Positions 1-64,000 of a stretch of DNA of 64,000 nt are shown here, piece after piece (the stretch's first letter is position 1; every line of letters begins with the position of its first letter). Both the position numbers and the translations under genes were made by a program. The stretch lies in NCBI RefSeq assembly GCF_007197885.1, contig NZ_VKKG01000006.1, positions 124,001 through 188,000 of the forward strand, written 5' to 3'. Origin of the DNA: Tessaracoccus rhinocerotis (GTDB taxonomy: Bacteria > Actinomycetota > Actinomycetes > Propionibacteriales > Propionibacteriaceae). Below the pieces are notes generated by a model. That model saw nothing but the letters and a program-made list of their open reading frames with translations, had not been told where the DNA came from and did no database searches.

Positions 1-312
1 GACAACCGCTCCGAGGACCCCGCCATCCCGGAGCGCGTCATCGCCACGGCCGATTACTCGGACGGGACCAACCGGGTGGCCCTGGTGCTCTCCAGGCCCG
101 AGGACGACCTGCGAACCTACCTGGCGGACGCCGGGATCTCGGGCGTCAGTGAGGTCGGCTCCTCGAGTTGCGGGACCTCGTCGGACACGGACTCCCCCGT
201 GTGCGTGCGCATCGTGGACCGCACGGCGATCATGGTGGTGGGCCTGACCGAACAGTCGATCGAACAGCTCGCGGCAACCGTCGAGGAGTTCCGCGAGGTG
301 CTCACTTCCTGA
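1..312 (+). CDS. C-terminal part of an unrecognised protein (5' end outside the window)
   Basis: The reading frame is open from the first base to the TGA at 310-312, so the gene starts upstream of the window; an internal ATG at 76 is not a convincing start because coding continues above it. The visible 103 residues are acidic and Ser/Thr-rich, with two cysteines in a short Ser/Asp-rich stretch (SSCGTSSDTDSPVC) that could form a disulfide. No transmembrane segment or catalytic motif is visible. It is followed after about 60 nt by the aminotransferase. I do not recognise the family; it could be the end of a secreted or lipid-anchored protein, but this is a guess. Confidence 0.55.
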   Translation, partial: DNRSEDPAIPERVIATADYSDGTNRVALVLSRPEDDLRTYLADAGISGVSEVGSSSCGTSSDTDSPVCVRIVDRTAIMVVGLTEQSIEQLAATVEEFREVLTS

Positions 313-359
313 CACGTTCCCGGCGGCCGCGGCGTCTGCGACGGCTAGCCCCCATGCGG

Positions 360-365
360 CAGAGT
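360..365 (+). promoter_or_regulatory. Probable -10 element of a leaderless promoter
   Basis: CAGAGT lies 7 nt before the ATG at 373, the spacing expected when transcription starts at the initiation codon. No Shine-Dalgarno sequence precedes that ATG. The same arrangement recurs at many genes in this window and is the reason for preferring 373 over the GTG at 364, which would overlap the hexamer. Confidence 0.5.
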
Positions 366-372
366 GGAAACC

Positions 373-1680
373 ATGACATCCGACGGACCAAGATTCGACA
401 CCCGGCTCGACCGGTTCGTCGACAACTACGCGAACCGGACCCGCGGCATGCGGGTGTCCGCCGTCAGGGCCCTGTTCGCCGTCGCGAACCGTCCGGAGAT
501 CGTCTCCCTCGCCGGCGGAATGCCAAACATCAAGGACCTCCCCCTCCCCGACATCGCCGACGACCTGGCGCAACTGGTCCGCGACAACGGGACGCAGATC
601 ATGCAGTACGGCTCGGGTCAGGGCGAGCCACGGATCCGGGAACAGATCCTTGACGTGATGGCCCTCGAGGGCATCGAGGCCAACGCGGACGACGTGCTGA
701 TCACGGCCGGCTCCCAGCAGGCACTCGACCTGGTCTCGCGCATCTTCCTGGATCCCGGCGACGTGGTGCTGGCCGAATCCCCCTCCTACGTGGGGGCGCT
801 GGGCACGTTCCTCAGCTACGAGGCCGACGTCGTCCATGTCCCGAGCGACGAGTCCGGCCTGGACCCGCAGGCGCTGCACGAGACCGCGACCCGGCTGGAG
901 GCCGACGACCGCCGCATCAAGTTCCTGTACACGATCCCCAACTACAACAACCCCTCCGGGCTCACCCAGCCGTGGGAGCGTCGGATCGAGGTGCTACGGG
1001 TGTGCGAGCAGCACGGGATCCTGGTGGTCGAGGACAACCCGTACGGCCTGCTCAGCCTCGACGCCGAGCCGATCCCCGCGATGCGCTCGGCAGGCGCCGA
1101 CGTCATCTACCTCGGGTCGTTCTCGAAGACCTTCGCCCCCGGGTTCCGGGTGGGCTGGGCGCTCGCCCCCCACGCCATCCGCGAGAAGCTCGTGCTGGCG
1201 CAGGAGTCGGCCACGCTGTGCCCACCGGTGTTCAGCCAGTTCGCGATCAGCAACTACCTGGACAAGCAGGACTGGAAGGGCCAGATCGGCGTCTACCGCG
1301 ACATGTACCGGGAGCGGCGCGACGCCATGCTGGCGGCCCTCGAGGACTTCATGCCACCCGGCTCCACCTGGACCCACCCCAAGGGCGGTTTCTTCGTGTG
1401 GGTGAGCATGCCAGAGGGTGTGGACTCGCAGTCGATGATGGCCCGCGGCGTCGACGCCCGGGTGGCGTTCGTCCCGGGCGGCGCCTTCTACGCCGACGGC
1501 CAGGGCGCGCGCAACGTCCGGCTCTCCTACTGCTTCCCCACCGTCGAGAACATCCGGATCGGGGTCGAGCGCTTCGCCGACGTCCTCGAGGGTGAACTCG
1601 ACGTCCTGCGGACCTTCGGGGTCCACTCCCCCACCCCCCACCCGGGCCGCGTCGCCGGCCCCGGCCCGGATCTCTCCTGA
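373..1680 (+). CDS. PLP-dependent class I/II aminotransferase
   Basis: A 435-residue fold-type I aminotransferase of the 2-aminoadipate/MocR-like group. The Schiff-base lysine is in GSFSKTFAPGFRVGW; other family hallmarks are the N-terminal SLAGGMPN, the YGSGQGEPRIRE segment, the TAGSQQALDLV cofactor-phosphate region, YTIPNYNNPSG and the DNPYG aspartate that pairs with the pyridine nitrogen. It transfers an amino group between an alpha-amino acid and a 2-oxo acid; the actual substrate cannot be read from sequence (2-aminoadipate, branched-chain and aromatic substrates are all known). There is no N-terminal GntR domain, so it is not a MocR regulator. The next gene, a D-Ala-D-Ala ligase-like enzyme, starts 17 nt downstream and is probably cotranscribed. 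Confidence 0.88.
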   Translation: MTSDGPRFDTRLDRFVDNYANRTRGMRVSAVRALFAVANRPEIVSLAGGMPNIKDLPLPDIADDLAQLVRDNGTQIMQYGSGQGEPRIREQILDVMALEGIEANADDVLITAGSQQALDLVSRIFLDPGDVVLAESPSYVGALGTFLSYEADVVHVPSDESGLDPQALHETATRLEADDRRIKFLYTIPNYNNPSGLTQPWERRIEVLRVCEQHGILVVEDNPYGLLSLDAEPIPAMRSAGADVIYLGSFSKTFAPGFRVGWALAPHAIREKLVLAQESATLCPPVFSQFAISNYLDKQDWKGQIGVYRDMYRERRDAMLAALEDFMPPGSTWTHPKGGFFVWVSMPEGVDSQSMMARGVDARVAFVPGGAFYADGQGARNVRLSYCFPTVENIRIGVERFADVLEGELDVLRTFGVHSPTPHPGRVAGPGPDLS

Positions 1681-1697
1681 CAAGGACTGGTGCAACC

Positions 1698-2633
1698 ATG
1701 ACCATCATCGTGATCTCCGGCGGGCTGAGCCACGAGCGGGACGTCTCCATCCGGTCGGGTCGGCGCGTCTCGCAGGCGCTGCGGGACAAGGGCCACGACG
1801 TCGTAGAGAGCGACGTGAACGCGGACCTGGTGGCGCTGCTCGGATCCGTCGAGGATCCCGTCGTCATCCCCATGCTGCACGGCGGCCTCGGCGAGGACGG
1901 TGCGTTCAGCGAGGTCCTGGGGGTCCTCGGGGTGCCCTTCGTCGGCTCCCGTTCGGGGCCTGCACGCGCCACCTTCGACAAGTCGATCGCCACCACCGCC
2001 GTGCACGCCGCCGGCCTCGCCGCGCCCCGGCAGTTGGCGCTCCCCCACGACATCTTCCGGGAGCTCGGTGCGCAGTCGATCATGACCGCCATCGGCGAGC
2101 AGCTCGGCTACCCGCTGATGGTGAAGCCGTCGCGCTCCGGGTCCGCGCTGGGCGCGACCAAGGTCTCGTCGGCCGACGAACTTCCCGGCGCCCTCGTCGG
2201 CGCCTACGCCTACGGCCCGATGGCCGTCATCGAGCAGTTCATCACCGGCACCGAGGTGGCCGTCACCGTGCTGGAGGACGCCGACGGCCTGCGCGCGCTC
2301 CCCCCCGTGGAGATCCGCCCCAGTTCCGGCGTCTACGACTACGAGGCCCGCTACACCGCCGGTGCCACCCGGTTCGTCACCCCCGCGGAGCTCCCGACCG
2401 CTCAGCTGGAGGCGGCGAAGAACCTCGCTCTGGCCGCACACCGGGTCCTCGGGCTGCGCCACCTCTCCCGGACAGACATCATCGTCGACGGCGACGGCAC
2501 GCCCTGGTTCATCGAGGGGAACGTGGCCCCGGGCATGACCGAGACCTCGCTGGCGCCCCTGGCGTTCGAGGCTGCAGGGCTGGACCTCGGCGACGTCTTC
2601 GCCGGGCTCGTCGCGCTCGCCGGGCGGGGTTGA
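1698..2633 (+). CDS. ddl: D-alanine--D-alanine ligase family ATP-grasp enzyme
   Basis: A 311-residue ATP-grasp ligase that should join two D-alanines for peptidoglycan precursor synthesis in the cytoplasm. Visible Ddl landmarks are the N-terminal GGLSHERDVS (normally GGxSxEhxVS), HGGLGEDG, the ATP-binding MVKPSRSGSALG, the omega-loop signature YDYEARYTAG, and C-terminal EGNVAPGMTETSL, where most Ddl have ExNxxPGxTxxS. The length matches short DdlB-type enzymes rather than the roughly 360-residue actinobacterial housekeeping Ddl, so this may be a second ligase or act on a related dipeptide. The start is an ATG 17 nt after the aminotransferase. SURF1 follows almost without a gap. Confidence 0.85.
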   Translation: MTIIVISGGLSHERDVSIRSGRRVSQALRDKGHDVVESDVNADLVALLGSVEDPVVIPMLHGGLGEDGAFSEVLGVLGVPFVGSRSGPARATFDKSIATTAVHAAGLAAPRQLALPHDIFRELGAQSIMTAIGEQLGYPLMVKPSRSGSALGATKVSSADELPGALVGAYAYGPMAVIEQFITGTEVAVTVLEDADGLRALPPVEIRPSSGVYDYEARYTAGATRFVTPAELPTAQLEAAKNLALAAHRVLGLRHLSRTDIIVDGDGTPWFIEGNVAPGMTETSLAPLAFEAAGLDLGDVFAGLVALAGRG

Positions 2634-2634
2634 C

Positions 2635-3417
2635 GTGGGACTTCGCACGAAGCAGGCGATCGCCATCGTCGTCGGGGTGGTGGTTGCCATCGGCATGCTG
2701 CTCCTCGGCCTGTGGCAGATGTCCCGCTTCCAGTTGTCGATGGAGGATGTCGCCGCCGAGCGCGGGGCGATGCCGCCGGTCTCACTGTCCGAGAATGTCG
2801 CCGAGGACGGCACCATCGCCGACATCTACGGCCGGATCGTCACCCTCGAGGGCGGGTTCCGTCCCGACCACAACTTGCTGGTCGGTACCGAGTGGCCGAT
2901 GCGATCGGTCGTGGCCTTCGAGATGACCGACGGCAGGACCGTCGCGGTCGTGGTGGGCACTGCCGACCGCGGTGCCACGCTGCCGGAGGAGTTGCTGGAG
3001 GTGTCGAGGCTCGAGGGCGTTTTCCTGGGGGGTGACGCCTCCGGGGACGGCGAGACGGTCCCGTCGGACGCCCCCGAGGGCTCGCTGCCCACGCTCCGGT
3101 TGCAGTCGATGGTCCAGACCTGGCCCCAGCCGATGATCCAGGGCTACGTCACCGTCGCCGAGTCCTTCTCCGCCGAGTACGGCCTCGGCCGGGCCGACGC
3201 GCTCCTGCCGGAGGGCCAGGGGACGGCCATGCACCAGGGCTATGCGATGCAGTGGTGGGTGTTCGCAGGCGCGGCCATCGCGTTCAGCATCTTCGTCGCC
3301 CGCGGCTTCGCGAAGGACGAGGAGAAGAAGAGGGCCCGTGCCGAGCGGCGCCTCGCCGCGCAGGCCGCTGCCACCGACGTCGATGCCGAGAGCGCAAGCG
3401 AGTTCACCGGTCAGTGA
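2635..3417 (+). CDS. SURF1 family cytochrome c oxidase assembly protein
   Basis: A 260-residue protein with the SURF1 layout: an N-terminal membrane helix (about residues 6-26) ending in GLWQMSRFQ, a central extracytoplasmic domain, and a second helix near residues 203-222 (QWWVFAGAAIAFSIFVARGFA) followed by a basic, Arg/Lys-rich cytoplasmic tail. SURF1 proteins help insert heme into the aa3 oxidase, implying aerobic respiration. It starts with GTG one base after the ddl stop, so translation is probably coupled. The tail with KDEEKKRARAERR is typical of actinobacterial members. Confidence 0.85.
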   Translation: MGLRTKQAIAIVVGVVVAIGMLLLGLWQMSRFQLSMEDVAAERGAMPPVSLSENVAEDGTIADIYGRIVTLEGGFRPDHNLLVGTEWPMRSVVAFEMTDGRTVAVVVGTADRGATLPEELLEVSRLEGVFLGGDASGDGETVPSDAPEGSLPTLRLQSMVQTWPQPMIQGYVTVAESFSAEYGLGRADALLPEGQGTAMHQGYAMQWWVFAGAAIAFSIFVARGFAKDEEKKRARAERRLAAQAAATDVDAESASEFTGQ

Positions 3418-3458
3418 AACGGCTTGACTCCACGCACGCCCGGGCGTGGAATGGCGGC

Positions 3459-3983
3459 ATGGCCATCCCCCAGTTCAAGAACGTGATCACCGGAATCGAC
3501 GTGGACTTCACCGGATGCTCGGTGGACGACCTGGCCGTGACCTGCGGCGTCGGCATCACCGCCGCCGGCCAGGAGGCCTGGGACGACGTCGTTGCCCGGG
3601 CCGTGGCGGAGGACCTCGTAGGGATCGAGGCCCTCTCCGGCATCCCGGGAACCGTCGCGGACGCCACACGGGACAACGCCTCGGCCCACGGCCAGTCGGT
3701 TTCCGACTCCGTCGCCTCCGTGCGCACCTGGGACCACCTCGGCGACCAGCAGAAGACCTTCCCCGCCGTCGACTGCGAGTTCGGGGACGGCACCTCCCGC
3801 TTCCAGGAGAGGCTGCCGGACGGGCGGCCGCGCTACGAGGTCCTGGAGGTGAAGCTGCTGGTCAGGCAGGGTGACCTGACGCAGCCACTCATCGACGGTG
3901 CACTGGCAGAGGGCCTGGGGGCGCAGCCGGGTGCCCGGGTTCCCCTGGCACGGGTCCGGGAGCACCTGCTCGACCCGTCCTGA
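3459..3983 (+). CDS. Truncated, degenerate MurB-like protein (UDP-N-acetylenolpyruvoylglucosamine reductase fragment)
   Basis: The 174 residues match only the middle of MurB. AWDDVVARAVAEDLVGIE, LSGIPGTV, DNASAHGQSVSD (normally QNVGAYGQEVSD), CEFGDGTSRFQ (normally CGFGYRxSxFK), YEVLEVKLLVRQGDLTQP and LGAQPGARVPLARVRE follow the family order. The N-terminal FAD-binding half with its GGGSN loop is absent, and so is the C-terminal substrate-closure domain. The YR pair before the catalytic serine is changed to DG although the serine remains. It therefore should not reduce enolpyruvyl-UDP-GlcNAc. It is a decayed copy or a re-purposed fragment. ATG 3459 is chosen because the frame upstream overlaps the SURF1 gene and carries no MurB-like residues. 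Confidence 0.6.
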   Translation: MAIPQFKNVITGIDVDFTGCSVDDLAVTCGVGITAAGQEAWDDVVARAVAEDLVGIEALSGIPGTVADATRDNASAHGQSVSDSVASVRTWDHLGDQQKTFPAVDCEFGDGTSRFQERLPDGRPRYEVLEVKLLVRQGDLTQPLIDGALAEGLGAQPGARVPLARVREHLLDPS

Positions 3984-4052
3984 CCCACCGGTCCTGGCCC
4001 ACATGTTGGGCAGTCACCCCAGCACGGTTGGCCCTGGGCAATACTGGCACCT

Positions 4053-4134
4053 GGACACGGGGTGCGTCGCTTCTCATGACGCTGAGATCAAACCCGTGGA
4101 ACCTGATCTAGCTCGTACTAGCGAAGGGATGTCC
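4053..4134 (+). promoter_or_regulatory. TPP (thiamine pyrophosphate) riboswitch
   Basis: The conserved TPP-sensing elements are present in order: GGGGTGC (4059-4065), GCTGAGA (4081-4087), ACCCGTGGAACCTGATCT (4092-4109) and AGCGAAGGGA (4120-4129). The ends GGACA (4053-4057) and TGTCC (4130-4134) can pair as P1. The GAAGGGA block that belongs to the aptamer is also the only Shine-Dalgarno-like sequence before the GTG at 4137. Ligand binding should thus hide the ribosome site directly and shut off the thiD-tenA operon at translation when thiamine pyrophosphate is plentiful. I see no terminator hairpin between aptamer and gene. Confidence 0.93.
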
Positions 4135-4136
4135 CA

Positions 4137-5771
4137 GTGGCTTCGCCCTACCCTGCCCTCCTGCCCCGTGTGCTCTCGATCGCCGGCACCGACCCCTCCG
4201 GGGGCGCCGGCACCGCGGCAGACATGAAATCGATCATCGCCGCCGGCGGCTACGCCATGACAGCCGTCACGGCGATCGTCGCCCAGAACACCCACGGCGT
4301 GCGCGAGATCCACAGCCCGCCGGCGTCGTTCCTCGCCGCCCAGCTGCGCGCCGTCAGCGACGACGTGGAGGTGGACGCCGTCAAGACGGGGATGCTCGGC
4401 ACCCTGCCCGCCATCGAGGCGGTCAGCGCCTGGCTCGACGCGAACCCGCCGTCGATCCTGGTGGTGGACCCCGTCATGGTCTCGACCAGCGGCCACCGCC
4501 TCCTCGCCCCCGAGGCCGAGGCGGCCATGGTGGAGTTCTGCCGCCGCGCGACCGTCGTCACCCCGAACATCCCGGAGCTGGCACGCCTGTGTGACCGGCC
4601 CCCCGCGACCACGCGGAGACAGGCGGTCGAGCAGGCCACCGTCTGGGCCCGGCAGTCGGGCGTCGCCGTGGTGGTCAAGACCGGTCACCTCACCGGATCC
4701 AGCGTCACCAACACCTGGGTGGGCCCAGACGGCCCCCTGTTCTCCACCGCCGGCAGCCGCGTTGAGACCACCAACACCCATGGCACCGGCTGCTCCCTCG
4801 CGGCCGCGCTGGCGACCCGGCTCGCTCGCGGCGACTCGCCGGCGGCAGCGCTGGTCTGGACGACGACGTGGCTGCACGAGGCCGTCGCGCATGGGCACCG
4901 CCTGGCCGTCGGTTCCGGCAACGGACCAGTCGACCACTCGCGCCGCTCACGCCGCCTCCAGGCGGCCGGAGCCGCCGACCCCTGGCTAGATGCCGAGTCC
5001 GCGGTACCGGCGCTCGAATCAGCGGAGGAGCTCCTGCGGATGGTGCCCGCCGAGGACCCCGCCGCCGCGACGCCGGGCGCCGCCGTGCCGCCCGCCGGAC
5101 CCTGGACCCGAGCGCTGTGGCGGGCCGGGCGGGCCAGCACGGCCGCCATCGCGGACTGCGACTTCGTCCGGGCGCTGCACGCCGGGAGCCTGCCGAGGGA
5201 GGCGTTCGAGTTCTACCTCGCACAGGACGCGCGCTACCTCGGCCGCTACTCCCGGGCACTGGCCGCGCTCGACACCGACTCGGCGCCCGCAGGTGCTCGC
5301 ACGTTCTGGGCGGGGAGCGCGCGTCGCGCGCTCGCCGTCGAGGCCGAGATGCACCGCACCCTGCTCGGGGGCCGGGTGGCGGCATCGATGAGCCCGGTCA
5401 CGCGCAGCTACACCGACTTCCTACTGGCGGCGAGCTTCGCGGAGCCCTACGCAGTGGGCGCCGCCGCGGTGCTGCCGTGTTTCTGGCTGTACGCGCAGAC
5501 CGGCTCCGGGGCGCCGGAGGTCGCCACCGACCACCCATACGCAGAATGGTTGGCCACCTACCGGGACCCGGCCTTCCGGGGATCGGTCCGCGAAGCGGTC
5601 GGCCACGTCGAGGACGCGATGGCCGCGGCCACGCCGTCGGTACGGGCAGAGGCCGCCCGCGCCTACCTGCTCGCGTGCAGGCACGAGCTGGAGTTCTTCG
5701 AGCAGGCGCTGCGGCTGGAACAGGTCGGACCCGCACCGGAGCTGACCACGGCGATCGCGGTGGCATCGTGA
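4137..5771 (+). CDS. thiD-tenA: Fused HMP kinase/HMP-phosphate kinase (ThiD) and aminopyrimidine aminohydrolase (TenA)
   Basis: A 544-residue two-domain enzyme of thiamine salvage. Residues 1 to about 265 are ThiD (ribokinase fold): SIAGTDPSGGAG substrate loop, VDPVMVSTSGHRLL, and the anion-hole HGTGCSLAAALA; it phosphorylates hydroxymethylpyrimidine twice. After a Pro/Ala-rich linker, residues from about 325 are TenA, which hydrolyses aminomethylpyrimidine breakdown products to HMP. Its cysteine nucleophile is visible as Cys448 in LPCFWLY, and the late acidic residue is in CRHELEFFEQAL. The GTG start lies 7 nt after the riboswitch GAAGGGA. The last codons overlap the transporter start. Linking TenA to ThiD channels salvaged pyrimidine to the diphosphate; no thiC or thiG is present here. 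Confidence 0.93.
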   Translation: MASPYPALLPRVLSIAGTDPSGGAGTAADMKSIIAAGGYAMTAVTAIVAQNTHGVREIHSPPASFLAAQLRAVSDDVEVDAVKTGMLGTLPAIEAVSAWLDANPPSILVVDPVMVSTSGHRLLAPEAEAAMVEFCRRATVVTPNIPELARLCDRPPATTRRQAVEQATVWARQSGVAVVVKTGHLTGSSVTNTWVGPDGPLFSTAGSRVETTNTHGTGCSLAAALATRLARGDSPAAALVWTTTWLHEAVAHGHRLAVGSGNGPVDHSRRSRRLQAAGAADPWLDAESAVPALESAEELLRMVPAEDPAAATPGAAVPPAGPWTRALWRAGRASTAAIADCDFVRALHAGSLPREAFEFYLAQDARYLGRYSRALAALDTDSAPAGARTFWAGSARRALAVEAEMHRTLLGGRVAASMSPVTRSYTDFLLAASFAEPYAVGAAAVLPCFWLYAQTGSGAPEVATDHPYAEWLATYRDPAFRGSVREAVGHVEDAMAAATPSVRAEAARAYLLACRHELEFFEQALRLEQVGPAPELTTAIAVAS

Positions 5772-7123
5772 GCGCCCCGGTCACGGAGGTCACCCCGGCC
5801 GGCACCATTCCACCTGAGGGACGCTCTGCCCTGAGGGCGGGGGTGGTGGGCAACTGGATCGACAACATCCACGTCTTCCTGCCCCTGACTGCGCTCGCCC
5901 CCGCGATGTTCGTGCTCGCCGGACCAGCGGCCGCAGCGTCGACGGGCGCACTCATCGTGGTCGCCATGCTGCTCGGGCGCCCCATCGGAGGCATCGTCTT
6001 CGGGCGGATCTCCGATCGCCTCGGGCGCACCAGGACCACCCGGATCGCGATCGCCGGAACCGCCGCGTGCGCACTCCTGATCGCGGCCGTCCCCACCCAC
6101 GACGTGTTGGGTCCCGCGAGCATCGGCCTCATCCTCGCACTGCGCTTCCTCGGCGGGATCTTCGTCGCCGGCGAGTACTCGGCCGCCATCCCGCTGGCGA
6201 TGGAGTGGTCCGAGCCGCGGCGTCGGGGCCTGATGAGCGGGCTCATCCTCTCGATGGCACCGTGGGCGCAGGCGACCATCGCGTTCGGTGTGGCGGTGCT
6301 GCTGCTGGCCCTCGGGCCCGACGCCTACGCGGCCTGGGGCTGGCGCCTGCTGTTCGTCGTCGGCGCTCTGCTGTCGCTGGGCATGCTGGTCTACTACCGG
6401 CGGCAGGTGGCCGACGCCCCGGTTTTCCACCGCCGCGCCCGCCACGTCGCGGCCGGGCCACGCGAAGGCCTGCGGGCCCTCATGGCCGGCCGGTGGAGCG
6501 GCGCCTTCTGGCAGGTGTTCCTGTTGATGACGGGACTGTGGCTGCTGACCAACAGCACCGTGCTGTTGCTCACGGCCAGGCTGGCCACCGATGCAGGCCT
6601 GCCTGCAACGGAGGTCTCGCTCGTGATGGGGGCCGCCTCCGTCGCGCAGGCCGTGGTGATGGCGGTGGCGGGGCACCTCTCCTCGCTGATCGGTCGCCGT
6701 CGGGTGTTCGTGATCTGGGGCCTGGCCGCCGCGCTGCTGGGTCCCGTCGTCTGCTGGCAGGCGATCTCGTCGACCACCCTGCTGCGGGCAGCGGTGCTGG
6801 CGGCCCTGCTGCAGGTGATCACGGTGTGCGCCTACGGCCCCGTCTCCGCGTACCTCTCGGAGCGGTTCCCGACGGAGGTCCGCTCCACCGGATACGGCAC
6901 CGCCTACTCCCTGTCCCTCGTGCTGCCTGCCCTCTACCCCTTCTACCTGCCGTGGGTCGAGACGCTGGTTGGGCGGACCTGGGACGTGATGCTGATGGTT
7001 GCCGTCGGGGGAATCCTCCTCACCCTGGGTGCGGCGATCGGCCCGCGCCTGTCCCGCGACGAGGTCGACGCTGACATCGACGAGGTGGCCGAGGCCGTCT
7101 CGGGCTCGCGCAGGGAGGGCTGA
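5768..7123 (+). CDS. MFS transporter of the thiamine salvage operon (probable thiamine-precursor importer)
   Basis: A 451-residue, 12-helix major facilitator of the metabolite:H+ symporter (ProP/sugar-porter-like) type. The loop 2-3 signature is visible as GRISDRLGRTRTTR, and VAGEYSAAIPLAMEW is the typical helix 5 region of this subfamily; a second RSTGYGTAYSLSLVLP motif lies in the C-terminal half. The GTG start overlaps the thiD-tenA stop (GTGA) and its own stop overlaps thiM (TGATG), so it is translationally locked into a riboswitch-controlled thiamine operon. From that context I infer uptake of HMP, aminopyrimidines, hydroxyethylthiazole or thiamine; the family itself does not tell the substrate. 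Confidence 0.85.
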   Translation: MSAPVTEVTPAGTIPPEGRSALRAGVVGNWIDNIHVFLPLTALAPAMFVLAGPAAAASTGALIVVAMLLGRPIGGIVFGRISDRLGRTRTTRIAIAGTAACALLIAAVPTHDVLGPASIGLILALRFLGGIFVAGEYSAAIPLAMEWSEPRRRGLMSGLILSMAPWAQATIAFGVAVLLLALGPDAYAAWGWRLLFVVGALLSLGMLVYYRRQVADAPVFHRRARHVAAGPREGLRALMAGRWSGAFWQVFLLMTGLWLLTNSTVLLLTARLATDAGLPATEVSLVMGAASVAQAVVMAVAGHLSSLIGRRRVFVIWGLAAALLGPVVCWQAISSTTLLRAAVLAALLQVITVCAYGPVSAYLSERFPTEVRSTGYGTAYSLSLVLPALYPFYLPWVETLVGRTWDVMLMVAVGGILLTLGAAIGPRLSRDEVDADIDEVAEAVSGSRREG

Positions 7124-7887
7124 TGACCAACACCGACGTGCTGGCCGTGGTGTCAGCGGTGCGCAGTCGGCAACCACTGGTGCACTGCATCACGGCAACG
7201 GTTTCCATGGGAATCGTCGCTGACGGGCTGCTCGCCGCCGGGGCCCGGCCGATGATGACGGAGACGGTGCACGAGGCGCCCGCCGTCACCGGGTTGGCCG
7301 ACGCGCTCCTGGTGAACCTGGGCACGTTGAGCACGGATGCCATGGAGGGGATCCCCGCCACCGTGGCCGCGGCGGTGCGCGATGCCAGGCCGTGGGTGCT
7401 GGACCCGACGGCCATCGGAACCGCCCCGGTTCGCACTCCACTGGCGCGCAGCCTGCTGAGGTCCCGCCCGAGCGTCGTGAGGGGCAACGCCTCCGAGGTC
7501 CTCGCCCTGGCCGGCACCGGCACCGGGGGTCGCGGCGCGGACTCCACCGCCGGGTCGTTGGCCGCGGAGGATGCCGCAATTCAGGTGGCACAGGAGACCG
7601 GCGGCGTCGTCGCGGTCTCCGGGGAGGTCGACCTCGTGGTGGACACCGAGGGCCGCGCCATGGTTTCGCACGGCACTCCCCTGCTCACACGGGTGACGGG
7701 CACCGGATGCCTGCTCGGGGCCCTGACCGCAGCGTGCGCGTCAGTGGTGATCGGACGGCCCCGGCTGGCGGCCGTGGCGGCGTCGACATGGCTCGGCGTC
7801 GCCGGAGAGTTGGCCGCGGCCCGAGCCCACGGACCGGGGACGTTCCGGGTGCAACTGCTCGACGCCCTGGACGAGGTGCTCCGGTGA
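7123..7887 (+). CDS. thiM: Hydroxyethylthiazole kinase
   Basis: A 254-residue ribokinase-fold enzyme that phosphorylates 4-methyl-5-(2-hydroxyethyl)thiazole with ATP for thiamine salvage. Family features are PLVHCITATVSMGIVADGLLA near the N terminus (ThiM normally has NxVxxxxxANxxLAxGA), ARPMMTET, LGTLSTDAMEG, VLDPTAIG, the RGNASEVLALAG block and the C-terminal GTGCLLGALTAA. The Asn of the usual PLVHxITN motif is replaced by Ala-Thr, and a cofactor-region variant follows, so substrate contacts may differ slightly. The ATG shares one base with the transporter stop and the final codons overlap thiE. Confidence 0.9.
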   Translation: MTNTDVLAVVSAVRSRQPLVHCITATVSMGIVADGLLAAGARPMMTETVHEAPAVTGLADALLVNLGTLSTDAMEGIPATVAAAVRDARPWVLDPTAIGTAPVRTPLARSLLRSRPSVVRGNASEVLALAGTGTGGRGADSTAGSLAAEDAAIQVAQETGGVVAVSGEVDLVVDTEGRAMVSHGTPLLTRVTGTGCLLGALTAACASVVIGRPRLAAVAASTWLGVAGELAAARAHGPGTFRVQLLDALDEVLR

Positions 7888-8525
7888 GACCGGACCTGCG
7901 CTGCTACCTGGTCACCTCAGGCACCGACCGAGCCACCGTCGAAACCGCTGCAGCGGCGGCTCGGGCGGGCGCAGGGATCGTCCAGGTGCGCGCCAAGGAC
8001 GCAACGACCGCCCAGCTCCTGGAACTGGTGGTGGCCATCGCCGACGCGGTGCGGGCGGCGGCACCGTCGGCGCGGGTCGTGGTGAACGACCGGGCCGACG
8101 TGGCATTCGCGGCGAGGTCGCTCGGGGCCGCCGTGCACGGGGTGCACCTCGGCCAGGACGACCTCCCGGTGCCGCAGGCGCGGGCACTGCTGGGTCCGGA
8201 CGCGCTGATCGGCCTCACCACCGGCACGCTCGACCTGGTTGTCTCAGCCCAACGATGGGCGCCGATGGTCGACTACCTGGGAGCCGGCCCGTTCAGGCCG
8301 ACGCCGACCAAGGACTCGGGCCGGGCTCCACTGGGCGTGGCCGGCTACCGGGTACTCACCGCCGCCAGCGCGCTACCGGTGGTGGCCATCGGGGGGATCA
8401 CTCCCCCGGACGTGGAGGCGCTGGCCGGCACCGGCGTGGCCGGGGTTGCGGTGGTCCGGGCGATCATGGACTCGGGCGATCCCGGCCAGGTGGTGCGCGG
8501 CGTGCTGCGCGCGTTCGCCCGCTAG
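7884..8525 (+). CDS. thiE: Thiamine phosphate synthase
   Basis: A 213-residue TIM-barrel enzyme that couples HMP diphosphate (from ThiD) with thiazole phosphate (from ThiM) to thiamine phosphate. Motifs seen are VQVRAKDAT (normally QxRxK), VVVNDRADVA, GVHLGQDDLP, the phosphate loop GPFRPTPTKDS and the C-terminal VVAIGGITPPDV and GVAVVRAIM. The GTG start overlaps the thiM stop in a GTGA. Together with thiD-tenA and thiM it completes a full salvage route from imported pyrimidine and thiazole to thiamine phosphate. Its last four bases overlap the convergent DUF3817 gene. Confidence 0.93.
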   Translation: MRPDLRCYLVTSGTDRATVETAAAAARAGAGIVQVRAKDATTAQLLELVVAIADAVRAAAPSARVVVNDRADVAFAARSLGAAVHGVHLGQDDLPVPQARALLGPDALIGLTTGTLDLVVSAQRWAPMVDYLGAGPFRPTPTKDSGRAPLGVAGYRVLTAASALPVVAIGGITPPDVEALAGTGVAGVAVVRAIMDSGDPGQVVRGVLRAFAR

Positions 8526-8905
8526 TCCTGCGGCAACTCCGCCAGTCTGCGGCGCACGTCCTTGGTGGCGTGGTGCTCGGCGACGAACGACAGGAACGGG
8601 ACGGTCCCGGCCGCCATGATGGCGAGCACCCACTTGATGGACCAGCCCACGCGTCGGCTCAGGTCGTAGGCGGTGATCAGCAGGATCATGTAGAGCCAAC
8701 CGTGAGGGACACCCGTCCAGGTGACCACCGCGCCGTTGTCCCAGATGTACTTCAGCGGCAGCCCGACGCACACCAGCACAACGAGCAGCACTCCTACGAC
8801 GTAGGCCATCACCCGATAGCGCAGCAGCGCTCCCTTGATGCCCGGGACGTCCTCGGGCTCGATTCCAGGGTCGAGGTCCATGGGTTCGGTATCCGCGTCA
8901 GCCAC
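8522..8905 (-). CDS. DUF3817 integral membrane protein
   Basis: A 127-residue protein with an acidic N-terminal tail followed by three hydrophobic segments (about residues 31-50, 67-82 and 89-108). KGALLRYRVMAYVVGVLLV, the KYIWDNG segment and GVPHGWLYMILLITAYDL are the features of the DUF3817 family of small actinobacterial membrane proteins, whose function is not established. The ATG lies about 10 nt after a run with little Shine-Dalgarno character. The gene converges on thiE with a 4-base overlap, so no separate terminator fits between them. Confidence 0.8.
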   Translation of the reverse strand: MADADTEPMDLDPGIEPEDVPGIKGALLRYRVMAYVVGVLLVVLVCVGLPLKYIWDNGAVVTWTGVPHGWLYMILLITAYDLSRRVGWSIKWVLAIMAAGTVPFLSFVAEHHATKDVRRRLAELPQD

Positions 8906-8988
8906 GTAACCATCCTATCTGCGCGCAACGGGCGCTGCCGTTTTACCTCTTTGTCGACATACCGCTACAGCGCTATATCGTTTGGCCG

Positions 8989-9891
8989 TTAGATCGTTCG
9001 ATTGTCGATCACGGCGAGGATCCTGTCCAGGTCCTCGCCTGAGGCGAACTCGATGGTGATCTTCCCCTTGTTGCGGCCGATGTTGACCTTGACGCGGGTG
9101 TCGAAGTGGTCGGAGAGATTCCGCGAGATGTTGGCCTCCCGCTCAGAGGGTTGCCTGAGTCCACGACGAACGGGGGTCTTCGGCCCCTGTCCCCCACCCA
9201 TGGCCACGATCTCCTCGGTGCTGCGCACCGACAGCCCTTCGGCGATGATCCTATCGGCGAGGAGCTCCTGGGAGCGTGCGTCCCCCAGCCCGAGCAGTGC
9301 TCTGGCGTGTCCGGCGGACAGCACTCCTGCCGCCACCTTGGACTGGACCTTCGCAGGCAGGTTCAGCAGGCGCAGGGTGTTGGACACCTGCGGACGACTG
9401 CGATGGATGCGCCTGGCGAGCTCCTCCTTGGTGCAGTCGAAGTCCTCGAGCAGCTGCTTGTAGGCGTGGGCCTCTTCCAGTGGGTTCAGGTTGGCCCGGT
9501 GGAGATTCTCCAGCAGCGCGTCGCGCAGGAGGTCTTGGTCGTCGGTTCCACGCACGATTGCAGGGATCCTATCCCGCTCCGCCAGTTGGCTGGCCCTGAA
9601 GCGACGCTCCCCCATCACCAGTTCGAAGGCGTTACGGCCGACTTCACGTAGAACGACGGGTTGTAGCACGCCGAACTCGCGCACGGAGGCCGCCAGTTCT
9701 GCGAGGTCGTCCTCGTCGAAGTTGGTTCGTGGCTGCCGCGGGTTCGGGACGATCTGTCCGAGCGGTACCTCTGCGAAGTACGACCCGTCCTCCAACGGCT
9801 TGGACGGCTTGCCTGTCGCCACCTCCTCGTCAGTGCGAGCGAAGAGGTCTCCCAGACCCTTGCCCAGTCCTGAGTGCTTGGCTGCCATCAT
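8989..9891 (-). CDS. parB: Chromosome partitioning protein ParB
   Basis: A 300-residue ParB/Spo0J. It begins GLGKGLGDLF, then shows the ParB/Srx CTPase motifs (I-V-P-N-P-R-Q-P-R at about residue 51, GERRFRASQLA, and the LLENLHRANLNPLEEAHAY segment), a helix-turn-helix (TKEELARRIHRSRPQVSNTLRLL), and a C-terminal Lys/Arg-rich dimerisation region ending ILAVIDNRTI. ParB loads at parS as a CTP-dependent clamp and directs the origin to the cell pole with ParA and SMC. The ATG overlaps the parA stop as ATGA, so the pair is translationally coupled. parS sites lie about 0.9 and 1.1 kb upstream, one of them inside parA. Confidence 0.96.
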   Translation of the reverse strand: MMAAKHSGLGKGLGDLFARTDEEVATGKPSKPLEDGSYFAEVPLGQIVPNPRQPRTNFDEDDLAELAASVREFGVLQPVVLREVGRNAFELVMGERRFRASQLAERDRIPAIVRGTDDQDLLRDALLENLHRANLNPLEEAHAYKQLLEDFDCTKEELARRIHRSRPQVSNTLRLLNLPAKVQSKVAAGVLSAGHARALLGLGDARSQELLADRIIAEGLSVRSTEEIVAMGGGQGPKTPVRRGLRQPSEREANISRNLSDHFDTRVKVNIGRNKGKITIEFASGEDLDRILAVIDNRTI

Positions 9892-10895
9892 CGCGCTCCT
9901 TCGGTTCGTGCTGCATTTGCGATCTCCTGCGCGGCCAGGGTGTACGCGACGGAGCCGGGGGACTTGGGCTGGTACGTCAGTACAGTCTGTCCGAAGCTCG
10001 GTGCCTCCGCGACTCGGACCGAACGGGGGATTGGCGCGTCCAGGGTTTGCTCGGGGAAGTGGTTACGGACTTCACGTGCAACCTCCTGCGACAAGTTGTT
10101 GCGACCGTCATACATGGTGAGGATGACGGTGGAGAGCTCAAGTTCGTCGTTCAGGTTTCCCTTGACCTTGTTGATGGTTCGCATCAGTTGGGACACCCCT
10201 TCGAGGGCGTAGTACTCGCACTGGATCGGGATCAGGATCTCCGTGGCCGCGACCAGCGCGTTGAGGGTCAGCAGGCCGAGGGAGGGCGGGCAGTCGAAGA
10301 AGACATAGTCCACGTCCGAGGCCTCGATGTACTTGGCGAGCGCGCGCTTCATGCGGGACTCGCGCCCATGTTCGGTCACCAGCTCCAACTCAGCAGAGGC
10401 GAGGTCGATGGTCGCCGGGAGCACGTGCAGGTTTGGTGTGTGGGGGGAGCGCTGCACGAGATCGATGATGCTCGCCCCGTCGAGGAGGACTTCGTAGGTT
10501 CCCTCGACCCCTTGCGAATGCTCGACGCCGAGCGCGGTGGCCGCGTTTCCCTGTGGGTCGGTGTCCACCACGAGCACATTGAGTCCGCCGAAGGCCAAGG
10601 CTGTCGCGATGTTCACCGTGGTAGTCGTCTTGCCGACCCCGCCCTTTTGATTGGCCACCACGAAGACCCGAGGCTCGGCCGGGCGGGGGAGGGTGAGTTC
10701 CGGCGCCTCCGGCTCGTACTCCATGCCGTACTCGTCGTCGGTGTCCCAGTCGTCGTCCGCCCTGTCGAAGGCGGCGCGCTTGGGTCCCTGGGGGAGTTTG
10801 ATCGCCGTTCCACGTGAAACGTTCTCGTGCTTCTTCCAGATCTCAGCAGGTTGGGTCTTTGGCGTCTTCGCCTTCTTGCGGAAGAACAGGGCCAT
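9888..10895 (-). CDS. parA: Chromosome partitioning ATPase ParA
   Basis: A 335-residue ParA/Soj ATPase. The deviant Walker A VVANQKGGVGKTTTT is near residue 74, followed by VLVVDTDPQGNAATALG (A') and DYVFFDCPPSLGLLTLNAL (Walker B). It moves ParB-bound origins over the nucleoid. The N-terminal 65 residues form a basic then acidic, probably disordered extension (ALFFRKKAKTPKTQP then DRADDDWDTDDEYG) often seen in actinobacterial ParA and liable to contact polar proteins. The ATG at 10895 is chosen because GAGAGGAGA lies 7 nt before it; a longer frame to 10955 has no such site. A candidate -10 TAGAGT (minus strand 10925-10930) is about 30 nt upstream. Confidence 0.95.
   Translation of the reverse strand: MALFFRKKAKTPKTQPAEIWKKHENVSRGTAIKLPQGPKRAAFDRADDDWDTDDEYGMEYEPEAPELTLPRPAEPRVFVVANQKGGVGKTTTTVNIATALAFGGLNVLVVDTDPQGNAATALGVEHSQGVEGTYEVLLDGASIIDLVQRSPHTPNLHVLPATIDLASAELELVTEHGRESRMKRALAKYIEASDVDYVFFDCPPSLGLLTLNALVAATEILIPIQCEYYALEGVSQLMRTINKVKGNLNDELELSTVILTMYDGRNNLSQEVAREVRNHFPEQTLDAPIPRSVRVAEAPSFGQTVLTYQPKSPGSVAYTLAAQEIANAARTEGAR
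10807..10820. promoter_or_regulatory. parS-like ParB binding site inside parA
   Basis: GTTCCACGTGAAAC matches the bacterial parS consensus GTTNCACGTGAAAC. It lies within the first 90 bases of parA, encoding part of the N-terminal extension. Confidence 0.85.
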
Positions 10896-11014
10896 AGGGG
10901 AGTCTCCTCTCGAGCGCTGCGCCAACTCTAGTGTGAGGCAATGAGACACACCCAATCGGAGGACGATTTAGGGGCTTCTGCCCGCCAACGAATACAAGGA
11001 CCGACCAGGGCGAC

Positions 11015-11032
11015 GCGTTTCACGTGAAACGC
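11015..11032. promoter_or_regulatory. parS site upstream of parA
   Basis: The core GTTTCACGTGAAAC (11017-11030) is a perfect palindrome extended to GC...GC on both sides. It is the textbook actinobacterial parS and lies about 120 bp before the parA start. The rest of the 360-bp gap between parA and the GH3 gene holds the parA promoter region and the GH3 terminator; I see no gene in it. Confidence 0.95.
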
Positions 11033-11171
11033 GGTCATCGACCACGGCCAGCACAGACCAAGGACAGCACCCTTGGGCAGGCGTGCGGGCCACCGACCTG
11101 CGGAAGCGCCGGCCGGCCACCCACCCGTGGCAGCAGCTTGTGCGGAACACCCCGCACGCGAGGGCAAGAAA

Positions 11172-11200
11172 CTGGGGCCGCCCCGAAGGAGCGGCCCCAG
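11172..11200 (-). terminator. Probable terminator of the GH3 gene
   Basis: CTGGGGCCGC (11172-11181) and GCGGCCCCAG (11191-11200) form a perfect 10-bp GC stem with a 9-nt loop. Read on the minus strand it lies about 55 nt after the GH3 stop and is followed by TTTCTTG, a weak U-rich tail. Confidence 0.7.
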
Positions 11201-11255
11201 CAGCCAATTGTCGATATAGCTCTTAGTAGCTAGATCGCTCTACGGTTTTGTGTCT

Positions 11256-13295
11256 TCATCGTCGTCCCGGCTTCTCAAAGGTATGGTTCCATTCTGTCTC
11301 GGACCCATCGACCACGTAGTAGCCGTCCGCCGCGGTGGCGGTGATGGTGACGGTTCCCTTCGCCGGGTACCGCTTCGCCTTGGCCAGCTTGCCGTCGACC
11401 CAGTACTCGACACCCGTCACGGACGGAATCGTGTAGAAATCGTTGGAACGGTTCAGCTGGTCGTCGAACACCGGTTCCTCGGGGACCACCGGGGTCTCGT
11501 ACGAGAGCCCGAAGCCCAGCTCGAGCAGCGTGCCCGACCCATCGGCAGTGGGCACGTCCACAGGCAGGCGACCACTCGGGTTCACGAGGCCAGCAATAGC
11601 GCGCGCGCCTGCCAGGTGGTTCGGAACTCCCCACCCGTAGATGTTGAGCACCGCGTCGGCGTCGGGCATCACGTTGATGTCGTACGGGTTCCTGGTTGCC
11701 ACCACGATGACGGGGGTGCCCGTCGCCGCCAGTTCCGCCACCATCTGCTGCTGCGCCGCGTTGCCCGACGCATTGTAAGACGCGAATACAACGGCATCGT
11801 GGGAGTACGCCTTGCCCACGGCACGGGTCCGGTACGCGGCGCTCGGGGAACCACCGTTCTCGTAGTCCTCGGTGACGCTGAATCCGAGGTTGGCGAGCAT
11901 CGGGCCCATCCGCTCGGGCCAGGCACTGCCTGCACCGACCATGAGGACGCTGTCCTCGGCCGGGTCCAGTGGGAGAACCCGACCCTCGTTGCGAAGCAGG
12001 GTCACCGAACGGTCGGCGATCTCTGCCGCAGTGGCGAGGTGCTCATCGTTGCCGACCACGTCCAGCACGGAGTCCACGGGAACGGACGGGTCGTCCTCCG
12101 CCACTCCACGCTCGAGCTTCCACTCGAGAATTCTGGTGACCGACTCCTCGAGCCGATCCCGCGTGATGTCGCCGTCGGCCACGGCGTCGAGGACACCGTC
12201 CAGTGACGCCTGCACGTTCGGCGAGTTCAGCAGGATGTCGGAGCCGGCCTGGATGGCGAGGACCGCGATCTGGCCGTCATCGAGCGGATTGTCGGGCAGC
12301 TGCTTCAGGGCCGCCATGTCAAGCGCGTCGGTGGTGATCACCCCGTCGAAGCCCAATTCCTCCCGAAGGAGGTCGGTGAGCACGGCGTGGGAGAGCGTTC
12401 CGGGCATTTCCGGATCGATGGCCTCCACGATCACGTGCGCGGTCATGACCATGTCCACGCCCGCGTCGATCGCGTCCTGGAACGGCGCGAGGTGCCGGTC
12501 CAGCGTCTCGCGCGGGTAGGTGACGATCGGGAGCCCTGTGTGCGAGTCCGTGACCGTGTCACCGTGCCCGGGGAAGTGCTTGGCCGCGGCGCCGACGTTC
12601 TGGCTCTGCAGTCCCAGTATCTGTGCCACACCGAGCTCTCCGACAGCGTCAGGGTCGGAACCCATGGACCGCACGCCGATCACGGGATTGGCAGGATTGG
12701 TGTTGATGTCAACCACGGGAGCGAAGTCGACGTTGACGCCCACGGCGGCCAGCTCGGATCCGAGCACCTCGCCCTGGGCGCGGGCCAGGTCAGCGTCGAA
12801 GGTGGCCCCGAGCGCCATGTTCCCCGGCAGGACCGTTGCCGGCGCGCCCATCCGCGCGACGATGCCACCCTCCTGGTCGATGGTCACGGCCAACGGGATG
12901 CCGGAGCCGTCGTCACCGGTCGAGGCTGCCTGCAGCCCGTTCGAGAGCGCTGCCGTCCCCTCCGGGTTGCTGGTCACCACGGGATTCGACCAGGCGAAGT
13001 ACAGCACGCCGCCGAGGTCGAACTTCTCCACCACCTGCGCGGGGGTGTCGACGCCGTAGCGTGCCTGGTTGCTGGCGGCCATGGACGTGTCGTCCGCCGA
13101 GTTGCCGTAGACGTGGGTCCAGGTCATCTGACCCACCAACTGCTCCACGGACATCGCGTCGACCACTTCCGCGATCCCGTCCGGGGACGAGGGGGGCGGA
13201 GTGTCCGCGACGGCGGGCGAGATCCCCGCGAACACGAGTCCTGCTGCCAATACGTGTGCGGCGCCCAGTCTGGCGCCCGTCATCTTCCGGAGCAA
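11256..13295 (-). CDS. Secreted glycoside hydrolase family 3 beta-N-acetylhexosaminidase (NagZ-like)
   Basis: A 679-residue exported enzyme. Residues 1-30 are a signal peptide ending SPAVADT. The catalytic barrel (about 40-380) has the NagZ hallmark AKHFPGHGDTVTDSHTGLP and the nucleophile region GVITTDALDM, indicating removal of beta-linked N-acetylglucosamine, for example from peptidoglycan fragments, outside the cytoplasm. A GH3 C-terminal alpha/beta domain (about 410-595) ends with VNPSGRLPVDVPT and GFGLSY. The last 70 residues, rich in Tyr and Lys (VEYWVDGKLAKAKRYPAKG), resemble a small beta-type add-on domain. The gene sits between rsmG and parA, where other actinobacteria usually have nothing. 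Confidence 0.9.
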   Translation of the reverse strand: MLRKMTGARLGAAHVLAAGLVFAGISPAVADTPPPSSPDGIAEVVDAMSVEQLVGQMTWTHVYGNSADDTSMAASNQARYGVDTPAQVVEKFDLGGVLYFAWSNPVVTSNPEGTAALSNGLQAASTGDDGSGIPLAVTIDQEGGIVARMGAPATVLPGNMALGATFDADLARAQGEVLGSELAAVGVNVDFAPVVDINTNPANPVIGVRSMGSDPDAVGELGVAQILGLQSQNVGAAAKHFPGHGDTVTDSHTGLPIVTYPRETLDRHLAPFQDAIDAGVDMVMTAHVIVEAIDPEMPGTLSHAVLTDLLREELGFDGVITTDALDMAALKQLPDNPLDDGQIAVLAIQAGSDILLNSPNVQASLDGVLDAVADGDITRDRLEESVTRILEWKLERGVAEDDPSVPVDSVLDVVGNDEHLATAAEIADRSVTLLRNEGRVLPLDPAEDSVLMVGAGSAWPERMGPMLANLGFSVTEDYENGGSPSAAYRTRAVGKAYSHDAVVFASYNASGNAAQQQMVAELAATGTPVIVVATRNPYDINVMPDADAVLNIYGWGVPNHLAGARAIAGLVNPSGRLPVDVPTADGSGTLLELGFGLSYETPVVPEEPVFDDQLNRSNDFYTIPSVTGVEYWVDGKLAKAKRYPAKGTVTITATAADGYYVVDGSETEWNHTFEKPGRR

Positions 13296-13483
13296 AGTCT
13301 TCCTCCTAGTTCGGGGGCGCAGCCCTGCGCCCCGCCTTGACGTTCCGGTGGCACGGAAGCGGACCCTGTGGGCCCCGGACCGGCCACCTCGCTCACACTA
13401 CGTCGTGGAGAGGGCTTGCGCAGGAGGGTGGAGCAACGAGAGTTGTTTCACTCCGAAACGGTCCGACGCCGGCTTGTCGGGAC

Positions 13484-14137
13484 TCAGGCGCGGGTGACGC
13501 GGATGGCCCTGGTGCCCTCCACGTCGGCCGCCGCGCGTATCTCGAGGACCTCGGCGCGCAGCTTCGCGTGCTTCATCCAGTTGGCCGCCTCCGAAACCTC
13601 GCGCTCCGCGCTCTGGCCCTTCAGCGCGAGCAGTTCGCCGTTGGGGAGGAACAGGGGAGTGGTCCAGCGCAGCAGCTTGTCCAGCGAGGCCACGGCGCGG
13701 CAGACCACCACGTCGAACACGTCGTCGGAGTCCTCGGCGCGGATCCGGTCGACCCGGACGCGGTCCTCGAGGCCGAGCTCCTCGATGGTCTCGTTCAGGA
13801 AGGTCGCTCGGCGCAGCAACGGTTCCACGAGTGTGAACCTGAGGTCAGGCCGGGTGATCGCGAGCGGGATGCCGGGCAGACCGGCGCCGGAGCCGACGTC
13901 CGCGACGTCGGACCCGAGCGGCAGCACGTCCACCAGCGCCAGGGAGTTCGAGACGTGGCGGCTCCACAACTTGTCGCCCTCGCGGGGACCGAGCAGGCCC
14001 CACTCGATACCCTTCGTGGCCAGGACGGCCACGTAGGCGTCGAGTTGGTCCGCCGCCTCCGGGAACCGCTCGACGAGGGCGCTGCGGGCAGCGGCCTCGT
14101 CGGGGTTCTGTTCGGTGACGGGTACGGAATCGTTCAC
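13484..14137 (-). CDS. rsmG: 16S rRNA (guanine-N7) methyltransferase RsmG
   Basis: A 217-residue SAM-dependent methyltransferase (GidB) that methylates G527 of 16S rRNA; loss usually gives low-level streptomycin resistance. Visible motifs are LLGPREGDKLWSRHVSNSL, the SAM loop VADVGSGAGLPGIPLA, LVEPLLRRATFL and VVVCRAVASLDKLL. The GTG start overlaps the khpB/jag stop (GTGA), making it the last member of the rnpA-yidD-yidC-khpB-rsmG chain. The 188-bp gap to the GH3 start at 13295 must hold the GH3 promoter; I see no clear element there. Confidence 0.94.
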   Translation of the reverse strand: MNDSVPVTEQNPDEAAARSALVERFPEAADQLDAYVAVLATKGIEWGLLGPREGDKLWSRHVSNSLALVDVLPLGSDVADVGSGAGLPGIPLAITRPDLRFTLVEPLLRRATFLNETIEELGLEDRVRVDRIRAEDSDDVFDVVVCRAVASLDKLLRWTTPLFLPNGELLALKGQSAEREVSEAANWMKHAKLRAEVLEIRAAADVEGTRAIRVTRA

Positions 14138-14625
14138 TTGGAGACGATGACGCGACGGGCCGGGGGCTCGCCCTCGGACTCACTGACGAGCCCGGCGGCG
14201 GCGACCTCGTCGTGGACGATCTTGCGCTCATAGGCGTTCAGCGGGGCCATCCGGACCGGCTCGCCCGACTCCAGGACCTCCGCGATGGCGTCCTTGGCGA
14301 TGGCGACCAGCTCGACGCGGCGCTTCTCGCGGTACCCGGCGACGTCGAGGGTCAGCCGCGAACGGTTGCCGGTCTCGGTCATGACGACGAGGCGGCTCAG
14401 TTCCTGCAGCGCCTCGAGCACCTCGCCGTTGGCGCCGACGAGGCGGTCGTCGTCGGTGTCGATGGCCACGTGGGCGCGGCCGCCGGCGACGGAGTTCTCG
14501 ATGTCACCGTCGAGATCGGCGATGTCCAGCAGTTCCTCGAGGTAGTCGGCGACGAGGTCACCCTCGCTCAACAGCACGTCCTGCGCGGACGGCTTCTTCT
14601 CCTCGGTGGAGGTGTTCTCAGTCAT
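14134..14625 (-). CDS. khpB: Jag/KhpB-type KH-R3H RNA-binding protein
   Basis: A 163-residue protein (Jag, SpoIIIJ-associated). An acidic N-terminal section leads to a KH-like domain (VADYLEELLDIADLDGDIEN, GGRAHVAIDTDDDRLVGANG, LQELSRLVV) and then an R3H domain (RLTLDVAGYREKRRVEL, MAPLNAYERKIVHDEVA). KhpB with KhpA binds RNA and affects division and elongation in several Gram-positives. I place the start at the ATG at 14625, which follows CTGGGAACCG. An alternative GTG at 14667 overlaps the yidC stop as GTGA and would add 14 residues; that coupling is attractive and cannot be excluded. Confidence 0.9.
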   Translation of the reverse strand: MTENTSTEEKKPSAQDVLLSEGDLVADYLEELLDIADLDGDIENSVAGGRAHVAIDTDDDRLVGANGEVLEALQELSRLVVMTETGNRSRLTLDVAGYREKRRVELVAIAKDAIAEVLESGEPVRMAPLNAYERKIVHDEVAAAGLVSESEGEPPARRVIVSK

Positions 14626-14663
14626 CGGTTCCCAGTTCTCTAGATTCCGCGTGGTTCGCGGGT

Positions 14664-15806
14664 TCACTTCTTCTTGCGGGTGGAGCGCGCCTGCGCCTTG
14701 GGCTGGCGCCGGACGACGGCCTTGCCGTCCTCCCCGGTGCGCACAGTCTGCCGCGTAACCTGCTGGCGAACCACCTTGGGGGTGGCTCCAGCGGTGTCGG
14801 TCTCCGTGGGGGAGTCCGCCGACGTGGCGGAGGTGGCCGACGTCGCCGACGCGGCGGACGCGCCACCGACGACCCGACCCGTGGGTGCGGACTTGGTGCG
14901 ACGACGCTTCGCGGCACGCTCCTCGAGGATGGCGGCCGGGTCCTTGCCCTTGGCCTTCATCCGCTCCTCCCAGTCGATGAACGCAGGCGTGTTCGGGGCG
15001 GGGTTGTTGCGGATCAGGATGCCCTGCTGGCCCATGGTCCAGATGTTGGAGGTCAGCCAGTAGATCAGCACGCCGATCGGGATGACGGCCGAAGACACCG
15101 CGTAGATCACGGGGAAGAGGTAGAGCATCATCTTCTGCTGCTGGGCCATCGGGCCGTTGAGGGCCTCGGGCGGCATGTTCTTGCGCATCAGCTGCAGCTG
15201 GGTGAAGAACAGGCTGGCAACCATCAGGATGACCAGGAAGACACCCAGGATCTGGGTGGACCCGAACGGGGTCAGCGGGAAGATGCGGTCCGAGAGGCCG
15301 GCGCCGAACAGGGTGGCGTTCTGCAGCGACTCCACCACGTCCGGGTTGTCCTTGAAGAACTGGCCGCGGATGGTGTTGTCGGCGACGCCCTGGAGCACGC
15401 GGAACAGCGACAGGAAGATCGGCATCTGCAGCAGCAGCGGCAGGCAGGAGGCCATCGGGGAGATGCCCTCCTCCTTGTACAGCTTCATCGTCTCCTCGCC
15501 GAGACGCTGCCGGTCGGAGCCGTACTTCTTCTGCAGGGCCTGGACCTTGGGCTGCACCAGCTGCATGTTGCGTGCGCTGTTGATCTGCTTGACGAACAGC
15601 GGGATCAGCAGGGTCCGGATGAAGACCGTCAGTGTCACGATGGACAGCACCCAGGTGGCGCCCGAGTCCGGGTCGAGGATCTGGGACCAGAGCCAGTGGA
15701 ACAACACGAGCAGTCCGGACACCGCCCAGTAGATGGGCTGGATCATCGTCGACATCGCGCCGTAGATGGAGTCCCAGATGCTCAGGGGGATCAACAGTTC
15801 AATCAC
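14664..15806 (-). CDS. yidC: Membrane protein insertase YidC
   Basis: A 380-residue Oxa1/YidC insertase. An N-terminal hydrophobic segment is followed by WVLSIVTLTVFIRTLLIPLF, where the Arg in the second helix is the conserved hydrophilic-groove residue, then the coiled QPKVQALQKKYGSDRQRLGEE loop and further helices (MASCLPLLLQMPIFLSLF; FLVILMVASLFFTQL; VSSAVIPIGVLIYWLTSNIW). A long Ser/Ala/Thr-rich then basic tail ends STRKKK and probably meets the ribosome. It inserts membrane proteins with or without SecYEG. The GTG start overlaps the yidD stop (GTGA). Confidence 0.95.
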   Translation of the reverse strand: MIELLIPLSIWDSIYGAMSTMIQPIYWAVSGLLVLFHWLWSQILDPDSGATWVLSIVTLTVFIRTLLIPLFVKQINSARNMQLVQPKVQALQKKYGSDRQRLGEETMKLYKEEGISPMASCLPLLLQMPIFLSLFRVLQGVADNTIRGQFFKDNPDVVESLQNATLFGAGLSDRIFPLTPFGSTQILGVFLVILMVASLFFTQLQLMRKNMPPEALNGPMAQQQKMMLYLFPVIYAVSSAVIPIGVLIYWLTSNIWTMGQQGILIRNNPAPNTPAFIDWEERMKAKGKDPAAILEERAAKRRRTKSAPTGRVVGGASAASATSATSATSADSPTETDTAGATPKVVRQQVTRQTVRTGEDGKAVVRRQPKAQARSTRKKK

Positions 15807-16102
15807 TTGGCCACCTCAGTCGTGGTCTTGTCGGGCTCGCCCGAACTTCTTGGATTCTCTTGCGCGGCCCAATCCCGCGCCTCGGGGGTGCCCGGTACGT
15901 AGTCGACCCCGCCGTCGGACCACGGGTGGCACCGGACGACCCGGGCGATCGTCAGGCCACTGCCCTTGATCGCTCCGTGGAACTCCAGTGCACGCAGGCC
16001 GTAGGCCGAGCACGTCGGGTGGAACTTGCACACGTCGCCGTAGAGGGGGGAGACGAACTTTCGCCACCCCTTCACGAACCAGATGAGCGGGTACTTCAAC
16101 AT
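15803..16102 (-). CDS. yidD: Membrane protein insertion efficiency factor YidD
   Basis: A 99-residue small protein with the YidD pattern SPLYGDVCKFHPTCSAYGL and ALEFHGAIKGSGL, VRCHPWSDGGVDYVP. Its conserved cysteines in CKFHPTCS and CHPW are intact. YidD is membrane-associated and helps YidC-dependent insertion. The ATG directly follows the rnpA stop (TAGATG) and the stop overlaps yidC. The C-terminal 25 residues are a charged tail. Confidence 0.92.
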   Translation of the reverse strand: MLKYPLIWFVKGWRKFVSPLYGDVCKFHPTCSAYGLRALEFHGAIKGSGLTIARVVRCHPWSDGGVDYVPGTPEARDWAAQENPRSSGEPDKTTTEVAK

Positions 16103-16444
16103 CTAGTGTGCCTTGCTCTGTGCGCGGTGCCAGGCCGACTCGAAGTCAGCGGCGAGCCGCTCCGGCTCGGAGGCTGCCGGTGGCAGCGCCCGGACCACGA
16201 CGTCGGCCGGGAAGGGAGTGGTCATGGCGGCCGCCATGTGGCGCAAACGCCGCTTCACCCTGTTCCGGACGACTGCGTTGCCGACCTTCTTGGACACAAC
16301 AAAACCCACCCGAGTCAGCTCGGGTGGATCGTTGTCGAGTCTGTGCATGTGCACGACGACACTGGGTGTCCCCGCGCGGGATGCGGACTTGAACGCGCCG
16401 GTGAATTCACCGGGTCTGGTCAGTCTGCGATCCCTGGGAAGCAC
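16103..16444 (-). CDS. rnpA: Ribonuclease P protein component
   Basis: A 113-residue protein that assists the RNase P RNA in trimming tRNA 5' ends. The family core VGFVVSKKVGNAVVRNRVKRRLRHM is split here as VGFVVSKKVGNAV and VRNRVKRRLRHM; the N terminus MLPRDRRLTRPGEF is also typical. It lies 9 nt downstream of rpmH, as in almost all bacteria, and both are probably cotranscribed from a promoter in the rpmH-dnaA gap. Confidence 0.94.
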   Translation of the reverse strand: MLPRDRRLTRPGEFTGAFKSASRAGTPSVVVHMHRLDNDPPELTRVGFVVSKKVGNAVVRNRVKRRLRHMAAAMTTPFPADVVVRALPPAASEPERLAADFESAWHRAQSKAH

Positions 16445-16453
16445 TTGGCCGGG

Positions 16454-16591
16454 TCAGCCGGCCAGTTCGGTGCGACCCTTGCGACGCCGTGCGCTCAGGA
16501 TGGCGCGGCCGGCGCGGGTGCGCATGCGGAGACGGAAGCCGTGGGTGCGGCTGCGACGACGGTTGCTCGGCTGGAACGTGCGCTTGCTCAT
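16454..16591 (-). CDS. rpmH: 50S ribosomal protein L34
   Basis: A 45-residue, very basic protein: [19 protein letters not shown], then [20 protein letters not shown]. It is a structural protein of the large ribosomal subunit. GGGAG lies 7 nt before the ATG. It is transcribed away from dnaA and heads the rpmH-rnpA-yidD-yidC-khpB-rsmG chain. Confidence 0.96.
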
Positions 16592-16952
16592 GGGGCAAAC
16601 TCCCTGGTCTGTCTGTGTCGGAAATACTGCCCTCGCGGGCAGGGGAAGTGGCCACCGCGCGAAGACGGCGACTGGTCAACGATACGCTCAGAGTCCCTGT
16701 TTCCACAAACCAGAGGGGCAGGGTCGGAAAGCTAAGCAAATCACACGCATGTAAGTCCAATCGACACGCTGTGAAATCTCCGGAATTGTTGCGGAGTAGC
16801 GCCGAGACGGCTAGTTTCGTGAGCCTATGCACTGACTTATCCACAACGGGAGGGTCCCCGGCATCGCGAACGGGTGAGTTGTACCCTACTGTGGACAAGT
16901 GTGTGGAAAGAGTCGTCATTGGGTCCATGACCCCAAGTCAGAGAGGGGTTAG
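16592..16952. promoter_or_regulatory. rpmH-dnaA divergent control region with DnaA boxes
   Basis: This 361-bp gap holds no gene. It contains a perfect DnaA box TTATCCACA (16837-16845) and a reverse box, TGTGGACAA on the plus strand (16890-16898), about 55-115 bp before the dnaA GTG. TACCCT (16882-16887) is a candidate -10 overlapping the second box, which suggests that DnaA represses its own gene. AT content is higher than in the flanking genes around 16730-16800. Promoters for both rpmH and dnaA must lie here. Confidence 0.75.
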
Positions 16953-18332
16953 GTGAGTCAACCCACGCCGGCCCCGGACCTGACGGATCTGTGGAACGAA
17001 GTAGTCACCGCCGCGGACATGCCCACACGGGCCTGGCTGCGCCGCACGAAACCACTGGCCATGCACGGCAGCACACTGATGCTCGCAGTCGCCGACGAAA
17101 CCACCCGCGAGCGCGTCGAGACGAAACTCCGTACCGAGATCGAGCACAAGCTCAGCGACCACGCGGGCCAGGTCACTCACCTGGCGGTGATGATCGACCC
17201 GTCGCTGGTGATCGAGACCGAACCCGCCGTGGAGGAGCAGCCCGCGGAGGCAGCCCCGGCCGCACCCTCGCCGATCGCCAACGGCGGCACCCGCACGGCC
17301 AAGGGCGACGACAAGCTGAACCCGCGCTACACGTTCGAGTCCTTCGTCGCCGGATCGTCCAACCGGTTCGCCCACGCCGCCGCGGCCGCCGTCGCCGAAC
17401 AGCCCGGCAAGTCGTACAACCCGCTGATGATCTACGGACCCTCCGGGCTGGGCAAGACCCACCTGCTGCACGCCATCGGGCACTACGTCCGCAGCTACTA
17501 CGAGAACCTCCGGGTGCGCTACGTCTCCACCGAGGAACTCACCAACGACTTCATCAACGCAATCTCCGACAACCGGACCGCCGAGTTCCGCCGCGCCTAC
17601 CGCGACGTCGACATCCTGCTCGTCGACGACATCCAGTTCCTGGAGTCGAAGATCCAGACGCAGGAGGAGTTCTTCCACACGTTCAACACGCTTCACAACT
17701 CGCAGAAGCAGATCGTGATGACCTCTGACCGGCCACCGAAGCTCCTCGAGGCGCTGGAGCCGAGGCTGCGCTCGCGCTTCGAGTGGGGTCTGATGACCGA
17801 CATCCAGCCACCCGACCTCGAGACCCGCATCGCCATCCTGCGCAAGAAGGCGGCCTCGCAGCGACTGACCGCCGGCACGCAGGTGTTGGAATTCATCGCG
17901 TCGAAGATCACCACCAACATCCGCGAGCTCGAGGGTGCACTCACCCGGGTCGCCGCCCTGGCGAGCCTGAACCAGCAGGAGATCGACCTCACCCTTACCG
18001 AGGACGTGCTGCGCGACCTCATGCCGGACGGGGGAGAGGTCCGGGTGGACGCGGAGACGATCATGAACATGACCTCGCGCTACTTCAGCATCTCCATGGA
18101 CGACCTCACCGGCGCCAGCCGCGTCGCCACCATCGCCTCGGCCCGCCAGATCGCGATGTACCTGTGCCGCGAGCTGACGGACCTGTCCCTGCCGAAGATC
18201 GGCGCCAAGTTCGGCGGCCGCGACCACACCACGGTGCTCCACTCCGTCCGGAAGATCGACGGCAAGATGGGCGAGGACCGGGACCTGTTCAACCAGGTCA
18301 CCGAACTCACCAACCGCATCAAGCACGCCTGA
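16953..18332 (+). CDS. dnaA: Chromosomal replication initiator protein DnaA
   Basis: A 459-residue DnaA. Domain I is N-terminal (residues 1-85); domain II is a short Ala/Pro-rich linker (about 88-115) that starts after [12 protein letters not shown]. Domain III is the AAA+ core with Walker [12 protein letters not shown] (about 162-172), Walker [13 protein letters not shown] and sensor LRSRFEWGL. Domain IV carries the DNA-binding signature [15 protein letters not shown]. Domain II is far shorter than in Streptomyces. The GTG start follows AGAGGGG. It melts oriC by binding boxes that lie just downstream. Confidence 0.97.
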
Positions 18333-18351
18333 CGGGCCCCAGCAGCCCGCT

Positions 18352-18394
18352 GGTCGAGTAGCGCGCGACGAAGGAGCCGGCGCGTGTCGAGACC
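18352..18394. repeat. GTCGAGTAG-type palindromic repeat
   Basis: GGTCGAGTAGCGCGCGACGA at one end and GCGCGTGTCGAGACC at the other form a dispersed imperfect palindrome. Related copies occur at 18411-18446, 26851-26892, 26909-26969, 26980-27040 and 31536-31580. Confidence 0.75.
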
Positions 18395-18410
18395 AACCCC
18401 AGACGCACGG

Positions 18411-18446
18411 GGTCTCGACACGGTCGCTTCGCTCCCCACTCGACCA
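18411..18446. repeat. GTCGAGTAG-type repeat, opposite orientation
   Basis: GGTCTCGACACGGTCGCTTC through CCCACTCGACCA is an inverted, diverged copy of the 18352 element. A further half copy, GGTCGCGTGTCGAGACC, lies at 18461-18477. The cluster separates dnaA from the DnaA-box region. Confidence 0.7.
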
Positions 18447-18479
18447 ACGGTGTTCCCGCAGGTCGCGTGTCGAGACCAA

Positions 18480-18760
18480 AGCGCAGCAACCAGGGGGTCG
18501 GACTTGTGCACAACTGCTGGGGACAGCTGGGTACATCCATGTGGACGGATCCGGGGCCGAAGTTGTCCCCACAAATCCTCCCCGTGTAGTTCTGGGTTGT
18601 CCAGAGCCCGCTCCACACCCCAAAACTTGCAACTACAAGGGCTTATGGCGGTTGTCCACAGATTCCACAGCTGTTATGACTACAGCTGGAAATTACAAGT
18701 CTTCATCCCTTAAAAGTCAGACTCGCTCGAAACTGTGGATTCGGCGTTCCGCACCTCGCA
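18480..18760. other. oriC: Chromosomal origin of replication, oriC
   Basis: The non-coding stretch after dnaA has a cluster of DnaA boxes: a perfect TTGTCCACA (18652-18660), TTGTCCAGA (18597-18605), TTGTCCCCA (18563-18571), palindromic TTGTGCACAA (18504-18513), and reverse boxes TGTGGACGG (18540-18548) and TGGGGACAG (18518-18526). Several weaker CCACA matches lie up to 18742. The stretch from about 18685 to 18720 (AAATTACAAGTC, CCTTAAAAGTC) is the most AT-rich local segment and is the likely unwinding element. No gene is seen between 18333 and the ABC transporter start. Confidence 0.85.
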
Positions 18761-18814
18761 GCACAAGCATCCCAGCAGCCTGGACGCACAGCGGCCGCTG
18801 GTACCGTGACTGTC

Positions 18815-19792
18815 GTGACGATTGCTGCCCGGGCGACGGGGCTCACGAAGACCTACGGACAGGGGACCGCGAAGGTGGTCGCCCTGGATGCCGTCGACTT
18901 CGAGGTGGTCCAGGGCGAGTTCACCGCCATCATGGGTCCGTCCGGTTCGGGCAAGTCCACGCTCATGCACCTGCTCGCAGCACTGGACACACCGACGGGC
19001 GGCACGGTCCACATCGGCGACACCGACGTCGCATCGCTCAAGGACACGCCGCTCACCGAGCTGCGCCGAGACCGCATCGGATTCATCTTCCAGGCTTTCA
19101 ACCTCGTCCCCACGCTGACCGCCCGCGAGAACATCGTCCTTCCGCTGGCCATCGCCGGCAGGAAGGTGGACCAGGACTGGTTCGACCGCATCGTCGACGT
19201 CCTGGGCCTCGCCGACCGGCTGACCCACAAGCCGTCGGAGCTCTCCGGCGGCCAGCAGCAGCGCGTCGCCTGCGCCAGGGCGCTGATGAACCGGCCGGAC
19301 ATCGTCTTCGGCGACGAGCCCACCGGAAACCTCGACTCCACGTCGGCCTCCGAGGTCTTGTCATTCCTGCGCCGCAGCGTCGACGAGTTCGGCCAGACCG
19401 TGGTGATGGTCACCCATGACGCCCACGCCGCCAGCTACGCGGACCGTGCGGTCTTCCTCTCCGACGGTCGCATCGTCGACGAGATGCGCGGGGCCTCCCA
19501 GGAGGACCTGCTGCTGGCAATGTCGCGCATCTACCCGCGCCACGACGCCCAGGCGAGCAATGTCCAGGAGCCCCCAGAGGCACCGACTGCGACGGCGCAA
19601 CCCGGGGAAACCGCCACGACCGCCGCGTCGGAAGCGGGGGAGACCGGTGGCGACGTGGACGAGCAGCCGGAACCCCGCGGCCGGTTCGCCGCGGAGCTCT
19701 ACCGCGAGGGTGGCCCCGACCCGGAGTCCGACCCGGACCTTGAAGAGCCCACGATCGAGCAGAGCATGCCGCGTCGTGCCCTGATGGACTGA
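18815..19792 (+). CDS. ABC transporter ATP-binding protein (MacB/LolD type)
   Basis: A 325-residue ATPase with Walker A GPSGSGKST, Q-loop FQAFNLVPTLT, signature LSGGQQQRVACARAL, Walker B DIVFGDEPTGN and switch His in VTHDAHAA. The first 230 residues are a standard LolD/MacB-like domain; the last 80 form an acidic Glu/Pro-rich extension (about 240-325) that is unusual. It should pair with the FtsX-like permease 3 nt downstream to power export or envelope work. I prefer the GTG at 18815 because TACCGT (18802-18807) lies 7 nt before it; a GTG at 18806 overlaps that hexamer. The pair is inserted between oriC and dnaN. Confidence 0.9.
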   Translation: MTIAARATGLTKTYGQGTAKVVALDAVDFEVVQGEFTAIMGPSGSGKSTLMHLLAALDTPTGGTVHIGDTDVASLKDTPLTELRRDRIGFIFQAFNLVPTLTARENIVLPLAIAGRKVDQDWFDRIVDVLGLADRLTHKPSELSGGQQQRVACARALMNRPDIVFGDEPTGNLDSTSASEVLSFLRRSVDEFGQTVVMVTHDAHAASYADRAVFLSDGRIVDEMRGASQEDLLLAMSRIYPRHDAQASNVQEPPEAPTATAQPGETATTAASEAGETGGDVDEQPEPRGRFAAELYREGGPDPESDPDLEEPTIEQSMPRRALMD

Positions 19793-19795
19793 CAC

Positions 19796-22351
19796 GTGTT
19801 CACGGCCGCCTGGAAGTCCCTCATGGGACGCAAGATCCGACTGCTGATGAGTGCGTTCTCCATCGTGCTCGGGATCGCCTTCGTGTCCGGGTCCCTGATC
19901 TTCACCAACCTGCTGGGCAACAGCTTCGACCAGATCTTCAGCGGCTCGATCGCCGACGTGAACGTGTCCGCCAGCAGCGACGACGAGGCCGGCGGACCGG
20001 CGCAACCCGCGACGCCGACGACGGTGGACCCGGCGCTGGTCGAGGAGGTCTCCGGCGTCGACGGGGTGGCCGAGGCCACAGGAACCATCTCTTCGTACGC
20101 GGTGTATGCGCTGGACCGGGACGGCAAGGTACTCGCGTTCGGGGGCGCACCGGGCATCGGCCAGAACTTCTTCACCACCCCGGCGGCCGGCGGAGAGCCC
20201 GGGATGACGGTGCTCGAGGGGGAGGCGCCGCAGGCCGACGACGAGCTCGCGATCGACCCGACCACCCTCGGCCGCGGCGGCTACGCCGTCGGTGACGAGC
20301 TCGATGTCGCAACCCCGTTCGACGGTGTGCGCACGTACACGATCTCGGGTACCGCCACCTTCGGCGGCGGGGGCAGCGCGGGTGCCAGCTACCTGTTCTT
20401 CACCACCGCCGAGTCCCAGGAACTGTTCACCGACGGCGCCGACGTCTTCACCGGAGTCTGGGTGGCCGCGGAGCCGGGCGCCGACGTCGATGCGGTCAAC
20501 GCGGAGATCGCCGAGCTGCTGCCCAGCGGACTGCAGGCGGTCACCGGCGAGGACATGGCCGCGGACCTGGAGGAGCAGCTCGGCGTCGGCCTGTCGTTCG
20601 TCAACACGTTCCTGCTCGTGTTCGCCGCCATCGCGCTGCTGGTGGCCTCGCTGCTGATCCTCAACACGTTCTCGATCCTCGTGGCCCAGCGCAGCCGGGA
20701 GCTCGCACTCTTCCGGGCACTCGGCGCGAGGCGCACGCAGGTGCGCAACTCAGTGCTGTTCGAGGCCGGGGTGATCGGCCTGATCGGCGCCACGCTGGGG
20801 ATCCTCGCCGGATGGCTGCTGTGCTGGGGGATCGCCGCCGGCATGGGCGCCATCGGCATCGACCTGGGATCCGGCCCCCCGGAACTCACCCTCACCGCCG
20901 TCGTCGCGTCGTACTCCGTCGCACTCGTCATCACCCTGGTAGCCGCATGGATGCCGGCGCGGAAGGCTTCGGCCACCCGCCCGGTGGAGGCCATGACTGC
21001 CGCCGCCTCCAGCGGTCCCGAGACCATCGGCGTCTCGATCATGGCCGGCTTCGGCGCGCTCCAGCTGGGCGTGGCCGCCATCGTCTGCGGCGTCTGGCTG
21101 GCGGTGCCGCAGCCGCTGGTCTGGGTCGGCATCGGCTGCGCCCTGGTCCTGATCGGGCTGGTGCTGGCCGCCGCCGTGGTCGGGCGTCCCGCGATCTGGC
21201 TGTTCGGCAGGCTCTACCGCGCCGTGTTCGGTGAGGTCGGCAAGATGGCCGAGCTCAACTCCCTGCGCCAGCCGCGCCGCACCGCGGCCACTGCAGCCAC
21301 CCTGATGATCGGGCTGGCGCTGGTCAGCACCGTCGCCATCCTCGCCAGCTCCACCACCAGTTCACTGCGCGCCGGCCTGACCGAGCAACAACGCGGCGAC
21401 TTCCTGGTCAACCCGGTGAACTTCATGCCGTTCGACGCCGCGGTCGCCGACGACGCCGCCGAGATCGACGGCGTCGCCGCGGTCTGGAGCTTCTCCCGGA
21501 CCGCCTCGCAGCTCGACGGCGAGCGGATCCTCGTCGTCGGCACCAGCCCCGAGGGCCTCACCGACGGCACCGCCACCGAGGTCCTCGCCGGACACCTCAA
21601 TGCCGAAGACAACTCGGTGCTGCTGAGCCACGAGGCCTCCCAGGAGTTCGACCTCCCGATGGGCAAGACCTTTACCCTGCCCACGATCACCGGCGACACG
21701 GTGGAGCTGCTGGTCGCCGGCATCTACGACGGCGACACCACCGGCGCCCTGTTCTCCCACCTGATCGTCAACCCGGACACCTACGCACAGCTCGGCGACG
21801 CCCGCACCGTGGACCAGATCAAGGTCGCCCTCGAGGACGACGCCGACGCCGAGGCCGTGCGTCGGGCGCTCGAGGACGCCACGTCGGAGCTGCCCACCGT
21901 CGTGGTCACCGACAACGAGGAGTACGCCGACACCCTGGTCGGCCAGTTCGACCAGGCCATCGGCGTCATCTACGCCCTCCTCGCCCTGGCCATCGTCATC
22001 TCCGTGCTGGGGATCGTGAACACCCTGGGCCTGTCCATCCACGAGCGGACCCGGGAGATCGGGTTGTTGCGCGCGGTCGGCATGACCCGGCCGCAGCTGC
22101 GTCGCCTGGTCACGCTGGAGAGCGTCATCGTCGCGGTCCTCGGCTCGGTCCTGGGACTGGTGCTGGGGATCATCTTCGGTGCCGTGCTCGTGGAGCTCCT
22201 GAAGGACTCGGGCATCACCCGACTCGTCATCCCGTGGGGCCAGTTGGCGGTGTTCCTCGTACTGTCGGGCGTGTTCGGCGTCATCGCCGCCATCGGTCCG
22301 GCCCGCCGCGCCACCCGGATGAACGTGCTCGAGGCGATCGCCGAGGAGTGA
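19796..22351 (+). CDS. FtsX-like ABC transporter permease
   Basis: An 851-residue permease with two FtsX repeats. The first has an N-terminal helix (MGRKIRLLMSAFSIVLGIAF), a MacB-like periplasmic domain (about 45-255) and three helices with LFRALGARRTQVR. The second starts near 500 (TAATLMIGLALVSTVAILAS), has a second extracellular domain and ends with helices bearing LLRAVGMTRPQLRRLV and RRATRMNVLEAIAEE. This is the layout of single-chain exporters for lipids, lipoproteins or peptides in Gram-positives; the substrate is unknown. The GTG start is 3 nt after the ATPase stop. Confidence 0.92.
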   Translation: MFTAAWKSLMGRKIRLLMSAFSIVLGIAFVSGSLIFTNLLGNSFDQIFSGSIADVNVSASSDDEAGGPAQPATPTTVDPALVEEVSGVDGVAEATGTISSYAVYALDRDGKVLAFGGAPGIGQNFFTTPAAGGEPGMTVLEGEAPQADDELAIDPTTLGRGGYAVGDELDVATPFDGVRTYTISGTATFGGGGSAGASYLFFTTAESQELFTDGADVFTGVWVAAEPGADVDAVNAEIAELLPSGLQAVTGEDMAADLEEQLGVGLSFVNTFLLVFAAIALLVASLLILNTFSILVAQRSRELALFRALGARRTQVRNSVLFEAGVIGLIGATLGILAGWLLCWGIAAGMGAIGIDLGSGPPELTLTAVVASYSVALVITLVAAWMPARKASATRPVEAMTAAASSGPETIGVSIMAGFGALQLGVAAIVCGVWLAVPQPLVWVGIGCALVLIGLVLAAAVVGRPAIWLFGRLYRAVFGEVGKMAELNSLRQPRRTAATAATLMIGLALVSTVAILASSTTSSLRAGLTEQQRGDFLVNPVNFMPFDAAVADDAAEIDGVAAVWSFSRTASQLDGERILVVGTSPEGLTDGTATEVLAGHLNAEDNSVLLSHEASQEFDLPMGKTFTLPTITGDTVELLVAGIYDGDTTGALFSHLIVNPDTYAQLGDARTVDQIKVALEDDADAEAVRRALEDATSELPTVVVTDNEEYADTLVGQFDQAIGVIYALLALAIVISVLGIVNTLGLSIHERTREIGLLRAVGMTRPQLRRLVTLESVIVAVLGSVLGLVLGIIFGAVLVELLKDSGITRLVIPWGQLAVFLVLSGVFGVIAAIGPARRATRMNVLEAIAEE

Positions 22352-22388
22352 GCTTCCACCCGGACAGCGGGCACGACCGGTCAGCCGG

Positions 22389-22424
22389 TATGCTGGCCGC
22401 GAACCGGCCCGACACAGGTGTCGG
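22389..22424 (+). promoter_or_regulatory. dnaN promoter -10 and leader hairpin
   Basis: TATGCT (22389-22394) is a good -10 giving a leader of about 60 nt. Within it CCGACACAGGTGTCGG (22409-22424) can fold as a short hairpin about 37 nt before the dnaN start. The separation from dnaA means dnaN needs this own promoter. Confidence 0.5.
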
Positions 22425-22461
22425 CAGACCGACCCAGATCGAGACCAACTAGGGGTTTGAC

Positions 22462-23622
22462 GTGAAGATCCGAGTGGAGCGCGACGCGCTGGCAGATGCA
22501 GTTGCATGGGTGGCCCGGAGCCTCCCCAACCGCCCCACCGCACCGATCCTCGCGGGACTCCTGATCGAGGCCGAGGGTGACAACGTCACCCTTTCCAGCT
22601 TCGACTCCACCACCTCGGCCAAGGTCACCATGCCCGGTGACGTCAGTGACGAGGGTACTTCCCTGGTCTCCGGCCGACTGCTCGCCGAGATCGCCCGCTC
22701 GCTTCCGAACAAGCCCGTCGAGATGGTTGCCGACCACTCCAAGGTGGAACTGACCTGCGGCTCCGCCCGCTTCACCCTCCAGACACTCCCCGTCGAGGAG
22801 TACCCGAGCCTGCCCGAGATGCCCACGCAGACCGGCGTGGTCGACGCCGGCGTCTTCGAGAAGGCCGTCTCCCAGGTGGTCGTCGCCGCCGGCCGCGACG
22901 AGCTGCTGAACGTCTTCACCGGCGTCCGCGTCGAGATCGACGGGGACCAGCTGTCGCTGCTGGCCACCGACCGCTACCGGATGGCGCTCAAGGAGCTGAC
23001 CTGGAAGCCGTCGTCGCCCTCGGTCGAGGGTGCCGTCCTGGTGCCCGGCCGCGTGCTCGCCGACACCGCCAAGTCCCTCACCTCCGGCGAGACCGTCACC
23101 GTCTCGCTGTCCACCACCGAGTCCGAGGGCGAGGGCCTGGCCGGGTTCATCGGAGAGGGCGCCAAGGGCAGCCGCGAGGCAACCACCCGACTGCTGAACC
23201 AGGCCTTCCCGAAGGTCCGCCACCTGATGGACGTCGACGCCACCGTCACCGTCCGCATCTCCACCGCAGACCTGCTGTCCGCGGTCAAGCGCGTCTCCCT
23301 GGTTGCCGAGCGCAACACCCCGCTGCGGATGATCATCAACGAGGACAACGTCGCGCTCGAGGCCGCCACCGGAGACCAGGCGCAGGCCTCCGAGGCGATC
23401 AGCGCCGAGGTCGAGGTCACCACCGACGAGCAGAGCATCACCGCCGCCGGCTTCAACCCCCAGTACCTGCTGGACGCCCTGAACTCGATCGACGCACCGT
23501 TCGCGCACTTCTCGTTCACCGCGCCCGGCAAGCCGTGCCTGATCACCGGACTGGCGAGCATCGACGGCGACCAGCTGCTCGACTACCGCCACGTCATCAT
23601 GCTGATGCGACTGCCCAACTGA
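22462..23622 (+). CDS. dnaN: DNA polymerase III sliding clamp, beta subunit
   Basis: A 386-residue beta clamp. It begins MKIRVERDALADAVAWVARS and ends with the conserved VIMLMRLPN (normally YxxMPxRL); three clamp domains are recognisable, with SGRLLAEIARSLPNKPVE, DRYRMALKEL and the third domain FNPQYLLDALN. It encircles DNA and tethers polymerase and repair proteins. Start ATG at 22462 follows GGGG about 7 nt upstream. In most actinobacteria it directly follows dnaA; here 4.1 kb separate them. Confidence 0.96.
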   Translation: MKIRVERDALADAVAWVARSLPNRPTAPILAGLLIEAEGDNVTLSSFDSTTSAKVTMPGDVSDEGTSLVSGRLLAEIARSLPNKPVEMVADHSKVELTCGSARFTLQTLPVEEYPSLPEMPTQTGVVDAGVFEKAVSQVVVAAGRDELLNVFTGVRVEIDGDQLSLLATDRYRMALKELTWKPSSPSVEGAVLVPGRVLADTAKSLTSGETVTVSLSTTESEGEGLAGFIGEGAKGSREATTRLLNQAFPKVRHLMDVDATVTVRISTADLLSAVKRVSLVAERNTPLRMIINEDNVALEAATGDQAQASEAISAEVEVTTDEQSITAAGFNPQYLLDALNSIDAPFAHFSFTAPGKPCLITGLASIDGDQLLDYRHVIMLMRLPN

Positions 23623-23665
23623 TCCCGGTCCAGCACTTGCGCCCCCCACTACGATCGTGGGGAGG

Positions 23666-26600
23666 ATGACCAACTTTCCGGACTGGGTGCTCACACCCAC
23701 TGAGGCTGAACTCACCCGATACTTCGGGGGGCCCACGCTCGCGCGTGGTGAGGCGTATGCGCGCGAGTCCCGCGTCGGCAGCGTCCAGGCGTCCGCGAAG
23801 ATGGTCACGGCGCAGGTCAGGGGATCCGGCTACCACGTCTACCGCACGACGCTGGTGACCAGCGGCCCTCGCATCACGACCGTGTGCAGCTGCCCGGTGA
23901 AGCAGGCCTGCAAGCACGGCGCAGCTCTGGTCACCCACGCCCGCAACACCCTCAGGGCCGGCCAGACCCCGTTCTGGCAGCGCGCCTTCGACCTGGTGCT
24001 CACCGGCACCGGCGCCCTGGGGGGCGGCGTGAAACTCGCGCTGCAGATCGACGACGACGCCCACGGCCCGGGACTGACGCCGCTGCGCTGGGGCAAGACC
24101 GAACGCTGGGTCAAGAGCGGAGCGGGCTGGTACGAGATCCGCCACGCGCCCGAGTTCGACCCGGCGCAGGCCGAGGTCTTCAACAACCTCGCGGCCGCGC
24201 ACCCCCGAGAGTGGTTCACCGGCAACCGCCTCCGCCTCCACGACTTCAACTCCGACGTCTGGCGAGTGCTGCGCAGCGCCGTCGCCGCCGGCATCCCACT
24301 GCTGCCCTCGCAGGAGCGCAACGAACCGGGCCCCACCCCACGCATCCTGGAGGAGGCCGCCCACGCCGCGATGACCATCGGGAAGGGACCGGAGGGACTG
24401 GTGGCCTCGCCGACGGTGCTGGTGGAGGGCGAGAAGGTCCCGGTCACCGCACGCGAACTGGTCGGCATGCCCACCCACGGCATCTGTCTGCGCACCGGCG
24501 ACGAACTCGTCCTCGGCCCGCTCAGCCGGCCGCTGTCCGACGTCGAGCAGAGCCTCTTCATGGCCGGCCGCGTCACCATCCCCGCCAAAGACACCGCGCT
24601 GTTCGCCGGCGGCTACCTGCCGCGGCTCAGGAACCGGTTCGACGTCGACGTCGAACCCGGGGTGGTGCTGCCCGAGGTGGAGCCGCCGGTCCTCGTCCTC
24701 GTGGTCACCTTCGACGGCCACCGAGCCCAGCTCGAGTGGGGCTTCCGCTACCGCTTCGGGGACCAGGTCCACGACGTCGCCGTCCAGCCCGCCCCGGCGG
24801 ACCCACCCGTGCGCAACCCCGAGGCGGAGCGCGCGCTCGTCGAGTCCCTGCCCGCCGGACCGTGGCGACGCACCCACCACACCGGCCGCTCGATCCTCAC
24901 CGACGCCCACCTGCACGGCATCTGGATGATCCGCTTCACCACCGACGTGCTCCCCGAGCTCCAGGCCCGCGACGACGTCGAGGTGGTGCTCAACGAGGAG
25001 GCACCCGAGTTCCGGCGCGCCGACGAGGCACCCACCATCCAGCTCGACGTGGAGGAGTCCCGCCAGGGCGACTGGTTCGACCTCGAGGTGGAGATCACCG
25101 TCGGTGAGGAGAAGGTCCCGTTCGCGCCCCTGCTCAGCGCCCTCGCCGCCGGTCAGGACCACATCATCCTCGACAGCGGCACCTGGTTCCCGCTCGACGT
25201 GCCGGAGCTGGAGCAGCTCCGCAGGCTGGTGGAGGAGGCCCGGGTCCTCGTCGACCACGACGGCAACACCTTCCACCTGCGTCCCGAGCACGCCGGCCTC
25301 TGGCAGGAGCTGGTGGAGCTCGGGGTGGTGCGGCAGCAGTCCGACGCGTGGCGCGACGTCGTCGGCACCCTCCTGGACCACACCGACCTTGCCGATGAGG
25401 AACCACCTGCTGGCCTGCGTGCGACGCTGCGGCCCTACCAGCAGGAGGGCTACGCGTGGCTGCGGTTCCTGTGGCGCACCCGGTTGGGTGGCATCCTCGC
25501 CGACGAGATGGGTCTCGGCAAGACCATCCAGTCCCTGGCCATGGCGCAGGCGGCGCACGAGGCCGGTGAGTTGGAGCGGCCGATGTTGGTGGTGGCTCCG
25601 ACGTCGGTGATCGGAACCTGGCAGTCGGAGGCGGCGAAGTTCGCGCCCGACCTGCGGGTGGTGGCCATCTCCGAGACCGGGAAGCGCCGCGGCCACGGTC
25701 TGGCCGACGCCGTGGCGCAGGCCGACATCGTGCTCACCTCCTACACGCTGCTGCGGCTGGAGGCCGACGAGTACACCGACATCGCCTGGTCCGCCGTCCT
25801 CCTCGACGAGGCCCAGTTCGTCAAGAATCCTTCGGCGAAGGTCTACCAGGCCGTCCGCAAGCTGAAGGCGCGGGTGAAGGTGGCGCTGACGGGCACACCG
25901 CTGGAGAACAACCTGATGGACCTGTGGTCGCTGCTGTCCATCACCGCCCCCGGACTCTTCCCGGACCCCAAGGCGTTCACCGAGCTCTACCGCAAGCCCA
26001 TCGAGGCGGGCGACGCCGACGCCCTGGCCGCGCTGCACCGTCGCATCCGACCCCTGATCCTGCGTCGCACGAAGGCCGCCGTGGCCAAGGAGCTGCCGGA
26101 GAAGCAGGAGCAGGTGGTCTCGGTGCCCCTGTCCCCGGCACACCGCAAGCTCTACGACCGACACCTCACCCGCGAGCGGCAGAAGGTCCTCGGCCTGGTG
26201 GGCGACCTGAACAAGAACCGCATCACCATCCTGCGGTCGCTGACGCTCCTGCGGCAGCTGAGCCTCGCGCCGTCGCTGGTGGACGACACCTACCCGGACT
26301 CCTCGGCCAAGATCGACGCGCTCCTCGAGCACCTCGAGGAGCTGACCGCAGCCGGGCACCGCGCGCTGGTGTTCAGCCAGTTCACCGGCTTCCTCGCGAT
26401 CGTCAAGGACCGACTCACCGCCGCCGGGATCCGGTTCGAGTACCTGGACGGCCGCACCCGGGACCGCGCCCAGCGGATCGAGGACTTCCGCACCGGCGAC
26501 GCACCCGTGTTCCTCATCAGTCTGAAGGCCGGCGGCTTCGGGCTGACCCTCACGGAGGCCGACTACGTGTTCATTCTCGATCCCTGGTGGAACCCCGCCG

Positions 26601-26830
26601 CCGAGAGCCAGGCCATCGACCGCACGCACCGCATCGGCCAGGACAAGCACGTCAACGTCTACCGGCTCGTCAGCGCCGACACCATCGAGGAGAAGGTCGT
26701 CGCGCTGCAGGAGCAGAAGCGGGACCTGTTCGACGCCGTGGTGGCCCGCACGCAGGACCTGACCGCGCCGTTGTCGGCCGACGACATCCGTGGCCTGCTC
26801 GAGGTGGACGCGGAACCCGCCTCGGCCTGA
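23666..26830 (+). CDS. SWIM zinc finger and SNF2/HepA-type helicase
   Basis: A protein of about 1054 residues. A SWIM zinc finger is visible as CSCPVKQACKH (Cys74, Cys76, Cys82, His84). A long middle region (about 120-580) fits the bacterial SNF2-associated domain. The SF2 motor begins LRPYQQEGYAWLRFL, with Walker A GLGKTIQSLAM, the DEAQ box LLDEAQFVKN, LTGTPLENNLMDLWSLL and helicase C motifs VFSQFTGFLA, LKAGGFGLTLTEAD and DRTHRIGQ. Bacterial homologues (HepA/RapA relatives) remodel nucleoprotein or RNA polymerase; the precise role is unknown. ATG 23666 is preferred; a GTG 9 nt earlier is possible. It is an unusual insertion between dnaN and recF. Confidence 0.9.
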   Translation: MTNFPDWVLTPTEAELTRYFGGPTLARGEAYARESRVGSVQASAKMVTAQVRGSGYHVYRTTLVTSGPRITTVCSCPVKQACKHGAALVTHARNTLRAGQTPFWQRAFDLVLTGTGALGGGVKLALQIDDDAHGPGLTPLRWGKTERWVKSGAGWYEIRHAPEFDPAQAEVFNNLAAAHPREWFTGNRLRLHDFNSDVWRVLRSAVAAGIPLLPSQERNEPGPTPRILEEAAHAAMTIGKGPEGLVASPTVLVEGEKVPVTARELVGMPTHGICLRTGDELVLGPLSRPLSDVEQSLFMAGRVTIPAKDTALFAGGYLPRLRNRFDVDVEPGVVLPEVEPPVLVLVVTFDGHRAQLEWGFRYRFGDQVHDVAVQPAPADPPVRNPEAERALVESLPAGPWRRTHHTGRSILTDAHLHGIWMIRFTTDVLPELQARDDVEVVLNEEAPEFRRADEAPTIQLDVEESRQGDWFDLEVEITVGEEKVPFAPLLSALAAGQDHIILDSGTWFPLDVPELEQLRRLVEEARVLVDHDGNTFHLRPEHAGLWQELVELGVVRQQSDAWRDVVGTLLDHTDLADEEPPAGLRATLRPYQQEGYAWLRFLWRTRLGGILADEMGLGKTIQSLAMAQAAHEAGELERPMLVVAPTSVIGTWQSEAAKFAPDLRVVAISETGKRRGHGLADAVAQADIVLTSYTLLRLEADEYTDIAWSAVLLDEAQFVKNPSAKVYQAVRKLKARVKVALTGTPLENNLMDLWSLLSITAPGLFPDPKAFTELYRKPIEAGDADALAALHRRIRPLILRRTKAAVAKELPEKQEQVVSVPLSPAHRKLYDRHLTRERQKVLGLVGDLNKNRITILRSLTLLRQLSLAPSLVDDTYPDSSAKIDALLEHLEELTAAGHRALVFSQFTGFLAIVKDRLTAAGIRFEYLDGRTRDRAQRIEDFRTGDAPVFLISLKAGGFGLTLTEADYVFILDPWWNPAAESQAIDRTHRIGQDKHVNVYRLVSADTIEEKVVALQEQKRDLFDAVVARTQDLTAPLSADDIRGLLEVDAEPASA

Positions 26831-26850
26831 GCGACCCTGTGGCGGGTTTG

Positions 26851-26892
26851 TCTCGACACGTGCTGCTCGTTGCTCGCAGCACGACTCGACCA
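26851..26892. repeat. GTCGAGTAG-type palindromic repeat
   Basis: TCTCGACACGTGCTGCTCGT through CAGCACGACTCGACCA is the inverted orientation of the family seen after dnaA. It begins 20 nt after the SNF2 stop. Confidence 0.7.
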
Positions 26893-26908
26893 GCGGGTCC
26901 GCCCATCC

Positions 26909-27040
26909 CCCGTCGATCGAGTAGTTGCTCGCGAGGGACGAGCGCGCGACGTGTCGAGATCACTACGCCGGCGGACCCCCCCGTCGATCGAGTAGTTGCT
27001 CGCGAGGGACGAGCGCGCGACGTGTCGAGATCACTACGCC
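26909..27040. repeat. Exact 61-bp direct repeat of GTCGAGTAG type before recF
   Basis: Two identical 61-bp copies (26909-26969 and 26980-27040) each run from CCCGTCGATCGAGTAG to GTGTCGAGATCACTACGCC and are separated by 10 bp (GGCGGACCCC). The second ends only 8 bp before the TAGGAT box of recF. Identity suggests a recent duplication. Confidence 0.9.
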
Positions 27041-27064
27041 CGCTCGCCTAGGATCGAAGTCACC

Positions 27065-28396
27065 ATGTTCGTGACTGAGCTGTCCCTGACGGACTTCCGC
27101 AACTACACCGAGGCCAAGCTTGAGCTCTCGGCGGGAGTCAACGTCTTCGTCGGCTCGAACGGACAGGGCAAGACCAACCTGGTGGAGGCCGTCGAGTACC
27201 TCTCGACGATGACCTCGCACCGGGTCGCGGCCACTGCGCCGCTGATCCGGGCGGGCTGCGACTCGGCGATCGCCCGCGCCCGGGTGCAGCGCGGCCTGGA
27301 CGACGACCGGGTGATCTCGATCGAACTGGAAATCGCCAGCGGCAAGTCCAACGTCGCCCGCCTGAACCGGGCACCGGTGCCACGCAGCCGGGACATCGTG
27401 GGGGCCCTGCGGACCGTCGTGTTCTCCCCGATGGACCTGGTCATCGTCCGCGGAGACCCGTCGGACCGTCGCGCCTGGCTCGATTCCCTCGTGGTGACCC
27501 GCTGGCCGCGGATGGCGGGGGTGAAACAGGACCACGACAAGGTCCTCAAGCAGCGCAACGCCCTGCTGAAGTCCATGTCCGGGCGCTCCATGCGGCCCGC
27601 GCGAGGCGACGAGGAGTCCACGCTGGAGGTGTGGAACGAGCAGCTCGCGATGATCGGCGCCGAACTGCTGCACGCCCGCCTCGACACCCTGGCCGACGTC
27701 CTGCCGCACGCCCGCGCCGCCTACGAGGGCATCGCGCCCGTCAACAACCGCATCGACGCCCGCTACAAGGCGTCGCTGGACCTCGACGGCGTCGCCTCCG
27801 AGCCAGACGTCCGGACCGCCCTCACCGAACGCCTGATCACTGCCTTCCAGGAGCGCCGCCACGAGGAGATCCAGCGCGGCGTGACGCTCGTGGGGCCACA
27901 CCGCGACGACGTCGAACTGTTCATCGGCGACCTCCCCGCCAAGGGCTACGCCTCACACGGGGAGTCCTGGTCGCTGGCACTGGCGCTTCGCCTCGGCGGT
28001 TTCCAGCTGGTGCGGGAGGAGGGCACCGAGCCGGTGCTGGTGCTCGACGACGTGTTCGCCGAACTCGACACCCTGCGCCGCGACCGCCTGGCCGGTGCCG
28101 TGGCGGACGCCGAACAGGTGCTGATCACTGCGGCCGTGGGCGCCGACGTCCCCGACTTCCCGTCGCAGCGCCGCTTCCGCGTAGCCGCCGGCACCGTCTC
28201 GCTGGAGGACGGCCGCGCCCTTCGAGACGGTCGCGGGGCGACCTCCTCAGGGCAACTGGATACTGGTTTCCCTGAAGGGGAGGAAGGCGCCTCTCCCAGT
28301 TCCCCTGAAGGCGAGGCAGGCGCCTCTCCCAGTTTCCCTGAGGTGCGAGCGGCAGCGAGCCTCGAAGGGCCCCCGCAAGGCATGAGCGATGACTGA
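27065..28396 (+). CDS. recF: DNA replication and repair protein RecF
   Basis: A 443-residue SMC-like ATPase that loads RecA at gaps. Walker A GSNGQGKTNL is at about residue 30, the RecF box LTDFRNYTEAKL before it, signature SWSLALALRLGGFQL and Walker B VLVLDDVFAELD near 335. The ATG is set by homology; TAGGAT (27049-27054) lies 10 nt upstream with no Shine-Dalgarno, so the mRNA is nearly leaderless. The last 45 residues are odd: 11-residue repeats (FPEGEEGASPS, SPEGEAGASPS) and then a segment encoded by a dispersed 34-bp repeat (28336-28369). RecF normally ends near residue 390, so this is an acquired tail. Confidence 0.94.
   Translation: MFVTELSLTDFRNYTEAKLELSAGVNVFVGSNGQGKTNLVEAVEYLSTMTSHRVAATAPLIRAGCDSAIARARVQRGLDDDRVISIELEIASGKSNVARLNRAPVPRSRDIVGALRTVVFSPMDLVIVRGDPSDRRAWLDSLVVTRWPRMAGVKQDHDKVLKQRNALLKSMSGRSMRPARGDEESTLEVWNEQLAMIGAELLHARLDTLADVLPHARAAYEGIAPVNNRIDARYKASLDLDGVASEPDVRTALTERLITAFQERRHEEIQRGVTLVGPHRDDVELFIGDLPAKGYASHGESWSLALALRLGGFQLVREEGTEPVLVLDDVFAELDTLRRDRLAGAVADAEQVLITAAVGADVPDFPSQRRFRVAAGTVSLEDGRALRDGRGATSSGQLDTGFPEGEEGASPSSPEGEAGASPSFPEVRAAASLEGPPQGMSDD
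28268..28369 (+). repeat. Repeat-derived extension inside the 3' end of recF
   Basis: Two imperfect units of 32-33 bp (28268-28299, 28300-28332), each carrying GGCGCCTCTCCCAG, are followed by the 34-bp element CCCTGAGGTGCG...CTCGAAGGG (28336-28369) that recurs outside genes at 56539-56572 and 63847-63880. Reading frame is kept through all three. Confidence 0.8.
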
Positions 28397-28937
28397 GACA
28401 CCGTCAGAGTTCGAGGAACCCATCGAGCACGACCCCACCGGCCTGGACCTCGCCGCTCAGATCGCACGGCAGACCGCCGAGACGGAGGCGCTGCCGCCGG
28501 TCCCGGTGAAGAGGCGACCGCCGCGCAGGATCAGGTCCCGCATGTTCGAGGAGCAGCGCTCCGGGGCCCGACCCGACGACCGCGACCCGCAGGCACTCGG
28601 CGACGTCCTCGGGCAGGTCAGCACCAGGCGGGGCTGGCAGAAGCGGATCTCGCTGTCGACCGTGCTGCAGGGCTGGGCCAACCTGGTGGGCGAGGACAAT
28701 GCCCAGCACAGCAAGCCGGTGCTCTTCGAGGACGGCGTCCTCACCGTCGTGTGCGACTCCACCGCTTGGGCCACCGGCATGCGCTACGCGGCTTCCAAGC
28801 TCGTGGCGAGACTCAACGCCGAGCTCGGCGACCAGACGGTCAAGCGGGTCGACGTCCGTGGCCCTAACGCGCCCAGCTGGAAGCGCGGTCCGCGCTCTGT
28901 CCGCGACGGCCGCGGCCCGCGCGACACGTACGGCTGA
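28389..28937 (+). CDS. DUF721 (DciA-like) protein
   Basis: A 182-residue protein. The disordered first 70 residues are followed by the DUF721/DciA core: [68 protein letters not shown]. DciA proteins of other bacteria help load the replicative helicase DnaB; the actinobacterial family lies next to recF and gyrB and is thought to act similarly. Its ATG overlaps the recF stop by 8 bases. The C terminus is Arg/Gly/Pro-rich and basic. Confidence 0.88.
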
Positions 28938-29043
28938 CCGACCCGACCGCTCCTCACCCGAGCCCGCGGGCCTCGGCGTACCTGCCTCGCGAACCGCTGC
29001 GCGGTGCTTGGATGGAGGTGTCCGGGACTCGGAAGGAGCCGCA

Positions 29044-31515
29044 ATGACCAACACCTGGCAGAACCGCGCCCAGTGTGGCGCACCCGAACTCACCGATGAC
29101 CACCTGCGTGGCATCCATGCATGGTGGCGGGCGGCGAACTACCTCTCGGTCGGGCAGATCTACCTGCTCGACAACCCGCTGCTGCGCCGACCCCTCGAAC
29201 GCGACGACGTCAAACCCCGACTCCTCGGACACTGGGGCACCACGCCGGGTCTGAACTTTCTGTACGCGCACCTGAACCGGATCATCTCCGAGCGCCGGCA
29301 ACCGGCGCTCTACGTCACCGGCCCCGGCCACGGCGGCCCCGGGCTGGTTGCCAACACCTACCTCGAGGGCACCTACACCGACTTCTACCCGGAGGTCTCG
29401 CGTGACGAGAGCGGCCTGCAGCGCCTCTTCAAGCGGTTCTCGTTCCCGGGCGGCATCCCGTCCCACGTCGCGCCCGAGACCCCGGGGTCCATCCATGAGG
29501 GCGGCGAGCTGGGCTACTCCCTGTCCCACGCCTACGGGGCCGCCTTCGACAACCCGGACCTGCTGGTGTTCGCGGTGGTCGGCGACGGCGAGGCGGAGAC
29601 CGGACCCCTGGCCACCTCGTGGCACTCCAACAAGTTCCTCAACCCGGTCACCGACGGCGTGGTGCTGCCGGTGCTCCACCTCAACGGGTTCAAGATCGCC
29701 AACCCGACGGTGCTGGCGCGGATCCCGGAGCCCGAACTGGTGGACCTGATGAGCGGCTACGGACACAAGGCGCACCTGTTCACCGCCGGCTTCGACGACG
29801 AGGAGCCCGTCAGCTACCACCGTCGCTTCGCCGAGCTCATGGACACGGTGATGGACGAGGTCGCGGCCATCCGAAGCACCGCCGCCGAGCAGGGCGCCGG
29901 CGCCGCCGAGCGCCCCAGCTGGCCCATGATCGTGTTCCGCACTCCCAAGGGCTGGACGGGACCCGAGCAGATCGACGGGAACAAGACTGAGGGCAGTTGG
30001 CGCTCCCACCAGGTCCCGCTCGCCAGCGCGCGCGACACCGACGAGCACCTCCGCGACCTGGACGCCTGGCTGCGGTCCTACCGTGCCGAGGAACTCTTCG
30101 ACGAGCACGGCGCGCTCGTCGCCGACGTCGCCTCCCTCACCCCGCCCGTCGGACTGCGGATGGGGGAGCGTCCCGAGGCCAACGGCGGCCTGCTCCGCGA
30201 GAGCCTCCGCCTGCCCGACTTCCGCGAGTACGGCGTCGAGGTGCCCGAACCGGGTGGCTCCGACTCGGAGGCGACGAAGGTGCTTGGCGGCTGGCTGCGC
30301 GACGTCGTGGCCGCCAACCGGCGCAACTTCCGCATCTTCGGGCCTGACGAGACCGCCTCCAACCGGTTGCAGGCGGTCTACGAGGAGACGGCCAAGCAAT
30401 GGGTCGCCGACTACGATTCACCCGAGGTGGACCAGCACCTCGAGCGCGTCGGCCAGGTGGTCGAGATGCTCAGCGAGCACCAGTGCCAGGGCTGGCTCGA
30501 GGGCTACCTGCTCACCGGTCGCCACGGGCTGATGTCCTCCTACGAGGCGTTCATCCACATCGTCGACTCGATGGTCAACCAGCACGCCAAGTGGCTGAAG
30601 GTGACCAACCAGCTGGAGTGGCGCCGTCCCATCGCGAGCCTCAACTACCTGCTGAGCTCGCACGTGTGGCGCCAGGACCACAATGGCTTCTCCCACCAGG
30701 ACCCGGGCTTCATCGACCACATGGTCAACAAGAAGGCCGACATCGTGCGGGTCTACCTGCCGCCGGACGCCAACACGCTGCTGTCCACCTTCGACCACTG
30801 CCTGCGCAGCACCCAGTACGTGAACGTCGTCGTGGCCGGCAAGCAGCCGAACCCGAACTGGCTGACGATGGACGAGGCGATCAAGCACTGCACCCGCGGG
30901 CTGGGGATCTGGGACTGGGCAGGGACGGAGGAGGCCGGGACCGAACCCGACGTCGTCCTCGCGTGCGCCGGCGACATCCCCACGATCGAGGTGCTCGCCG
31001 CCGCACACATCCTGCGCGAGCGCGTCCCGGAGCTGAAGGTGCGAGTGGTCAACGTCGTGGACCTGATGCGCCTCCAGGACGAGGACGAGCACCCGCACGG
31101 TCTCTCGCACCGGGCATTCGACACCTACTTCACCGCCACCCGACCGATCATCTTCGCCTACCACGGCTACCCGTGGCTGATCCACCGGCTCACCTACCGC
31201 CGCAACGGCCACGACAACCTGCACGTGCGCGGCTACAAGGAGGAGGGCACCACGACGACGCCGTTCGACATGGTGATGCTCAACGACCTCGACCGCTTCC
31301 ACCTGGTGATGGACGTCATCGACCGGGTCGAGGGCCTCGGCACCCGCTACGCAGGGCTCAGGCAGGAGATGGAGGACCGCCGCTTCGACGCCCGCGCCCA
31401 TGCGCGTGCCAGCGGCGAGGACCTGCCCGAGGTGAGCCAGTGGGTGTGGCCGGACTCCGGCAACACGGCCAGCGAGCGCCAGGCGGCGGCCGCCACGGGC
31501 GGCGACAACGAGTAG
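29044..31515 (+). CDS. xfp: Xylulose-5-phosphate/fructose-6-phosphate phosphoketolase
   Basis: An 823-residue ThDP-dependent enzyme that cleaves xylulose 5-phosphate or fructose 6-phosphate with phosphate to acetyl phosphate plus glyceraldehyde 3-phosphate or erythrose 4-phosphate. Family signatures are [40 protein letters not shown], the cofactor motif [40 protein letters not shown] and [17 protein letters not shown]. Length is standard. The ATG at 29044 has AAGGAG 7 nt upstream. It provides a bifid-type shunt and depends on thiamine diphosphate, which the salvage operon in this window supplies. It lies between dciA and gyrB, an unusual place. Confidence 0.95.
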
Positions 31516-31535
31516 CACCCGCCTCCATCACCGCA

Positions 31536-31580
31536 GGTCGAGTAGCACCCGCGAGGTACGAGCGGGTGCGTGTCGAGACC
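31536..31580. repeat. GTCGAGTAG-type palindromic repeat after xfp
   Basis: GGTCGAGTAGCACCCGCGAGG through GGGTGCGTGTCGAGACC forms an imperfect hairpin. The 14-mer CGAGTAGCACCCGC also occurs at the xfp stop codon (31509-31522), so one may derive from the other. Confidence 0.75.
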
Positions 31581-31585
31581 TCCGT

Positions 31586-32269
31586 TCAGCCCCGCTCCAC
31601 CAGTGGGACGCGGGACAACAGCACGTCGGCGACGTCCCACATCCGACGGGCGGCGACGGGGTCGGTGATGCTCCGCGGTGGCCGCACCAGCCTCGGTGGG
31701 CCACCGAACTGCAGCGCACCGGCGGGGGCGAAGTACGAGCCCGCGGGGACGTCGGCGGTCAGCGCCGCCAGCGCTGTGCGGGCCGCCTGCGCGGGCGAGT
31801 TCCCGAGCCGACGCGCCAGGCTGCCGCGGCCGGTGTCCGAGGCCCGTTCCCGCACGGCGGCGGCGATCCCGGTGTCGGGCACCACACCCGGATGGCACTG
31901 GACCACCCGCAGCCGTCGCCCGCGGCCGGCGCTGCGGCGCGCCAGTTCGGTGCCGAACAGCCCGAGTGCCACCTTCGACCTGGCGTAGGCGGTCAACGGC
32001 CGGTAGCGGCGCTCGAGCTGCAGGTCGCCCCATGCCGGACGTGCCATCCGGGTGGCCAGGTCGCGCAGGCTCAACTGCGCTCCCGGCACCGCTTCCCGGA
32101 TCCGCGCTGCGGCCCGCTCGCCCTTGTCACGGTTGCGCACGGGCATCAAGACGTGCGCGCCAGCCCCGGCCAGGGCCAGCGCGACGTGCAGGCCGACGCC
32201 GTCGCTGGCACCCGTGACCAAGGCGGTGCGGCCGCTGAGGTCGGGTAACGCTTCGTTGCAGGTTTCCAT
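31586..32269 (-). CDS. SDR-family oxidoreductase with an internal deletion (probably non-functional)
   Basis: The frame encodes a retinol-dehydrogenase-like short-chain dehydrogenase: cofactor motif TGASDGVG, VRNRDKGERAAARI, and further on YRPLTAYARSKVALGLF with the YxxxK catalytic pair and CHPGVVPDTG. Between LSLRDLA and WGDLQLERRYRP the usual 85-95 residues are missing, including the NNAG motif and the catalytic serine strand. The reading frame is not broken, so this is an in-frame deletion and not a frameshift. Such a protein should be inactive. ATG 32269 follows GGCGGAG; ATG 32293 and GTG 32302 are alternatives. Confidence 0.7.
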   Translation of the reverse strand: METCNEALPDLSGRTALVTGASDGVGLHVALALAGAGAHVLMPVRNRDKGERAAARIREAVPGAQLSLRDLATRMARPAWGDLQLERRYRPLTAYARSKVALGLFGTELARRSAGRGRRLRVVQCHPGVVPDTGIAAAVRERASDTGRGSLARRLGNSPAQAARTALAALTADVPAGSYFAPAGALQFGGPPRLVRPPRSITDPVAARRMWDVADVLLSRVPLVERG

Positions 32270-32380
32270 GTCTCCGCCGGGGGTCGAGTCCATCGTCCAC
32301 ACCCACAGGAGTCAACGGGGCAAACCCTGATACATCGGGTCGTCCGCAGACCCACGGGGGGATGACATGAGATGCAGTGG

Positions 32381-32782
32381 TCAGGCCTGGTTGATGCGCA
32401 CCATGTTCCCGGAGGGGTCGCGGAAGGCCGCGTCGCGGGGCCCCCACGGCTGGTCCATCGGCTCCTGCAGCACCTCCGCGCCGGCCGCGCTCAGGGTCTC
32501 GAAGGTGGCCTGGAGGTCGCCCACCTCGAGGATCAGTCCCCCCATGGCGCCCTTTGCGACGAGCCGCTCAAGGGCGGCCGCGTCCTCCTCGGAGCGCCCG
32601 GCTCCGGGCGCGGAGAGGACCAGGCTCAGGCCCTGGCCGGGCACCGCGAGCGAGACCCAGCGGAAGCCGGCGTTCGAGACGTCCTGCACCACCTCGAGGC
32701 CTAGTGCGTCGCGGTAGAACTCGAGGGCTTCGTCGATGTCGAGGACGGTCACGGGTACGTACTTCACTGTGGTTCGTGTCAT
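32381..32782 (-). CDS. VOC/glyoxalase family protein
   Basis: A 133-residue vicinal-oxygen-chelate protein with two beta-alpha-beta halves: VPVTVLDIDEALEFYRDALG and FRWVSLAVPGQGLSLVL in the first, GGLILEVGDLQATFETLSAAG, PWGPRDAAFRDPSGNMVRI in the second. Members bind a metal and include glyoxalases, dioxygenases and antibiotic-binding proteins; the substrate here is unknown. TAGCGT (32790-32795, minus) lies 7 nt before the ATG, so the mRNA is probably leaderless. The next gene, an AraC-type regulator on the same strand, is a very common partner of this VOC type. Confidence 0.85.
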   Translation of the reverse strand: MTRTTVKYVPVTVLDIDEALEFYRDALGLEVVQDVSNAGFRWVSLAVPGQGLSLVLSAPGAGRSEEDAAALERLVAKGAMGGLILEVGDLQATFETLSAAGAEVLQEPMDQPWGPRDAAFRDPSGNMVRINQA

Positions 32783-32862
32783 GCCACGAACGCTACGCAG
32801 GCCGACCGGGCACGCGCTTCTCCGAAACTGCTCTGTCGCCGTCGATGGGAACTGCCGGAGCG

Positions 32863-33273
32863 TCAGCCGAACCGCGGCGGCCGCATCAGGATCTTGGCCA
32901 TGCACGCCGGGATCGGTTCCGTCTCGCTGTGCTCGCGGGCGGCGTAGGCGGTGGGGGTCTCGCCGACCACCTCGGTGAACCGGGAGCTGAACGAGCCGAG
33001 GGAGGTCCAACCCACCTCCATGCAGGCGTCGGTCACGGACCAGCCGGCACGCAGCAGTTGCATCGCCCGCTCGATGCGGCGCGTCAGCAGGTAGGAGTGG
33101 GGCGTCTCACCGTAGGCCCGCTTGAACTCCCGCGAGAAGTGCGCCGGCGACATCAGTGCGCGCTGGGCCATGGTGGGCACGTCGAGGGGGCTCGCGTAGT
33201 CCCTGTCCATCAGGTCGCGCGCCCGTCGCAGGTGTGCCAGCACCTCCGGCTGCTGGGGTTCCGAGGTGGCCAC
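32863..33273 (-). CDS. AraC-family DNA-binding regulator (HTH only)
   Basis: A protein of 136 residues consisting almost only of the two-HTH AraC domain: LDVPTMAQRALMSPAHFSREFKRAYGETP (first HTH) and WSVTDACMEVGWTSLGSFSSRF (second), with TPTAYAA closing the domain. No ligand-binding domain is present. The tail EPIPACMAKILMRP is typical of regulators paired with VOC proteins. I choose GTG 33273 because TAGCCT (minus 33281-33286) lies 7 nt upstream; a TTG at 33321 is also in frame. It probably controls itself and the VOC gene. Confidence 0.82.
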   Translation of the reverse strand: MATSEPQQPEVLAHLRRARDLMDRDYASPLDVPTMAQRALMSPAHFSREFKRAYGETPHSYLLTRRIERAMQLLRAGWSVTDACMEVGWTSLGSFSSRFTEVVGETPTAYAAREHSETEPIPACMAKILMRPPRFG

Positions 33274-33340
33274 GAACCAGAGGCTACAACGCGCGCGGGG
33301 CGCGATGTTCGTCACGGACAATCACCGCTATCGTCGGCGC

Positions 33341-34672
33341 ATGGTCGAACGACGTCGTGGTCATCTCTGGTGGAAAGTCCTGCTGGCACTGCTGCTCGTG
33401 GTGGTGATGGCGGCGGTGGCGGGCTACTGGTACATGCGGCCCCTGTTGCTCACCGGCACCGGGTACGCGGCCCACAACGCCTGCGCCGTGGCGAACATCT
33501 CCGAGCGCACGGACCCGGCCGAGGACCTGCCGCCCAACCCGCTCGTGCCGTACCTGCGAACCAGCACTGGTGATGGATCCGTCACCGCCTCGGTGCTGGG
33601 GTTCCTCGCCGGACAGACCGCCTGGTACACCGAAGGATTCGGTTGCACCCTTTCCGAAGAGCGCCCTGACCTGCCGGCAGCTGCGGCCGTCACGGACACC
33701 AACCCGCTGGTGGTCGCCTCCGAGCCGACCGACCCGCCCGCCGGGGTGGAGGACGCCGTGGACGCGGCGTTCGCCGATGGCCTGGGGACGCGCGGCGTCG
33801 TCGTCGTGGCCGACGGCGAACTCGTCGCCGAGCGCTACGCCGACGGTTTCTCCGCCGCGACGCCGCAGCTGGGCTGGTCCATGTCCAAGAGCGTCACAAA
33901 CCTCCTGGTGGGACGCCTGGTGCAGATCGCCGGCTTCGACATCCACGCCACGGACCTCCGACCCGAGTGGGCGGGGGACGAACGCTCGCAGATCACCGCC
34001 GACCACCTGATGCGCATGACCAGCGGGTTGGCGTGGGACGAGACCTATGACCTCGGGACGCCGATCACCGAGATGCTCTACATCGCCGACGACATGGGAG
34101 AGTTCGTGGCCGCCCAGGAACTCGAGTTCCCCGTGGGCGAGGTGTTGGAGTACTCAACCGGCTCGACGAACCTGCTGTGCAGCGTCGCACTGGACGCGGT
34201 GGACGGCGACGCGGACCTGCCCCGCGAGCTCGTCCTCGAGCCGCTCGGGTTGCCCCACGCGCAGTGGGAGCCGGATGCTGCGGGGGTTCCGGTGTGCGGC
34301 TCGTACCTGTGGGCCACCCCACGCGAGTGGGCCGCGCTCGGCCAGTTCGCGCTGGCCGACGGCGTCGTCGACGGCGAGCGGCTGCTGCCGGAGGGCTGGA
34401 TGGCAGAGGCCACCACCGCTACCGGGGAGTTCCCCGACGTCGATCCCTACGGCGCAAGTTGGTGGCTGAACGAGGGCACCGACGGCAGCCTCCGGTTCCC
34501 GGACCTGCCAGCTGACGCCTACTGGATGTCCGGGCACGACGGGCAGTGGGTGTTCGTCATCCCGTCCCAGGAGACCGTCGTCGTGCGGATGGGATTCAGC
34601 CCCAACCGTGGCATCGACGAACTCGGCGTGCCCGACCTGGTGGCCGGGGTGCTGGAGGCCCTCCAGGACTGA
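33341..34672 (+). CDS. Membrane-anchored serine hydrolase (beta-lactamase/class C-like)
   Basis: A 443-residue protein. A basic start and one membrane helix (about residues 9-29, WKVLLALLLVVVMAAVAGYW) place the catalytic domain outside. The SxxK motif is SMSK (Ser180, Lys183), the second motif is YSTGSTN and the third is the C-terminal GHDGQW. This group includes esterases, D-aminopeptidases and penicillin-binding-like proteins; true beta-lactamase activity is not implied. TATCGT (33329-33334) lies 6 nt before the ATG and suggests leaderless transcription. Two extra cysteines near the N terminus and one in VPVCGSYLW may form a disulfide. Confidence 0.85.
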   Translation: MVERRRGHLWWKVLLALLLVVVMAAVAGYWYMRPLLLTGTGYAAHNACAVANISERTDPAEDLPPNPLVPYLRTSTGDGSVTASVLGFLAGQTAWYTEGFGCTLSEERPDLPAAAAVTDTNPLVVASEPTDPPAGVEDAVDAAFADGLGTRGVVVVADGELVAERYADGFSAATPQLGWSMSKSVTNLLVGRLVQIAGFDIHATDLRPEWAGDERSQITADHLMRMTSGLAWDETYDLGTPITEMLYIADDMGEFVAAQELEFPVGEVLEYSTGSTNLLCSVALDAVDGDADLPRELVLEPLGLPHAQWEPDAAGVPVCGSYLWATPREWAALGQFALADGVVDGERLLPEGWMAEATTATGEFPDVDPYGASWWLNEGTDGSLRFPDLPADAYWMSGHDGQWVFVIPSQETVVVRMGFSPNRGIDELGVPDLVAGVLEALQD

Positions 34673-34689
34673 CGGCCGGGCGGCCGGGA

Positions 34690-35400
34690 TCAGGTCGCCA
34701 GCTCGCCGCGCACCAGGGAGTCGCCGGAGTGGGTCGAGTCGTCGTCGAACTGTTCGCGTGAGATGTCGACGATCCGGTACCCCTCGTCGAGCATCCGCTG
34801 GGTGATCGGGAACTGCTGGCTACCGTCGGTGTCGAGCACCCCCACGGAGACCATGCGCTCCAGGTCCTCGTTGATGAGCCAGACCTCGAGGTAGTCGGAG
34901 GGCACCTGGAAGCGCGGTGCCTCGACCACCAGGGCCAGCCCCGCGCCGCTCTCTACGATACGTGCGCTGCTGGACTCGGCGTCCTCGGCCAGTGGCTCCA
35001 GCGCTGCCTGCGCCACGACGGTCTCCGAGGGTGCCCTGGTGCCCTGGTTGATCAGCAGGCCCGAGACCAGCCCCACCAGGACCAGGACAGCGGCCAGGCC
35101 GTAGAACCACGGGGTCAGGTACGCGGGACGTCTTGCCCCGGAGCCCTGCTCGAGCGTCGCGTCAGTGGCGTCGGTCTCGTCGAGGGAGGCCTGGACGGCC
35201 TCCCAGACGCGGGGTGGCGGGGCGACGGCGCCGGAGGGCATGCCCTTCGCGGCGCGCAGCAGCTGGCTGCCCAGACGCAGGTCGTCGTAGGTGGAGGTGC
35301 ACTTCGGGCAGGAGGCCAGGTGGGCGGCAGCGTCGCCGACGGGATCGGTTTCGGCGAGCGCGAGGTCCAGGAGTTGGTCCTCGTCAAGATGGCTGCTCAT
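34690..35400 (-). CDS. Anti-sigma factor (zinc-finger, RskA-like)
   Basis: A 236-residue protein with an N-terminal zinc-finger anti-sigma domain, visible as HLASCPKC, one membrane helix (about 98-118, FYGLAAVLVLVGLVSGLLI) and an extracellular RskA-like domain (VVEAPRFQVPSDYLEVWLIN). It should hold the ECF sigma factor at the membrane until released by a signal. Its start overlaps the sigma gene by 17 bases, so the two are made in step. It converges with the serine hydrolase gene, whose stop is 17 bp away. Confidence 0.88.
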   Translation of the reverse strand: MSSHLDEDQLLDLALAETDPVGDAAAHLASCPKCTSTYDDLRLGSQLLRAAKGMPSGAVAPPPRVWEAVQASLDETDATDATLEQGSGARRPAYLTPWFYGLAAVLVLVGLVSGLLINQGTRAPSETVVAQAALEPLAEDAESSSARIVESGAGLALVVEAPRFQVPSDYLEVWLINEDLERMVSVGVLDTDGSQQFPITQRMLDEGYRIVDISREQFDDDSTHSGDSLVRGELAT

Positions 35401-35947
35401 CGCCGGCCTCCTTCCATGCGTCCTTGACGGTCTGGAGCCCTCTTCGGATGTGGCTCTTCACGGTTCCCAGCGGCAGGCCAAGGCGCTCGGCGATCTGGGT
35501 GTGCGTCAGGTCCTCGTAGAAGGCCATCCGCAGGATCCGGGCCCTCGGATCGCTCATGGCCTCCAGCACCGCCGAGACCAGCAGGCGATCCTCCTGGCTC
35601 GTGTCGCCCGACGGCTCGACCGACTCGGTGGGACTGGTCCTTCGGACCTCCCGCATCCGGCGGTCGTGGCGCTGCCTCGTCGCGAAGTGGTCGGCCACTC
35701 GTCGCCTTGCGATCAGCAACAGCCACGCCGGCAGGGCGGTCGGCCCCGGCACGAGTGTGTTGCGGCTCGCCCACGCAGAGACGAACACCTGCTGCGTGAC
35801 GTCCTCCGCGTCCGCGTCCGGCGGGGCCACCTTCCGGCGGACGAAGCCGTGCACCAAGGGGGACCAGCGGTCGTACATCTGGGCGAAGGCGTCACGCGAC
35901 CCGGAGGAGACCTCCTCGCTGATCAGAACCACCTCGTCCACGCTCAC
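35384..35947 (-). CDS. ECF-type RNA polymerase sigma factor
   Basis: A 187-residue sigma-70 family factor with region 2 (AFAQMYDRWSPLVHGFVRRK, DAEDVTQQVFVSAW, ARRRVADHF) and region 4 (LTHTQIAERLGLPLGTVKSHIRRGL); regions 1.1 and 3 are absent. It resembles the SigK/SigL group that works with RskA-type anti-sigma factors, as here. TAGAGT (minus 35955-35960) lies 7 nt before the GTG, so it is probably leaderless. The sortase and surface-protein genes upstream on the same strand may belong to its regulon; that is an inference from position. Confidence 0.9.
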   Translation of the reverse strand: MSVDEVVLISEEVSSGSRDAFAQMYDRWSPLVHGFVRRKVAPPDADAEDVTQQVFVSAWASRNTLVPGPTALPAWLLLIARRRVADHFATRQRHDRRMREVRRTSPTESVEPSGDTSQEDRLLVSAVLEAMSDPRARILRMAFYEDLTHTQIAERLGLPLGTVKSHIRRGLQTVKDAWKEAGDEQPS

Positions 35948-35962
35948 AGGGGGAACTCTAGA

Positions 35963-36688
35963 TCAGGTGATGGGGACTGCGACGACAACGACGTTCTCCT
36001 GGTAGCCACCGAGTTCCGGGAGGTAGGGGCCGCCGCAGGTGACCACGTGCAGGCGGTGGGGGCCCGTCCGGTCGAACAGGGAGGGCAGGTCCAGGTCCTC
36101 CAGGGGGATGCTGGTGACGGACTCGATGCCGTAGCGGTGCTCGCCGCCCGCGTCGTCGGTGATCGTCACCACGGTCCCGGGCCGGGCCCCGGACAGGGCG
36201 GCGAAGGGTCCGATGCCCAGTTCGGCGGAGTCCACGTGGGCGGCCACCACGCTGGCGCCGGAGTCAGCCCCCGGCACGGGTCCGTACCGGTACCACGCGG
36301 CCACCGCAGGGTCCGGGTGGAGGGCCATCATTCCGCCCTCGTCCACGCCGAGGGGGACCAACGGCATGTCGATCCCGAGGTCGGCGACCACCAGCCGGTT
36401 CGGCTGCACCGACGTCGGTTCCGCCTCGCCCAGCACGGCCGGCCTGGCCGGGACGGGGCTCGACGTGCGGGTGGGGGTCGGGGCCGACGAAACGGGTGCC
36501 GCCGACCCCGACGGCTCGCCGGCCGCGGGTGGGGTGGCCCGCGGCGGCGGTGGAGTCTCCACCGCCACCGGGGCCGGCTGGTCTCCCTGGTCGGGCCTGG
36601 GTGTTGCCTCCCCGCAGCCGGTCAGCGCTGTTGCGGCGAAGACGGCCGAGGCGAGGACACAACGGCCCAACCAGTGGAGACGCTTCAT
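35963..36688 (-). CDS. Class F-type sortase with lipoprotein signal
   Basis: A 241-residue transpeptidase. The signal peptide ends in the lipobox ALTGC, so the N terminus is probably lipidated, which is unusual for sortases. A Pro/Ala-rich linker (about 28-85) precedes the sortase domain with VVAAHVDS (His) and LHVVTCGG (Cys in TxTC); the C-terminal strand is YQENVVVVAVP, short like actinobacterial class E/F enzymes. A final arginine near the end is not evident by eye. It would anchor secreted proteins to the wall. ATG 36688 gives a canonical lipoprotein start; a GTG at 36697 overlapping the upstream stop is possible. Confidence 0.8.
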   Translation of the reverse strand: MKRLHWLGRCVLASAVFAATALTGCGEATPRPDQGDQPAPVAVETPPPPRATPPAAGEPSGSAAPVSSAPTPTRTSSPVPARPAVLGEAEPTSVQPNRLVVADLGIDMPLVPLGVDEGGMMALHPDPAVAAWYRYGPVPGADSGASVVAAHVDSAELGIGPFAALSGARPGTVVTITDDAGGEHRYGIESVTSIPLEDLDLPSLFDRTGPHRLHVVTCGGPYLPELGGYQENVVVVAVPIT

Positions 36689-36693
36689 CTGGA

Positions 36694-37512
36694 TCACTCA
36701 GCCAGTTCAGCCCTGCGGCGGCTGGCAACGACGACCAGTCCGGCCGCGAGGAGGCCTGCTGCGACGACGGCGAGCGCAGTGCTCGTGTTGCCTGCCACGG
36801 CAGCCTGTCCACCGGTGCCGCCGGGGACGCCGTGCGGGGCGCTGTGGAGACCGTCGATGACCTGCACGGCGAGCGCCAGGTTCCCGTCGGCGGCGCTGCC
36901 CCACGCGTAGACGATCGTGTTGGCGCCCTCCGCGACGTTCACGTCGGCGGGGCCGATCGCCACGTCGCTGGTACCGGTGAGCACCACGTCAGCGGACACG
37001 GTGCCTGCCGCAAGGTCGGCCTTGGCCTCGTTCGGGTTGCTGAGGTTGCTGAACGCGACGGTTTCGTTGGCACGGACGTCGACGGCGGGTGCAGCGGCGG
37101 TGTGACGGACGGTGAGTCGGCCCTGCCCGGCCGCGGTTGCGGCGACGTCGTTGACGAAGGGCGTCAGGGTTGGGTTGCCGTCGGCGTCGAGGTGGGCCAC
37201 GACCGTGATGTTGGCGCCGCCGGGGACGGTGACGTCGTTGGCTTCGATGGCGGCGTCGCCATCAGGCCCTGCGTCGACCGCGGTCACCTTCAGGTCGTAG
37301 CTTCCGGCCGGGAGCATCACCGGGTCGGTGAGGGTCCCCGGAGCGAAGTCGGTGAGGAGCTCTTCACCGTTGGCGTAGACGTCGACCGTGAGACCCGGGA
37401 CCGCGTGCAGGACCTGGACGGTCGCTTCGTGCTCGTCGGCCATGGCGGCCTGAGGTGCCACCGCACCGACCAGCGCCAGCGGCAGCAGTGCCGCGATGAT
37501 TCTTGCCTTCAT
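36694..37512 (-). CDS. DUF4397 cell-surface protein, candidate sortase substrate
   Basis: A 272-residue exported protein. Signal peptide MKARIIAALLPLALVGAVAP ends AAMADE. Two DUF4397-type Ig-like repeats follow (VQVLHAVPGLTVDVYANG; LTVRHTAAAPAVDVRANE), each about 100 residues. The C terminus has the sorting-signal architecture: a possible motif VPGGTGG, a hydrophobic stretch (ALAVVAAGLLAAGLVVVAS) and a basic tail RRRAELAE. It lies directly before the sortase gene with overlapping stop and start options, which supports an enzyme-substrate pair. GGAAGGA lies 7 nt before the ATG. Confidence 0.82.
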   Translation of the reverse strand: MKARIIAALLPLALVGAVAPQAAMADEHEATVQVLHAVPGLTVDVYANGEELLTDFAPGTLTDPVMLPAGSYDLKVTAVDAGPDGDAAIEANDVTVPGGANITVVAHLDADGNPTLTPFVNDVAATAAGQGRLTVRHTAAAPAVDVRANETVAFSNLSNPNEAKADLAAGTVSADVVLTGTSDVAIGPADVNVAEGANTIVYAWGSAADGNLALAVQVIDGLHSAPHGVPGGTGGQAAVAGNTSTALAVVAAGLLAAGLVVVASRRRAELAE

Positions 37513-37963
37513 GGTTGGTCCTTCCATCTCGGCCTTTTGGGGCCGGTGCAGCGCGCGGATCGCGCTGCTGACCTGTGAGTCCGACTGGGGTGGCCATTCG
37601 GATGCAGTCGGACGCGAACTTTTTTCGGCGACCCCCGACCCGCCCAGGAGTTCGCGCCCGTCCTGTCCGTTCGCGCCCGCGCTACAGGACGGGCGAGAAC
37701 GAATGGGACAGGCGCGAACTGACGACGTGGTTGCGACCGTTTCCGGTCCCGGCCGGAATCAGCGATTCTGCCGCCTCCGGGGGCCGGGGGGTGTATCGGG
37801 AGTAGGCCCGACCCCCCGAAACCGCTACGAACCGGCCTCCCCGCCCTTTGGCGGGCAACGGCACGCCGCGCACGGGCTCCGATTTGGGACCGTTTCGCGG
37901 TAGAGTGGAGCCGAAGTCCCGGCCGTCGGTTTCCGACGGCTGTTTCGTGAACAAGGAGATTCG
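37513..37963. promoter_or_regulatory. Control region between the DUF4397 gene and gyrB
   Basis: This 451-bp gap has no gene. It holds a perfect 11-bp inverted repeat GCCCGTCCTGT/ACAGGACGGGC (37656-37666 and 37684-37694). A 9-mer GTTCGCGCC occurs at 37650-37658 and 37669-37677 and inverted at 37711-37719, with a near copy at 37611. TAGAGT (37901-37906) is the probable gyrB -10, and a leader hairpin CCGTCGG-TTT-CCGACGG (37923-37939) precedes the gyrB AAGGAG. Confidence 0.55.
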
Positions 37964-39997
<2,034 letters not shown>

Positions 39998-40055
39998 TCC
40001 CACCTCTCCACCTGATCCAGCCCTGAACGGCACAGGAAAGCCAAGAAGGTAACCG

Positions 40056-42698
40056 ATGACTGACACCCCCCAAGGCCCCGAGGACAACCAGGACGGAACC
40101 GTCGACACGGGCATCGTCCCGCCGCAGCTCGGAACCGTCACGCCCGTGGACCTGCAGGACGAGATCCAGAAGTCCTACCTCGACTACGCGATGAGCGTCA
40201 TCGTCGGGCGTGCGCTGCCCGACGTGCGCGACGGCCTCAAGCCCGTGCACCGTCGCGTCCTGTACGCGATGTGGGACGGCGGCTACCGGCCGGACCGCGG
40301 TTGGAACAAGTGCTCGCGCATCGTGGGTGAGGTGATGGGCCTGTACCACCCGCACGGCGACTCGGCCATCTACGACACCCTCGTGCGCCTGGCGCAGCCG
40401 TGGGCGATGCGGCTGCCGATGATCACCGGCCAGGGCAACTTCGGCTCGCAGGGCGACGACAAGGCCGCCGCCATGCGTTACACGGAGTGCAAGCTGGCTC
40501 CGCCGGCCGCCGAGATGGTGCGCGACATCGAGCAGAACACCGTCGACTTCAAGCCGAACTACGACAACCGCGAGCACGAGCCGGTCGTGCTGCCCGCCCG
40601 GTTCCCGAACCTGCTCGTCAACGGCTCCACCGGCATCGCCGTCGGCATGGCCACGAACATCCCGAGCCACAACCTGCGCGAGGTGGGCGCCGCCGTCAAC
40701 TGGGCGCTCGAGCACCCGGACGCGACGCAGGAGGAGATCCTCGAGGCGGCCATGGAGCACATCCAGGGCCCCGACTTCCCGGGCGGCGGCCTCATCGTCG
40801 GCCGCCAGGGCATCGAGGACGCCTACCGAACCGGCCGCGGCTCCGTGGTCATGCGCGCCGTGATGGACCTCGAGGAGGACCGCAACGGTCGGCAGATGAT
40901 CGTCATCACCGAGCTGCCCTACATGTGCAACCCGGACTCGCTGGCCGCCCGCATCGCGGAGCTCGTCAACAGCGGCAAGCTCACCGGCATCGCCGACGTC
41001 CGCGACGACACCTCCGCCCGTACCGGCCTGCGCCTGGTGATCGTGCTCAAGCGCGACGCCCAGCCGCGCGTGGTGATGAACAACCTCTACAAGCACACCT
41101 CACTGCAGGACACCTTCGGCTGCAACATGCTGGCGCTCGTCGACGACGTGCCCCGCACGCTGCGCCTGGACCAGTTCATCTCGCAGTGGATCAAGCACCA
41201 GCTCGACGTCATCCGTCGCCGCACCCAGTTCCAGCTGGACGAGGCGGAGAAGCAGGCGCACATCTACCGCGGCCTGGTGAAGGCCCTCGACATGCTCGAC
41301 GAGGTCATCGCGCTGATCCGCCGCTCGCCCAGCACCGAGGAGGCGCGCGAGGGGCTGATGCAGTTGCTCGGCATCGACCAGGTGCAGGCCACCGCCATCC
41401 TGGACATGCAGCTGCGCCGCCTGGCCGCCCTCGAGCGCCAGAAGATCATCGACCACCTCGAGGCCCTCGAGGTCAAGATCGAGGACCTCAAGGACATCAT
41501 CGCCCGCGAGGAGCGCCAGCGCCAGATCGTCACCGACGAGCTCGCCGAGATCGTGGAGCGCTATGGCGACGAGCGCCGCACCCGCATCGTCGCCGCCGAC
41601 GGCGACTTCTCCGACGAGGACTTCATCCCTGACGAGGAGATGGTGGTCACGATCACCCACGGCGGCTACGTCAAGCGCACCCGGGGCGACCAGTACCGCG
41701 TCCAGAAGCGCGGCGGCAAGGGCGTCCGCGGCGCCACCCTGCGCGCGGAGGACGAGGTCCAGCACCTGTTCACCGCCAGCAACCACGAGTGGATCCTGTT
41801 CTTCACCAACATGGGCCGCGTCTACCGCGAGAAGGTCTGGCACCTGCCGGAGTCCGGCCGCGACGCCAAGGGCGGCCACATCGCGGGCATCATGAGCTTC
41901 CTCCCGGACGAGACCATCGCCCAGGTGCTCACGCTGCGCACCTACGAGGACTCCGAGTACCTGCTGCTGGCCACGAAGAACGGGCTGGTGAAGAAGACCG
42001 CGCTGTCGGCCTACGACTCGGCCCGCACGGCCGGCGTCATCGCAATCAACTTCCGCGAGGACGACGACCGCCTGATCGGGGCCGCGCTCTGCTCGTCGGA
42101 GGACGACGTGCTGCTGATCTCCCGCAAGGGCCAGGCCATCAGGTTCCAGGCCAGCGACGAGCAGCTGCGACCCATGGGCCGGGCCACCTCCGGCGTGACC
42201 GGCATGAAGTTCCGCGACGGCGACGAGCTGCTGTCGATGGCAGTGCTCGGCGGCGACGTCGACCACTCGGACCGGTTCGTGTTCACCGTCACCGACGGCG
42301 GGTTCGCCAAGCGCTCCCTCGTCGACGACTACCGCCAGCAGGGCCGCGGCGGCCTGGGCATCAAGGCCATGAAGCTCGCAGAGGGCCGCGGCCAACTCGT
42401 CGGCGGCCTGATCGTCGGTGAGAACGACGAGGTCATCGCCATCAAGGACTCCGGCCAGATCACCCGCAGCGCGGTGGCCGACGTGCCCGTCAAGGGACGC
42501 GACACCATGGGCGTGAAGTTCGTCGGGGTCAAGGGCAAGGACGCGGTGGCAGCCATCGCCCTCTACCCGGAGAGTGAAGTCGCGGAGGAGGGTGAGCCGA
42601 CCGACGTCGAGGGTGAAACCGAACCCGGAGCGGGTACCGTAGACGAACACGTGGCCGAAGAAGCGGCCGCGGTGATCGAGGAGGATGGCGATGAGTGA
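40056..42698 (+). CDS. gyrA: DNA gyrase subunit A
   Basis: An 880-residue GyrA that cuts and rejoins DNA. The breakage domain has the catalytic tyrosine in AAMRYTEC and the quinolone-determining stretch HGDSAIYD with Ser103 and Asp107, residues associated with susceptibility. The C-terminal wheel starts after about residue 515 and carries the GyrA box [11 protein letters not shown] Glu-rich acidic tail follows residue 845. The ATG lies 58 nt after gyrB, so the two are one operon, and the stop overlaps the DUF3566 gene. Confidence 0.97.
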
Positions 42699-43803
42699 TA
42701 GTTCGCCACGCTGGCCGGGGTCCAACGGATCCCCCGGTCTGGACTTCTCCCCGCGACGTCCCGAATCGCGCGGGGGAGCGGGGTCTGACGGCCTCGCCGC
42801 CCGCCTGAACGGCACGCAGGGTGGGACTCAGGGCGACTCGGCCGATTCCCGACCATCAGACCCCGGTGCCTCCGCCCGTCCCAGCGGCAGCAGGCCCACC
42901 CCACCGCCGGCCGGGAACGTGTCGCAGCCCGCCCCGTCGCAGGCCGACGCGGCGTCGGTCCAGACCCCACCCCACACCGGCGACGCCGAGCCCACCCGGG
43001 AGCCCGCGTCAGGACCCGCCGCCACCGAGCCGAAGGCCGACTCGCCCGCCGCCGGTTCCGCTGACTCCAAGCCGTCGGCCCCCGAGGCTGCCGCACCTGC
43101 CGCGTCCACGCCCAAGGGGACCGGCCAGGACCCGAAGCTGCAGGAGTCCGCCGCGTCCTGGGCATGGCAGCCGCTCGGCGCCGAACCCGACGCCGCGCCG
43201 TCGGCCCGTTCCGCGTCGTCGGCCGCATCGTCTGCGTCCGCCGCCGACGGTGCCACCACCATCCGTCCCGCCGGTGGCGCCCCCGTGGTGTCCGCCGCCG
43301 CGGCCGGGGGAGCCATCTCCGGCGCCGCCGCGAGGGCCGCCGACCAGGGCAAGCAGGCCGCCAGCACCCGCCGCACCACCCCGTCGCCCGCCACCTCGAC
43401 GCCCAGCACCGCGGCCACCCGCCGCACCGGCACGCGTCGCACGCGCAAGGCCCGGCTGCGCCTGGCGCGTCTGGACCCGTGGTCCGTGATGAAGACGACG
43501 TTCCTGTTCTCCATCGCCTTCGGCATCATCCTGATGGTGGTGGCCTGGGTGCTGTGGACCGTGCTCGCCGGCTCCGGTGCGCTGGAGTCCCTGAACCAGT
43601 TCATGACCACGCTGATCGGGCAGGAGGGTGAGCAGTTCAACGTGGAGAACTACGTGAACGGCCCCCGTGTGCTCGGTGCCGCGGCGGTGCTCGCCGCAAT
43701 CGACATCGTGATCCTGACCGCCGTCGCCACGTTGTTCGCGTTCCTGTACAACCTCGCCGCCACCGTCATCGGTGGCCTCGAGGTCACCCTCGCCGAGGAC
43801 TGA
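42691..43803 (+). CDS. DUF3566 membrane protein
   Basis: A 370-residue protein. The first 240 residues are low-complexity Pro/Ala/Ser with scattered acidic residues. A basic stretch ([26 protein letters not shown]) introduces the DUF3566 domain with two membrane helices ([19 protein letters not shown] and [21 protein letters not shown]). This family follows gyrA in most actinobacteria; its function is unknown. GAGGAGG lies 6 nt before the ATG at 42691, which overlaps gyrA by 8 bases; an ATG at 42685 is too close to that site. Confidence 0.87.
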
Positions 43804-43843
43804 GCCGCCTCCCGGTCTGCCGGAACACCGCCCGGGCCGCCCG

Positions 43844-43921
43844 CGACCCGACACGCCGACGAAAATCGCCGGAAGGGTGGCGGGCAACCTCGCGGCTGAA
43901 TTCTGTCGGCGAGTCGGGTCG
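43844..43921. repeat. Long inverted repeat after the DUF3566 gene
   Basis: The 17-mer CGACCCGACACGCCGAC (43844-43860) and GTCGGCGAGTCGGGTCG (43905-43921) are complementary except for a central A/A mismatch and enclose 44 nt. The structure could be the terminator of the gyrBA operon, but has no U-run; its size suggests a palindromic element. Confidence 0.65.
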
Positions 43922-44018
43922 GTGGGGTCCCGGCCGACGTCGCACGCCCCACCCCCGCTGACCCCGCGCCCAAGTATCTTCGGAACTGGACTGCAATCCT
44001 TCCAAGGGGGCTATTCGG

Positions 44019-44933
44019 GTGGACGTTTATGGCGAGAGCGGCAGGCGGGCGCACCGCACCGGCGTCGTCGGCGTGGACGCCGAGACCGAGGACACCGTCG
44101 ACAACCTGGAGGTCTACGAAGCGCTCGTGAACCCCAAGGAGGCCGGCTCCGGAGGCAACAAGGGCAGGGGCGGCATGATGCCGCCGATGATGATGGGCGG
44201 CGTGGGTGCAGGCGGCGGTTCGTCCGCGGCGGCCTCGGCCGGCGCGTCCCAGGCAGCAGCAGCCTCGACGGCGGGCGCCACGGCCCGCGCGGTCCCCGGC
44301 CCGATGGCCGCGGGCACGACGACCGCCGCCCCCGTCGCCTCACCCGGGGTGGGCGCGGGCACTGCCGGAGCCGCCACCACGCCGTCGTTCGGTGGAGCCG
44401 GCCTCCCCAGTGGCGGTGGTGGAGGAATCCCCACGGCCGGACTGGGGGCAGGAGTGGTGGCCGCGCAGTCCGACGACGCGGCCGCGGCCGACGCTGACCC
44501 GGGGGCCGGTACGGACGCCCCCCAGACGGACCCCGACCCGGCCACCGACGACGAGTCCGGCGACGGGGGACCGGTGGACGGCATCGGCAGAATCAACCCC
44601 GTCCCACCCAACAACACCGACCTCCCCGAGAACGACGTGGTGGAGGTGAACCCCGCGGAGATCGAGCGGCTCGCGAAGCAGTGGTCCTCCCTGTCCGACT
44701 CGATGACGGGGCTGAGCACCAACATCAGCAACCTGCAGGCCGACGCCGGGGCCTTCGGCATGGTTCGGGATCCGGAACCCGTCTACGGGAAGATGACCGA
44801 CGGCCTGAGCCGCAGGTCGGGCGGCGCGGCGGCGGAGTTCGAGCAGATCTCGGCGGGTCTGGCCGCCAGCGCGGCGGCGTTCCGCGACACCGAGGACGAT
44901 GCCACGGCGAGCCTGGGAGGCCTGAGTCAATGA
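44019..44933 (+). CDS. EspC/WXG-like type VII-associated protein
   Basis: A 304-residue protein. After a short N-terminal segment come about 170 residues of Gly/Ala-rich, then acidic Pro/Asp low complexity. The last 100 residues are helical and fit the EspC-like (ESX secretion-associated) pattern: [28 protein letters not shown], then [21 protein letters not shown], where related proteins have Y in place of the F before the acidic pair. No signal peptide is present. The stop overlaps the next gene as ATGA, so the two are probably made together as a secreted heterodimer. No Ecc secretion genes are in the window. The assignment is by pattern and is moderate. Confidence 0.65.
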
Positions 44934-46582
44934 GCACCGAGCGGATGGACGAACTGCTCACCATCGCGGACCGCGAACAGGTCGAGTCGGTGGTGCGCGC
45001 CCACGCGATGCTGCGGGACCGCGCCAACACGGCCATCATGCTGGACACCCGTGAGCAGCAGATCCTGTTCCAGCACCTCGGCGGCACCATCGAGCCCGCC
45101 GTAGCGGCGGTCGAGCTGGAGGCGCGGGGCTGGATCGACAGGGCGCAGAAGATGCTGATGGAGGTGGACACCCAGCTCGAGCACCTGATGCGCGTCATCT
45201 CCACGCCGCCGCGGACCGCCCACCTCGGACGCTCCTGGATCCAGGAGATCTCGCACATCGACGAGATGATCGAGACCGCCCAGACGCTGCTCGAGGCGCC
45301 CGAGTGGAAGGGGACCGCAGCCGAGGCACACCTCAGCGCCATCCCCGCCCAGATCGAGGCCCTGCGCAGCCTCCGCAGCCAAGCCGTCACCGCAGGGGAG
45401 TCGGTGATCGCGGTCGGCGCGCTGCAGAACACCATCTTCGAAGCGTCTGCACTGTTGATGGTGGCCGCGGCCGTGCAGGTGGACGTGCGCCCTCCCGGCG
45501 ACGTCGTGCCCGCCGTCCTCTACCGCCGCACCGTCGCCCTCGTCAGCATCCTGGACGCCCTCCTGAAGGCCCTTGACCAGCAGTTCTCGGGCGAGGGCAC
45601 CTGGAAGCAGTCGGCGCAGGACCTCAGCGAGGGCCTCGAGGAGGCCACCTCCGGAATCGGGTTCGAGTGGCCGAAGGCCACGCGCGAGGAGGACCCCGGC
45701 GAGCGGAAGAAGCGCGGCGAGGACGAACACGACGGCGAGGGCGGCCCCGGTTGGCCTGGCGGCCCCGGCGGCGGCCCCGGCGGTCCGCGTCCCGGCGACG
45801 ACGACAACGGCACCGGCGACGAACCGGACGAGGGCGATGACAGCGCCGACGACGATGCTGGCGATGATGAGGACAGCACCGGCGACGGCGAGGACTCGGC
45901 CGACGACACCGAACCCGGCGAGGAGTCCGAGCAGGGAGACGCCGAGGGATCCGACGCCGAGGGATCCGACGCGGAGGGGGCCGACGCCGAAGGTGGCGCG
46001 AATGTAGAGGGCACCGACGGCGAGGAGACCCCGGGGGAAGAGGACTCCGGACCTGAGGGGGAGTCCGATCCCGAGGGGGAGGGTTCACCGGATCCGGACG
46101 AGGCACCCGCTGAGCCCGACCCGACCGACGCCGAACCGGAGCCCGACCCCGCACCCGACACCGAGCAGGAGCCCGATCCCGCCTCCGAGCCCGAGCCCGC
46201 ACCGGAACCCGAGCCGGTGCCCGAGCCCGAGCCCGAGCCGGACCCTGCGCCCGAGCCCGAGCCGCAGCCGGATCCCGCACCGGAACCAGACCCGGCACCC
46301 GAGCCGCTGCCAGATCCCGCACCCGCACCCGATCCTGTGCCGGAGCCGCAGCCCGAGCCCGCGCAGTCGCAGCCGGTGCCCGAACCCGAGCCCGTCCCCA
46401 TGACTCCGGCACAGCCGGGTGGGGGGACCGTGGACCCGGTACCGCCGCCCGAGCCAGTGGACCCGCAGCAGGCCGCCTGGGAGGAAGAGCAGATCATCGC
46501 CAACGGTGAGGCTTGGGAGCGGATCTACAAGGACCGCGAGTTGGCCAAGGAGTCGCTCGGGGAGCGCACGCTGATGCCCTGA
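44930..46582 (+). CDS. WXG-like secreted protein with acidic and Glu-Pro repeat tail
   Basis: A 550-residue protein. Residues 1-250 are helical, with WKG at 126-128 in [14 protein letters not shown], the WXG hairpin turn of type VII substrates. Residues 260-400 are extremely acidic with tandem [19 protein letters not shown]. Residues 400-510 are Glu-Pro/Asp-Pro repeats of the kind that spans cell walls (TonB-like). The last 30 residues ([16 protein letters not shown]) contain YKDRE, a match to the YxxxD/E type VII export signal, though here at the C terminus of the tail. There is no signal peptide. It overlaps the EspC-like gene by ATGA. Function is not known. Confidence 0.65.
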
Positions 46583-46595
46583 TCCCCACCAGCAA

Positions 46596-46629
46596 CGACG
46601 CCCGCCCGGTGGTTTCCGGGCGGGCGTCG
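46596..46629 (+). terminator. Terminator after the WXG-like gene
   Basis: CGACGCCCGCCCGG (46596-46609) and CCGGGCGGGCGTCG (46616-46629) form a perfect 14-bp stem with the loop TGGTTT. It begins 13 nt after the stop codon. There is no U-run. Confidence 0.75.
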
Positions 46630-46681
46630 TCGCGTCGCGAGCGCCAACACCTGCGTTATGCACGAACACCTCCCTCCCGCA

Positions 46682-46711
46682 CCGTCACCTGCCTTGCAAC
46701 GCAGGTGACGG
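46682..46711. repeat. Perfect hairpin in the GH43 upstream region
   Basis: CCGTCACCTGC (46682-46692) and GCAGGTGACGG (46701-46711) form an 11-bp stem with an 8-nt loop. GCAGGTGAC recurs as a direct copy at 46720-46728. It may be a second terminator or a binding site. Confidence 0.55.
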
Positions 46712-46746
46712 GGTAGGAGGCAGGTGACAAGGACAGGCACCGTTCC

Positions 46747-46795
46747 CGAAAGGTTTCGAAAAGGGTTGCGAAGCGAGGGTCTCCCTGTCTAGTCT
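46747..46795 (+). promoter_or_regulatory. GH43 promoter with LacI-type operators
   Basis: TTGCGA (46766-46771) and TAGTCT (46790-46795) are spaced by 18 bp as -35 and -10. CGAAAGGTTTCG (46747-46758) is a perfect palindrome, and a second, imperfect CGAAAAGGGTTGCG (46757-46770) overlaps the -35. The same CGAAA-N-TTTCG pattern lies in the promoter of the LacI gene ending at 51360 (52456-52473). Confidence 0.6.
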
Positions 46796-46875
46796 CGCTG
46801 TCGAGGGCGCTGCAGGCGCCGGGCCGGGACCGTCGCAGTCACCCGGCCAGGACTGGACACGAGGGAGTGGCTCGC

Positions 46876-49800
46876 ATGACAATTCCAACCCGCCGACGCG
46901 CCTGGGCGGCGCCCGCACTGGCGGTGGCCATGGTGGCCGCGTTCGCGGCGCCGTCGTTACCGGCAGCCGCGGCAGACCCGGTGCCGTTCCACTCCGACGG
47001 CAACCCGATCATCGCCGACGGCTCGTACTACACCGCCGACGCGGCCCCGCTGGTGGCCGACGGCAAGCTGTACATCTACGCCGGTCATGACGAGGCGGAC
47101 CCGCAGCAGGGCACCTTCAACATGCACGACTACAGCGTCCTCGAGACCGCCGACGTGGCCTCGGGTGACTGGGTGCACCACCCGCAGAACCTCGTCCCCG
47201 GCGACGTCTTCGCCTGGGCCACCGGCGACGGCGCCTACGCCGGCCACACCGTCCAGGGCGACGACGGCCGCTTCTACTGGTACGCCCCGGTCCAGACGGT
47301 CGACGCGTCGCAGCCCAATCGCATGGCCATCGGCGTCGCGGTCTCCGACACCCCTGTGGGCCCCTGGACCGACGCCCTGGGTGAGCCGCTGCTGGACTGG
47401 GCCGACGTGTTCGGCACCTCCACCAACGGCCAGGAGATCATCGACCCGCACGTCTTTCGGGACGACGACGGCACCTGGTACCTCTACTGGGGCTCCTGGT
47501 ACGTCGCCCGCGCCGTCGAACTGGCGCCCAGCATGACCGAGCTCGTCGGCGAGATCCACACCCTCGACGGCCTCGACAGCTTCTTCGAGGCGCCGTGGGT
47601 GTTCAAGCGCGGCGACCTCTACTACCTGGCCTACGACTGGAAGGACGCCGGAAGCGACTGCACGCCGTCGAACTACCAGGCCTGTATCGCCTACGCCACC
47701 GCTGACAACCCGCTCGGCCCGTGGGACTACCAGGGCATCATCCTGGGCGGCACCTCGTCGACGACGGTGCACCCCTCGATCATCGAGTTCGACGGCTCCT
47801 GGTACGTGACCTACCACACCAAGGACGCCGACGGCGGCGGCCACTTCCGCCGCTCCGTCGCCATCGACGAGGTGTTCTGGGACGGCGAGACCATCCTCCC
47901 GGTCACCCAGACCTGGGCCGATGACCCGGCGCTGGAGCTGACCGAGAACGTCGCCCTCGAAGCCACCCCCGTCGCCTCCTTCACCGAGACCCCGCCGATG
48001 CGCATCGGCGCCCTCAACGACGGCCGCCAGCTCACCGCGCTGCTGCCGCCGGACCAGTGGGGCAACTACCGCGGCACGGACAACACCCGCGAGTCGGACT
48101 GGGTGGCCTACACATGGGAGGCACCCGTCCGGGTCGACGGCGCCGGCATCCAGTTCCACCGCGACAGCAACTGGATCCAACCGCCCGCCAGCTGGGCGCT
48201 GGAGTACCTCGACGCCGACGGCGCCTGGCAGCCGGTTGAGGCCGACACCTACCCGACGGCCGTGAACACCTGGAACGAGGTCAACTTCACCCCCGTCACC
48301 ACCACCGCCCTGCGCGCCACGTTCAACGGCGCCCCCGAGGGCCCCTACTTCCACTCGGTCTCCGTCTCCGAGCTGGAGGTCTACGGGGTGGCGGCCGACG
48401 CCGTCGCGCCGGTCGAGGTGACCACCCGCCCGGGCGTCGCTCCCGAGCTGCCCGAGGCCGTCCGCCTGGACTTCGGCGACGCCGGCGCCACCTGGGCGCC
48501 CGTGACCTGGTTCCCGGTCGACGAGGCCGACTACGCCACCGAGGGCAGCTTCACCGTCCAGGGCCGAGCGCTCGGACACGCCGTCGAGTACGTCACGGCC
48601 ACCGTCGTCGTCGACGACGAGGCCGGGCCCACGCCGTCGAGCGACGAGCAGGCCCCCGTGGTGGGGATCGCGCTGCTGGGCGACGAGGGTGCCGAGGGCT
48701 GGTTCTCCTCCGAGGTCACCGCCCGCGTCACGGCCGACGACGCCGTCGACTACCGCACCGACATCGAGGTCCGCCTGGACGAGGGGGCCTGGGAGGCCAA
48801 CGCCGACGCCCGCTTCGTCGAGGTGGTGCTCGACGCCTCCGGCACCATCAGCGCCCGCGCCACGGACGCCGCCGGGAACACCTCCGAAGAGGTGACGCGC
48901 GAGGTCCTCATCGACACCGACGCCCCCGAGGTCACGGCCGTCGTGGACCCCGAGACCCGGGCCACCACCGTCACCGCCACCGATGCGCTCTCCGGCCTGG
49001 CGTCGCTGCGCTACAGCCTCGACGGCGGCGAGTGGAGCGACGTCGCATCCGGCGACGAGATCCCGGCACCCGACGCACTCCCGCACGAGCTCGCCTACCG
49101 GGCCACCGACGTCGCAGGGAACGTGACCGCCGGCAGCGTCTCCATCCCGATCGCGGACGCCTCGCAGCTGAGCGGCAACATCGCGCCCTACGCCGCGGCG
49201 ACCGCCACCTACACGGCGCCGTGGAACACCGTCGACGGCGTCAACGACGGCACCGCCGCACCGCTGGAGGACGCCCCCGGCAAGCTCGGCGTCCCGTGGG
49301 GCACCTGGCCCGAGGTGGGCGAGCAGGTTGCCACCCTCGAGTGGGGCTACGAGGTCACCGTCGATGGTTCCGCCATCTGGTGGTTCCAGGACTCCGACGA
49401 CGCCGCCAACGCCGGCATGATCGCCCCGGCAAGCTGGGTGCTGCAGTACCTCGGCGAGGACTCCGAGTGGCACGACGTCGTCCTCACCGACGACGCCACC
49501 TACGACCGGGCCCGCGACCAGTGGAACCCCGTCACGTTCGAGCCCGTCACCACCACCTCGCTGCGTGCCGTCATGCAGAGCTGGGGCGAGGAGGAGGGCG
49601 GCGGCTCCGCCGGCATCACCGAGTGGCAGGTCTTCGCCGCAGACACCGACCCGGGCGAGGAGCCGTCCGAGGAGCCGAGCGAGGAGCCGAGCGAGGAGCC
49701 GAGCGAGGAACCGTCCGAGGAGCCTTCCCAGGAGCCGAGCCAGGAGCCCAGTGAGGAGCCCACGGCTCCCGCGCAGGTGGACGTGTACTCGGTGCCCGGG

Positions 49801-50190
49801 TTCCACAACGTGAACGGCCGCTGGTGGTTCACCGAGTGCGAGGCCTACTCCCAGACGGCCCGCTGCGAGACCCAGATCTGGGCCAGCACCGTGGGCGAGC
49901 GGAACGGCGAGTTCGTCCAGACCAACGGCTGGACGTTCAACAACCTCACCTACCTGCCCTGGATGACCCGCGCGCAGTGGGGCGAGAACCCACTTGCCAA
50001 CGCCGGGGAGTTCACCAGCGACGGCCGCCAGTGGCGCACCGAGTGCGACACCGCCCTGACGGGGACCAACGGTTGCCGCACCTGGGTGATGGCCGACTAC
50101 GTCGCCGGCACGCGTGCCGCCGACGGCACCTGGACCTACGGCTGGACCAAGGACTGGGTGTTCAACAACATGGTGCGCTTCGGCAACTGA
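46876..50190 (+). CDS. Secreted multidomain glycoside hydrolase family 43 enzyme
   Basis: About 1104 residues with a signal peptide ending PAAAADP. The GH43 five-blade propeller (about 35-350) shows the catalytic base in YYTADAAPLV, the second Asp in IIDPHVFRDDDG and the acid Glu in SFFEAPWVF; such enzymes cut arabinose or xylose side chains or backbones of plant polysaccharides. Then come a discoidin-like module (about 355-510), an Ig-like Big_4 domain (VEVTTRPGVAPELPEAV), a further Ig-like region, a second discoidin-like module (from about 765), a linker of eight SEEP/SQEP repeats, and the four-Cys C-terminal module (from about 969). ATG 46876 lies 9 nt after GAGGGAG; the GTG at 46867 is too close. 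Confidence 0.92.
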   Translation: MTIPTRRRAWAAPALAVAMVAAFAAPSLPAAAADPVPFHSDGNPIIADGSYYTADAAPLVADGKLYIYAGHDEADPQQGTFNMHDYSVLETADVASGDWVHHPQNLVPGDVFAWATGDGAYAGHTVQGDDGRFYWYAPVQTVDASQPNRMAIGVAVSDTPVGPWTDALGEPLLDWADVFGTSTNGQEIIDPHVFRDDDGTWYLYWGSWYVARAVELAPSMTELVGEIHTLDGLDSFFEAPWVFKRGDLYYLAYDWKDAGSDCTPSNYQACIAYATADNPLGPWDYQGIILGGTSSTTVHPSIIEFDGSWYVTYHTKDADGGGHFRRSVAIDEVFWDGETILPVTQTWADDPALELTENVALEATPVASFTETPPMRIGALNDGRQLTALLPPDQWGNYRGTDNTRESDWVAYTWEAPVRVDGAGIQFHRDSNWIQPPASWALEYLDADGAWQPVEADTYPTAVNTWNEVNFTPVTTTALRATFNGAPEGPYFHSVSVSELEVYGVAADAVAPVEVTTRPGVAPELPEAVRLDFGDAGATWAPVTWFPVDEADYATEGSFTVQGRALGHAVEYVTATVVVDDEAGPTPSSDEQAPVVGIALLGDEGAEGWFSSEVTARVTADDAVDYRTDIEVRLDEGAWEANADARFVEVVLDASGTISARATDAAGNTSEEVTREVLIDTDAPEVTAVVDPETRATTVTATDALSGLASLRYSLDGGEWSDVASGDEIPAPDALPHELAYRATDVAGNVTAGSVSIPIADASQLSGNIAPYAAATATYTAPWNTVDGVNDGTAAPLEDAPGKLGVPWGTWPEVGEQVATLEWGYEVTVDGSAIWWFQDSDDAANAGMIAPASWVLQYLGEDSEWHDVVLTDDATYDRARDQWNPVTFEPVTTTSLRAVMQSWGEEEGGGSAGITEWQVFAADTDPGEEPSEEPSEEPSEEPSEEPSEEPSQEPSQEPSEEPTAPAQVDVYSVPGFHNVNGRWWFTECEAYSQTARCETQIWASTVGERNGEFVQTNGWTFNNLTYLPWMTRAQWGENPLANAGEFTSDGRQWRTECDTALTGTNGCRTWVMADYVAGTRAADGTWTYGWTKDWVFNNMVRFGN
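49780..50187 (+). other. Shared four-Cys C-terminal module, copy 1 (in GH43)
   Basis: Starts DVYSVPGFHNVNGRWW and ends KDWVFNNMVRFGN. Two halves each contain GRxW, two cysteines and (V/T)FNN; the linker YLPWMTRAQWGENPL joins them. It is homologous to segments at 56016-56423 and 62651-63061 in two CAP proteins. Confidence 0.85.
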
Positions 50191-50194
50191 CCCC

Positions 50195-50270
50195 GGTGAC
50201 AGATGTGAACGACACGCCGTGGACAGGTCCTTCAGGGCCTGACTGCGGCGTGTCGCTCACGCTGGTCACC
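50195..50270. terminator. Bidirectional hairpin element between GH43 and LacI genes
   Basis: A 76-bp imperfect palindrome: GGTGAC, 10 bp, GACACGCCG at the left and GGCGTGTCG, 6 bp, CTGGTCACC at the right. It separates two convergent genes and has the same arms and spacing as the element at 58023-58099. Confidence 0.75.
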
Positions 50271-50286
50271 AGCGCGGCCGGGGGCG

Positions 50287-51309
50287 TCAGCTCTCGCGGA
50301 TGGTGGAGCCGCGGATGACCAGCCGCACGGGCAGGTGGTGGGTGCCGGGGTTGGTGAGTTCGTCGTCGCCCATGGCCTGGAACAGGCAGCGGGCCGCCTC
50401 GCGTCCGAGTTGCTGCAGGTTGGCGTCGACGCTGGTGAGTTCGGGCCGGGAGTTGGTGGCGAGGATCTCCCAGTTGTCGTAGCCGATGACGGCGACGTCG
50501 TCGGGCACCTTGCGGCCGAGGCCGCGCAGGGTGTCCAGCACTCCGCGGGCGATCTGGTCGGAGCCGGCGACGATGCCGTCGATCTCGGGGTGGCGCTCCA
50601 GCAACACGTGGGTGGCGTCGCGGCCCCAGCGCTCGGACCACTGGGAGAACATCGTCTTGCCCTGCAGTTCCAGCCCGTGCTCCTCGAGTGCCTGCCGGAT
50701 CCCGAGCGTGCGGTCCTGGGCGGCGGCGTAGGTGGGATCTCCGCTGATGTGGGCGATGCGCGTGCGGCCGCAGCTGATGAGGTGTTCGGCCGCCAACTTG
50801 CCGCCGGCGACGTTGTCCGGGGTGAGGGAGATGTCCGAGGGGTCGTCGGAGGGGCCGTAGGCGTAGACGACGGGGACGGGCAGGTTGCCGATGGAGGGGC
50901 GCTGGTCCGTGGAGGCGCCGACGACGATGATGCCGTCCACGCGCCGGTTGAGGAGGGCCTTGAGGTGGTACTGCTCGCGAATGGCGTCGCCGCGGGCGTC
51001 GCACAGGAACACGCTGACCTTGCCGGCACCGAACGCATCCTCCGCGCCCATCACGATGGGCAGCACGAAGCGGCCCTCCAAGTCGCTGGTGAGCACCCCG
51101 ACCGTGCCGGTGCTGCCGTTCAGGAGGGAGCGGGCCACCTCGTTGGGTGTGAACCCGATGTTCTCGGCCGCCTCGAGGACGCGGGCGCGCGTGGCCTCGG
51201 CCACGTCGTCGCGTCCGTTTATGGCCTTGGACGCCGTCGCGATCGACACCCCGGCGAGCTCGGCCACCTGGCTGAGCGTCGGGGCGCTGCTGCGCTTGTT
51301 CTTGTTCAC
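50287..51309 (-). CDS. LacI-family transcriptional regulator, copy 1
   Basis: A 340-residue LacI/GalR repressor. The HTH (PTLSQVAELAGVSIATASKAI) is followed by the hinge FTPNEVARSLLNG and a sugar-binding domain (LTSDLEGRFVLPIVMGAEDA; VDGIIVVG; DVAVIGYDNWEILATNSRPELTSVD). It is a close paralogue of the next gene, sharing long blocks in the effector domain. GTG 51309 has GGGGAG 5 nt upstream; an ATG at 51327 is an alternative. It converges with the GH43 gene and probably regulates it or the sugar uptake operon. Confidence 0.88.
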   Translation of the reverse strand: MNKNKRSSAPTLSQVAELAGVSIATASKAINGRDDVAEATRARVLEAAENIGFTPNEVARSLLNGSTGTVGVLTSDLEGRFVLPIVMGAEDAFGAGKVSVFLCDARGDAIREQYHLKALLNRRVDGIIVVGASTDQRPSIGNLPVPVVYAYGPSDDPSDISLTPDNVAGGKLAAEHLISCGRTRIAHISGDPTYAAAQDRTLGIRQALEEHGLELQGKTMFSQWSERWGRDATHVLLERHPEIDGIVAGSDQIARGVLDTLRGLGRKVPDDVAVIGYDNWEILATNSRPELTSVDANLQQLGREAARCLFQAMGDDELTNPGTHHLPVRLVIRGSTIRES

Positions 51310-51359
51310 TTCACTCCCCACGTGCATCTTCCCGAGTATCAAAGCACACGGGGGAGCGG

Positions 51360-52379
51360 TCAGCGCTGGGGAATGGTGGAGCCGCGGATCACCAGGCTGA
51401 CGGGGAGCTGGTGGACACCCGGTTCAAGCTTGCGCTCGCCCATGGCGGTGAGCAGGTAGCGGGCCGCGGTCTTGCCGAGGTTCTCGAGGTTGAAGTCGAC
51501 GGTGGTGAGCTCGGGGCGTGCGTTGGTGGCCAGCACCTGCCAGTTGTCGAAGCTGATGACGGCGACGTCGTCGGGGACGGTGCGGCCGGCGTCGCGCAGG
51601 GTGTCGATGACGCCGCGGGCGATCTGGTCCGAGCCGCAGATGACTGCGTCGACGTCCGGGTGCTGCTGCAGCAGGACGGCGGTGGCGTTGCGGCCCCAGC
51701 GTTCGGTCCACTCGGAGTACATCGACGGCCCGACGAGGCCGAGGCCCGCCTCGGACAGGGCGTCCTCGATCCCCACCACGCGGTCCCTGGCGGCGGCGTA
51801 GGAGCGGTCGCCGGTGATGTGGGCGATGCGGGAGCGGCCGCACGCCAGCAGGTGTTCGACGACGATGCGGCCGCCGGCCTCGTTGTCAGGGGTGAGCGAG
51901 GTGTCGGCGGGGTTCACCGACGGGGCGTAGGCGTAGACCACGGGGATGGGAAAGTCGCGCCCGATCGAGGGGCGGGGGTCCGTCTGGCGGCCGACCACGA
52001 TGATGCCGTCCACCCGTCGGCTCAGCAGCGCCTTGAGGTGGTGCTGCTCGCGGATGGCGTCGCCGCGGGCGTCACACAGGAAGACGCTGACCTTGCCGGC
52101 GCCGAACGCGTCCTCGGCGCCCATCAGGATGGGCAGCACGAAGCGGCCCTCCAGGTCGCTGGTGAGGATGCCGACGGTGCTGGTGCGGTTGGTCAGGAGC
52201 CCGCGGGCCATGGGGTTGGGGGTGAAGTTGAGCTCCTCCGCCACCTCGAGGATGCGACGGCGGGTGCGTTCGGCCACATCGGCCCGGCCGTTGATGGCCT
52301 TGGACGCCGTCGCCAGCGAGACGCCGGCCACGCGCGCGACCTCGCTGAGGGTGGTGGCACGGTCATTGCCTGCGGCCAT
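51360..52379 (-). CDS. LacI-family transcriptional regulator, copy 2
   Basis: A 339-residue repressor with HTH ATTLSEVARVAGVSLATASK, hinge FTPNPMARGLLTN and the same effector-domain blocks as copy 1 (DLEGRFVLPILMGAEDAFGA). AAAGGAG lies 7 nt before the ATG. Only 50 bp separate its stop from the start of copy 1, so both may be on one mRNA. Its own promoter (-10 TAGAGT, minus 52444-52449) has the palindrome CTCGAAAGGGTTTTCGAG just upstream, which suggests autoregulation. Confidence 0.9.
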   Translation of the reverse strand: MAAGNDRATTLSEVARVAGVSLATASKAINGRADVAERTRRRILEVAEELNFTPNPMARGLLTNRTSTVGILTSDLEGRFVLPILMGAEDAFGAGKVSVFLCDARGDAIREQHHLKALLSRRVDGIIVVGRQTDPRPSIGRDFPIPVVYAYAPSVNPADTSLTPDNEAGGRIVVEHLLACGRSRIAHITGDRSYAAARDRVVGIEDALSEAGLGLVGPSMYSEWTERWGRNATAVLLQQHPDVDAVICGSDQIARGVIDTLRDAGRTVPDDVAVISFDNWQVLATNARPELTTVDFNLENLGKTAARYLLTAMGERKLEPGVHQLPVSLVIRGSTIPQR

Positions 52380-52455
52380 CGCAACTCCTTTCGATCCCCG
52401 AAACTTTTCAGCTCGCGCCGTCCGGAGCGGCGTCGCCACCAGCACTCTAGCGGAT

Positions 52456-52473
52456 CTCGAAAGGGTTTTCGAG
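52456..52473. promoter_or_regulatory. LacI-type operator upstream of LacI copy 2
   Basis: CTCGAAAGGGTTTTCGAG is an inverted repeat (CTCGAAA, 4 bp, TTTCGAG). It lies 6 bp upstream of the -10 TAGAGT, within the promoter spacer. A weaker CGAAACTTTTC is at 52399-52409. Confidence 0.65.
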
Positions 52474-52495
52474 TCATTTCGTCTGTTGGCGGAAA

Positions 52496-53383
52496 TCAGG
52501 CCTCGTCGATCCGGGAGCCGACGGGCGGGGCGGCCACCGCGGCGGCCCACGCGTCGGCGTCCTGTCCGAGGGTGGTGCGGAGGAACGCCGTCGAGGTGAG
52601 CCGGACCGCCTCCACGCGCTGGGGGCTCTCGTCGGTGGTGTCGGTGCGGTTGTAGCCGTGGATGCCGCCGAGGTAGTGCTCTCCGCCCAGCACCGTGACC
52701 AAGGCCCGGGACCCGGGGCTGAGGCGGTGGGCGTCGGTGAACCAGTCGGGACCACGGGTGGACAGTGGCGAGTCGTCGCTCTCGCCGGCGACCACCAATG
52801 TGGGGGTGGTGAGCTGTCCGAAGTCGGGGCTCATGAAAGGGAAGTGCTCGCGCGCGAAGGGCGCCAGGTCCTCGCCGCCGGTCCCGGTGGTTGCAAGTAG
52901 CACGCCGGCTCGCACGCGGGGATCCGTGTGGCTTGCCCCGACCGTCCGGTCGTCAGCGATCACCCGCGCGCCCAGCAGCATGCCGACAGTTTGGCCGCCC
53001 CAGGAGTGGCCGACGACGGCGAGGTTGCGCACATCGACCCGCTCGGGAAGTCCGGGGATGGCGGCCAGGAGTCGGTCGAGCGAGTCGATCACCTGCGTCA
53101 CGTCGCGCACCCGGAAGCGCCAGATCTCGCCGTGGCGCGGGTCGTCTGGGGTGATGGCCAGGGTGGCGGAGTCGAGGAACGTGGGCTGGACGACGACGAA
53201 GCCGGCTGCGGCCCAGTGGTCGACGAGGGGGTCGTAGGAGGTCATCGACCCGCCGAAGCCGTGGGCCATGAGGATCACGGGCAGGCCGGAGCCGGTGGCG
53301 GGTGCGGTGACGCGGACCTCGAGGTCGGTGCCGCGCTCGGGTGCGGGGAGGCGGACGGGCTTGACGGAGATGGTCTGGGGCAT
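52496..53383 (-). CDS. Alpha/beta hydrolase (chlorophyllase/PAF-acetylhydrolase-like)
   Basis: A 295-residue alpha/beta hydrolase. HGFGG forms the oxyanion region, the nucleophile elbow is VVGHSWGGQTVG, an acidic candidate is in VVAGESDDSPLS and the His is in LGGEHYLGGIHGY. It lacks an export signal, so it acts in the cytoplasm on small esters; the substrate is unknown. GAGAGGAAAC precedes the ATG at 53383 (a longer frame to 53416 runs into the operator). It is divergently transcribed from a TetR regulator, with three operator palindromes between, and is the likely target of that regulator. Confidence 0.87.
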   Translation of the reverse strand: MPQTISVKPVRLPAPERGTDLEVRVTAPATGSGLPVILMAHGFGGSMTSYDPLVDHWAAAGFVVVQPTFLDSATLAITPDDPRHGEIWRFRVRDVTQVIDSLDRLLAAIPGLPERVDVRNLAVVGHSWGGQTVGMLLGARVIADDRTVGASHTDPRVRAGVLLATTGTGGEDLAPFAREHFPFMSPDFGQLTTPTLVVAGESDDSPLSTRGPDWFTDAHRLSPGSRALVTVLGGEHYLGGIHGYNRTDTTDESPQRVEAVRLTSTAFLRTTLGQDADAWAAAVAAPPVGSRIDEA

Positions 53384-53401
53384 GATGTTTCCTCTCGAAA
53401 C

Positions 53402-53468
53402 GGAACGGAGTTCCACTCACGATACGGAACGCCGTTCCGGTTGACAAGTGGAATCGGAACGATGGTCC
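53402..53468. promoter_or_regulatory. Three TetR-type operators between hydrolase and regulator genes
   Basis: GGAACGGAGTTCC (53402-53414), GGAACGCCGTTCC (53426-53438) and GGAACGATGGTCC (53456-53468) share GGAAC-N3-GTTCC, the last with one mismatch. They lie in the 106-bp divergent gap and flank TTGACA at 53441-53446. The third lies in the -35 region of the TetR gene. Confidence 0.85.
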
Positions 53469-53489
53469 GTTTCGGGTAGGGTCAACTGC

Positions 53490-54089
53490 ATGACAGCCAG
53501 TGGTGAGGCGCCGAGGGCCAGGCGGGCCGACGTCGAGCGCAACGAGCGCGCCATCGTCGACGCAGCGGCTCGGGTGTTCGGGACCTCCGGGGTGGACGCG
53601 CCCGTCCGGGAGGTCGCGGCGGCTGCGGGTGTGGGCACCGGCACGCTGTACCGACACTTCCCCACGCGCTCGGACCTGGTGGTGGCCGTCTACCGGCAAC
53701 AGGTCGAGGACTGTGCTGAGGCCGGACCGGAGCTGCTGGCGTCCGAGTCCTCGCCGTTCCGGGCGGTGGTGGCGTGGGTGCACGGCTTCGTCGCCTTCCT
53801 CGGCACCAAGCACGGCCTCAACCACGTCTGGCGGGGCGACGCCGCCGGCATCTCGGCGCTGCACCAACTCTTCATCGACAGACTCGTGCCGGTCCTCGGT
53901 GTCCTGCTCGCCGCCGCCAGGGAATCCGGCGAGGTGGTGGCCGACGTCGAGGCCTACGAGCTGCTGCGCGCCGTCGGTGACCTGGTGGCCTGGGCGGGAC
54001 CCGATCCGGACTACGACGCACACCGGATGGTGGACCTCCTGCTGGGTGGCCTGCGCTCCGTTTTGCCCCGAACCGAGGCGGTGCGTTAG
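53490..54089 (+). CDS. TetR-family transcriptional regulator
   Basis: A 199-residue repressor. The N-terminal HTH is VREVAAAAGVGTGTLYRHFPTRSDLV; the rest is the helical ligand-binding domain (FRAVVAWVHGFVAFLGTK; VEAYELLRAVGDLVAWAG). TAGGGT (53477-53482) lies 7 nt before the ATG and there is no Shine-Dalgarno, so the mRNA is probably leaderless. It should bind the three palindromes in the gap and control both itself and the alpha/beta hydrolase. The inducer is unknown. Confidence 0.9.
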   Translation: MTASGEAPRARRADVERNERAIVDAAARVFGTSGVDAPVREVAAAAGVGTGTLYRHFPTRSDLVVAVYRQQVEDCAEAGPELLASESSPFRAVVAWVHGFVAFLGTKHGLNHVWRGDAAGISALHQLFIDRLVPVLGVLLAAARESGEVVADVEAYELLRAVGDLVAWAGPDPDYDAHRMVDLLLGGLRSVLPRTEAVR

Positions 54090-54109
54090 AGTTTGTCGTC
54101 GGTTGACTC

Positions 54110-54183
54110 GGGCCTATAGCTCAGACGGTTAGAGCGCTGCCCTGATAAGGCAGAGGTCACTGGTTCAAGTCCAGTTAGGCCCA
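54110..54183 (+). tRNA. tRNA-Ile (anticodon GAU)
   Basis: A 74-nt cloverleaf: acceptor GGGCCTA pairs with TAGGCCC; D arm AGCTCAGACGGTTAGAGC; anticodon stem CTGCC/GGCAG with loop CTGATAA; T arm CTGG-TTCAAGT-CCAG; discriminator A. The CCA is not fully encoded. In many actinobacteria this tRNA lies close to gyrA; here it is 11 kb away. Confidence 0.97.
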
Positions 54184-54189
54184 CCGAAG

Positions 54190-54222
54190 AACCCGCACCC
54201 GCCCCGGCCGGTGCGGGTTTCG
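54190..54222 (+). terminator. Terminator after tRNA-Ile
   Basis: AACCCGCAC (54190-54198) pairs with GTGCGGGTT (54211-54219) and is followed by TTCG. It begins 6 nt after the tRNA. Confidence 0.75.
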
Positions 54223-54299
54223 TCAATCCGGGACCCCACCGACGGGGTTCCGGACGCACGCTTGACCTGGAGCGCACTCCAGCACCTGGACTGGGGTGC

Positions 54300-54641
54300 A
54301 TGTTCACACTCGCGTTGGTCCTCACCGGCCTTGCCGCCCTGCTCAACCTCGTCGCCGTCATCGGGGCGCCCTCCCAGGCCGCGGCGGATGGCCACGGCGA
54401 ACACTCCCTCGTCTTTCCACAGCTCCTCTATGCGACGGCGGCCCTGACCTTCGCCGCCGCGGCCGTCCTGCGCACCTTCGAAGTCACGGATTGGGGACGC
54501 ACCGCCGTCATCGTGGCGGGGGTCCCCACAGTGGTGGCACCGCTGGTCTACGGAAGGTTGGTGGGGGAGTTCACGCCCTCCCACCATGTGATCCGGCTCG
54601 CCATCGTGGCCGCGGTCGTTGTGGTTTTCTGGCTGTCGTGA
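54300..54641 (+). CDS. Small integral membrane protein
   Basis: A 113-residue hydrophobic protein with four probable helices (about residues 2-21, 41-60, 67-85 and 95-112) and a His-rich loop (ADGHGEHS). I do not recognise the family. Its stop overlaps the MerR gene start (GTGA), so the regulator and membrane protein are made together, which suggests a small stress or metal-response unit; that is inference only. Confidence 0.7.
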   Translation: MFTLALVLTGLAALLNLVAVIGAPSQAAADGHGEHSLVFPQLLYATAALTFAAAAVLRTFEVTDWGRTAVIVAGVPTVVAPLVYGRLVGEFTPSHHVIRLAIVAAVVVVFWLS

Positions 54642-55027
54642 AGAGGCTCATGATCGGCGACGTGGCACGCGCGGCGGGCGTCTCAGTGGACACCGTGCGC
54701 TACTACGAACGCGAGTCCCTGATCCCGCCGGCGGAGCGGGATTCCGGCGGACGCAGGATCTACGACGAGTCGGTGCTGGACGCGTTCGTGCTCATCAACG
54801 CGCTGCGCGGGGCCGGGTTCGGCATCAGTGAGGTGCGGCGGCTTACCTCGCTCAAGCAGACCCCCGACGTCGGGGAGCGCCTGCGCGGCGTCCTGGCGAA
54901 CTGCGACGAACTGGAAGCCGGACTGGACGTCGCCGAGCAGCGCATCGTGGCCGCCCGCGCCGTCGTGACCCAACTGCGCTCGGAGGCGACGGCCGGCCTG
55001 GCCGACGCCGTCGCCGGATGTGACTGA
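54638..55027 (+). CDS. MerR-family transcriptional regulator
   Basis: A 129-residue regulator. The winged HTH is MIGDVARAAGVSVDTVRYYERESLIPP, with SGGRRIYDESVLDAFVLINALRGAGFG, followed by a dimerisation helix. The only cysteine pair is C in LANCDEL and the C-terminal AGCD, which might sense metal or redox state but does not match the MerR mercury or SoxR pattern. The GTG start overlaps the preceding membrane-protein stop. Confidence 0.87.
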   Translation: MKRLMIGDVARAAGVSVDTVRYYERESLIPPAERDSGGRRIYDESVLDAFVLINALRGAGFGISEVRRLTSLKQTPDVGERLRGVLANCDELEAGLDVAEQRIVAARAVVTQLRSEATAGLADAVAGCD

Positions 55028-55070
55028 GCCCGGATCACACCGTCGGCCGGAATCCGTGCTTTCATCTTCC

Positions 55071-56426
55071 ATGGGGGAAAAACTTGGGGGAATTGCGCGC
55101 ACGCTCCTGGTGAGTCTTGCGCTCGTGCTGGGCTCGTCGGTGCTGGTGCCGATCGACGCCCACGCGGCACCCACCGTCGACGCCACGAAGGCCGACGCGG
55201 TGCGGGCCGCCTACCGTGAATACACGAAACTGGCGCAGACACCTGTGGGATGGACCGGCTCGGTGGCGAGCTGTACCACCGGGACCGTGTCGGCCGCCTA
55301 CCAGTCCGCGATCCTGCGGCGCGTGAACCTGGTGCGCGGACTGGCGGGTCTGGAACCGGTCCAGTTCTCGACGTCGTACAGCGCCTCCGCGCAGGCCGCG
55401 GCCCTGATCATGGCCGCCAACGACAGGCTGGACCACTATCCACAGGCTGAAGCGCGCTGCTACTCGGAGGAAGGTGCGACTGCCGCCGGCAAGTCGAACC
55501 TCGCCATCAGCTGGGGCCTCGAGGCGCTGGACGTGGTGCCGGACCCGATCTGGCTCTACATGGACGACTACGGCTACAACAACACCGCCGTCGGGCACCG
55601 CTGGTGGATCCTGCGTCCGGAGACCACCACCATGGGCTCCGGCAGCACCAACAACACCAACGCGTTGTGGGTCATCGACGAGTCGCCGCGCGCCACGGCA
55701 CCGCAGCTCACCACGTGGCCGGTTGCGGGCTACTTCCCGAGCGAGTGGGTGCCCACCAGCAGGCGCTGGTCCATCCACGCCACTGGCAGCGCCCGGCTCA
55801 GCGCGGCCACCGTGAAGGTGACGGGTCCGACGGGGGAGTTGGCGACGCGGGTGATCTACGGCGCCGCCGACCGGCTCGTGTGGGAGATGCCGGACCTGCC
55901 GGAGGTGGAGGGGCAGGGCTCGGTTCGCTACTCCGTCACCGTCAGCGGCATCACGGGCGAGGGCGCGCCGTCGACGCACGCGTACAGCGTCGACGTCATC
56001 GACGGCAGCTGGGTGGACGTGTACACCACGCCCGGCGAGCACCGCGTCAACGGCCGCGACTGGCGCACCACCTGCGAGCCCTACTCCAGCACGCAGCGCT
56101 GCCGCACCGAGATCCTGGCCACGCAGATCGCGCTGGTGAACGGCCGCTACGTGCAGCAGACCGGGTGGGTGTTCAACAACCTCACCTACCTGCCCAGCCC
56201 GCGCTCCATCTGGAAGGACAACCCGCTGGGCGGCTACGCGCAGGCGGGCTACGACAAGCAGTGGACCAGCGACGGACGCGCCTGGCGCACCGAGTGCGAC
56301 ACCGCGACGTCGGGCCGCAACGGCTGCCGCGCCTACATCCGCGCCACCGTGATCGAGGTGAACCCGGCCGGCGGCTACCGCAGCGTCACCAAGTGGCTGT
56401 TCAACAACATCGTGCGCTTCGGCTGA
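55071..56426 (+). CDS. Secreted CAP-domain (SCP-like) protein with four-Cys C-terminal module
   Basis: A 451-residue exported protein with a signal peptide ending DAHAAPTV. A diverged CAP domain (about 70-215) shows ILRRVNLVRGLAGLEPVQF, ANDRLDHYP with the family His, GHRWWILRPE and MGSGS. An Ig-like middle region (about 235-310) follows, and the C-terminal module begins DVYTTPGEHRVNGRDWRT at 56016. CAP proteins have varied extracellular roles and no activity can be assigned here. It shares the C-terminal module with the GH43 enzyme and the second CAP protein (62138-63064). ATG 55071 is picked as the signal peptide start; no strong Shine-Dalgarno is visible. Confidence 0.85.
   Translation: MGEKLGGIARTLLVSLALVLGSSVLVPIDAHAAPTVDATKADAVRAAYREYTKLAQTPVGWTGSVASCTTGTVSAAYQSAILRRVNLVRGLAGLEPVQFSTSYSASAQAAALIMAANDRLDHYPQAEARCYSEEGATAAGKSNLAISWGLEALDVVPDPIWLYMDDYGYNNTAVGHRWWILRPETTTMGSGSTNNTNALWVIDESPRATAPQLTTWPVAGYFPSEWVPTSRRWSIHATGSARLSAATVKVTGPTGELATRVIYGAADRLVWEMPDLPEVEGQGSVRYSVTVSGITGEGAPSTHAYSVDVIDGSWVDVYTTPGEHRVNGRDWRTTCEPYSSTQRCRTEILATQIALVNGRYVQQTGWVFNNLTYLPSPRSIWKDNPLGGYAQAGYDKQWTSDGRAWRTECDTATSGRNGCRAYIRATVIEVNPAGGYRSVTKWLFNNIVRFG
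56016..56423 (+). other. Shared four-Cys C-terminal module, copy 2
   Basis: Begins DVYTTPGEHRVNGRDWRTTC and ends TKWLFNNIVRFG. The two halves carry Cys pairs (TTCEPYSSTQRC and TECDTATSGRNGC) and end in VFNNLTYLPSPR and LFNNIVRF. Confidence 0.88.
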
Positions 56427-56441
56427 GCCTGTTCACGCTCA

Positions 56442-56482
56442 CTGCGGCACGGATGCCATCCGGGGTGGCGTCCGTGCCGCAG
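56442..56482. terminator. Terminator between the CAP protein and the GNAT gene
   Basis: CTGCGGCACGGATGCC (56442-56457) pairs with GGCGTCCGTGCCGCAG (56467-56482) with one wobble; the loop is 9 nt. It lies between convergent genes. Confidence 0.8.
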
Positions 56483-56538
56483 TTAGCGGTTACAGCCGGG
56501 GGCGACGGCGCACTCGGGCTGAGGCAGGCCCAGGGAGA

Positions 56539-56572
56539 CCCTTCGAGGCTCGCTGGCGCTCGCACCTCAGGG
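56539..56572 (-). repeat. 34-bp dispersed repeat, minus orientation
   Basis: CCCTTCGAGGCTCGCTGGCG through CGCACCTCAGGG is the reverse complement of the elements at 28336-28369 and 63847-63880, with one or two differences. Confidence 0.8.
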
Positions 56573-56585
56573 CGACTGGCGGATG

Positions 56586-57353
56586 TCAGGCCGGAGGCAG
56601 CGGGTAGTGCACCTCGTTGCCGTACACCTCGAACCCGGCGCGGCGCAGGATGGGGCTTGAGGTGCCCTTGCGGGCCTTCACCAGCGCGTAGCGGGCACCG
56701 CGCTCGAAGGCCTCGGTGAAGCGGGCGGCCATCACGGCCCGGTAGGCGCCGCGGTGCCGGTACTGCTCCACCACGCCACCGGCCCAGAGCTTGGCGACGC
56801 CGTCGTCGAGCGTGAGTCCGGCGTGGGCCGCGGGGACGCCATCGACGAGGCCGAGGTAGCGGAAGATGGTGCGATCCTTCCCTGCGGCCACCTGACGGGC
56901 GACGTCGGCGACGTCCCCCTCGCGGAACGCGGCGTTCGCGAGGGGCGTGCCGAACGCGGCGGCGGTGACGGGGTAGATCAGGTCCAGCACCTCGGGCCCG
57001 TCCGCCCGGCGCACCTCGACGTCGTCGGGAACGGCCAGGTCTGGGACGCCGTCGGTGAGGTCGAGCGCCAGGACGTCGAAGTCCTCCTTCACGCTTGCGC
57101 CCAGCCTGAGGAGGGTCTCTGCCAGGTCCGCGGGTACTGACAGGTCGTGGACCGCCCACAGCGTCGGCACCGACGGCGTGAGCCCGCGCACGTGCGCCAC
57201 CAGTTCCGGCCCCGGCAGGCCCTCGGCGCGGTGGACAGAGCCCTTGCCGTCCTTGACCACCACCTTGGCGTGCTCGGTCTCGTGGACCTCGGCGTCGTAG
57301 GGGATCCACAGCCAGGCGGCTGCGGTGTTGAGGACGTCTTCGCGGGTGGGCAC
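56586..57353 (-). CDS. GNAT-family acetyltransferase
   Basis: A 255-residue protein. The N-terminal half (about 1-110) has no clear motif; the C-terminal half is a GNAT domain with AKLWAGGVVEQYRHRGAYRAVMAARFTEA (the acetyl-CoA V-x-x-x-R-x-x-G-x pattern) and LVKARKGTSSPILRRAGFEVYG. It probably acetylates a small molecule or amino group; the substrate is unknown. TAGAGT (minus 57360-57365) is 6 nt before the GTG, so the mRNA may be leaderless. Confidence 0.8.
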   Translation of the reverse strand: MPTREDVLNTAAAWLWIPYDAEVHETEHAKVVVKDGKGSVHRAEGLPGPELVAHVRGLTPSVPTLWAVHDLSVPADLAETLLRLGASVKEDFDVLALDLTDGVPDLAVPDDVEVRRADGPEVLDLIYPVTAAAFGTPLANAAFREGDVADVARQVAAGKDRTIFRYLGLVDGVPAAHAGLTLDDGVAKLWAGGVVEQYRHRGAYRAVMAARFTEAFERGARYALVKARKGTSSPILRRAGFEVYGNEVHYPLPPA

Positions 57354-57434
57354 GGGGGAACTCTAGGGCGCAGGACAAGCGCGACGCCAAGCGTGCGGTT
57401 GCGGTCCGGAGCGGGGATCTGGTTCGCTCACCCG

Positions 57435-57965
57435 ATGACCATCCGACTCACCCCTCCCACCGTCGCGCTGTTCCCCAGCTGGGCCGAGGCCGTGGCGGAG
57501 TTCGCAGGCGTCCACATCGACGGTTCGGGGCTGAGGGCGCCGGTGGCGGGGGAGCCGTCGGTGCTGGACCTGCTCGTGGAGAAGGCCCGCACCATGGCCG
57601 ACACCTCCGTCGCGCCGCCCGAGGGGCTGGTCCACAACGACCTGTTCTGGATCACCGACGCCGACGAGGTGGTGGGGTTCGTCTCCATCCGGCACGAACT
57701 GAACGACTGGCTGCGGCGCTTCGGCGGCCACATCGGGTACTCGGTCCGCCCCTCACGGCGACGGCGCGGTTACGCCCGTGCGGGCCTGGCGCTCGCACTG
57801 GATCGCTGCCGCGAGTTGGGGCTGGAGCGTGTCCTGGTGACCTGCGACGACGACAACGTCGCCTCCTACCGCACCATCGAGGGAGCCGGCGGGGTGCTGG
57901 AGGACGTGGTCGACGGCGAGGAGCCGGGGGAGACGCCCAAGCGGCGCTACTGGATCGAGCTGTAG
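57435..57965 (+). CDS. GNAT-family acetyltransferase
   Basis: A 176-residue acetyltransferase with HNDLFWITDADEVVGFVSIR, the acetyl-CoA loop VRPSRRRRGYARAGLALALDRC, and VTCDDDNVASYRTIEGAGGVLED. The DDDNxxSxxxIEGxGGxLE pattern is that of YobR-like GNATs. It is divergent from the other GNAT gene; the 81-bp gap between them must hold both promoters. The substrate cannot be assigned. Confidence 0.85.
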   Translation: MTIRLTPPTVALFPSWAEAVAEFAGVHIDGSGLRAPVAGEPSVLDLLVEKARTMADTSVAPPEGLVHNDLFWITDADEVVGFVSIRHELNDWLRRFGGHIGYSVRPSRRRRGYARAGLALALDRCRELGLERVLVTCDDDNVASYRTIEGAGGVLEDVVDGEEPGETPKRRYWIEL

Positions 57966-58022
57966 CCAAAGTCCCGGCTGGGCCCAGGGACCGGGTCGCG
58001 CCCAGGGGTGCCCAGAGGCAGT

Positions 58023-58099
58023 GGTGACCAGAGCCGGTGACACGCCGAGGGATTGGCCTCCAGAGCAGACCCCGTGGCGTGTCGGCGGAGCTGGTCACC
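58023..58099. terminator. Bidirectional hairpin element between GNAT and membrane-protein genes
   Basis: A 77-bp palindrome with GGTGAC, 10 bp, GACACGCCG at the left and GGCGTGTCG, 6 bp, CTGGTCACC at the right. The arms are the same as in the element at 50195-50270, while the centre differs. Confidence 0.75.
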
Positions 58100-58156
58100 A
58101 AGGGCTTCCGGTCTCCTTCACTTCCCACCCCGGAACTGGCGAACCGCGTCCCTGTC

Positions 58157-58846
58157 CTATTCCGCCGCCTTGGCGAAGACGACGGCGCCCGCCGTCATCA
58201 CGGCGAACCCCAGGGCGGCCACCACGGCCCACAGGAGCGTCCTGCCGGGCTCGACGGGGGAGTGGAACAGCACGAACCCCTGCCAGAGTCCGAGGCCGAG
58301 CACCACCAGGAACAGCACGCCGGAGAGCAACCCCAGCACCATCCTCCCGCTCGCGAAACAGAACATGGGAGTCATCGACCAGGCCATCGTGCCCAGCAGG
58401 AACAGCGCCACCTGGACGACTGCAATGGGCTCGGAGTGCAGTTGCGTGACCAGGCTCCCATAGGGCCCGTCGATCACGAAGGGCCACAGCATCACGCCGG
58501 CGAGCTGGATGACTGCGGAGACGGGCACGCCCAGGGCGAGCAAGCTCGGCAGCCCGTCGGTGCGCAGCCCGCCGCCGGGGCGCTGGAGGTCCACCTGCAG
58601 GAACCCCCAGATCCCCGCCATCAGGCCACCGACGATGCCGGCCCACACGGCGGTGGGCTCGATGACGTCCCCGTTGGGTTGGCGCAGGAGTCCGGTGGCG
58701 GAGATGAACACCGCGCCGGTCCAGAACACTGCTCCCAGCACGGACTTGAGGAGCATGCTGCGGAGGTCCTCCCCCCAACTCCGGGTGCGTCGCTGCTTGC
58801 GACGGCGGGCGGTTCGGGGGTCTGTTCCGGTTCCACTCATACTCAT
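58157..58846 (-). CDS. Integral membrane protein of unknown function
   Basis: A 229-residue protein. A basic N terminus (RTARRRKQRRTR) is followed by about six hydrophobic segments (near 33-52, 66-84, 98-122, 143-160, 168-188 and 206-225). I see no catalytic motif and do not recognise the family. The start ATG has no strong ribosome site. It is divergent from the sugar-binding lipoprotein gene, with 137 bp between. Confidence 0.75.
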   Translation of the reverse strand: MSMSGTGTDPRTARRRKQRRTRSWGEDLRSMLLKSVLGAVFWTGAVFISATGLLRQPNGDVIEPTAVWAGIVGGLMAGIWGFLQVDLQRPGGGLRTDGLPSLLALGVPVSAVIQLAGVMLWPFVIDGPYGSLVTQLHSEPIAVVQVALFLLGTMAWSMTPMFCFASGRMVLGLLSGVLFLVVLGLGLWQGFVLFHSPVEPGRTLLWAVVAALGFAVMTAGAVVFAKAAE

Positions 58847-58983
58847 CGATTGTGCCGGGCAACCCGGTCACTACGACGGGGCATCGCCGTGCACCACCTC
58901 CCCGCCCTCGGCGAACAAGTGGATCTCCCACGGCGCCACTCTGGCACGATGGACCCACCGGTTCTGTACCCAGGAGGATCCCG

Positions 58984-60351
58984 ATGAAGTCTCGACCAAC
59001 CAGCTCGCTGCGCGCACTCGGCGGCGCACTGCTAGTCAGTGCCCTGGCCCTCACGGCCTGCGCGCCGGGCAGCGGCACCCCGTCGGAGGAACCCACCAGC
59101 GGGGAGACCATCACCGACGTCACCACCGATATCGAATCGCTCGGCGACGTCGAACTCGTGGTCTGGGACCAGGAGGTCCGCGGCTCCCAGAACGACGCCC
59201 TCGAGGCGCTGAACGCCGCGTTCGAGGACAAGTACCCCAACGTCACCATCAACCGCACCAGCCAGGCCAACGAGGACCTGCAGCAGCAGATCGCGCTCGC
59301 GCTCGGCGGCGACGACGTCCCCGACGTGGTGCAGGTCAACAACGCCCGCGGTGACATGGGCCAGTACGTCGCGGCCGGCCAGCTCGCGGACCTCACCCCC
59401 TACGCCGACGCCTACGGCTGGACCGACCGGTTCCCGGACTCCGTGCTCGGGAAGGTGCGCTACTCCGCCGACGGCACCACCTTCGGCGAGGGCAACCTCT
59501 ACGGCCTGCCGCAGACCGGCGAGATCGTCGGCATCTTCTACTCCCAGTCCAAGCTGGACGAGCTGGGCCTCGAGGCGCCGACGACGTGGGACGAGTACCA
59601 CGCCGCCCTGGACGCCGCGCTGGAGGCCGGTGAGCTGCCGATGGTACTGGGCAACATCGACCAGTGGCCCGCCCTGCACGTCTTCGGCCCGCTGCAGGCC
59701 AACCACGTCCCCGCCGACGACATCGTCGCCCTCGGTATGGGCAACGCCGGCGCGTCCTGGCTGGACGAGGGCAACGTCGCCGCCATGGAGCAGTTCGCCA
59801 CCTGGGGCGCCGAGGGCTACTTCGGCTCCTCCCCGAACGGCACCGACTACGACGCCGCCTGGGCCGACTTCACCACAGGAACCGGCGTCTTCCTGCCCGC
59901 CGGCAACTGGCTGGGTGCCGACATGGAGGCCGTGATGGGCGAGGACCTGCGCTTCATGGCACCGCCGCCGGGACTCGACGGCCAGGTGGCCACCACCGGC
60001 GGCACCGGCATCCCGTTCTCCGTCCCCGCCAACGCGGACAACGTCGCCGTCGCCGCCGCCTACATCGACTTCATCACCACGGAGGAGGCGATGGAGATCA
60101 TCGCCGAGAACGGTGGCATGCCGGTGTTGAACACGGCCGACCTCGCTCCCGAGAGCGGCGTCCAGAACGACATCTACACCGCCTTCAGCACGGTCTCCGA
60201 GGAGGGCACGCTGCTGCCATACCTGGACTACGCCACCCCGACCTTCGCCGACACCGCCGGCCAGGGCCTGCAGGAGGCGCTCGACGGGCAGCGCACGCCC
60301 GAAGAGGTGCTGCAGGCGTTCGAGGATGACTACGCCGCCTTCACGGGCTGA
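58984..60351 (+). CDS. Sugar ABC transporter substrate-binding lipoprotein
   Basis: A 455-residue type 1 (MalE/UgpB-like) binding protein. The signal peptide ends in the lipobox LTAC, so it is lipid-anchored outside the membrane. Features are VELVVWDQEVRGSQNDALEAL, the middle LYGLPQTGEIVGIFYSQSKL, and WADFTTGTGVFLPAGNWLG. It delivers an oligosaccharide or sugar to the two permeases downstream. AGGAGG lies 6 nt before the ATG. The permease gene starts 26 bases before its stop. The GH43 enzyme nearby could supply its sugar; that link is inference. Confidence 0.92.
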   Translation: MKSRPTSSLRALGGALLVSALALTACAPGSGTPSEEPTSGETITDVTTDIESLGDVELVVWDQEVRGSQNDALEALNAAFEDKYPNVTINRTSQANEDLQQQIALALGGDDVPDVVQVNNARGDMGQYVAAGQLADLTPYADAYGWTDRFPDSVLGKVRYSADGTTFGEGNLYGLPQTGEIVGIFYSQSKLDELGLEAPTTWDEYHAALDAALEAGELPMVLGNIDQWPALHVFGPLQANHVPADDIVALGMGNAGASWLDEGNVAAMEQFATWGAEGYFGSSPNGTDYDAAWADFTTGTGVFLPAGNWLGADMEAVMGEDLRFMAPPPGLDGQVATTGGTGIPFSVPANADNVAVAAAYIDFITTEEAMEIIAENGGMPVLNTADLAPESGVQNDIYTAFSTVSEEGTLLPYLDYATPTFADTAGQGLQEALDGQRTPEEVLQAFEDDYAAFTG

Positions 60352-61255
60352 GGTCCGGGCGCCCCGGCGCTGGGGGCGGCCGTCGGCCGTCGCCGGCTCC
60401 CGGGCCGCGCCCTACCTCTACCTGCTGCCGGCCCTGGTGGTCTACGGCGCCTTCATGCTGTACCCGCTGGGTCGGACCATCAGCTACTCGTTCTACGAGT
60501 GGTCCGGCTTCGGCGCGGCCACGTTCGTCGGCCTCGACAACTACACCTCGCTGCTGGGCGACCGCGCCTTCCTGGCCGCCATCTGGCACGCCCTGGTGCT
60601 GATCGTGTTCTACTCCCTGCTGCCGCTGGCGGTGGGTCTGGTGCTGGCGGCGGTGCTGCGCCGCGGGCAGGTGCGCGGACTGGGCATCTACCGGGCGCTG
60701 ATCTTCCTGCCGCAGGTGATCGCCCTGGTGGTGGTGGCCGTCGCGTGGCGCCAGATCTACGCCCCGACCGGCGGTCTGAACAGCCTCCTCGGCCTGTTCG
60801 GCATCGACTCCGACATCGGCTGGCTCGGCAGCGCGGACTTCGCGCTGTCCGCCGTCGGCGTCATCGGTTTCTGGCTGGAGACCGGCCTGGTCATGCTCCT
60901 GCTGCTGGCCGGCATGACGCGCATCCCCGGCGAGCTCTACGAGGCGGCCCGGCTCGACGGCGCGGGCCCCGTCCGTGAGTTCTTCGCCGTCACCCTGCCG
61001 AGTGTCCGCGGCGAGATCGCGACGGCGCTGGTGCTGACCATCATCGCCGCCCTGAAGACCTTCGACCTCGTCTACATGACCACCCGAGGCGGCCCCGGGA
61101 CCGCGACGACGGTGCCCGCCTTCGAGGTGTTCAACCGTGCGTTCAACCACAAGCAGATCGGCTCGGCCGCGGCCGTGGCGGTGGTGCTGACCGTGCTGGT
61201 GTTCATCATCAATGTGTTCGTCAGCCGCGTCGGTGAGGAACGGAGGCCGCGATGA
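60326..61255 (+). CDS. Sugar ABC transporter permease (MalF/UgpA type)
   Basis: A 309-residue permease with six membrane helices. It starts PYLYLLPALVVYGAFMLYPLG and carries the EAA loop YEAARLDGAGPVREFFAVTLP that docks on the ATPase. It forms the channel with the next gene. Its ATG overlaps the binding-protein gene by 26 bases and its stop overlaps the second permease start (ATGA). Confidence 0.92.
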   Translation: MTTPPSRAEVRAPRRWGRPSAVAGSRAAPYLYLLPALVVYGAFMLYPLGRTISYSFYEWSGFGAATFVGLDNYTSLLGDRAFLAAIWHALVLIVFYSLLPLAVGLVLAAVLRRGQVRGLGIYRALIFLPQVIALVVVAVAWRQIYAPTGGLNSLLGLFGIDSDIGWLGSADFALSAVGVIGFWLETGLVMLLLLAGMTRIPGELYEAARLDGAGPVREFFAVTLPSVRGEIATALVLTIIAALKTFDLVYMTTRGGPGTATTVPAFEVFNRAFNHKQIGSAAAVAVVLTVLVFIINVFVSRVGEERRPR

Positions 61256-62061
61256 GGGTCTCCAGCACCGAGCGGATGCTCAACTACGTCGTCCTGACCC
61301 TGTTCGCGCTGTTCGCGGTCGCCCCGGTGGCCACGATCTTCGTGACCGCGCTGGGGCCGCAGCTCGGCATCGCCACCGGCGGGCTGCACTGGGGCAACTT
61401 CGCCGAAGCCTGGGCGCAGGGCGACTTCGGCCGTGCGCTCGGCCGGTCCCTCGCCGTCGCCGCGCTCGTGGTCACGTCGGCGCTGGCGCTGTCCGTGCTC
61501 GCCGGCTACGCGTTCGGCACCATGCGCTTCCCCGGTTCGACGCTGCTGTTCTACCTGTTCCTCCTGGGATTGATGATCCCGGCCGAGGCCATCGTCATCC
61601 CGCTGTTCTTCGACTTCCAGGCCATCGGGCTCACCGACACCATCTGGGGTGTGGCGCTGCCGCAGATCGCGCAGTCGACGGCGTTCGGCGCGTTCTGGAT
61701 GCGCGCACAGTTCCGGGCGCTGCCCGAGAACCTGCTCGAGGCCGCCGCCATCGACGGCAGCACCAGCTGGAGCGCCCTGTGGCGGATCTGCGTGCCGCCG
61801 CTGCTGCCCTCGATCGTCACCGTCGCGGTGTTGATGTTCATGTGGACGTGGAACGAGTTCCTGATCCCGCTGGTGATGTCGCCCTACAAGACGTGGGCGA
61901 CGGCGCCCCTCGCGCTGAACGTGTTCCAGGGCCAGTACACCGCCGACACCGCACTGATGGCCTCGGCCGGTGTCATCATCGCCGCGCCCATCGTCGTCGC
62001 GTTCGTCTTCGGCCAGCGCTACTTCATCAACGGCATGCTCGAGGGCGCCACGCGCGGCTGA
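61252..62061 (+). CDS. Sugar ABC transporter permease (MalG/UgpE type)
   Basis: A 269-residue permease with six helices, starting MLNYVVLTLFALFAVAP; the EAA loop is LLEAAAIDGSTSWSALWRI. It pairs with the preceding permease. No ATP-binding subunit follows, as is usual for actinobacterial systems that share one MsiK-type ATPase encoded elsewhere. A weak hairpin GTGACCCC-CGTC-GGGGTTAC (62083-62102 region) lies between it and the next gene. Confidence 0.92.
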   Translation: MRVSSTERMLNYVVLTLFALFAVAPVATIFVTALGPQLGIATGGLHWGNFAEAWAQGDFGRALGRSLAVAALVVTSALALSVLAGYAFGTMRFPGSTLLFYLFLLGLMIPAEAIVIPLFFDFQAIGLTDTIWGVALPQIAQSTAFGAFWMRAQFRALPENLLEAAAIDGSTSWSALWRICVPPLLPSIVTVAVLMFMWTWNEFLIPLVMSPYKTWATAPLALNVFQGQYTADTALMASAGVIIAAPIVVAFVFGQRYFINGMLEGATRG

Positions 62062-62137
62062 GACTCGGCGCAGGGTGACCCCCGTCGGGGTTACGCTGGC
62101 CCGCCCGGGGGAACTCTGACCGATTCGAGGAGCCCCG

Positions 62138-63064
62138 ATGAACAAGACCCGGAATGCCTGGTTCACCCGCCTGGCAGCGCTGCTGGTGCTGTTGGGGACG
62201 GCCTTCGTCGTGCCACAGGGCGCGCAGGCCGCCACGAACGTCAACGAGACCGCGAAGGTCCAGCAGTTGCTTGCCGGCCTCAACTCCTACCGCGCCCAGA
62301 AGGGCGCCCCGGCCGTCACGCTCAGCACCGCGCTGACCCCCGTCGCACGCGACTGGACGGTGCGGATGGCCGACACCGGCAACTTCAACCACAACCCGCA
62401 CTACCACGACGACTCCCGCGTGCCTGACGGCTGGAGCGGGGCGGGCGAGATCATCGCCCTGAACTCGTCGGGCAGCGCCCAGCAGTTCATCAACCAGTGG
62501 ATCAACTCGCCCCCTCACGAGAAGATCATGCGCGACGCGAAGTACACCCACGTCGGCATCGGCATCGCCAGGGCCTCCAACGGCCTCTGGTACTCCACCA
62601 TCAACTTCTTCGCCTACTCCGGCAACCCGGACGGGAACACGCCTGACGTCGATGTCTACACCACGCCGGGCGAGCACTACGTCAACGGTCGCCACTGGCG
62701 CACCGTGTGCTCGAACTACAGCTCCACAGTGAAGCGCTGCCAGGCCGACATCCACGCAACACAGATCAAGCTGGTGAACGGGCGCTACCAGCAGGTCAAC
62801 GCCTACGTGTTCAACAACCTGACCTACCTGCCCTCGCCCCGGGCGCAGTGGAAGGGCAACCCGCTCGCGGTCGACGGCACCTGGCGCGCTGACGACGGGC
62901 GGCAGTGGAAGACCAGCTGCGGCGACTCCTGGACCGGACCCAACGGGTGCCGCAGCTTCTCGCGGGTCACCTTCTACGAGGGCTACCTCGACGGCAACGG
63001 CCAGCGCCAGTTCCGCCAGAAGACCGACTGGGTGTTCAACAACGTCGTCCGCTTCACTTCCTGA
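62138..63064 (+). CDS. Secreted CAP-domain protein with four-Cys C-terminal module
   Basis: A 308-residue exported protein. The signal peptide ends QGAQAATNV. The CAP domain (about 40-165) is complete: LAGLNSYRAQKGAPAVTLS, WTVRMADTGNFNHNPHYHD with the two family His, SGAGEIIALNSSG, QFINQWINSPPHEKIMRDA and THVGIGIA. This resembles YkwD-like CAP proteins. The C-terminal module (from 62651, DVYTTPGEHYVNGRHW) is the closest relative of that in the CAP protein at 55071-56426. GAGGAG lies 6 nt before the ATG. The role is unknown; the domain order suggests a wall-targeted secreted protein. Confidence 0.9.
   Translation: MNKTRNAWFTRLAALLVLLGTAFVVPQGAQAATNVNETAKVQQLLAGLNSYRAQKGAPAVTLSTALTPVARDWTVRMADTGNFNHNPHYHDDSRVPDGWSGAGEIIALNSSGSAQQFINQWINSPPHEKIMRDAKYTHVGIGIARASNGLWYSTINFFAYSGNPDGNTPDVDVYTTPGEHYVNGRHWRTVCSNYSSTVKRCQADIHATQIKLVNGRYQQVNAYVFNNLTYLPSPRAQWKGNPLAVDGTWRADDGRQWKTSCGDSWTGPNGCRSFSRVTFYEGYLDGNGQRQFRQKTDWVFNNVVRFTS
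62651..63061 (+). other. Shared four-Cys C-terminal module, copy 3
   Basis: Begins DVYTTPGEHYVNGRHWRTVC and ends TDWVFNNVVRFTS. Cys pairs lie in TVCSNYSSTVKRC and TSCGDSWTGPNGC; VFNNLTYLPSPR joins the halves. Confidence 0.88.
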
Positions 63065-63093
63065 CCTGGTGGGGACCTCAATAGGATGGCTAG

Positions 63094-63852
63094 GTGACCC
63101 CGGACCGAATCGCCCTCATCTCCGACGTCCACGGCAACCTCGGCGCGCTCGAGGCGGTCCTCGCCGACATCGCCGCCCGCGGGATCACCCGGATCCTCAA
63201 CCTCGGCGACACCGCCGGCAAGGGCCCGCGCGGCGAGGCGTCCGTGCGTCGCTGCCGGGAGGTTTGCGAGGTGAACGTGCGCGGCAACTGGGACGACTTC
63301 CTGCCGGCCATCCCCGACGACGGCCCCACCGAGATGGTGTGGTGGCGCGACGAACTCTCCCCCGAGAGCCGCACCTGGCTGGCCGGACTGCCGCTCTCGC
63401 ACGACCTCACACTGAGCGGTCGACGGATCCGGCTCTTCCACGCCTCCGCCGAGAGCCCCCACGTCCGCGTCCACTTCCACCACACGCCCGAGCAGTTCGC
63501 CGGCATGTTCGACAACACCACCATGACCGGGGACGGACCCACGCCCGACGTCGTCGGATACGCCGACATCCACGACGCCTACGTCGAGACCTACCGCGGG
63601 CGGACCCTGTTCAACGTCGGCAGCGTCGGGAACCCCCTCGACGAACCCACGCCGTCGTACGTGATCCTGGAGGGCGTCGTCGGCGGCGACCGCACCGCCC
63701 CCTTCGGCATCCAGTTCGTGCGGGTCCCCTACGACGTGGAGGCCGAGATCGCAGTCGCCGAGCAACTGGCGATGCCGACCCTCGACGTCTGGTCGGTCGA
63801 ACTGCGGACGGCCGTCTACCGCGGCCGCCAGCACCCACCCCAGTCGCCCTGA
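63094..63852 (+). CDS. Metallophosphoesterase (calcineurin-like)
   Basis: A 252-residue phosphoesterase of the YfcE/MJ0936 type. Metal ligands are visible in ISDVHGNLGAL, NLGDTAGKGP, VRGNWDD (normally GNHD), and later YADIHDAY (normally GHTH) and FNVGSVGNP. Two substitutions, W for H in GNWD and DIHD for GHTH, suggest a modified metal site. It should hydrolyse a phosphodiester; the substrate is unknown. TAGGAT (63082-63087) is 6 nt before the GTG, so it is probably leaderless. The stop TGA lies inside a dispersed 34-bp repeat. Confidence 0.85.
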   Translation: MTPDRIALISDVHGNLGALEAVLADIAARGITRILNLGDTAGKGPRGEASVRRCREVCEVNVRGNWDDFLPAIPDDGPTEMVWWRDELSPESRTWLAGLPLSHDLTLSGRRIRLFHASAESPHVRVHFHHTPEQFAGMFDNTTMTGDGPTPDVVGYADIHDAYVETYRGRTLFNVGSVGNPLDEPTPSYVILEGVVGGDRTAPFGIQFVRVPYDVEAEIAVAEQLAMPTLDVWSVELRTAVYRGRQHPPQSP

Positions 63853-63880
63853 GGTGCGAACGGCAGCGAGCCTCGAAGGG
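63847..63880 (+). repeat. 34-bp dispersed repeat at the end of the phosphoesterase gene
   Basis: CCCTGAGGTGCGAACGGCAG through GAGCCTCGAAGGG supplies the last codon and the stop (TGA 63850-63852) of the gene. Related copies are at 28336-28369 and 56539-56572. Confidence 0.85.
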
Positions 63881-63978
63881 CAGGGTGAGGTCCAAGCGGG
63901 CGCACCCACTGCCGTTTGAGCCCGTCCGCGACCATCGAGCCGGGGCGGCGAACCCTCCACGGCCTAGGATTGTCGCCC

Positions 63979-64000
63979 GTGAGCCAGTACCCGCACCCCC
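63979..64000 (+). CDS. Start of a gene that continues beyond the window
   Basis: GTG at 63979 opens a frame to the last base (V-S-Q-Y-P-H-P). TAGGAT at 63965-63970, 8 nt upstream, gives the same leaderless promoter pattern as other genes here. Seven codons are too few for any assignment. Confidence 0.4.

Follow-up and report, generated by a model that had tools for sequence, protein, structure and literature searches.

Among the terminal elements described on secreted bacterial proteins, SLH repeats of about 55-60 residues lie at the ends of many secreted proteins per genome and have a pyruvylated wall polymer as their ligand, dockerins are duplicated modules with EF-hand helices that terminate dozens of glycosidases per genome, and the LPxTG ending is a known signal for wall attachment. 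For the non-covalent wall domains of Gram-positives, the accessible sections of a surface-display review list LysM, WXL, SH3 types, SPOR, CW-7, PGB1/2, CWB1, CWB2 and SLH, count ChW, whose mechanism is given as unknown, among them as well, and anticipate that more SH3 types are still to be uncovered; WXL is described there as a C-terminal domain of about 120-190 residues that binds the wall non-covalently (PMC5817068). The accessible sections of a cell-wall hydrolase review name Tessaracoccus once, in a table, and mention no module of the kind described below (PMC6403190), and those of a C. acnes review report LPXTG proteins together with one class F sortase (PMC7913060).

For the window, the whole stretch of 64,000 nucleotides of Tessaracoccus rhinocerotis DNA that we analysed, a first-pass annotation made from the sequence alone had pointed to a four-cysteine C-terminal module shared by three secreted proteins. 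This observation is confirmed, and it was understated. The features concerned are the following:

46867..50190, plus strand: secreted GH43 protein of 1107 aa with an Ig-like domain, a Glu/Pro/Ser linker and a C-terminal module (ORF; Pfam GH43 5.9e-27, Big_4 6.1e-9)
49645..49779, plus strand: acidic EEPS-type linker ahead of module copy 1, 45 residues, 91% P/T/S/E/D/Q (composition)
49780..50187, plus strand: module copy 1, in the GH43 protein (alignment; profile match)
55020..56426, plus strand: secreted CAP protein with C-terminal module (ORF; Pfam CAP 2.4e-8)
56016..56423, plus strand: module copy 2, in the CAP protein at 55020..56426 (alignment; profile match)
62138..63064, plus strand: secreted CAP protein with C-terminal module (ORF; Pfam CAP 1.1e-16)
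62651..63061, plus strand: module copy 3, modelled with AlphaFold2, pLDDT 94.7 (alignment; profile match; model)
62651..62869, plus strand: internal repeat 1 of module copy 3, with C20 and C30 (74-row alignment; hhalign)
62870..63061, plus strand: internal repeat 2 of module copy 3, with C90 and C100 (74-row alignment; hhalign)
35963..36697, minus strand: class F-like sortase, a context gene (PF04203 over cut-off; NCBIfam class F sortase 92 bits, below the cut-off of 166) and one of three sortase matches in the T. rhinocerotis genome

All three copies lie in frame and at the C-terminus of their ORFs, and they align over 144 columns, 54 of them invariant, with the four cysteines in register; besides the cysteines, the invariant columns include NGR-x-W, FNNLTYLP, NPL and NGCR. 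Copies 2 and 3 are 53% and 48% identical to copy 1, respectively, and 60% identical to each other. The annotation had placed the module behind three unrelated domains; the domains are indeed of unrelated kinds, but Pfam recognises only two such kinds, GH43 once and CAP twice. As it had also stated, all three proteins appear to start with a signal peptide, judged by eye and by a simple rule, and they lack LPXTG and lipobox motifs, for which regular expressions flagged no module carrier (LP.T[GA] being searched in the last 60 residues).

The module spans about 135 residues and is built of two related halves, an internal duplication that is recovered by hhalign from a 74-row alignment (probability 98.7, E 3.3e-16), and each half contains one conserved cysteine pair. 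All 74 rows have the four cysteines, as do 56 of the 57 full modules of the T. rhinocerotis genome. The module has a median net charge of +3, compared to -7.9 per 135 aa in the remainder of the carriers (acidic linkers included), is richer in aromatic residues (14.2% versus 7.6%) and contains a median of 8 tryptophans. AlphaFold2 confidently predicts an all-beta fold for copy 3 (pLDDT 94.7), with long hairpins, compact across its full length and without a terminal hydrophobic helix; a Foldseek search with this model returned no structural match at E<=1e-3 in the PDB or among viral models. Many C-terminal modules are preceded by a linker rich in P, S, T and E, which is absent before some.

The pattern had been thought to belong to no named family, and Pfam, NCBIfam, PADLOC and the PDB sequences gave no convincing match. 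For 74 module members, Pfam yielded only six isolated names, on one or two members each and with E-values of 0.019-0.069; at E<=0.1, none of these members matched SLH, SH3 or WXL, nor did any other wall domain named in the accessible sections of the surface-display review appear among their Pfam matches (PMC5817068). In the three window proteins, NCBIfam returned nothing in the module region, and PADLOC and the PDB sequences returned no module match. No SH3 chain is among the structure-search matches listed, although the two may be remotely related. The module was not found described in the literature searched (titles and abstract openings, most subscription journals aside), and the string FNNLTYL was absent from the full texts searched, with the same exception. 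Two outcomes had been named in advance as speaking against the proposal: a match to a well-described domain did not occur in the libraries searched, Pfam among them, and far from being limited to three proteins of one genome, the module is present in 65 ORFs of this genome and in 15 genomes. The module is real, and none of the libraries searched has a name for it.

With one copy as query, we obtained 65 matches in the T. rhinocerotis genome (E 1.3e-97 to 9.6e-8), and an iterated profile identified 65 module ORFs in the stretches retrieved from it. The module is full-length in 57 of these, one of which has two, giving 58 full modules. In 41 of these, no more than 10 residues separate the module from the stop codon, in 16 more than 90 residues come after it, and the remaining one is situated in an M23 peptidase, after the catalytic domain and 68 residues before the end. 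Related loci contain 96 distinct full modules, 73 C-terminal and 23 with more than 90 residues after them. By eye, the 16 N-terminal modules follow a signal peptide, or in one case a first module, and precede the remainder of the protein.

The Pfam scan of C-terminal carriers covered 45 ORFs, four of them with a partial module, and gave 63 families, 25 of which were listed; these include GH43 (five times), CAP (three times), GH20 and GH10 (twice each), GH53, GH101, GH59, GH127, amylase and pullulanase-type domains, subtilase and metallophosphoesterases. Among ten carriers examined singly are LTD/Exo_endo_phos, 5'-nucleotidase, LTD/Metallophos, subtilase, GH30, GH53, GH10 and DUF4185 proteins, two of the ten being without a Pfam match at 1e-5, and a nuclease is found among the carriers too. 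Murein-enzyme domains occur in 7 of the 19 non-C-terminal carriers scanned (YkuD twice, M15, M14, NlpC/P60, RlpA-type DPBB and M23; M14 is counted here by assumption), alongside sorbosone dehydrogenase (twice), C5-epimerase, LRR, fn3, beta-helix and carboxypeptidase-regulatory-like domains, while five have no match at 1e-3. The module is hence terminal, on several kinds of murein enzyme as well as on other secreted proteins, with the M23 peptidase as the single exception in 58. The mobility suggested by the first-pass annotation is borne out on two counts: full copies are attached to unrelated domains in 57 ORFs of a single genome, and five protein families have a different terminal element at the module's position in other genomes. 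Of the 57 full-module ORFs, 46 have an in-frame start resembling a signal peptide (41, and five with a later start) by a home-made rule that is also positive in 144 of 881 long module-free frames, most of them probably not genes. Six of the other 11 have a signal-like start in some upstream frame, four convincing by eye, as would be expected of frameshifts in a draft assembly; of the remaining five, one is truncated by the contig end.

A scan of an 84,980-species collection gave 143 confirmed relatives, the best 80 of which were kept, corresponding to 79 loci; among the matches listed, they belong to Tessaracoccus, uncultured Arachnia, Propionibacterium sp. or Propionibacteriaceae bacterium. 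At the level of whole genomes, a search of 198 members of the family detected the module in 15, all from its own genus and none from the 28 other genera (up to 21 candidates per genome scored). It was likewise detected in 13 of 293 genomes of the order, again from this genus (up to 14), and in 1 of 396 genomes of the phylum, namely its own (up to 10), limits at which diverged relatives could escape. Within the genus (Tessaracoccus/Arachnia), where scoring was nearly full, 15 of 39 genomes are positive and 24 have none. The positive genomes contain 66, 64, 59, 52, 48, 48, 43, 42, 38, 37, 29, 17, 16, 11 and 1 matches, partial copies included, so that 14 of the 15 have at least 11 copies and one has a single copy. 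On a YidC tree comprising 35 of the 39 genomes of the genus plus four from other families, from which one positive genome (G020) was left out, module presence changes eight times, at least four of these changes being forced by well-supported branches; the members of one supported clade of four have 11, 1, 0 and 0 copies.

When 154 modules are placed in one tree, those from different genomes interleave, with observed versus shuffled label changes of 28 versus 34.1 for T. rhinocerotis, 18 versus 18.6 for T. antarcticus and 14 versus 14.3 for Tessaracoccus sp. OS52, indicating that the paralogues of these three genomes are largely older than the species. The modules of T. massiliensis form nearly one clade in the sampled loci (2 changes versus 10.6), and non-C-terminal modules cluster (9 versus 35.0). 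This tree is built on few columns, its bootstrap support is unsettled, and its related loci are best hits from one scan. We interpret these patterns as an old, large repertoire that several lineages have probably lost more or less completely and that a single lineage has homogenised. No plasmid among 72,556 carries the module.

What occupies the place of the module in relatives of its carriers bears most directly on its function. In the L,D-transpeptidase of T. rhinocerotis, the module follows the signal peptide and precedes the catalytic domain, and in those of three other module-positive genomes (G035, G043 and G010) it likewise lies ahead of the catalytic domain; in a further genome (G040), the module of this enzyme is spread over two frames. 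In the L,D-transpeptidases of two module-negative genomes (G017 and G022), similarity starts only past the module, and two other repeats are found in its place, which are weakly SH3_3-like (E 0.0023, 18.5 bits, below the cut-off of 27) and end in GxWxRN, slightly resembling the GWVFNN of the module. As this tandem is present in only 2 of the 39 genus genomes, we do not regard it as a general anchor of module-negative genomes. Nor did we adopt a reading of the module itself as tandem SH3, given the long hairpins of the AlphaFold2 model and the lack of an SH3 chain among the listed structural matches.

At the other terminus, the GH20 enzyme of a module-negative genome (G045) is 53% identical over residues 6-1074 to a 1220-residue carrier whose module begins at 1085; its own C-terminus consists of a linker, followed by LPQTG and one residue. 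A more distant relative from the GH20 search, in G030, ends in LPKTG and one residue, and a closer one in the same genome runs off its contig. The pattern GLPxTG-x-stop has 183 matches in 33 of the 39 genomes, compared to 7 for the reversed pattern. Among 31 matches examined in retrieved loci, 28 end in PGLPxTG and one residue, mostly behind a Pro-rich linker, and the 30 codons past the stop encode no obvious membrane segment in any of the 31 except L204, where it resembles the signal peptide of the next gene. Such tail-less LPxTG proteins may be sortase substrates. Classical LPxTG with a membrane tail also occurs, one example having been seen in T. rhinocerotis (L116).

We compared 29 tail-less LPxTG ORFs, these 28 and the G045 GH20 enzyme, from the LPxTG side with the carriers of T. 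rhinocerotis. Seven align to carriers up to the module start (-43 to +7 residues) and represent four families: GH20 (53% identity), LTD/Exo_endo_phos (56.5%), 5'-nucleotidase (46-55%, four genomes) and LTD/Metallophos (68%). Six of these seven swaps are in module-negative genomes and one in a module-positive genome (G032). The other 22 ORFs were not counted as swaps, three (L204, L215 and L216) having partial carrier matches and 19 no such match. Across the genus, the 15 module-positive genomes contain 39 tail-less LPxTG matches and the 24 negative ones 144; a complementary relation between module and tail-less LPxTG numbers (means of 2.6 and 6.0, Mann-Whitney p = 0.053) is suggestive only.

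Taken together, these observations make it likely, in our view, that the module is a non-covalent anchoring domain for the cell wall, or more generally the cell surface. After export, each cysteine pair would form a disulfide, and the folded module would bind a wall polymer, either peptidoglycan or a glycopolymer specific to the lineage, or else some other structure of the surface; binding would retain degradative enzymes on the cell and hold murein enzymes close to their substrate. The LPxTG-type ending or weakly SH3-like repeats of relatives occupy the same place and presumably serve the same purpose. The LPxTG ending being an established signal for attachment to the wall, the swaps are the best evidence for surface holding, and together with the several murein-enzyme carriers they lend indirect support to the envelope targeting or binding proposed in the first-pass annotation. 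As judged from sequence, an anchor is also supported by carriers that have no single common substrate, including glycosidases, amylase/pullulanase, subtilase, nuclease, 5'-nucleotidase and CAP proteins, and the murein enzymes and swaps would favour the wall over an external glycan. The signal-like starts of most carriers, the high copy number in 14 of the 15 positive genomes and the basic, aromatic composition of the module agree with this reading too. Several points stand against it. The SH3 likeness of the L,D-transpeptidase repeats is weak, and 11 of the 57 full-module ORFs lack an in-frame signal-like start. The swaps were approached from the LPxTG side, one of their genomes, G032, is module-positive, and module-positive genomes have tail-less LPxTG proteins as well, at a difference of p = 0.053. 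Phage lysins, in which one might look for a wall-binding module, offered no independent test of wall binding, as none of 50,697 phage records carries it and, of the 2 and 91 stretches fitting the peptide pattern in two IMG/VR scans, none was confirmed. A pyruvylated ligand of the SLH type is unsupported: across the 39 genomes, presence of the CsaB-type pyruvyl transferase (PF04230) does not follow that of the module, as it was found in 7 of the 15 genomes with the module and in 7 of the 24 without.

Part of this evidence would also suit a dockerin-like adaptor that docks secreted enzymes on a scaffold protein of the surface rather than on a polymer of the wall. The linkers and the patchy, many-or-none distribution fit such an adaptor, as does a duplicated terminal module on dozens of glycosidases in one genome, which is the way dockerins occur; we nevertheless consider it unlikely, as none of the 74 members has a dockerin match (Pfam E<=0.1), the predicted fold is all-beta where dockerins have EF-hand helices, and murein enzymes and CAP proteins would be odd cellulosome cargo. 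That the module is all-beta, Trp-rich (median 8 W) and frequent on glycosidases could equally point to a carbohydrate-binding module for an external substrate, for example plant or host glycans. However, no such substrate is common to L,D-transpeptidases, NlpC/P60, M14, M15 and M23 proteins, nuclease, nucleotidase, subtilase and LRR carriers, and LPxTG endings lie at the same place in relatives, which renders this explanation improbable indeed. We give least credence, and very little at that, to a sorting signal comparable to PEP-CTERM or the type IX CTD, which would be processed by recognition and cleavage, with a covalent link taking its place: 41 of the 58 full T. rhinocerotis modules do lie within 10 residues of the C-terminus, but this position is not obligatory as in those systems, more than 90 residues following the module in 16 of 58 cases in this genome and in 23 of 96 in related loci, and the model confidently shows one compact fold from end to end, with no hydrophobic helix at the terminus.

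Within the preferred reading of a non-covalent anchor, we can more tentatively envisage, as a possibility that may well prove wrong, a lineage-restricted anchoring system with a new fold, in which one domain, in up to 66 modules per genome, is tuned to a wall ligand found in part of the genus; loss or change of this ligand would cause the whole set to be lost or shifted in concert, a shift that the near-single clade of T. massiliensis modules in the sampled loci would suit, with relatives of some carriers using tail-less LPxTG endings. If the anchor reading is right, it identifies the means of attachment for dozens of proteins that sequence alone would call freely secreted, extends the short list of wall-binding modules by one candidate fold, and opens a comparative route to the ligand via genes gained or lost with the module between the 15 positive and 24 negative genomes. 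The module could also double as a surface-display tag.

Compared with the systems considered at the outset, the module resembles SLH domains (PF00395), which the accessible sections of the surface-display review likewise describe as repeats, of about 55-60 residues, ending many secreted proteins of one genome (PMC5817068), but it has two repeats rather than three, cysteine pairs and an all-beta prediction. It shares with WXL, as portrayed in the same sections, the C-terminal location, the size and, if our proposal holds, non-covalent wall binding, whereas WXL is described mainly from Lactobacillales and Bacillales and has a motif without cysteine (PMC5817068). Bacterial SH3 domains (SH3_3, SH3_5, SH3_8/GW) are, like the module, terminal modules on murein enzymes, and they bind the wall; weakly SH3-like repeats occupy its very place in two L,D-transpeptidases. 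From dockerins it is set apart by its predicted all-beta fold and by the lack of a Pfam dockerin match in the window proteins and the 74 members. The LPXTG sorting signal takes the same place in relatives of carriers in four families, yet it is short and acts covalently, and carriers of the module have no LPxTG in their last 60 residues. Seen in no genus other than its own among the genomes sampled, the module would act like the known wall-anchoring modules, with an unusual reach within that one genus.

On the module tree, the 11 rows from T. massiliensis (loci L037, L053, L057, L059-L061, L063, L065 and L097) form almost a single clade, with 2 changes against 10.6 expected when the labels were randomised, as if they had been homogenised together. 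On the YidC tree, four further genomes of the genus, G018, G036, G034 and G037, form a supported clade in which the module counts are 11, 1, 0 and 0, respectively, and here the module repertoire looks to be decaying. The window's own genome also carries the module on a GH20 protein (L128, G000 C1:20850-24509), whose ORF start lacks an in-frame signal peptide, while a signal-peptide-like start lies upstream in a different frame; this points to either a frameshift of the draft assembly or a broken gene.

The first three entries below lie near the window carriers, and the last is one of three sortase matches in the genome:

44681-46582 (+), ORF with a second half that is very acidic, then Pro/Glu-repetitive in sequence; upstream of the GH43 carrier gene
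50287-51342 and 51360-52550 (both -), two adjacent, mutually similar regulator-like ORFs, LacI-like by eye; adjoining the GH43 carrier
58852-62061 (+), putative ABC transporter for sugar, by eye made up of a binding protein and a pair of permeases; immediately precedes the CAP-module gene that starts at 62138
35963-36697 (-), class F-like sortase (NCBIfam, 92 bits, under the cut-off of 166)

A tail-less LPxTG ending is common on proteins of this genus, in which a Pro-rich linker leads into PGLP-x-TG, followed by one residue and the stop (loci L192, L193, L196-L208, L210-L222 and L225; L212 is the locus of the window's genome). Searching 39 genomes for this pattern gave 183 matches, compared to 7 for the backward control, and of the 31 matches that were read, 28 show this ending. 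While the classical sorting signal continues into a hydrophobic and charged tail, this ending is devoid of it, and looks much like the minimal substrate that in vitro work with sortases employs.
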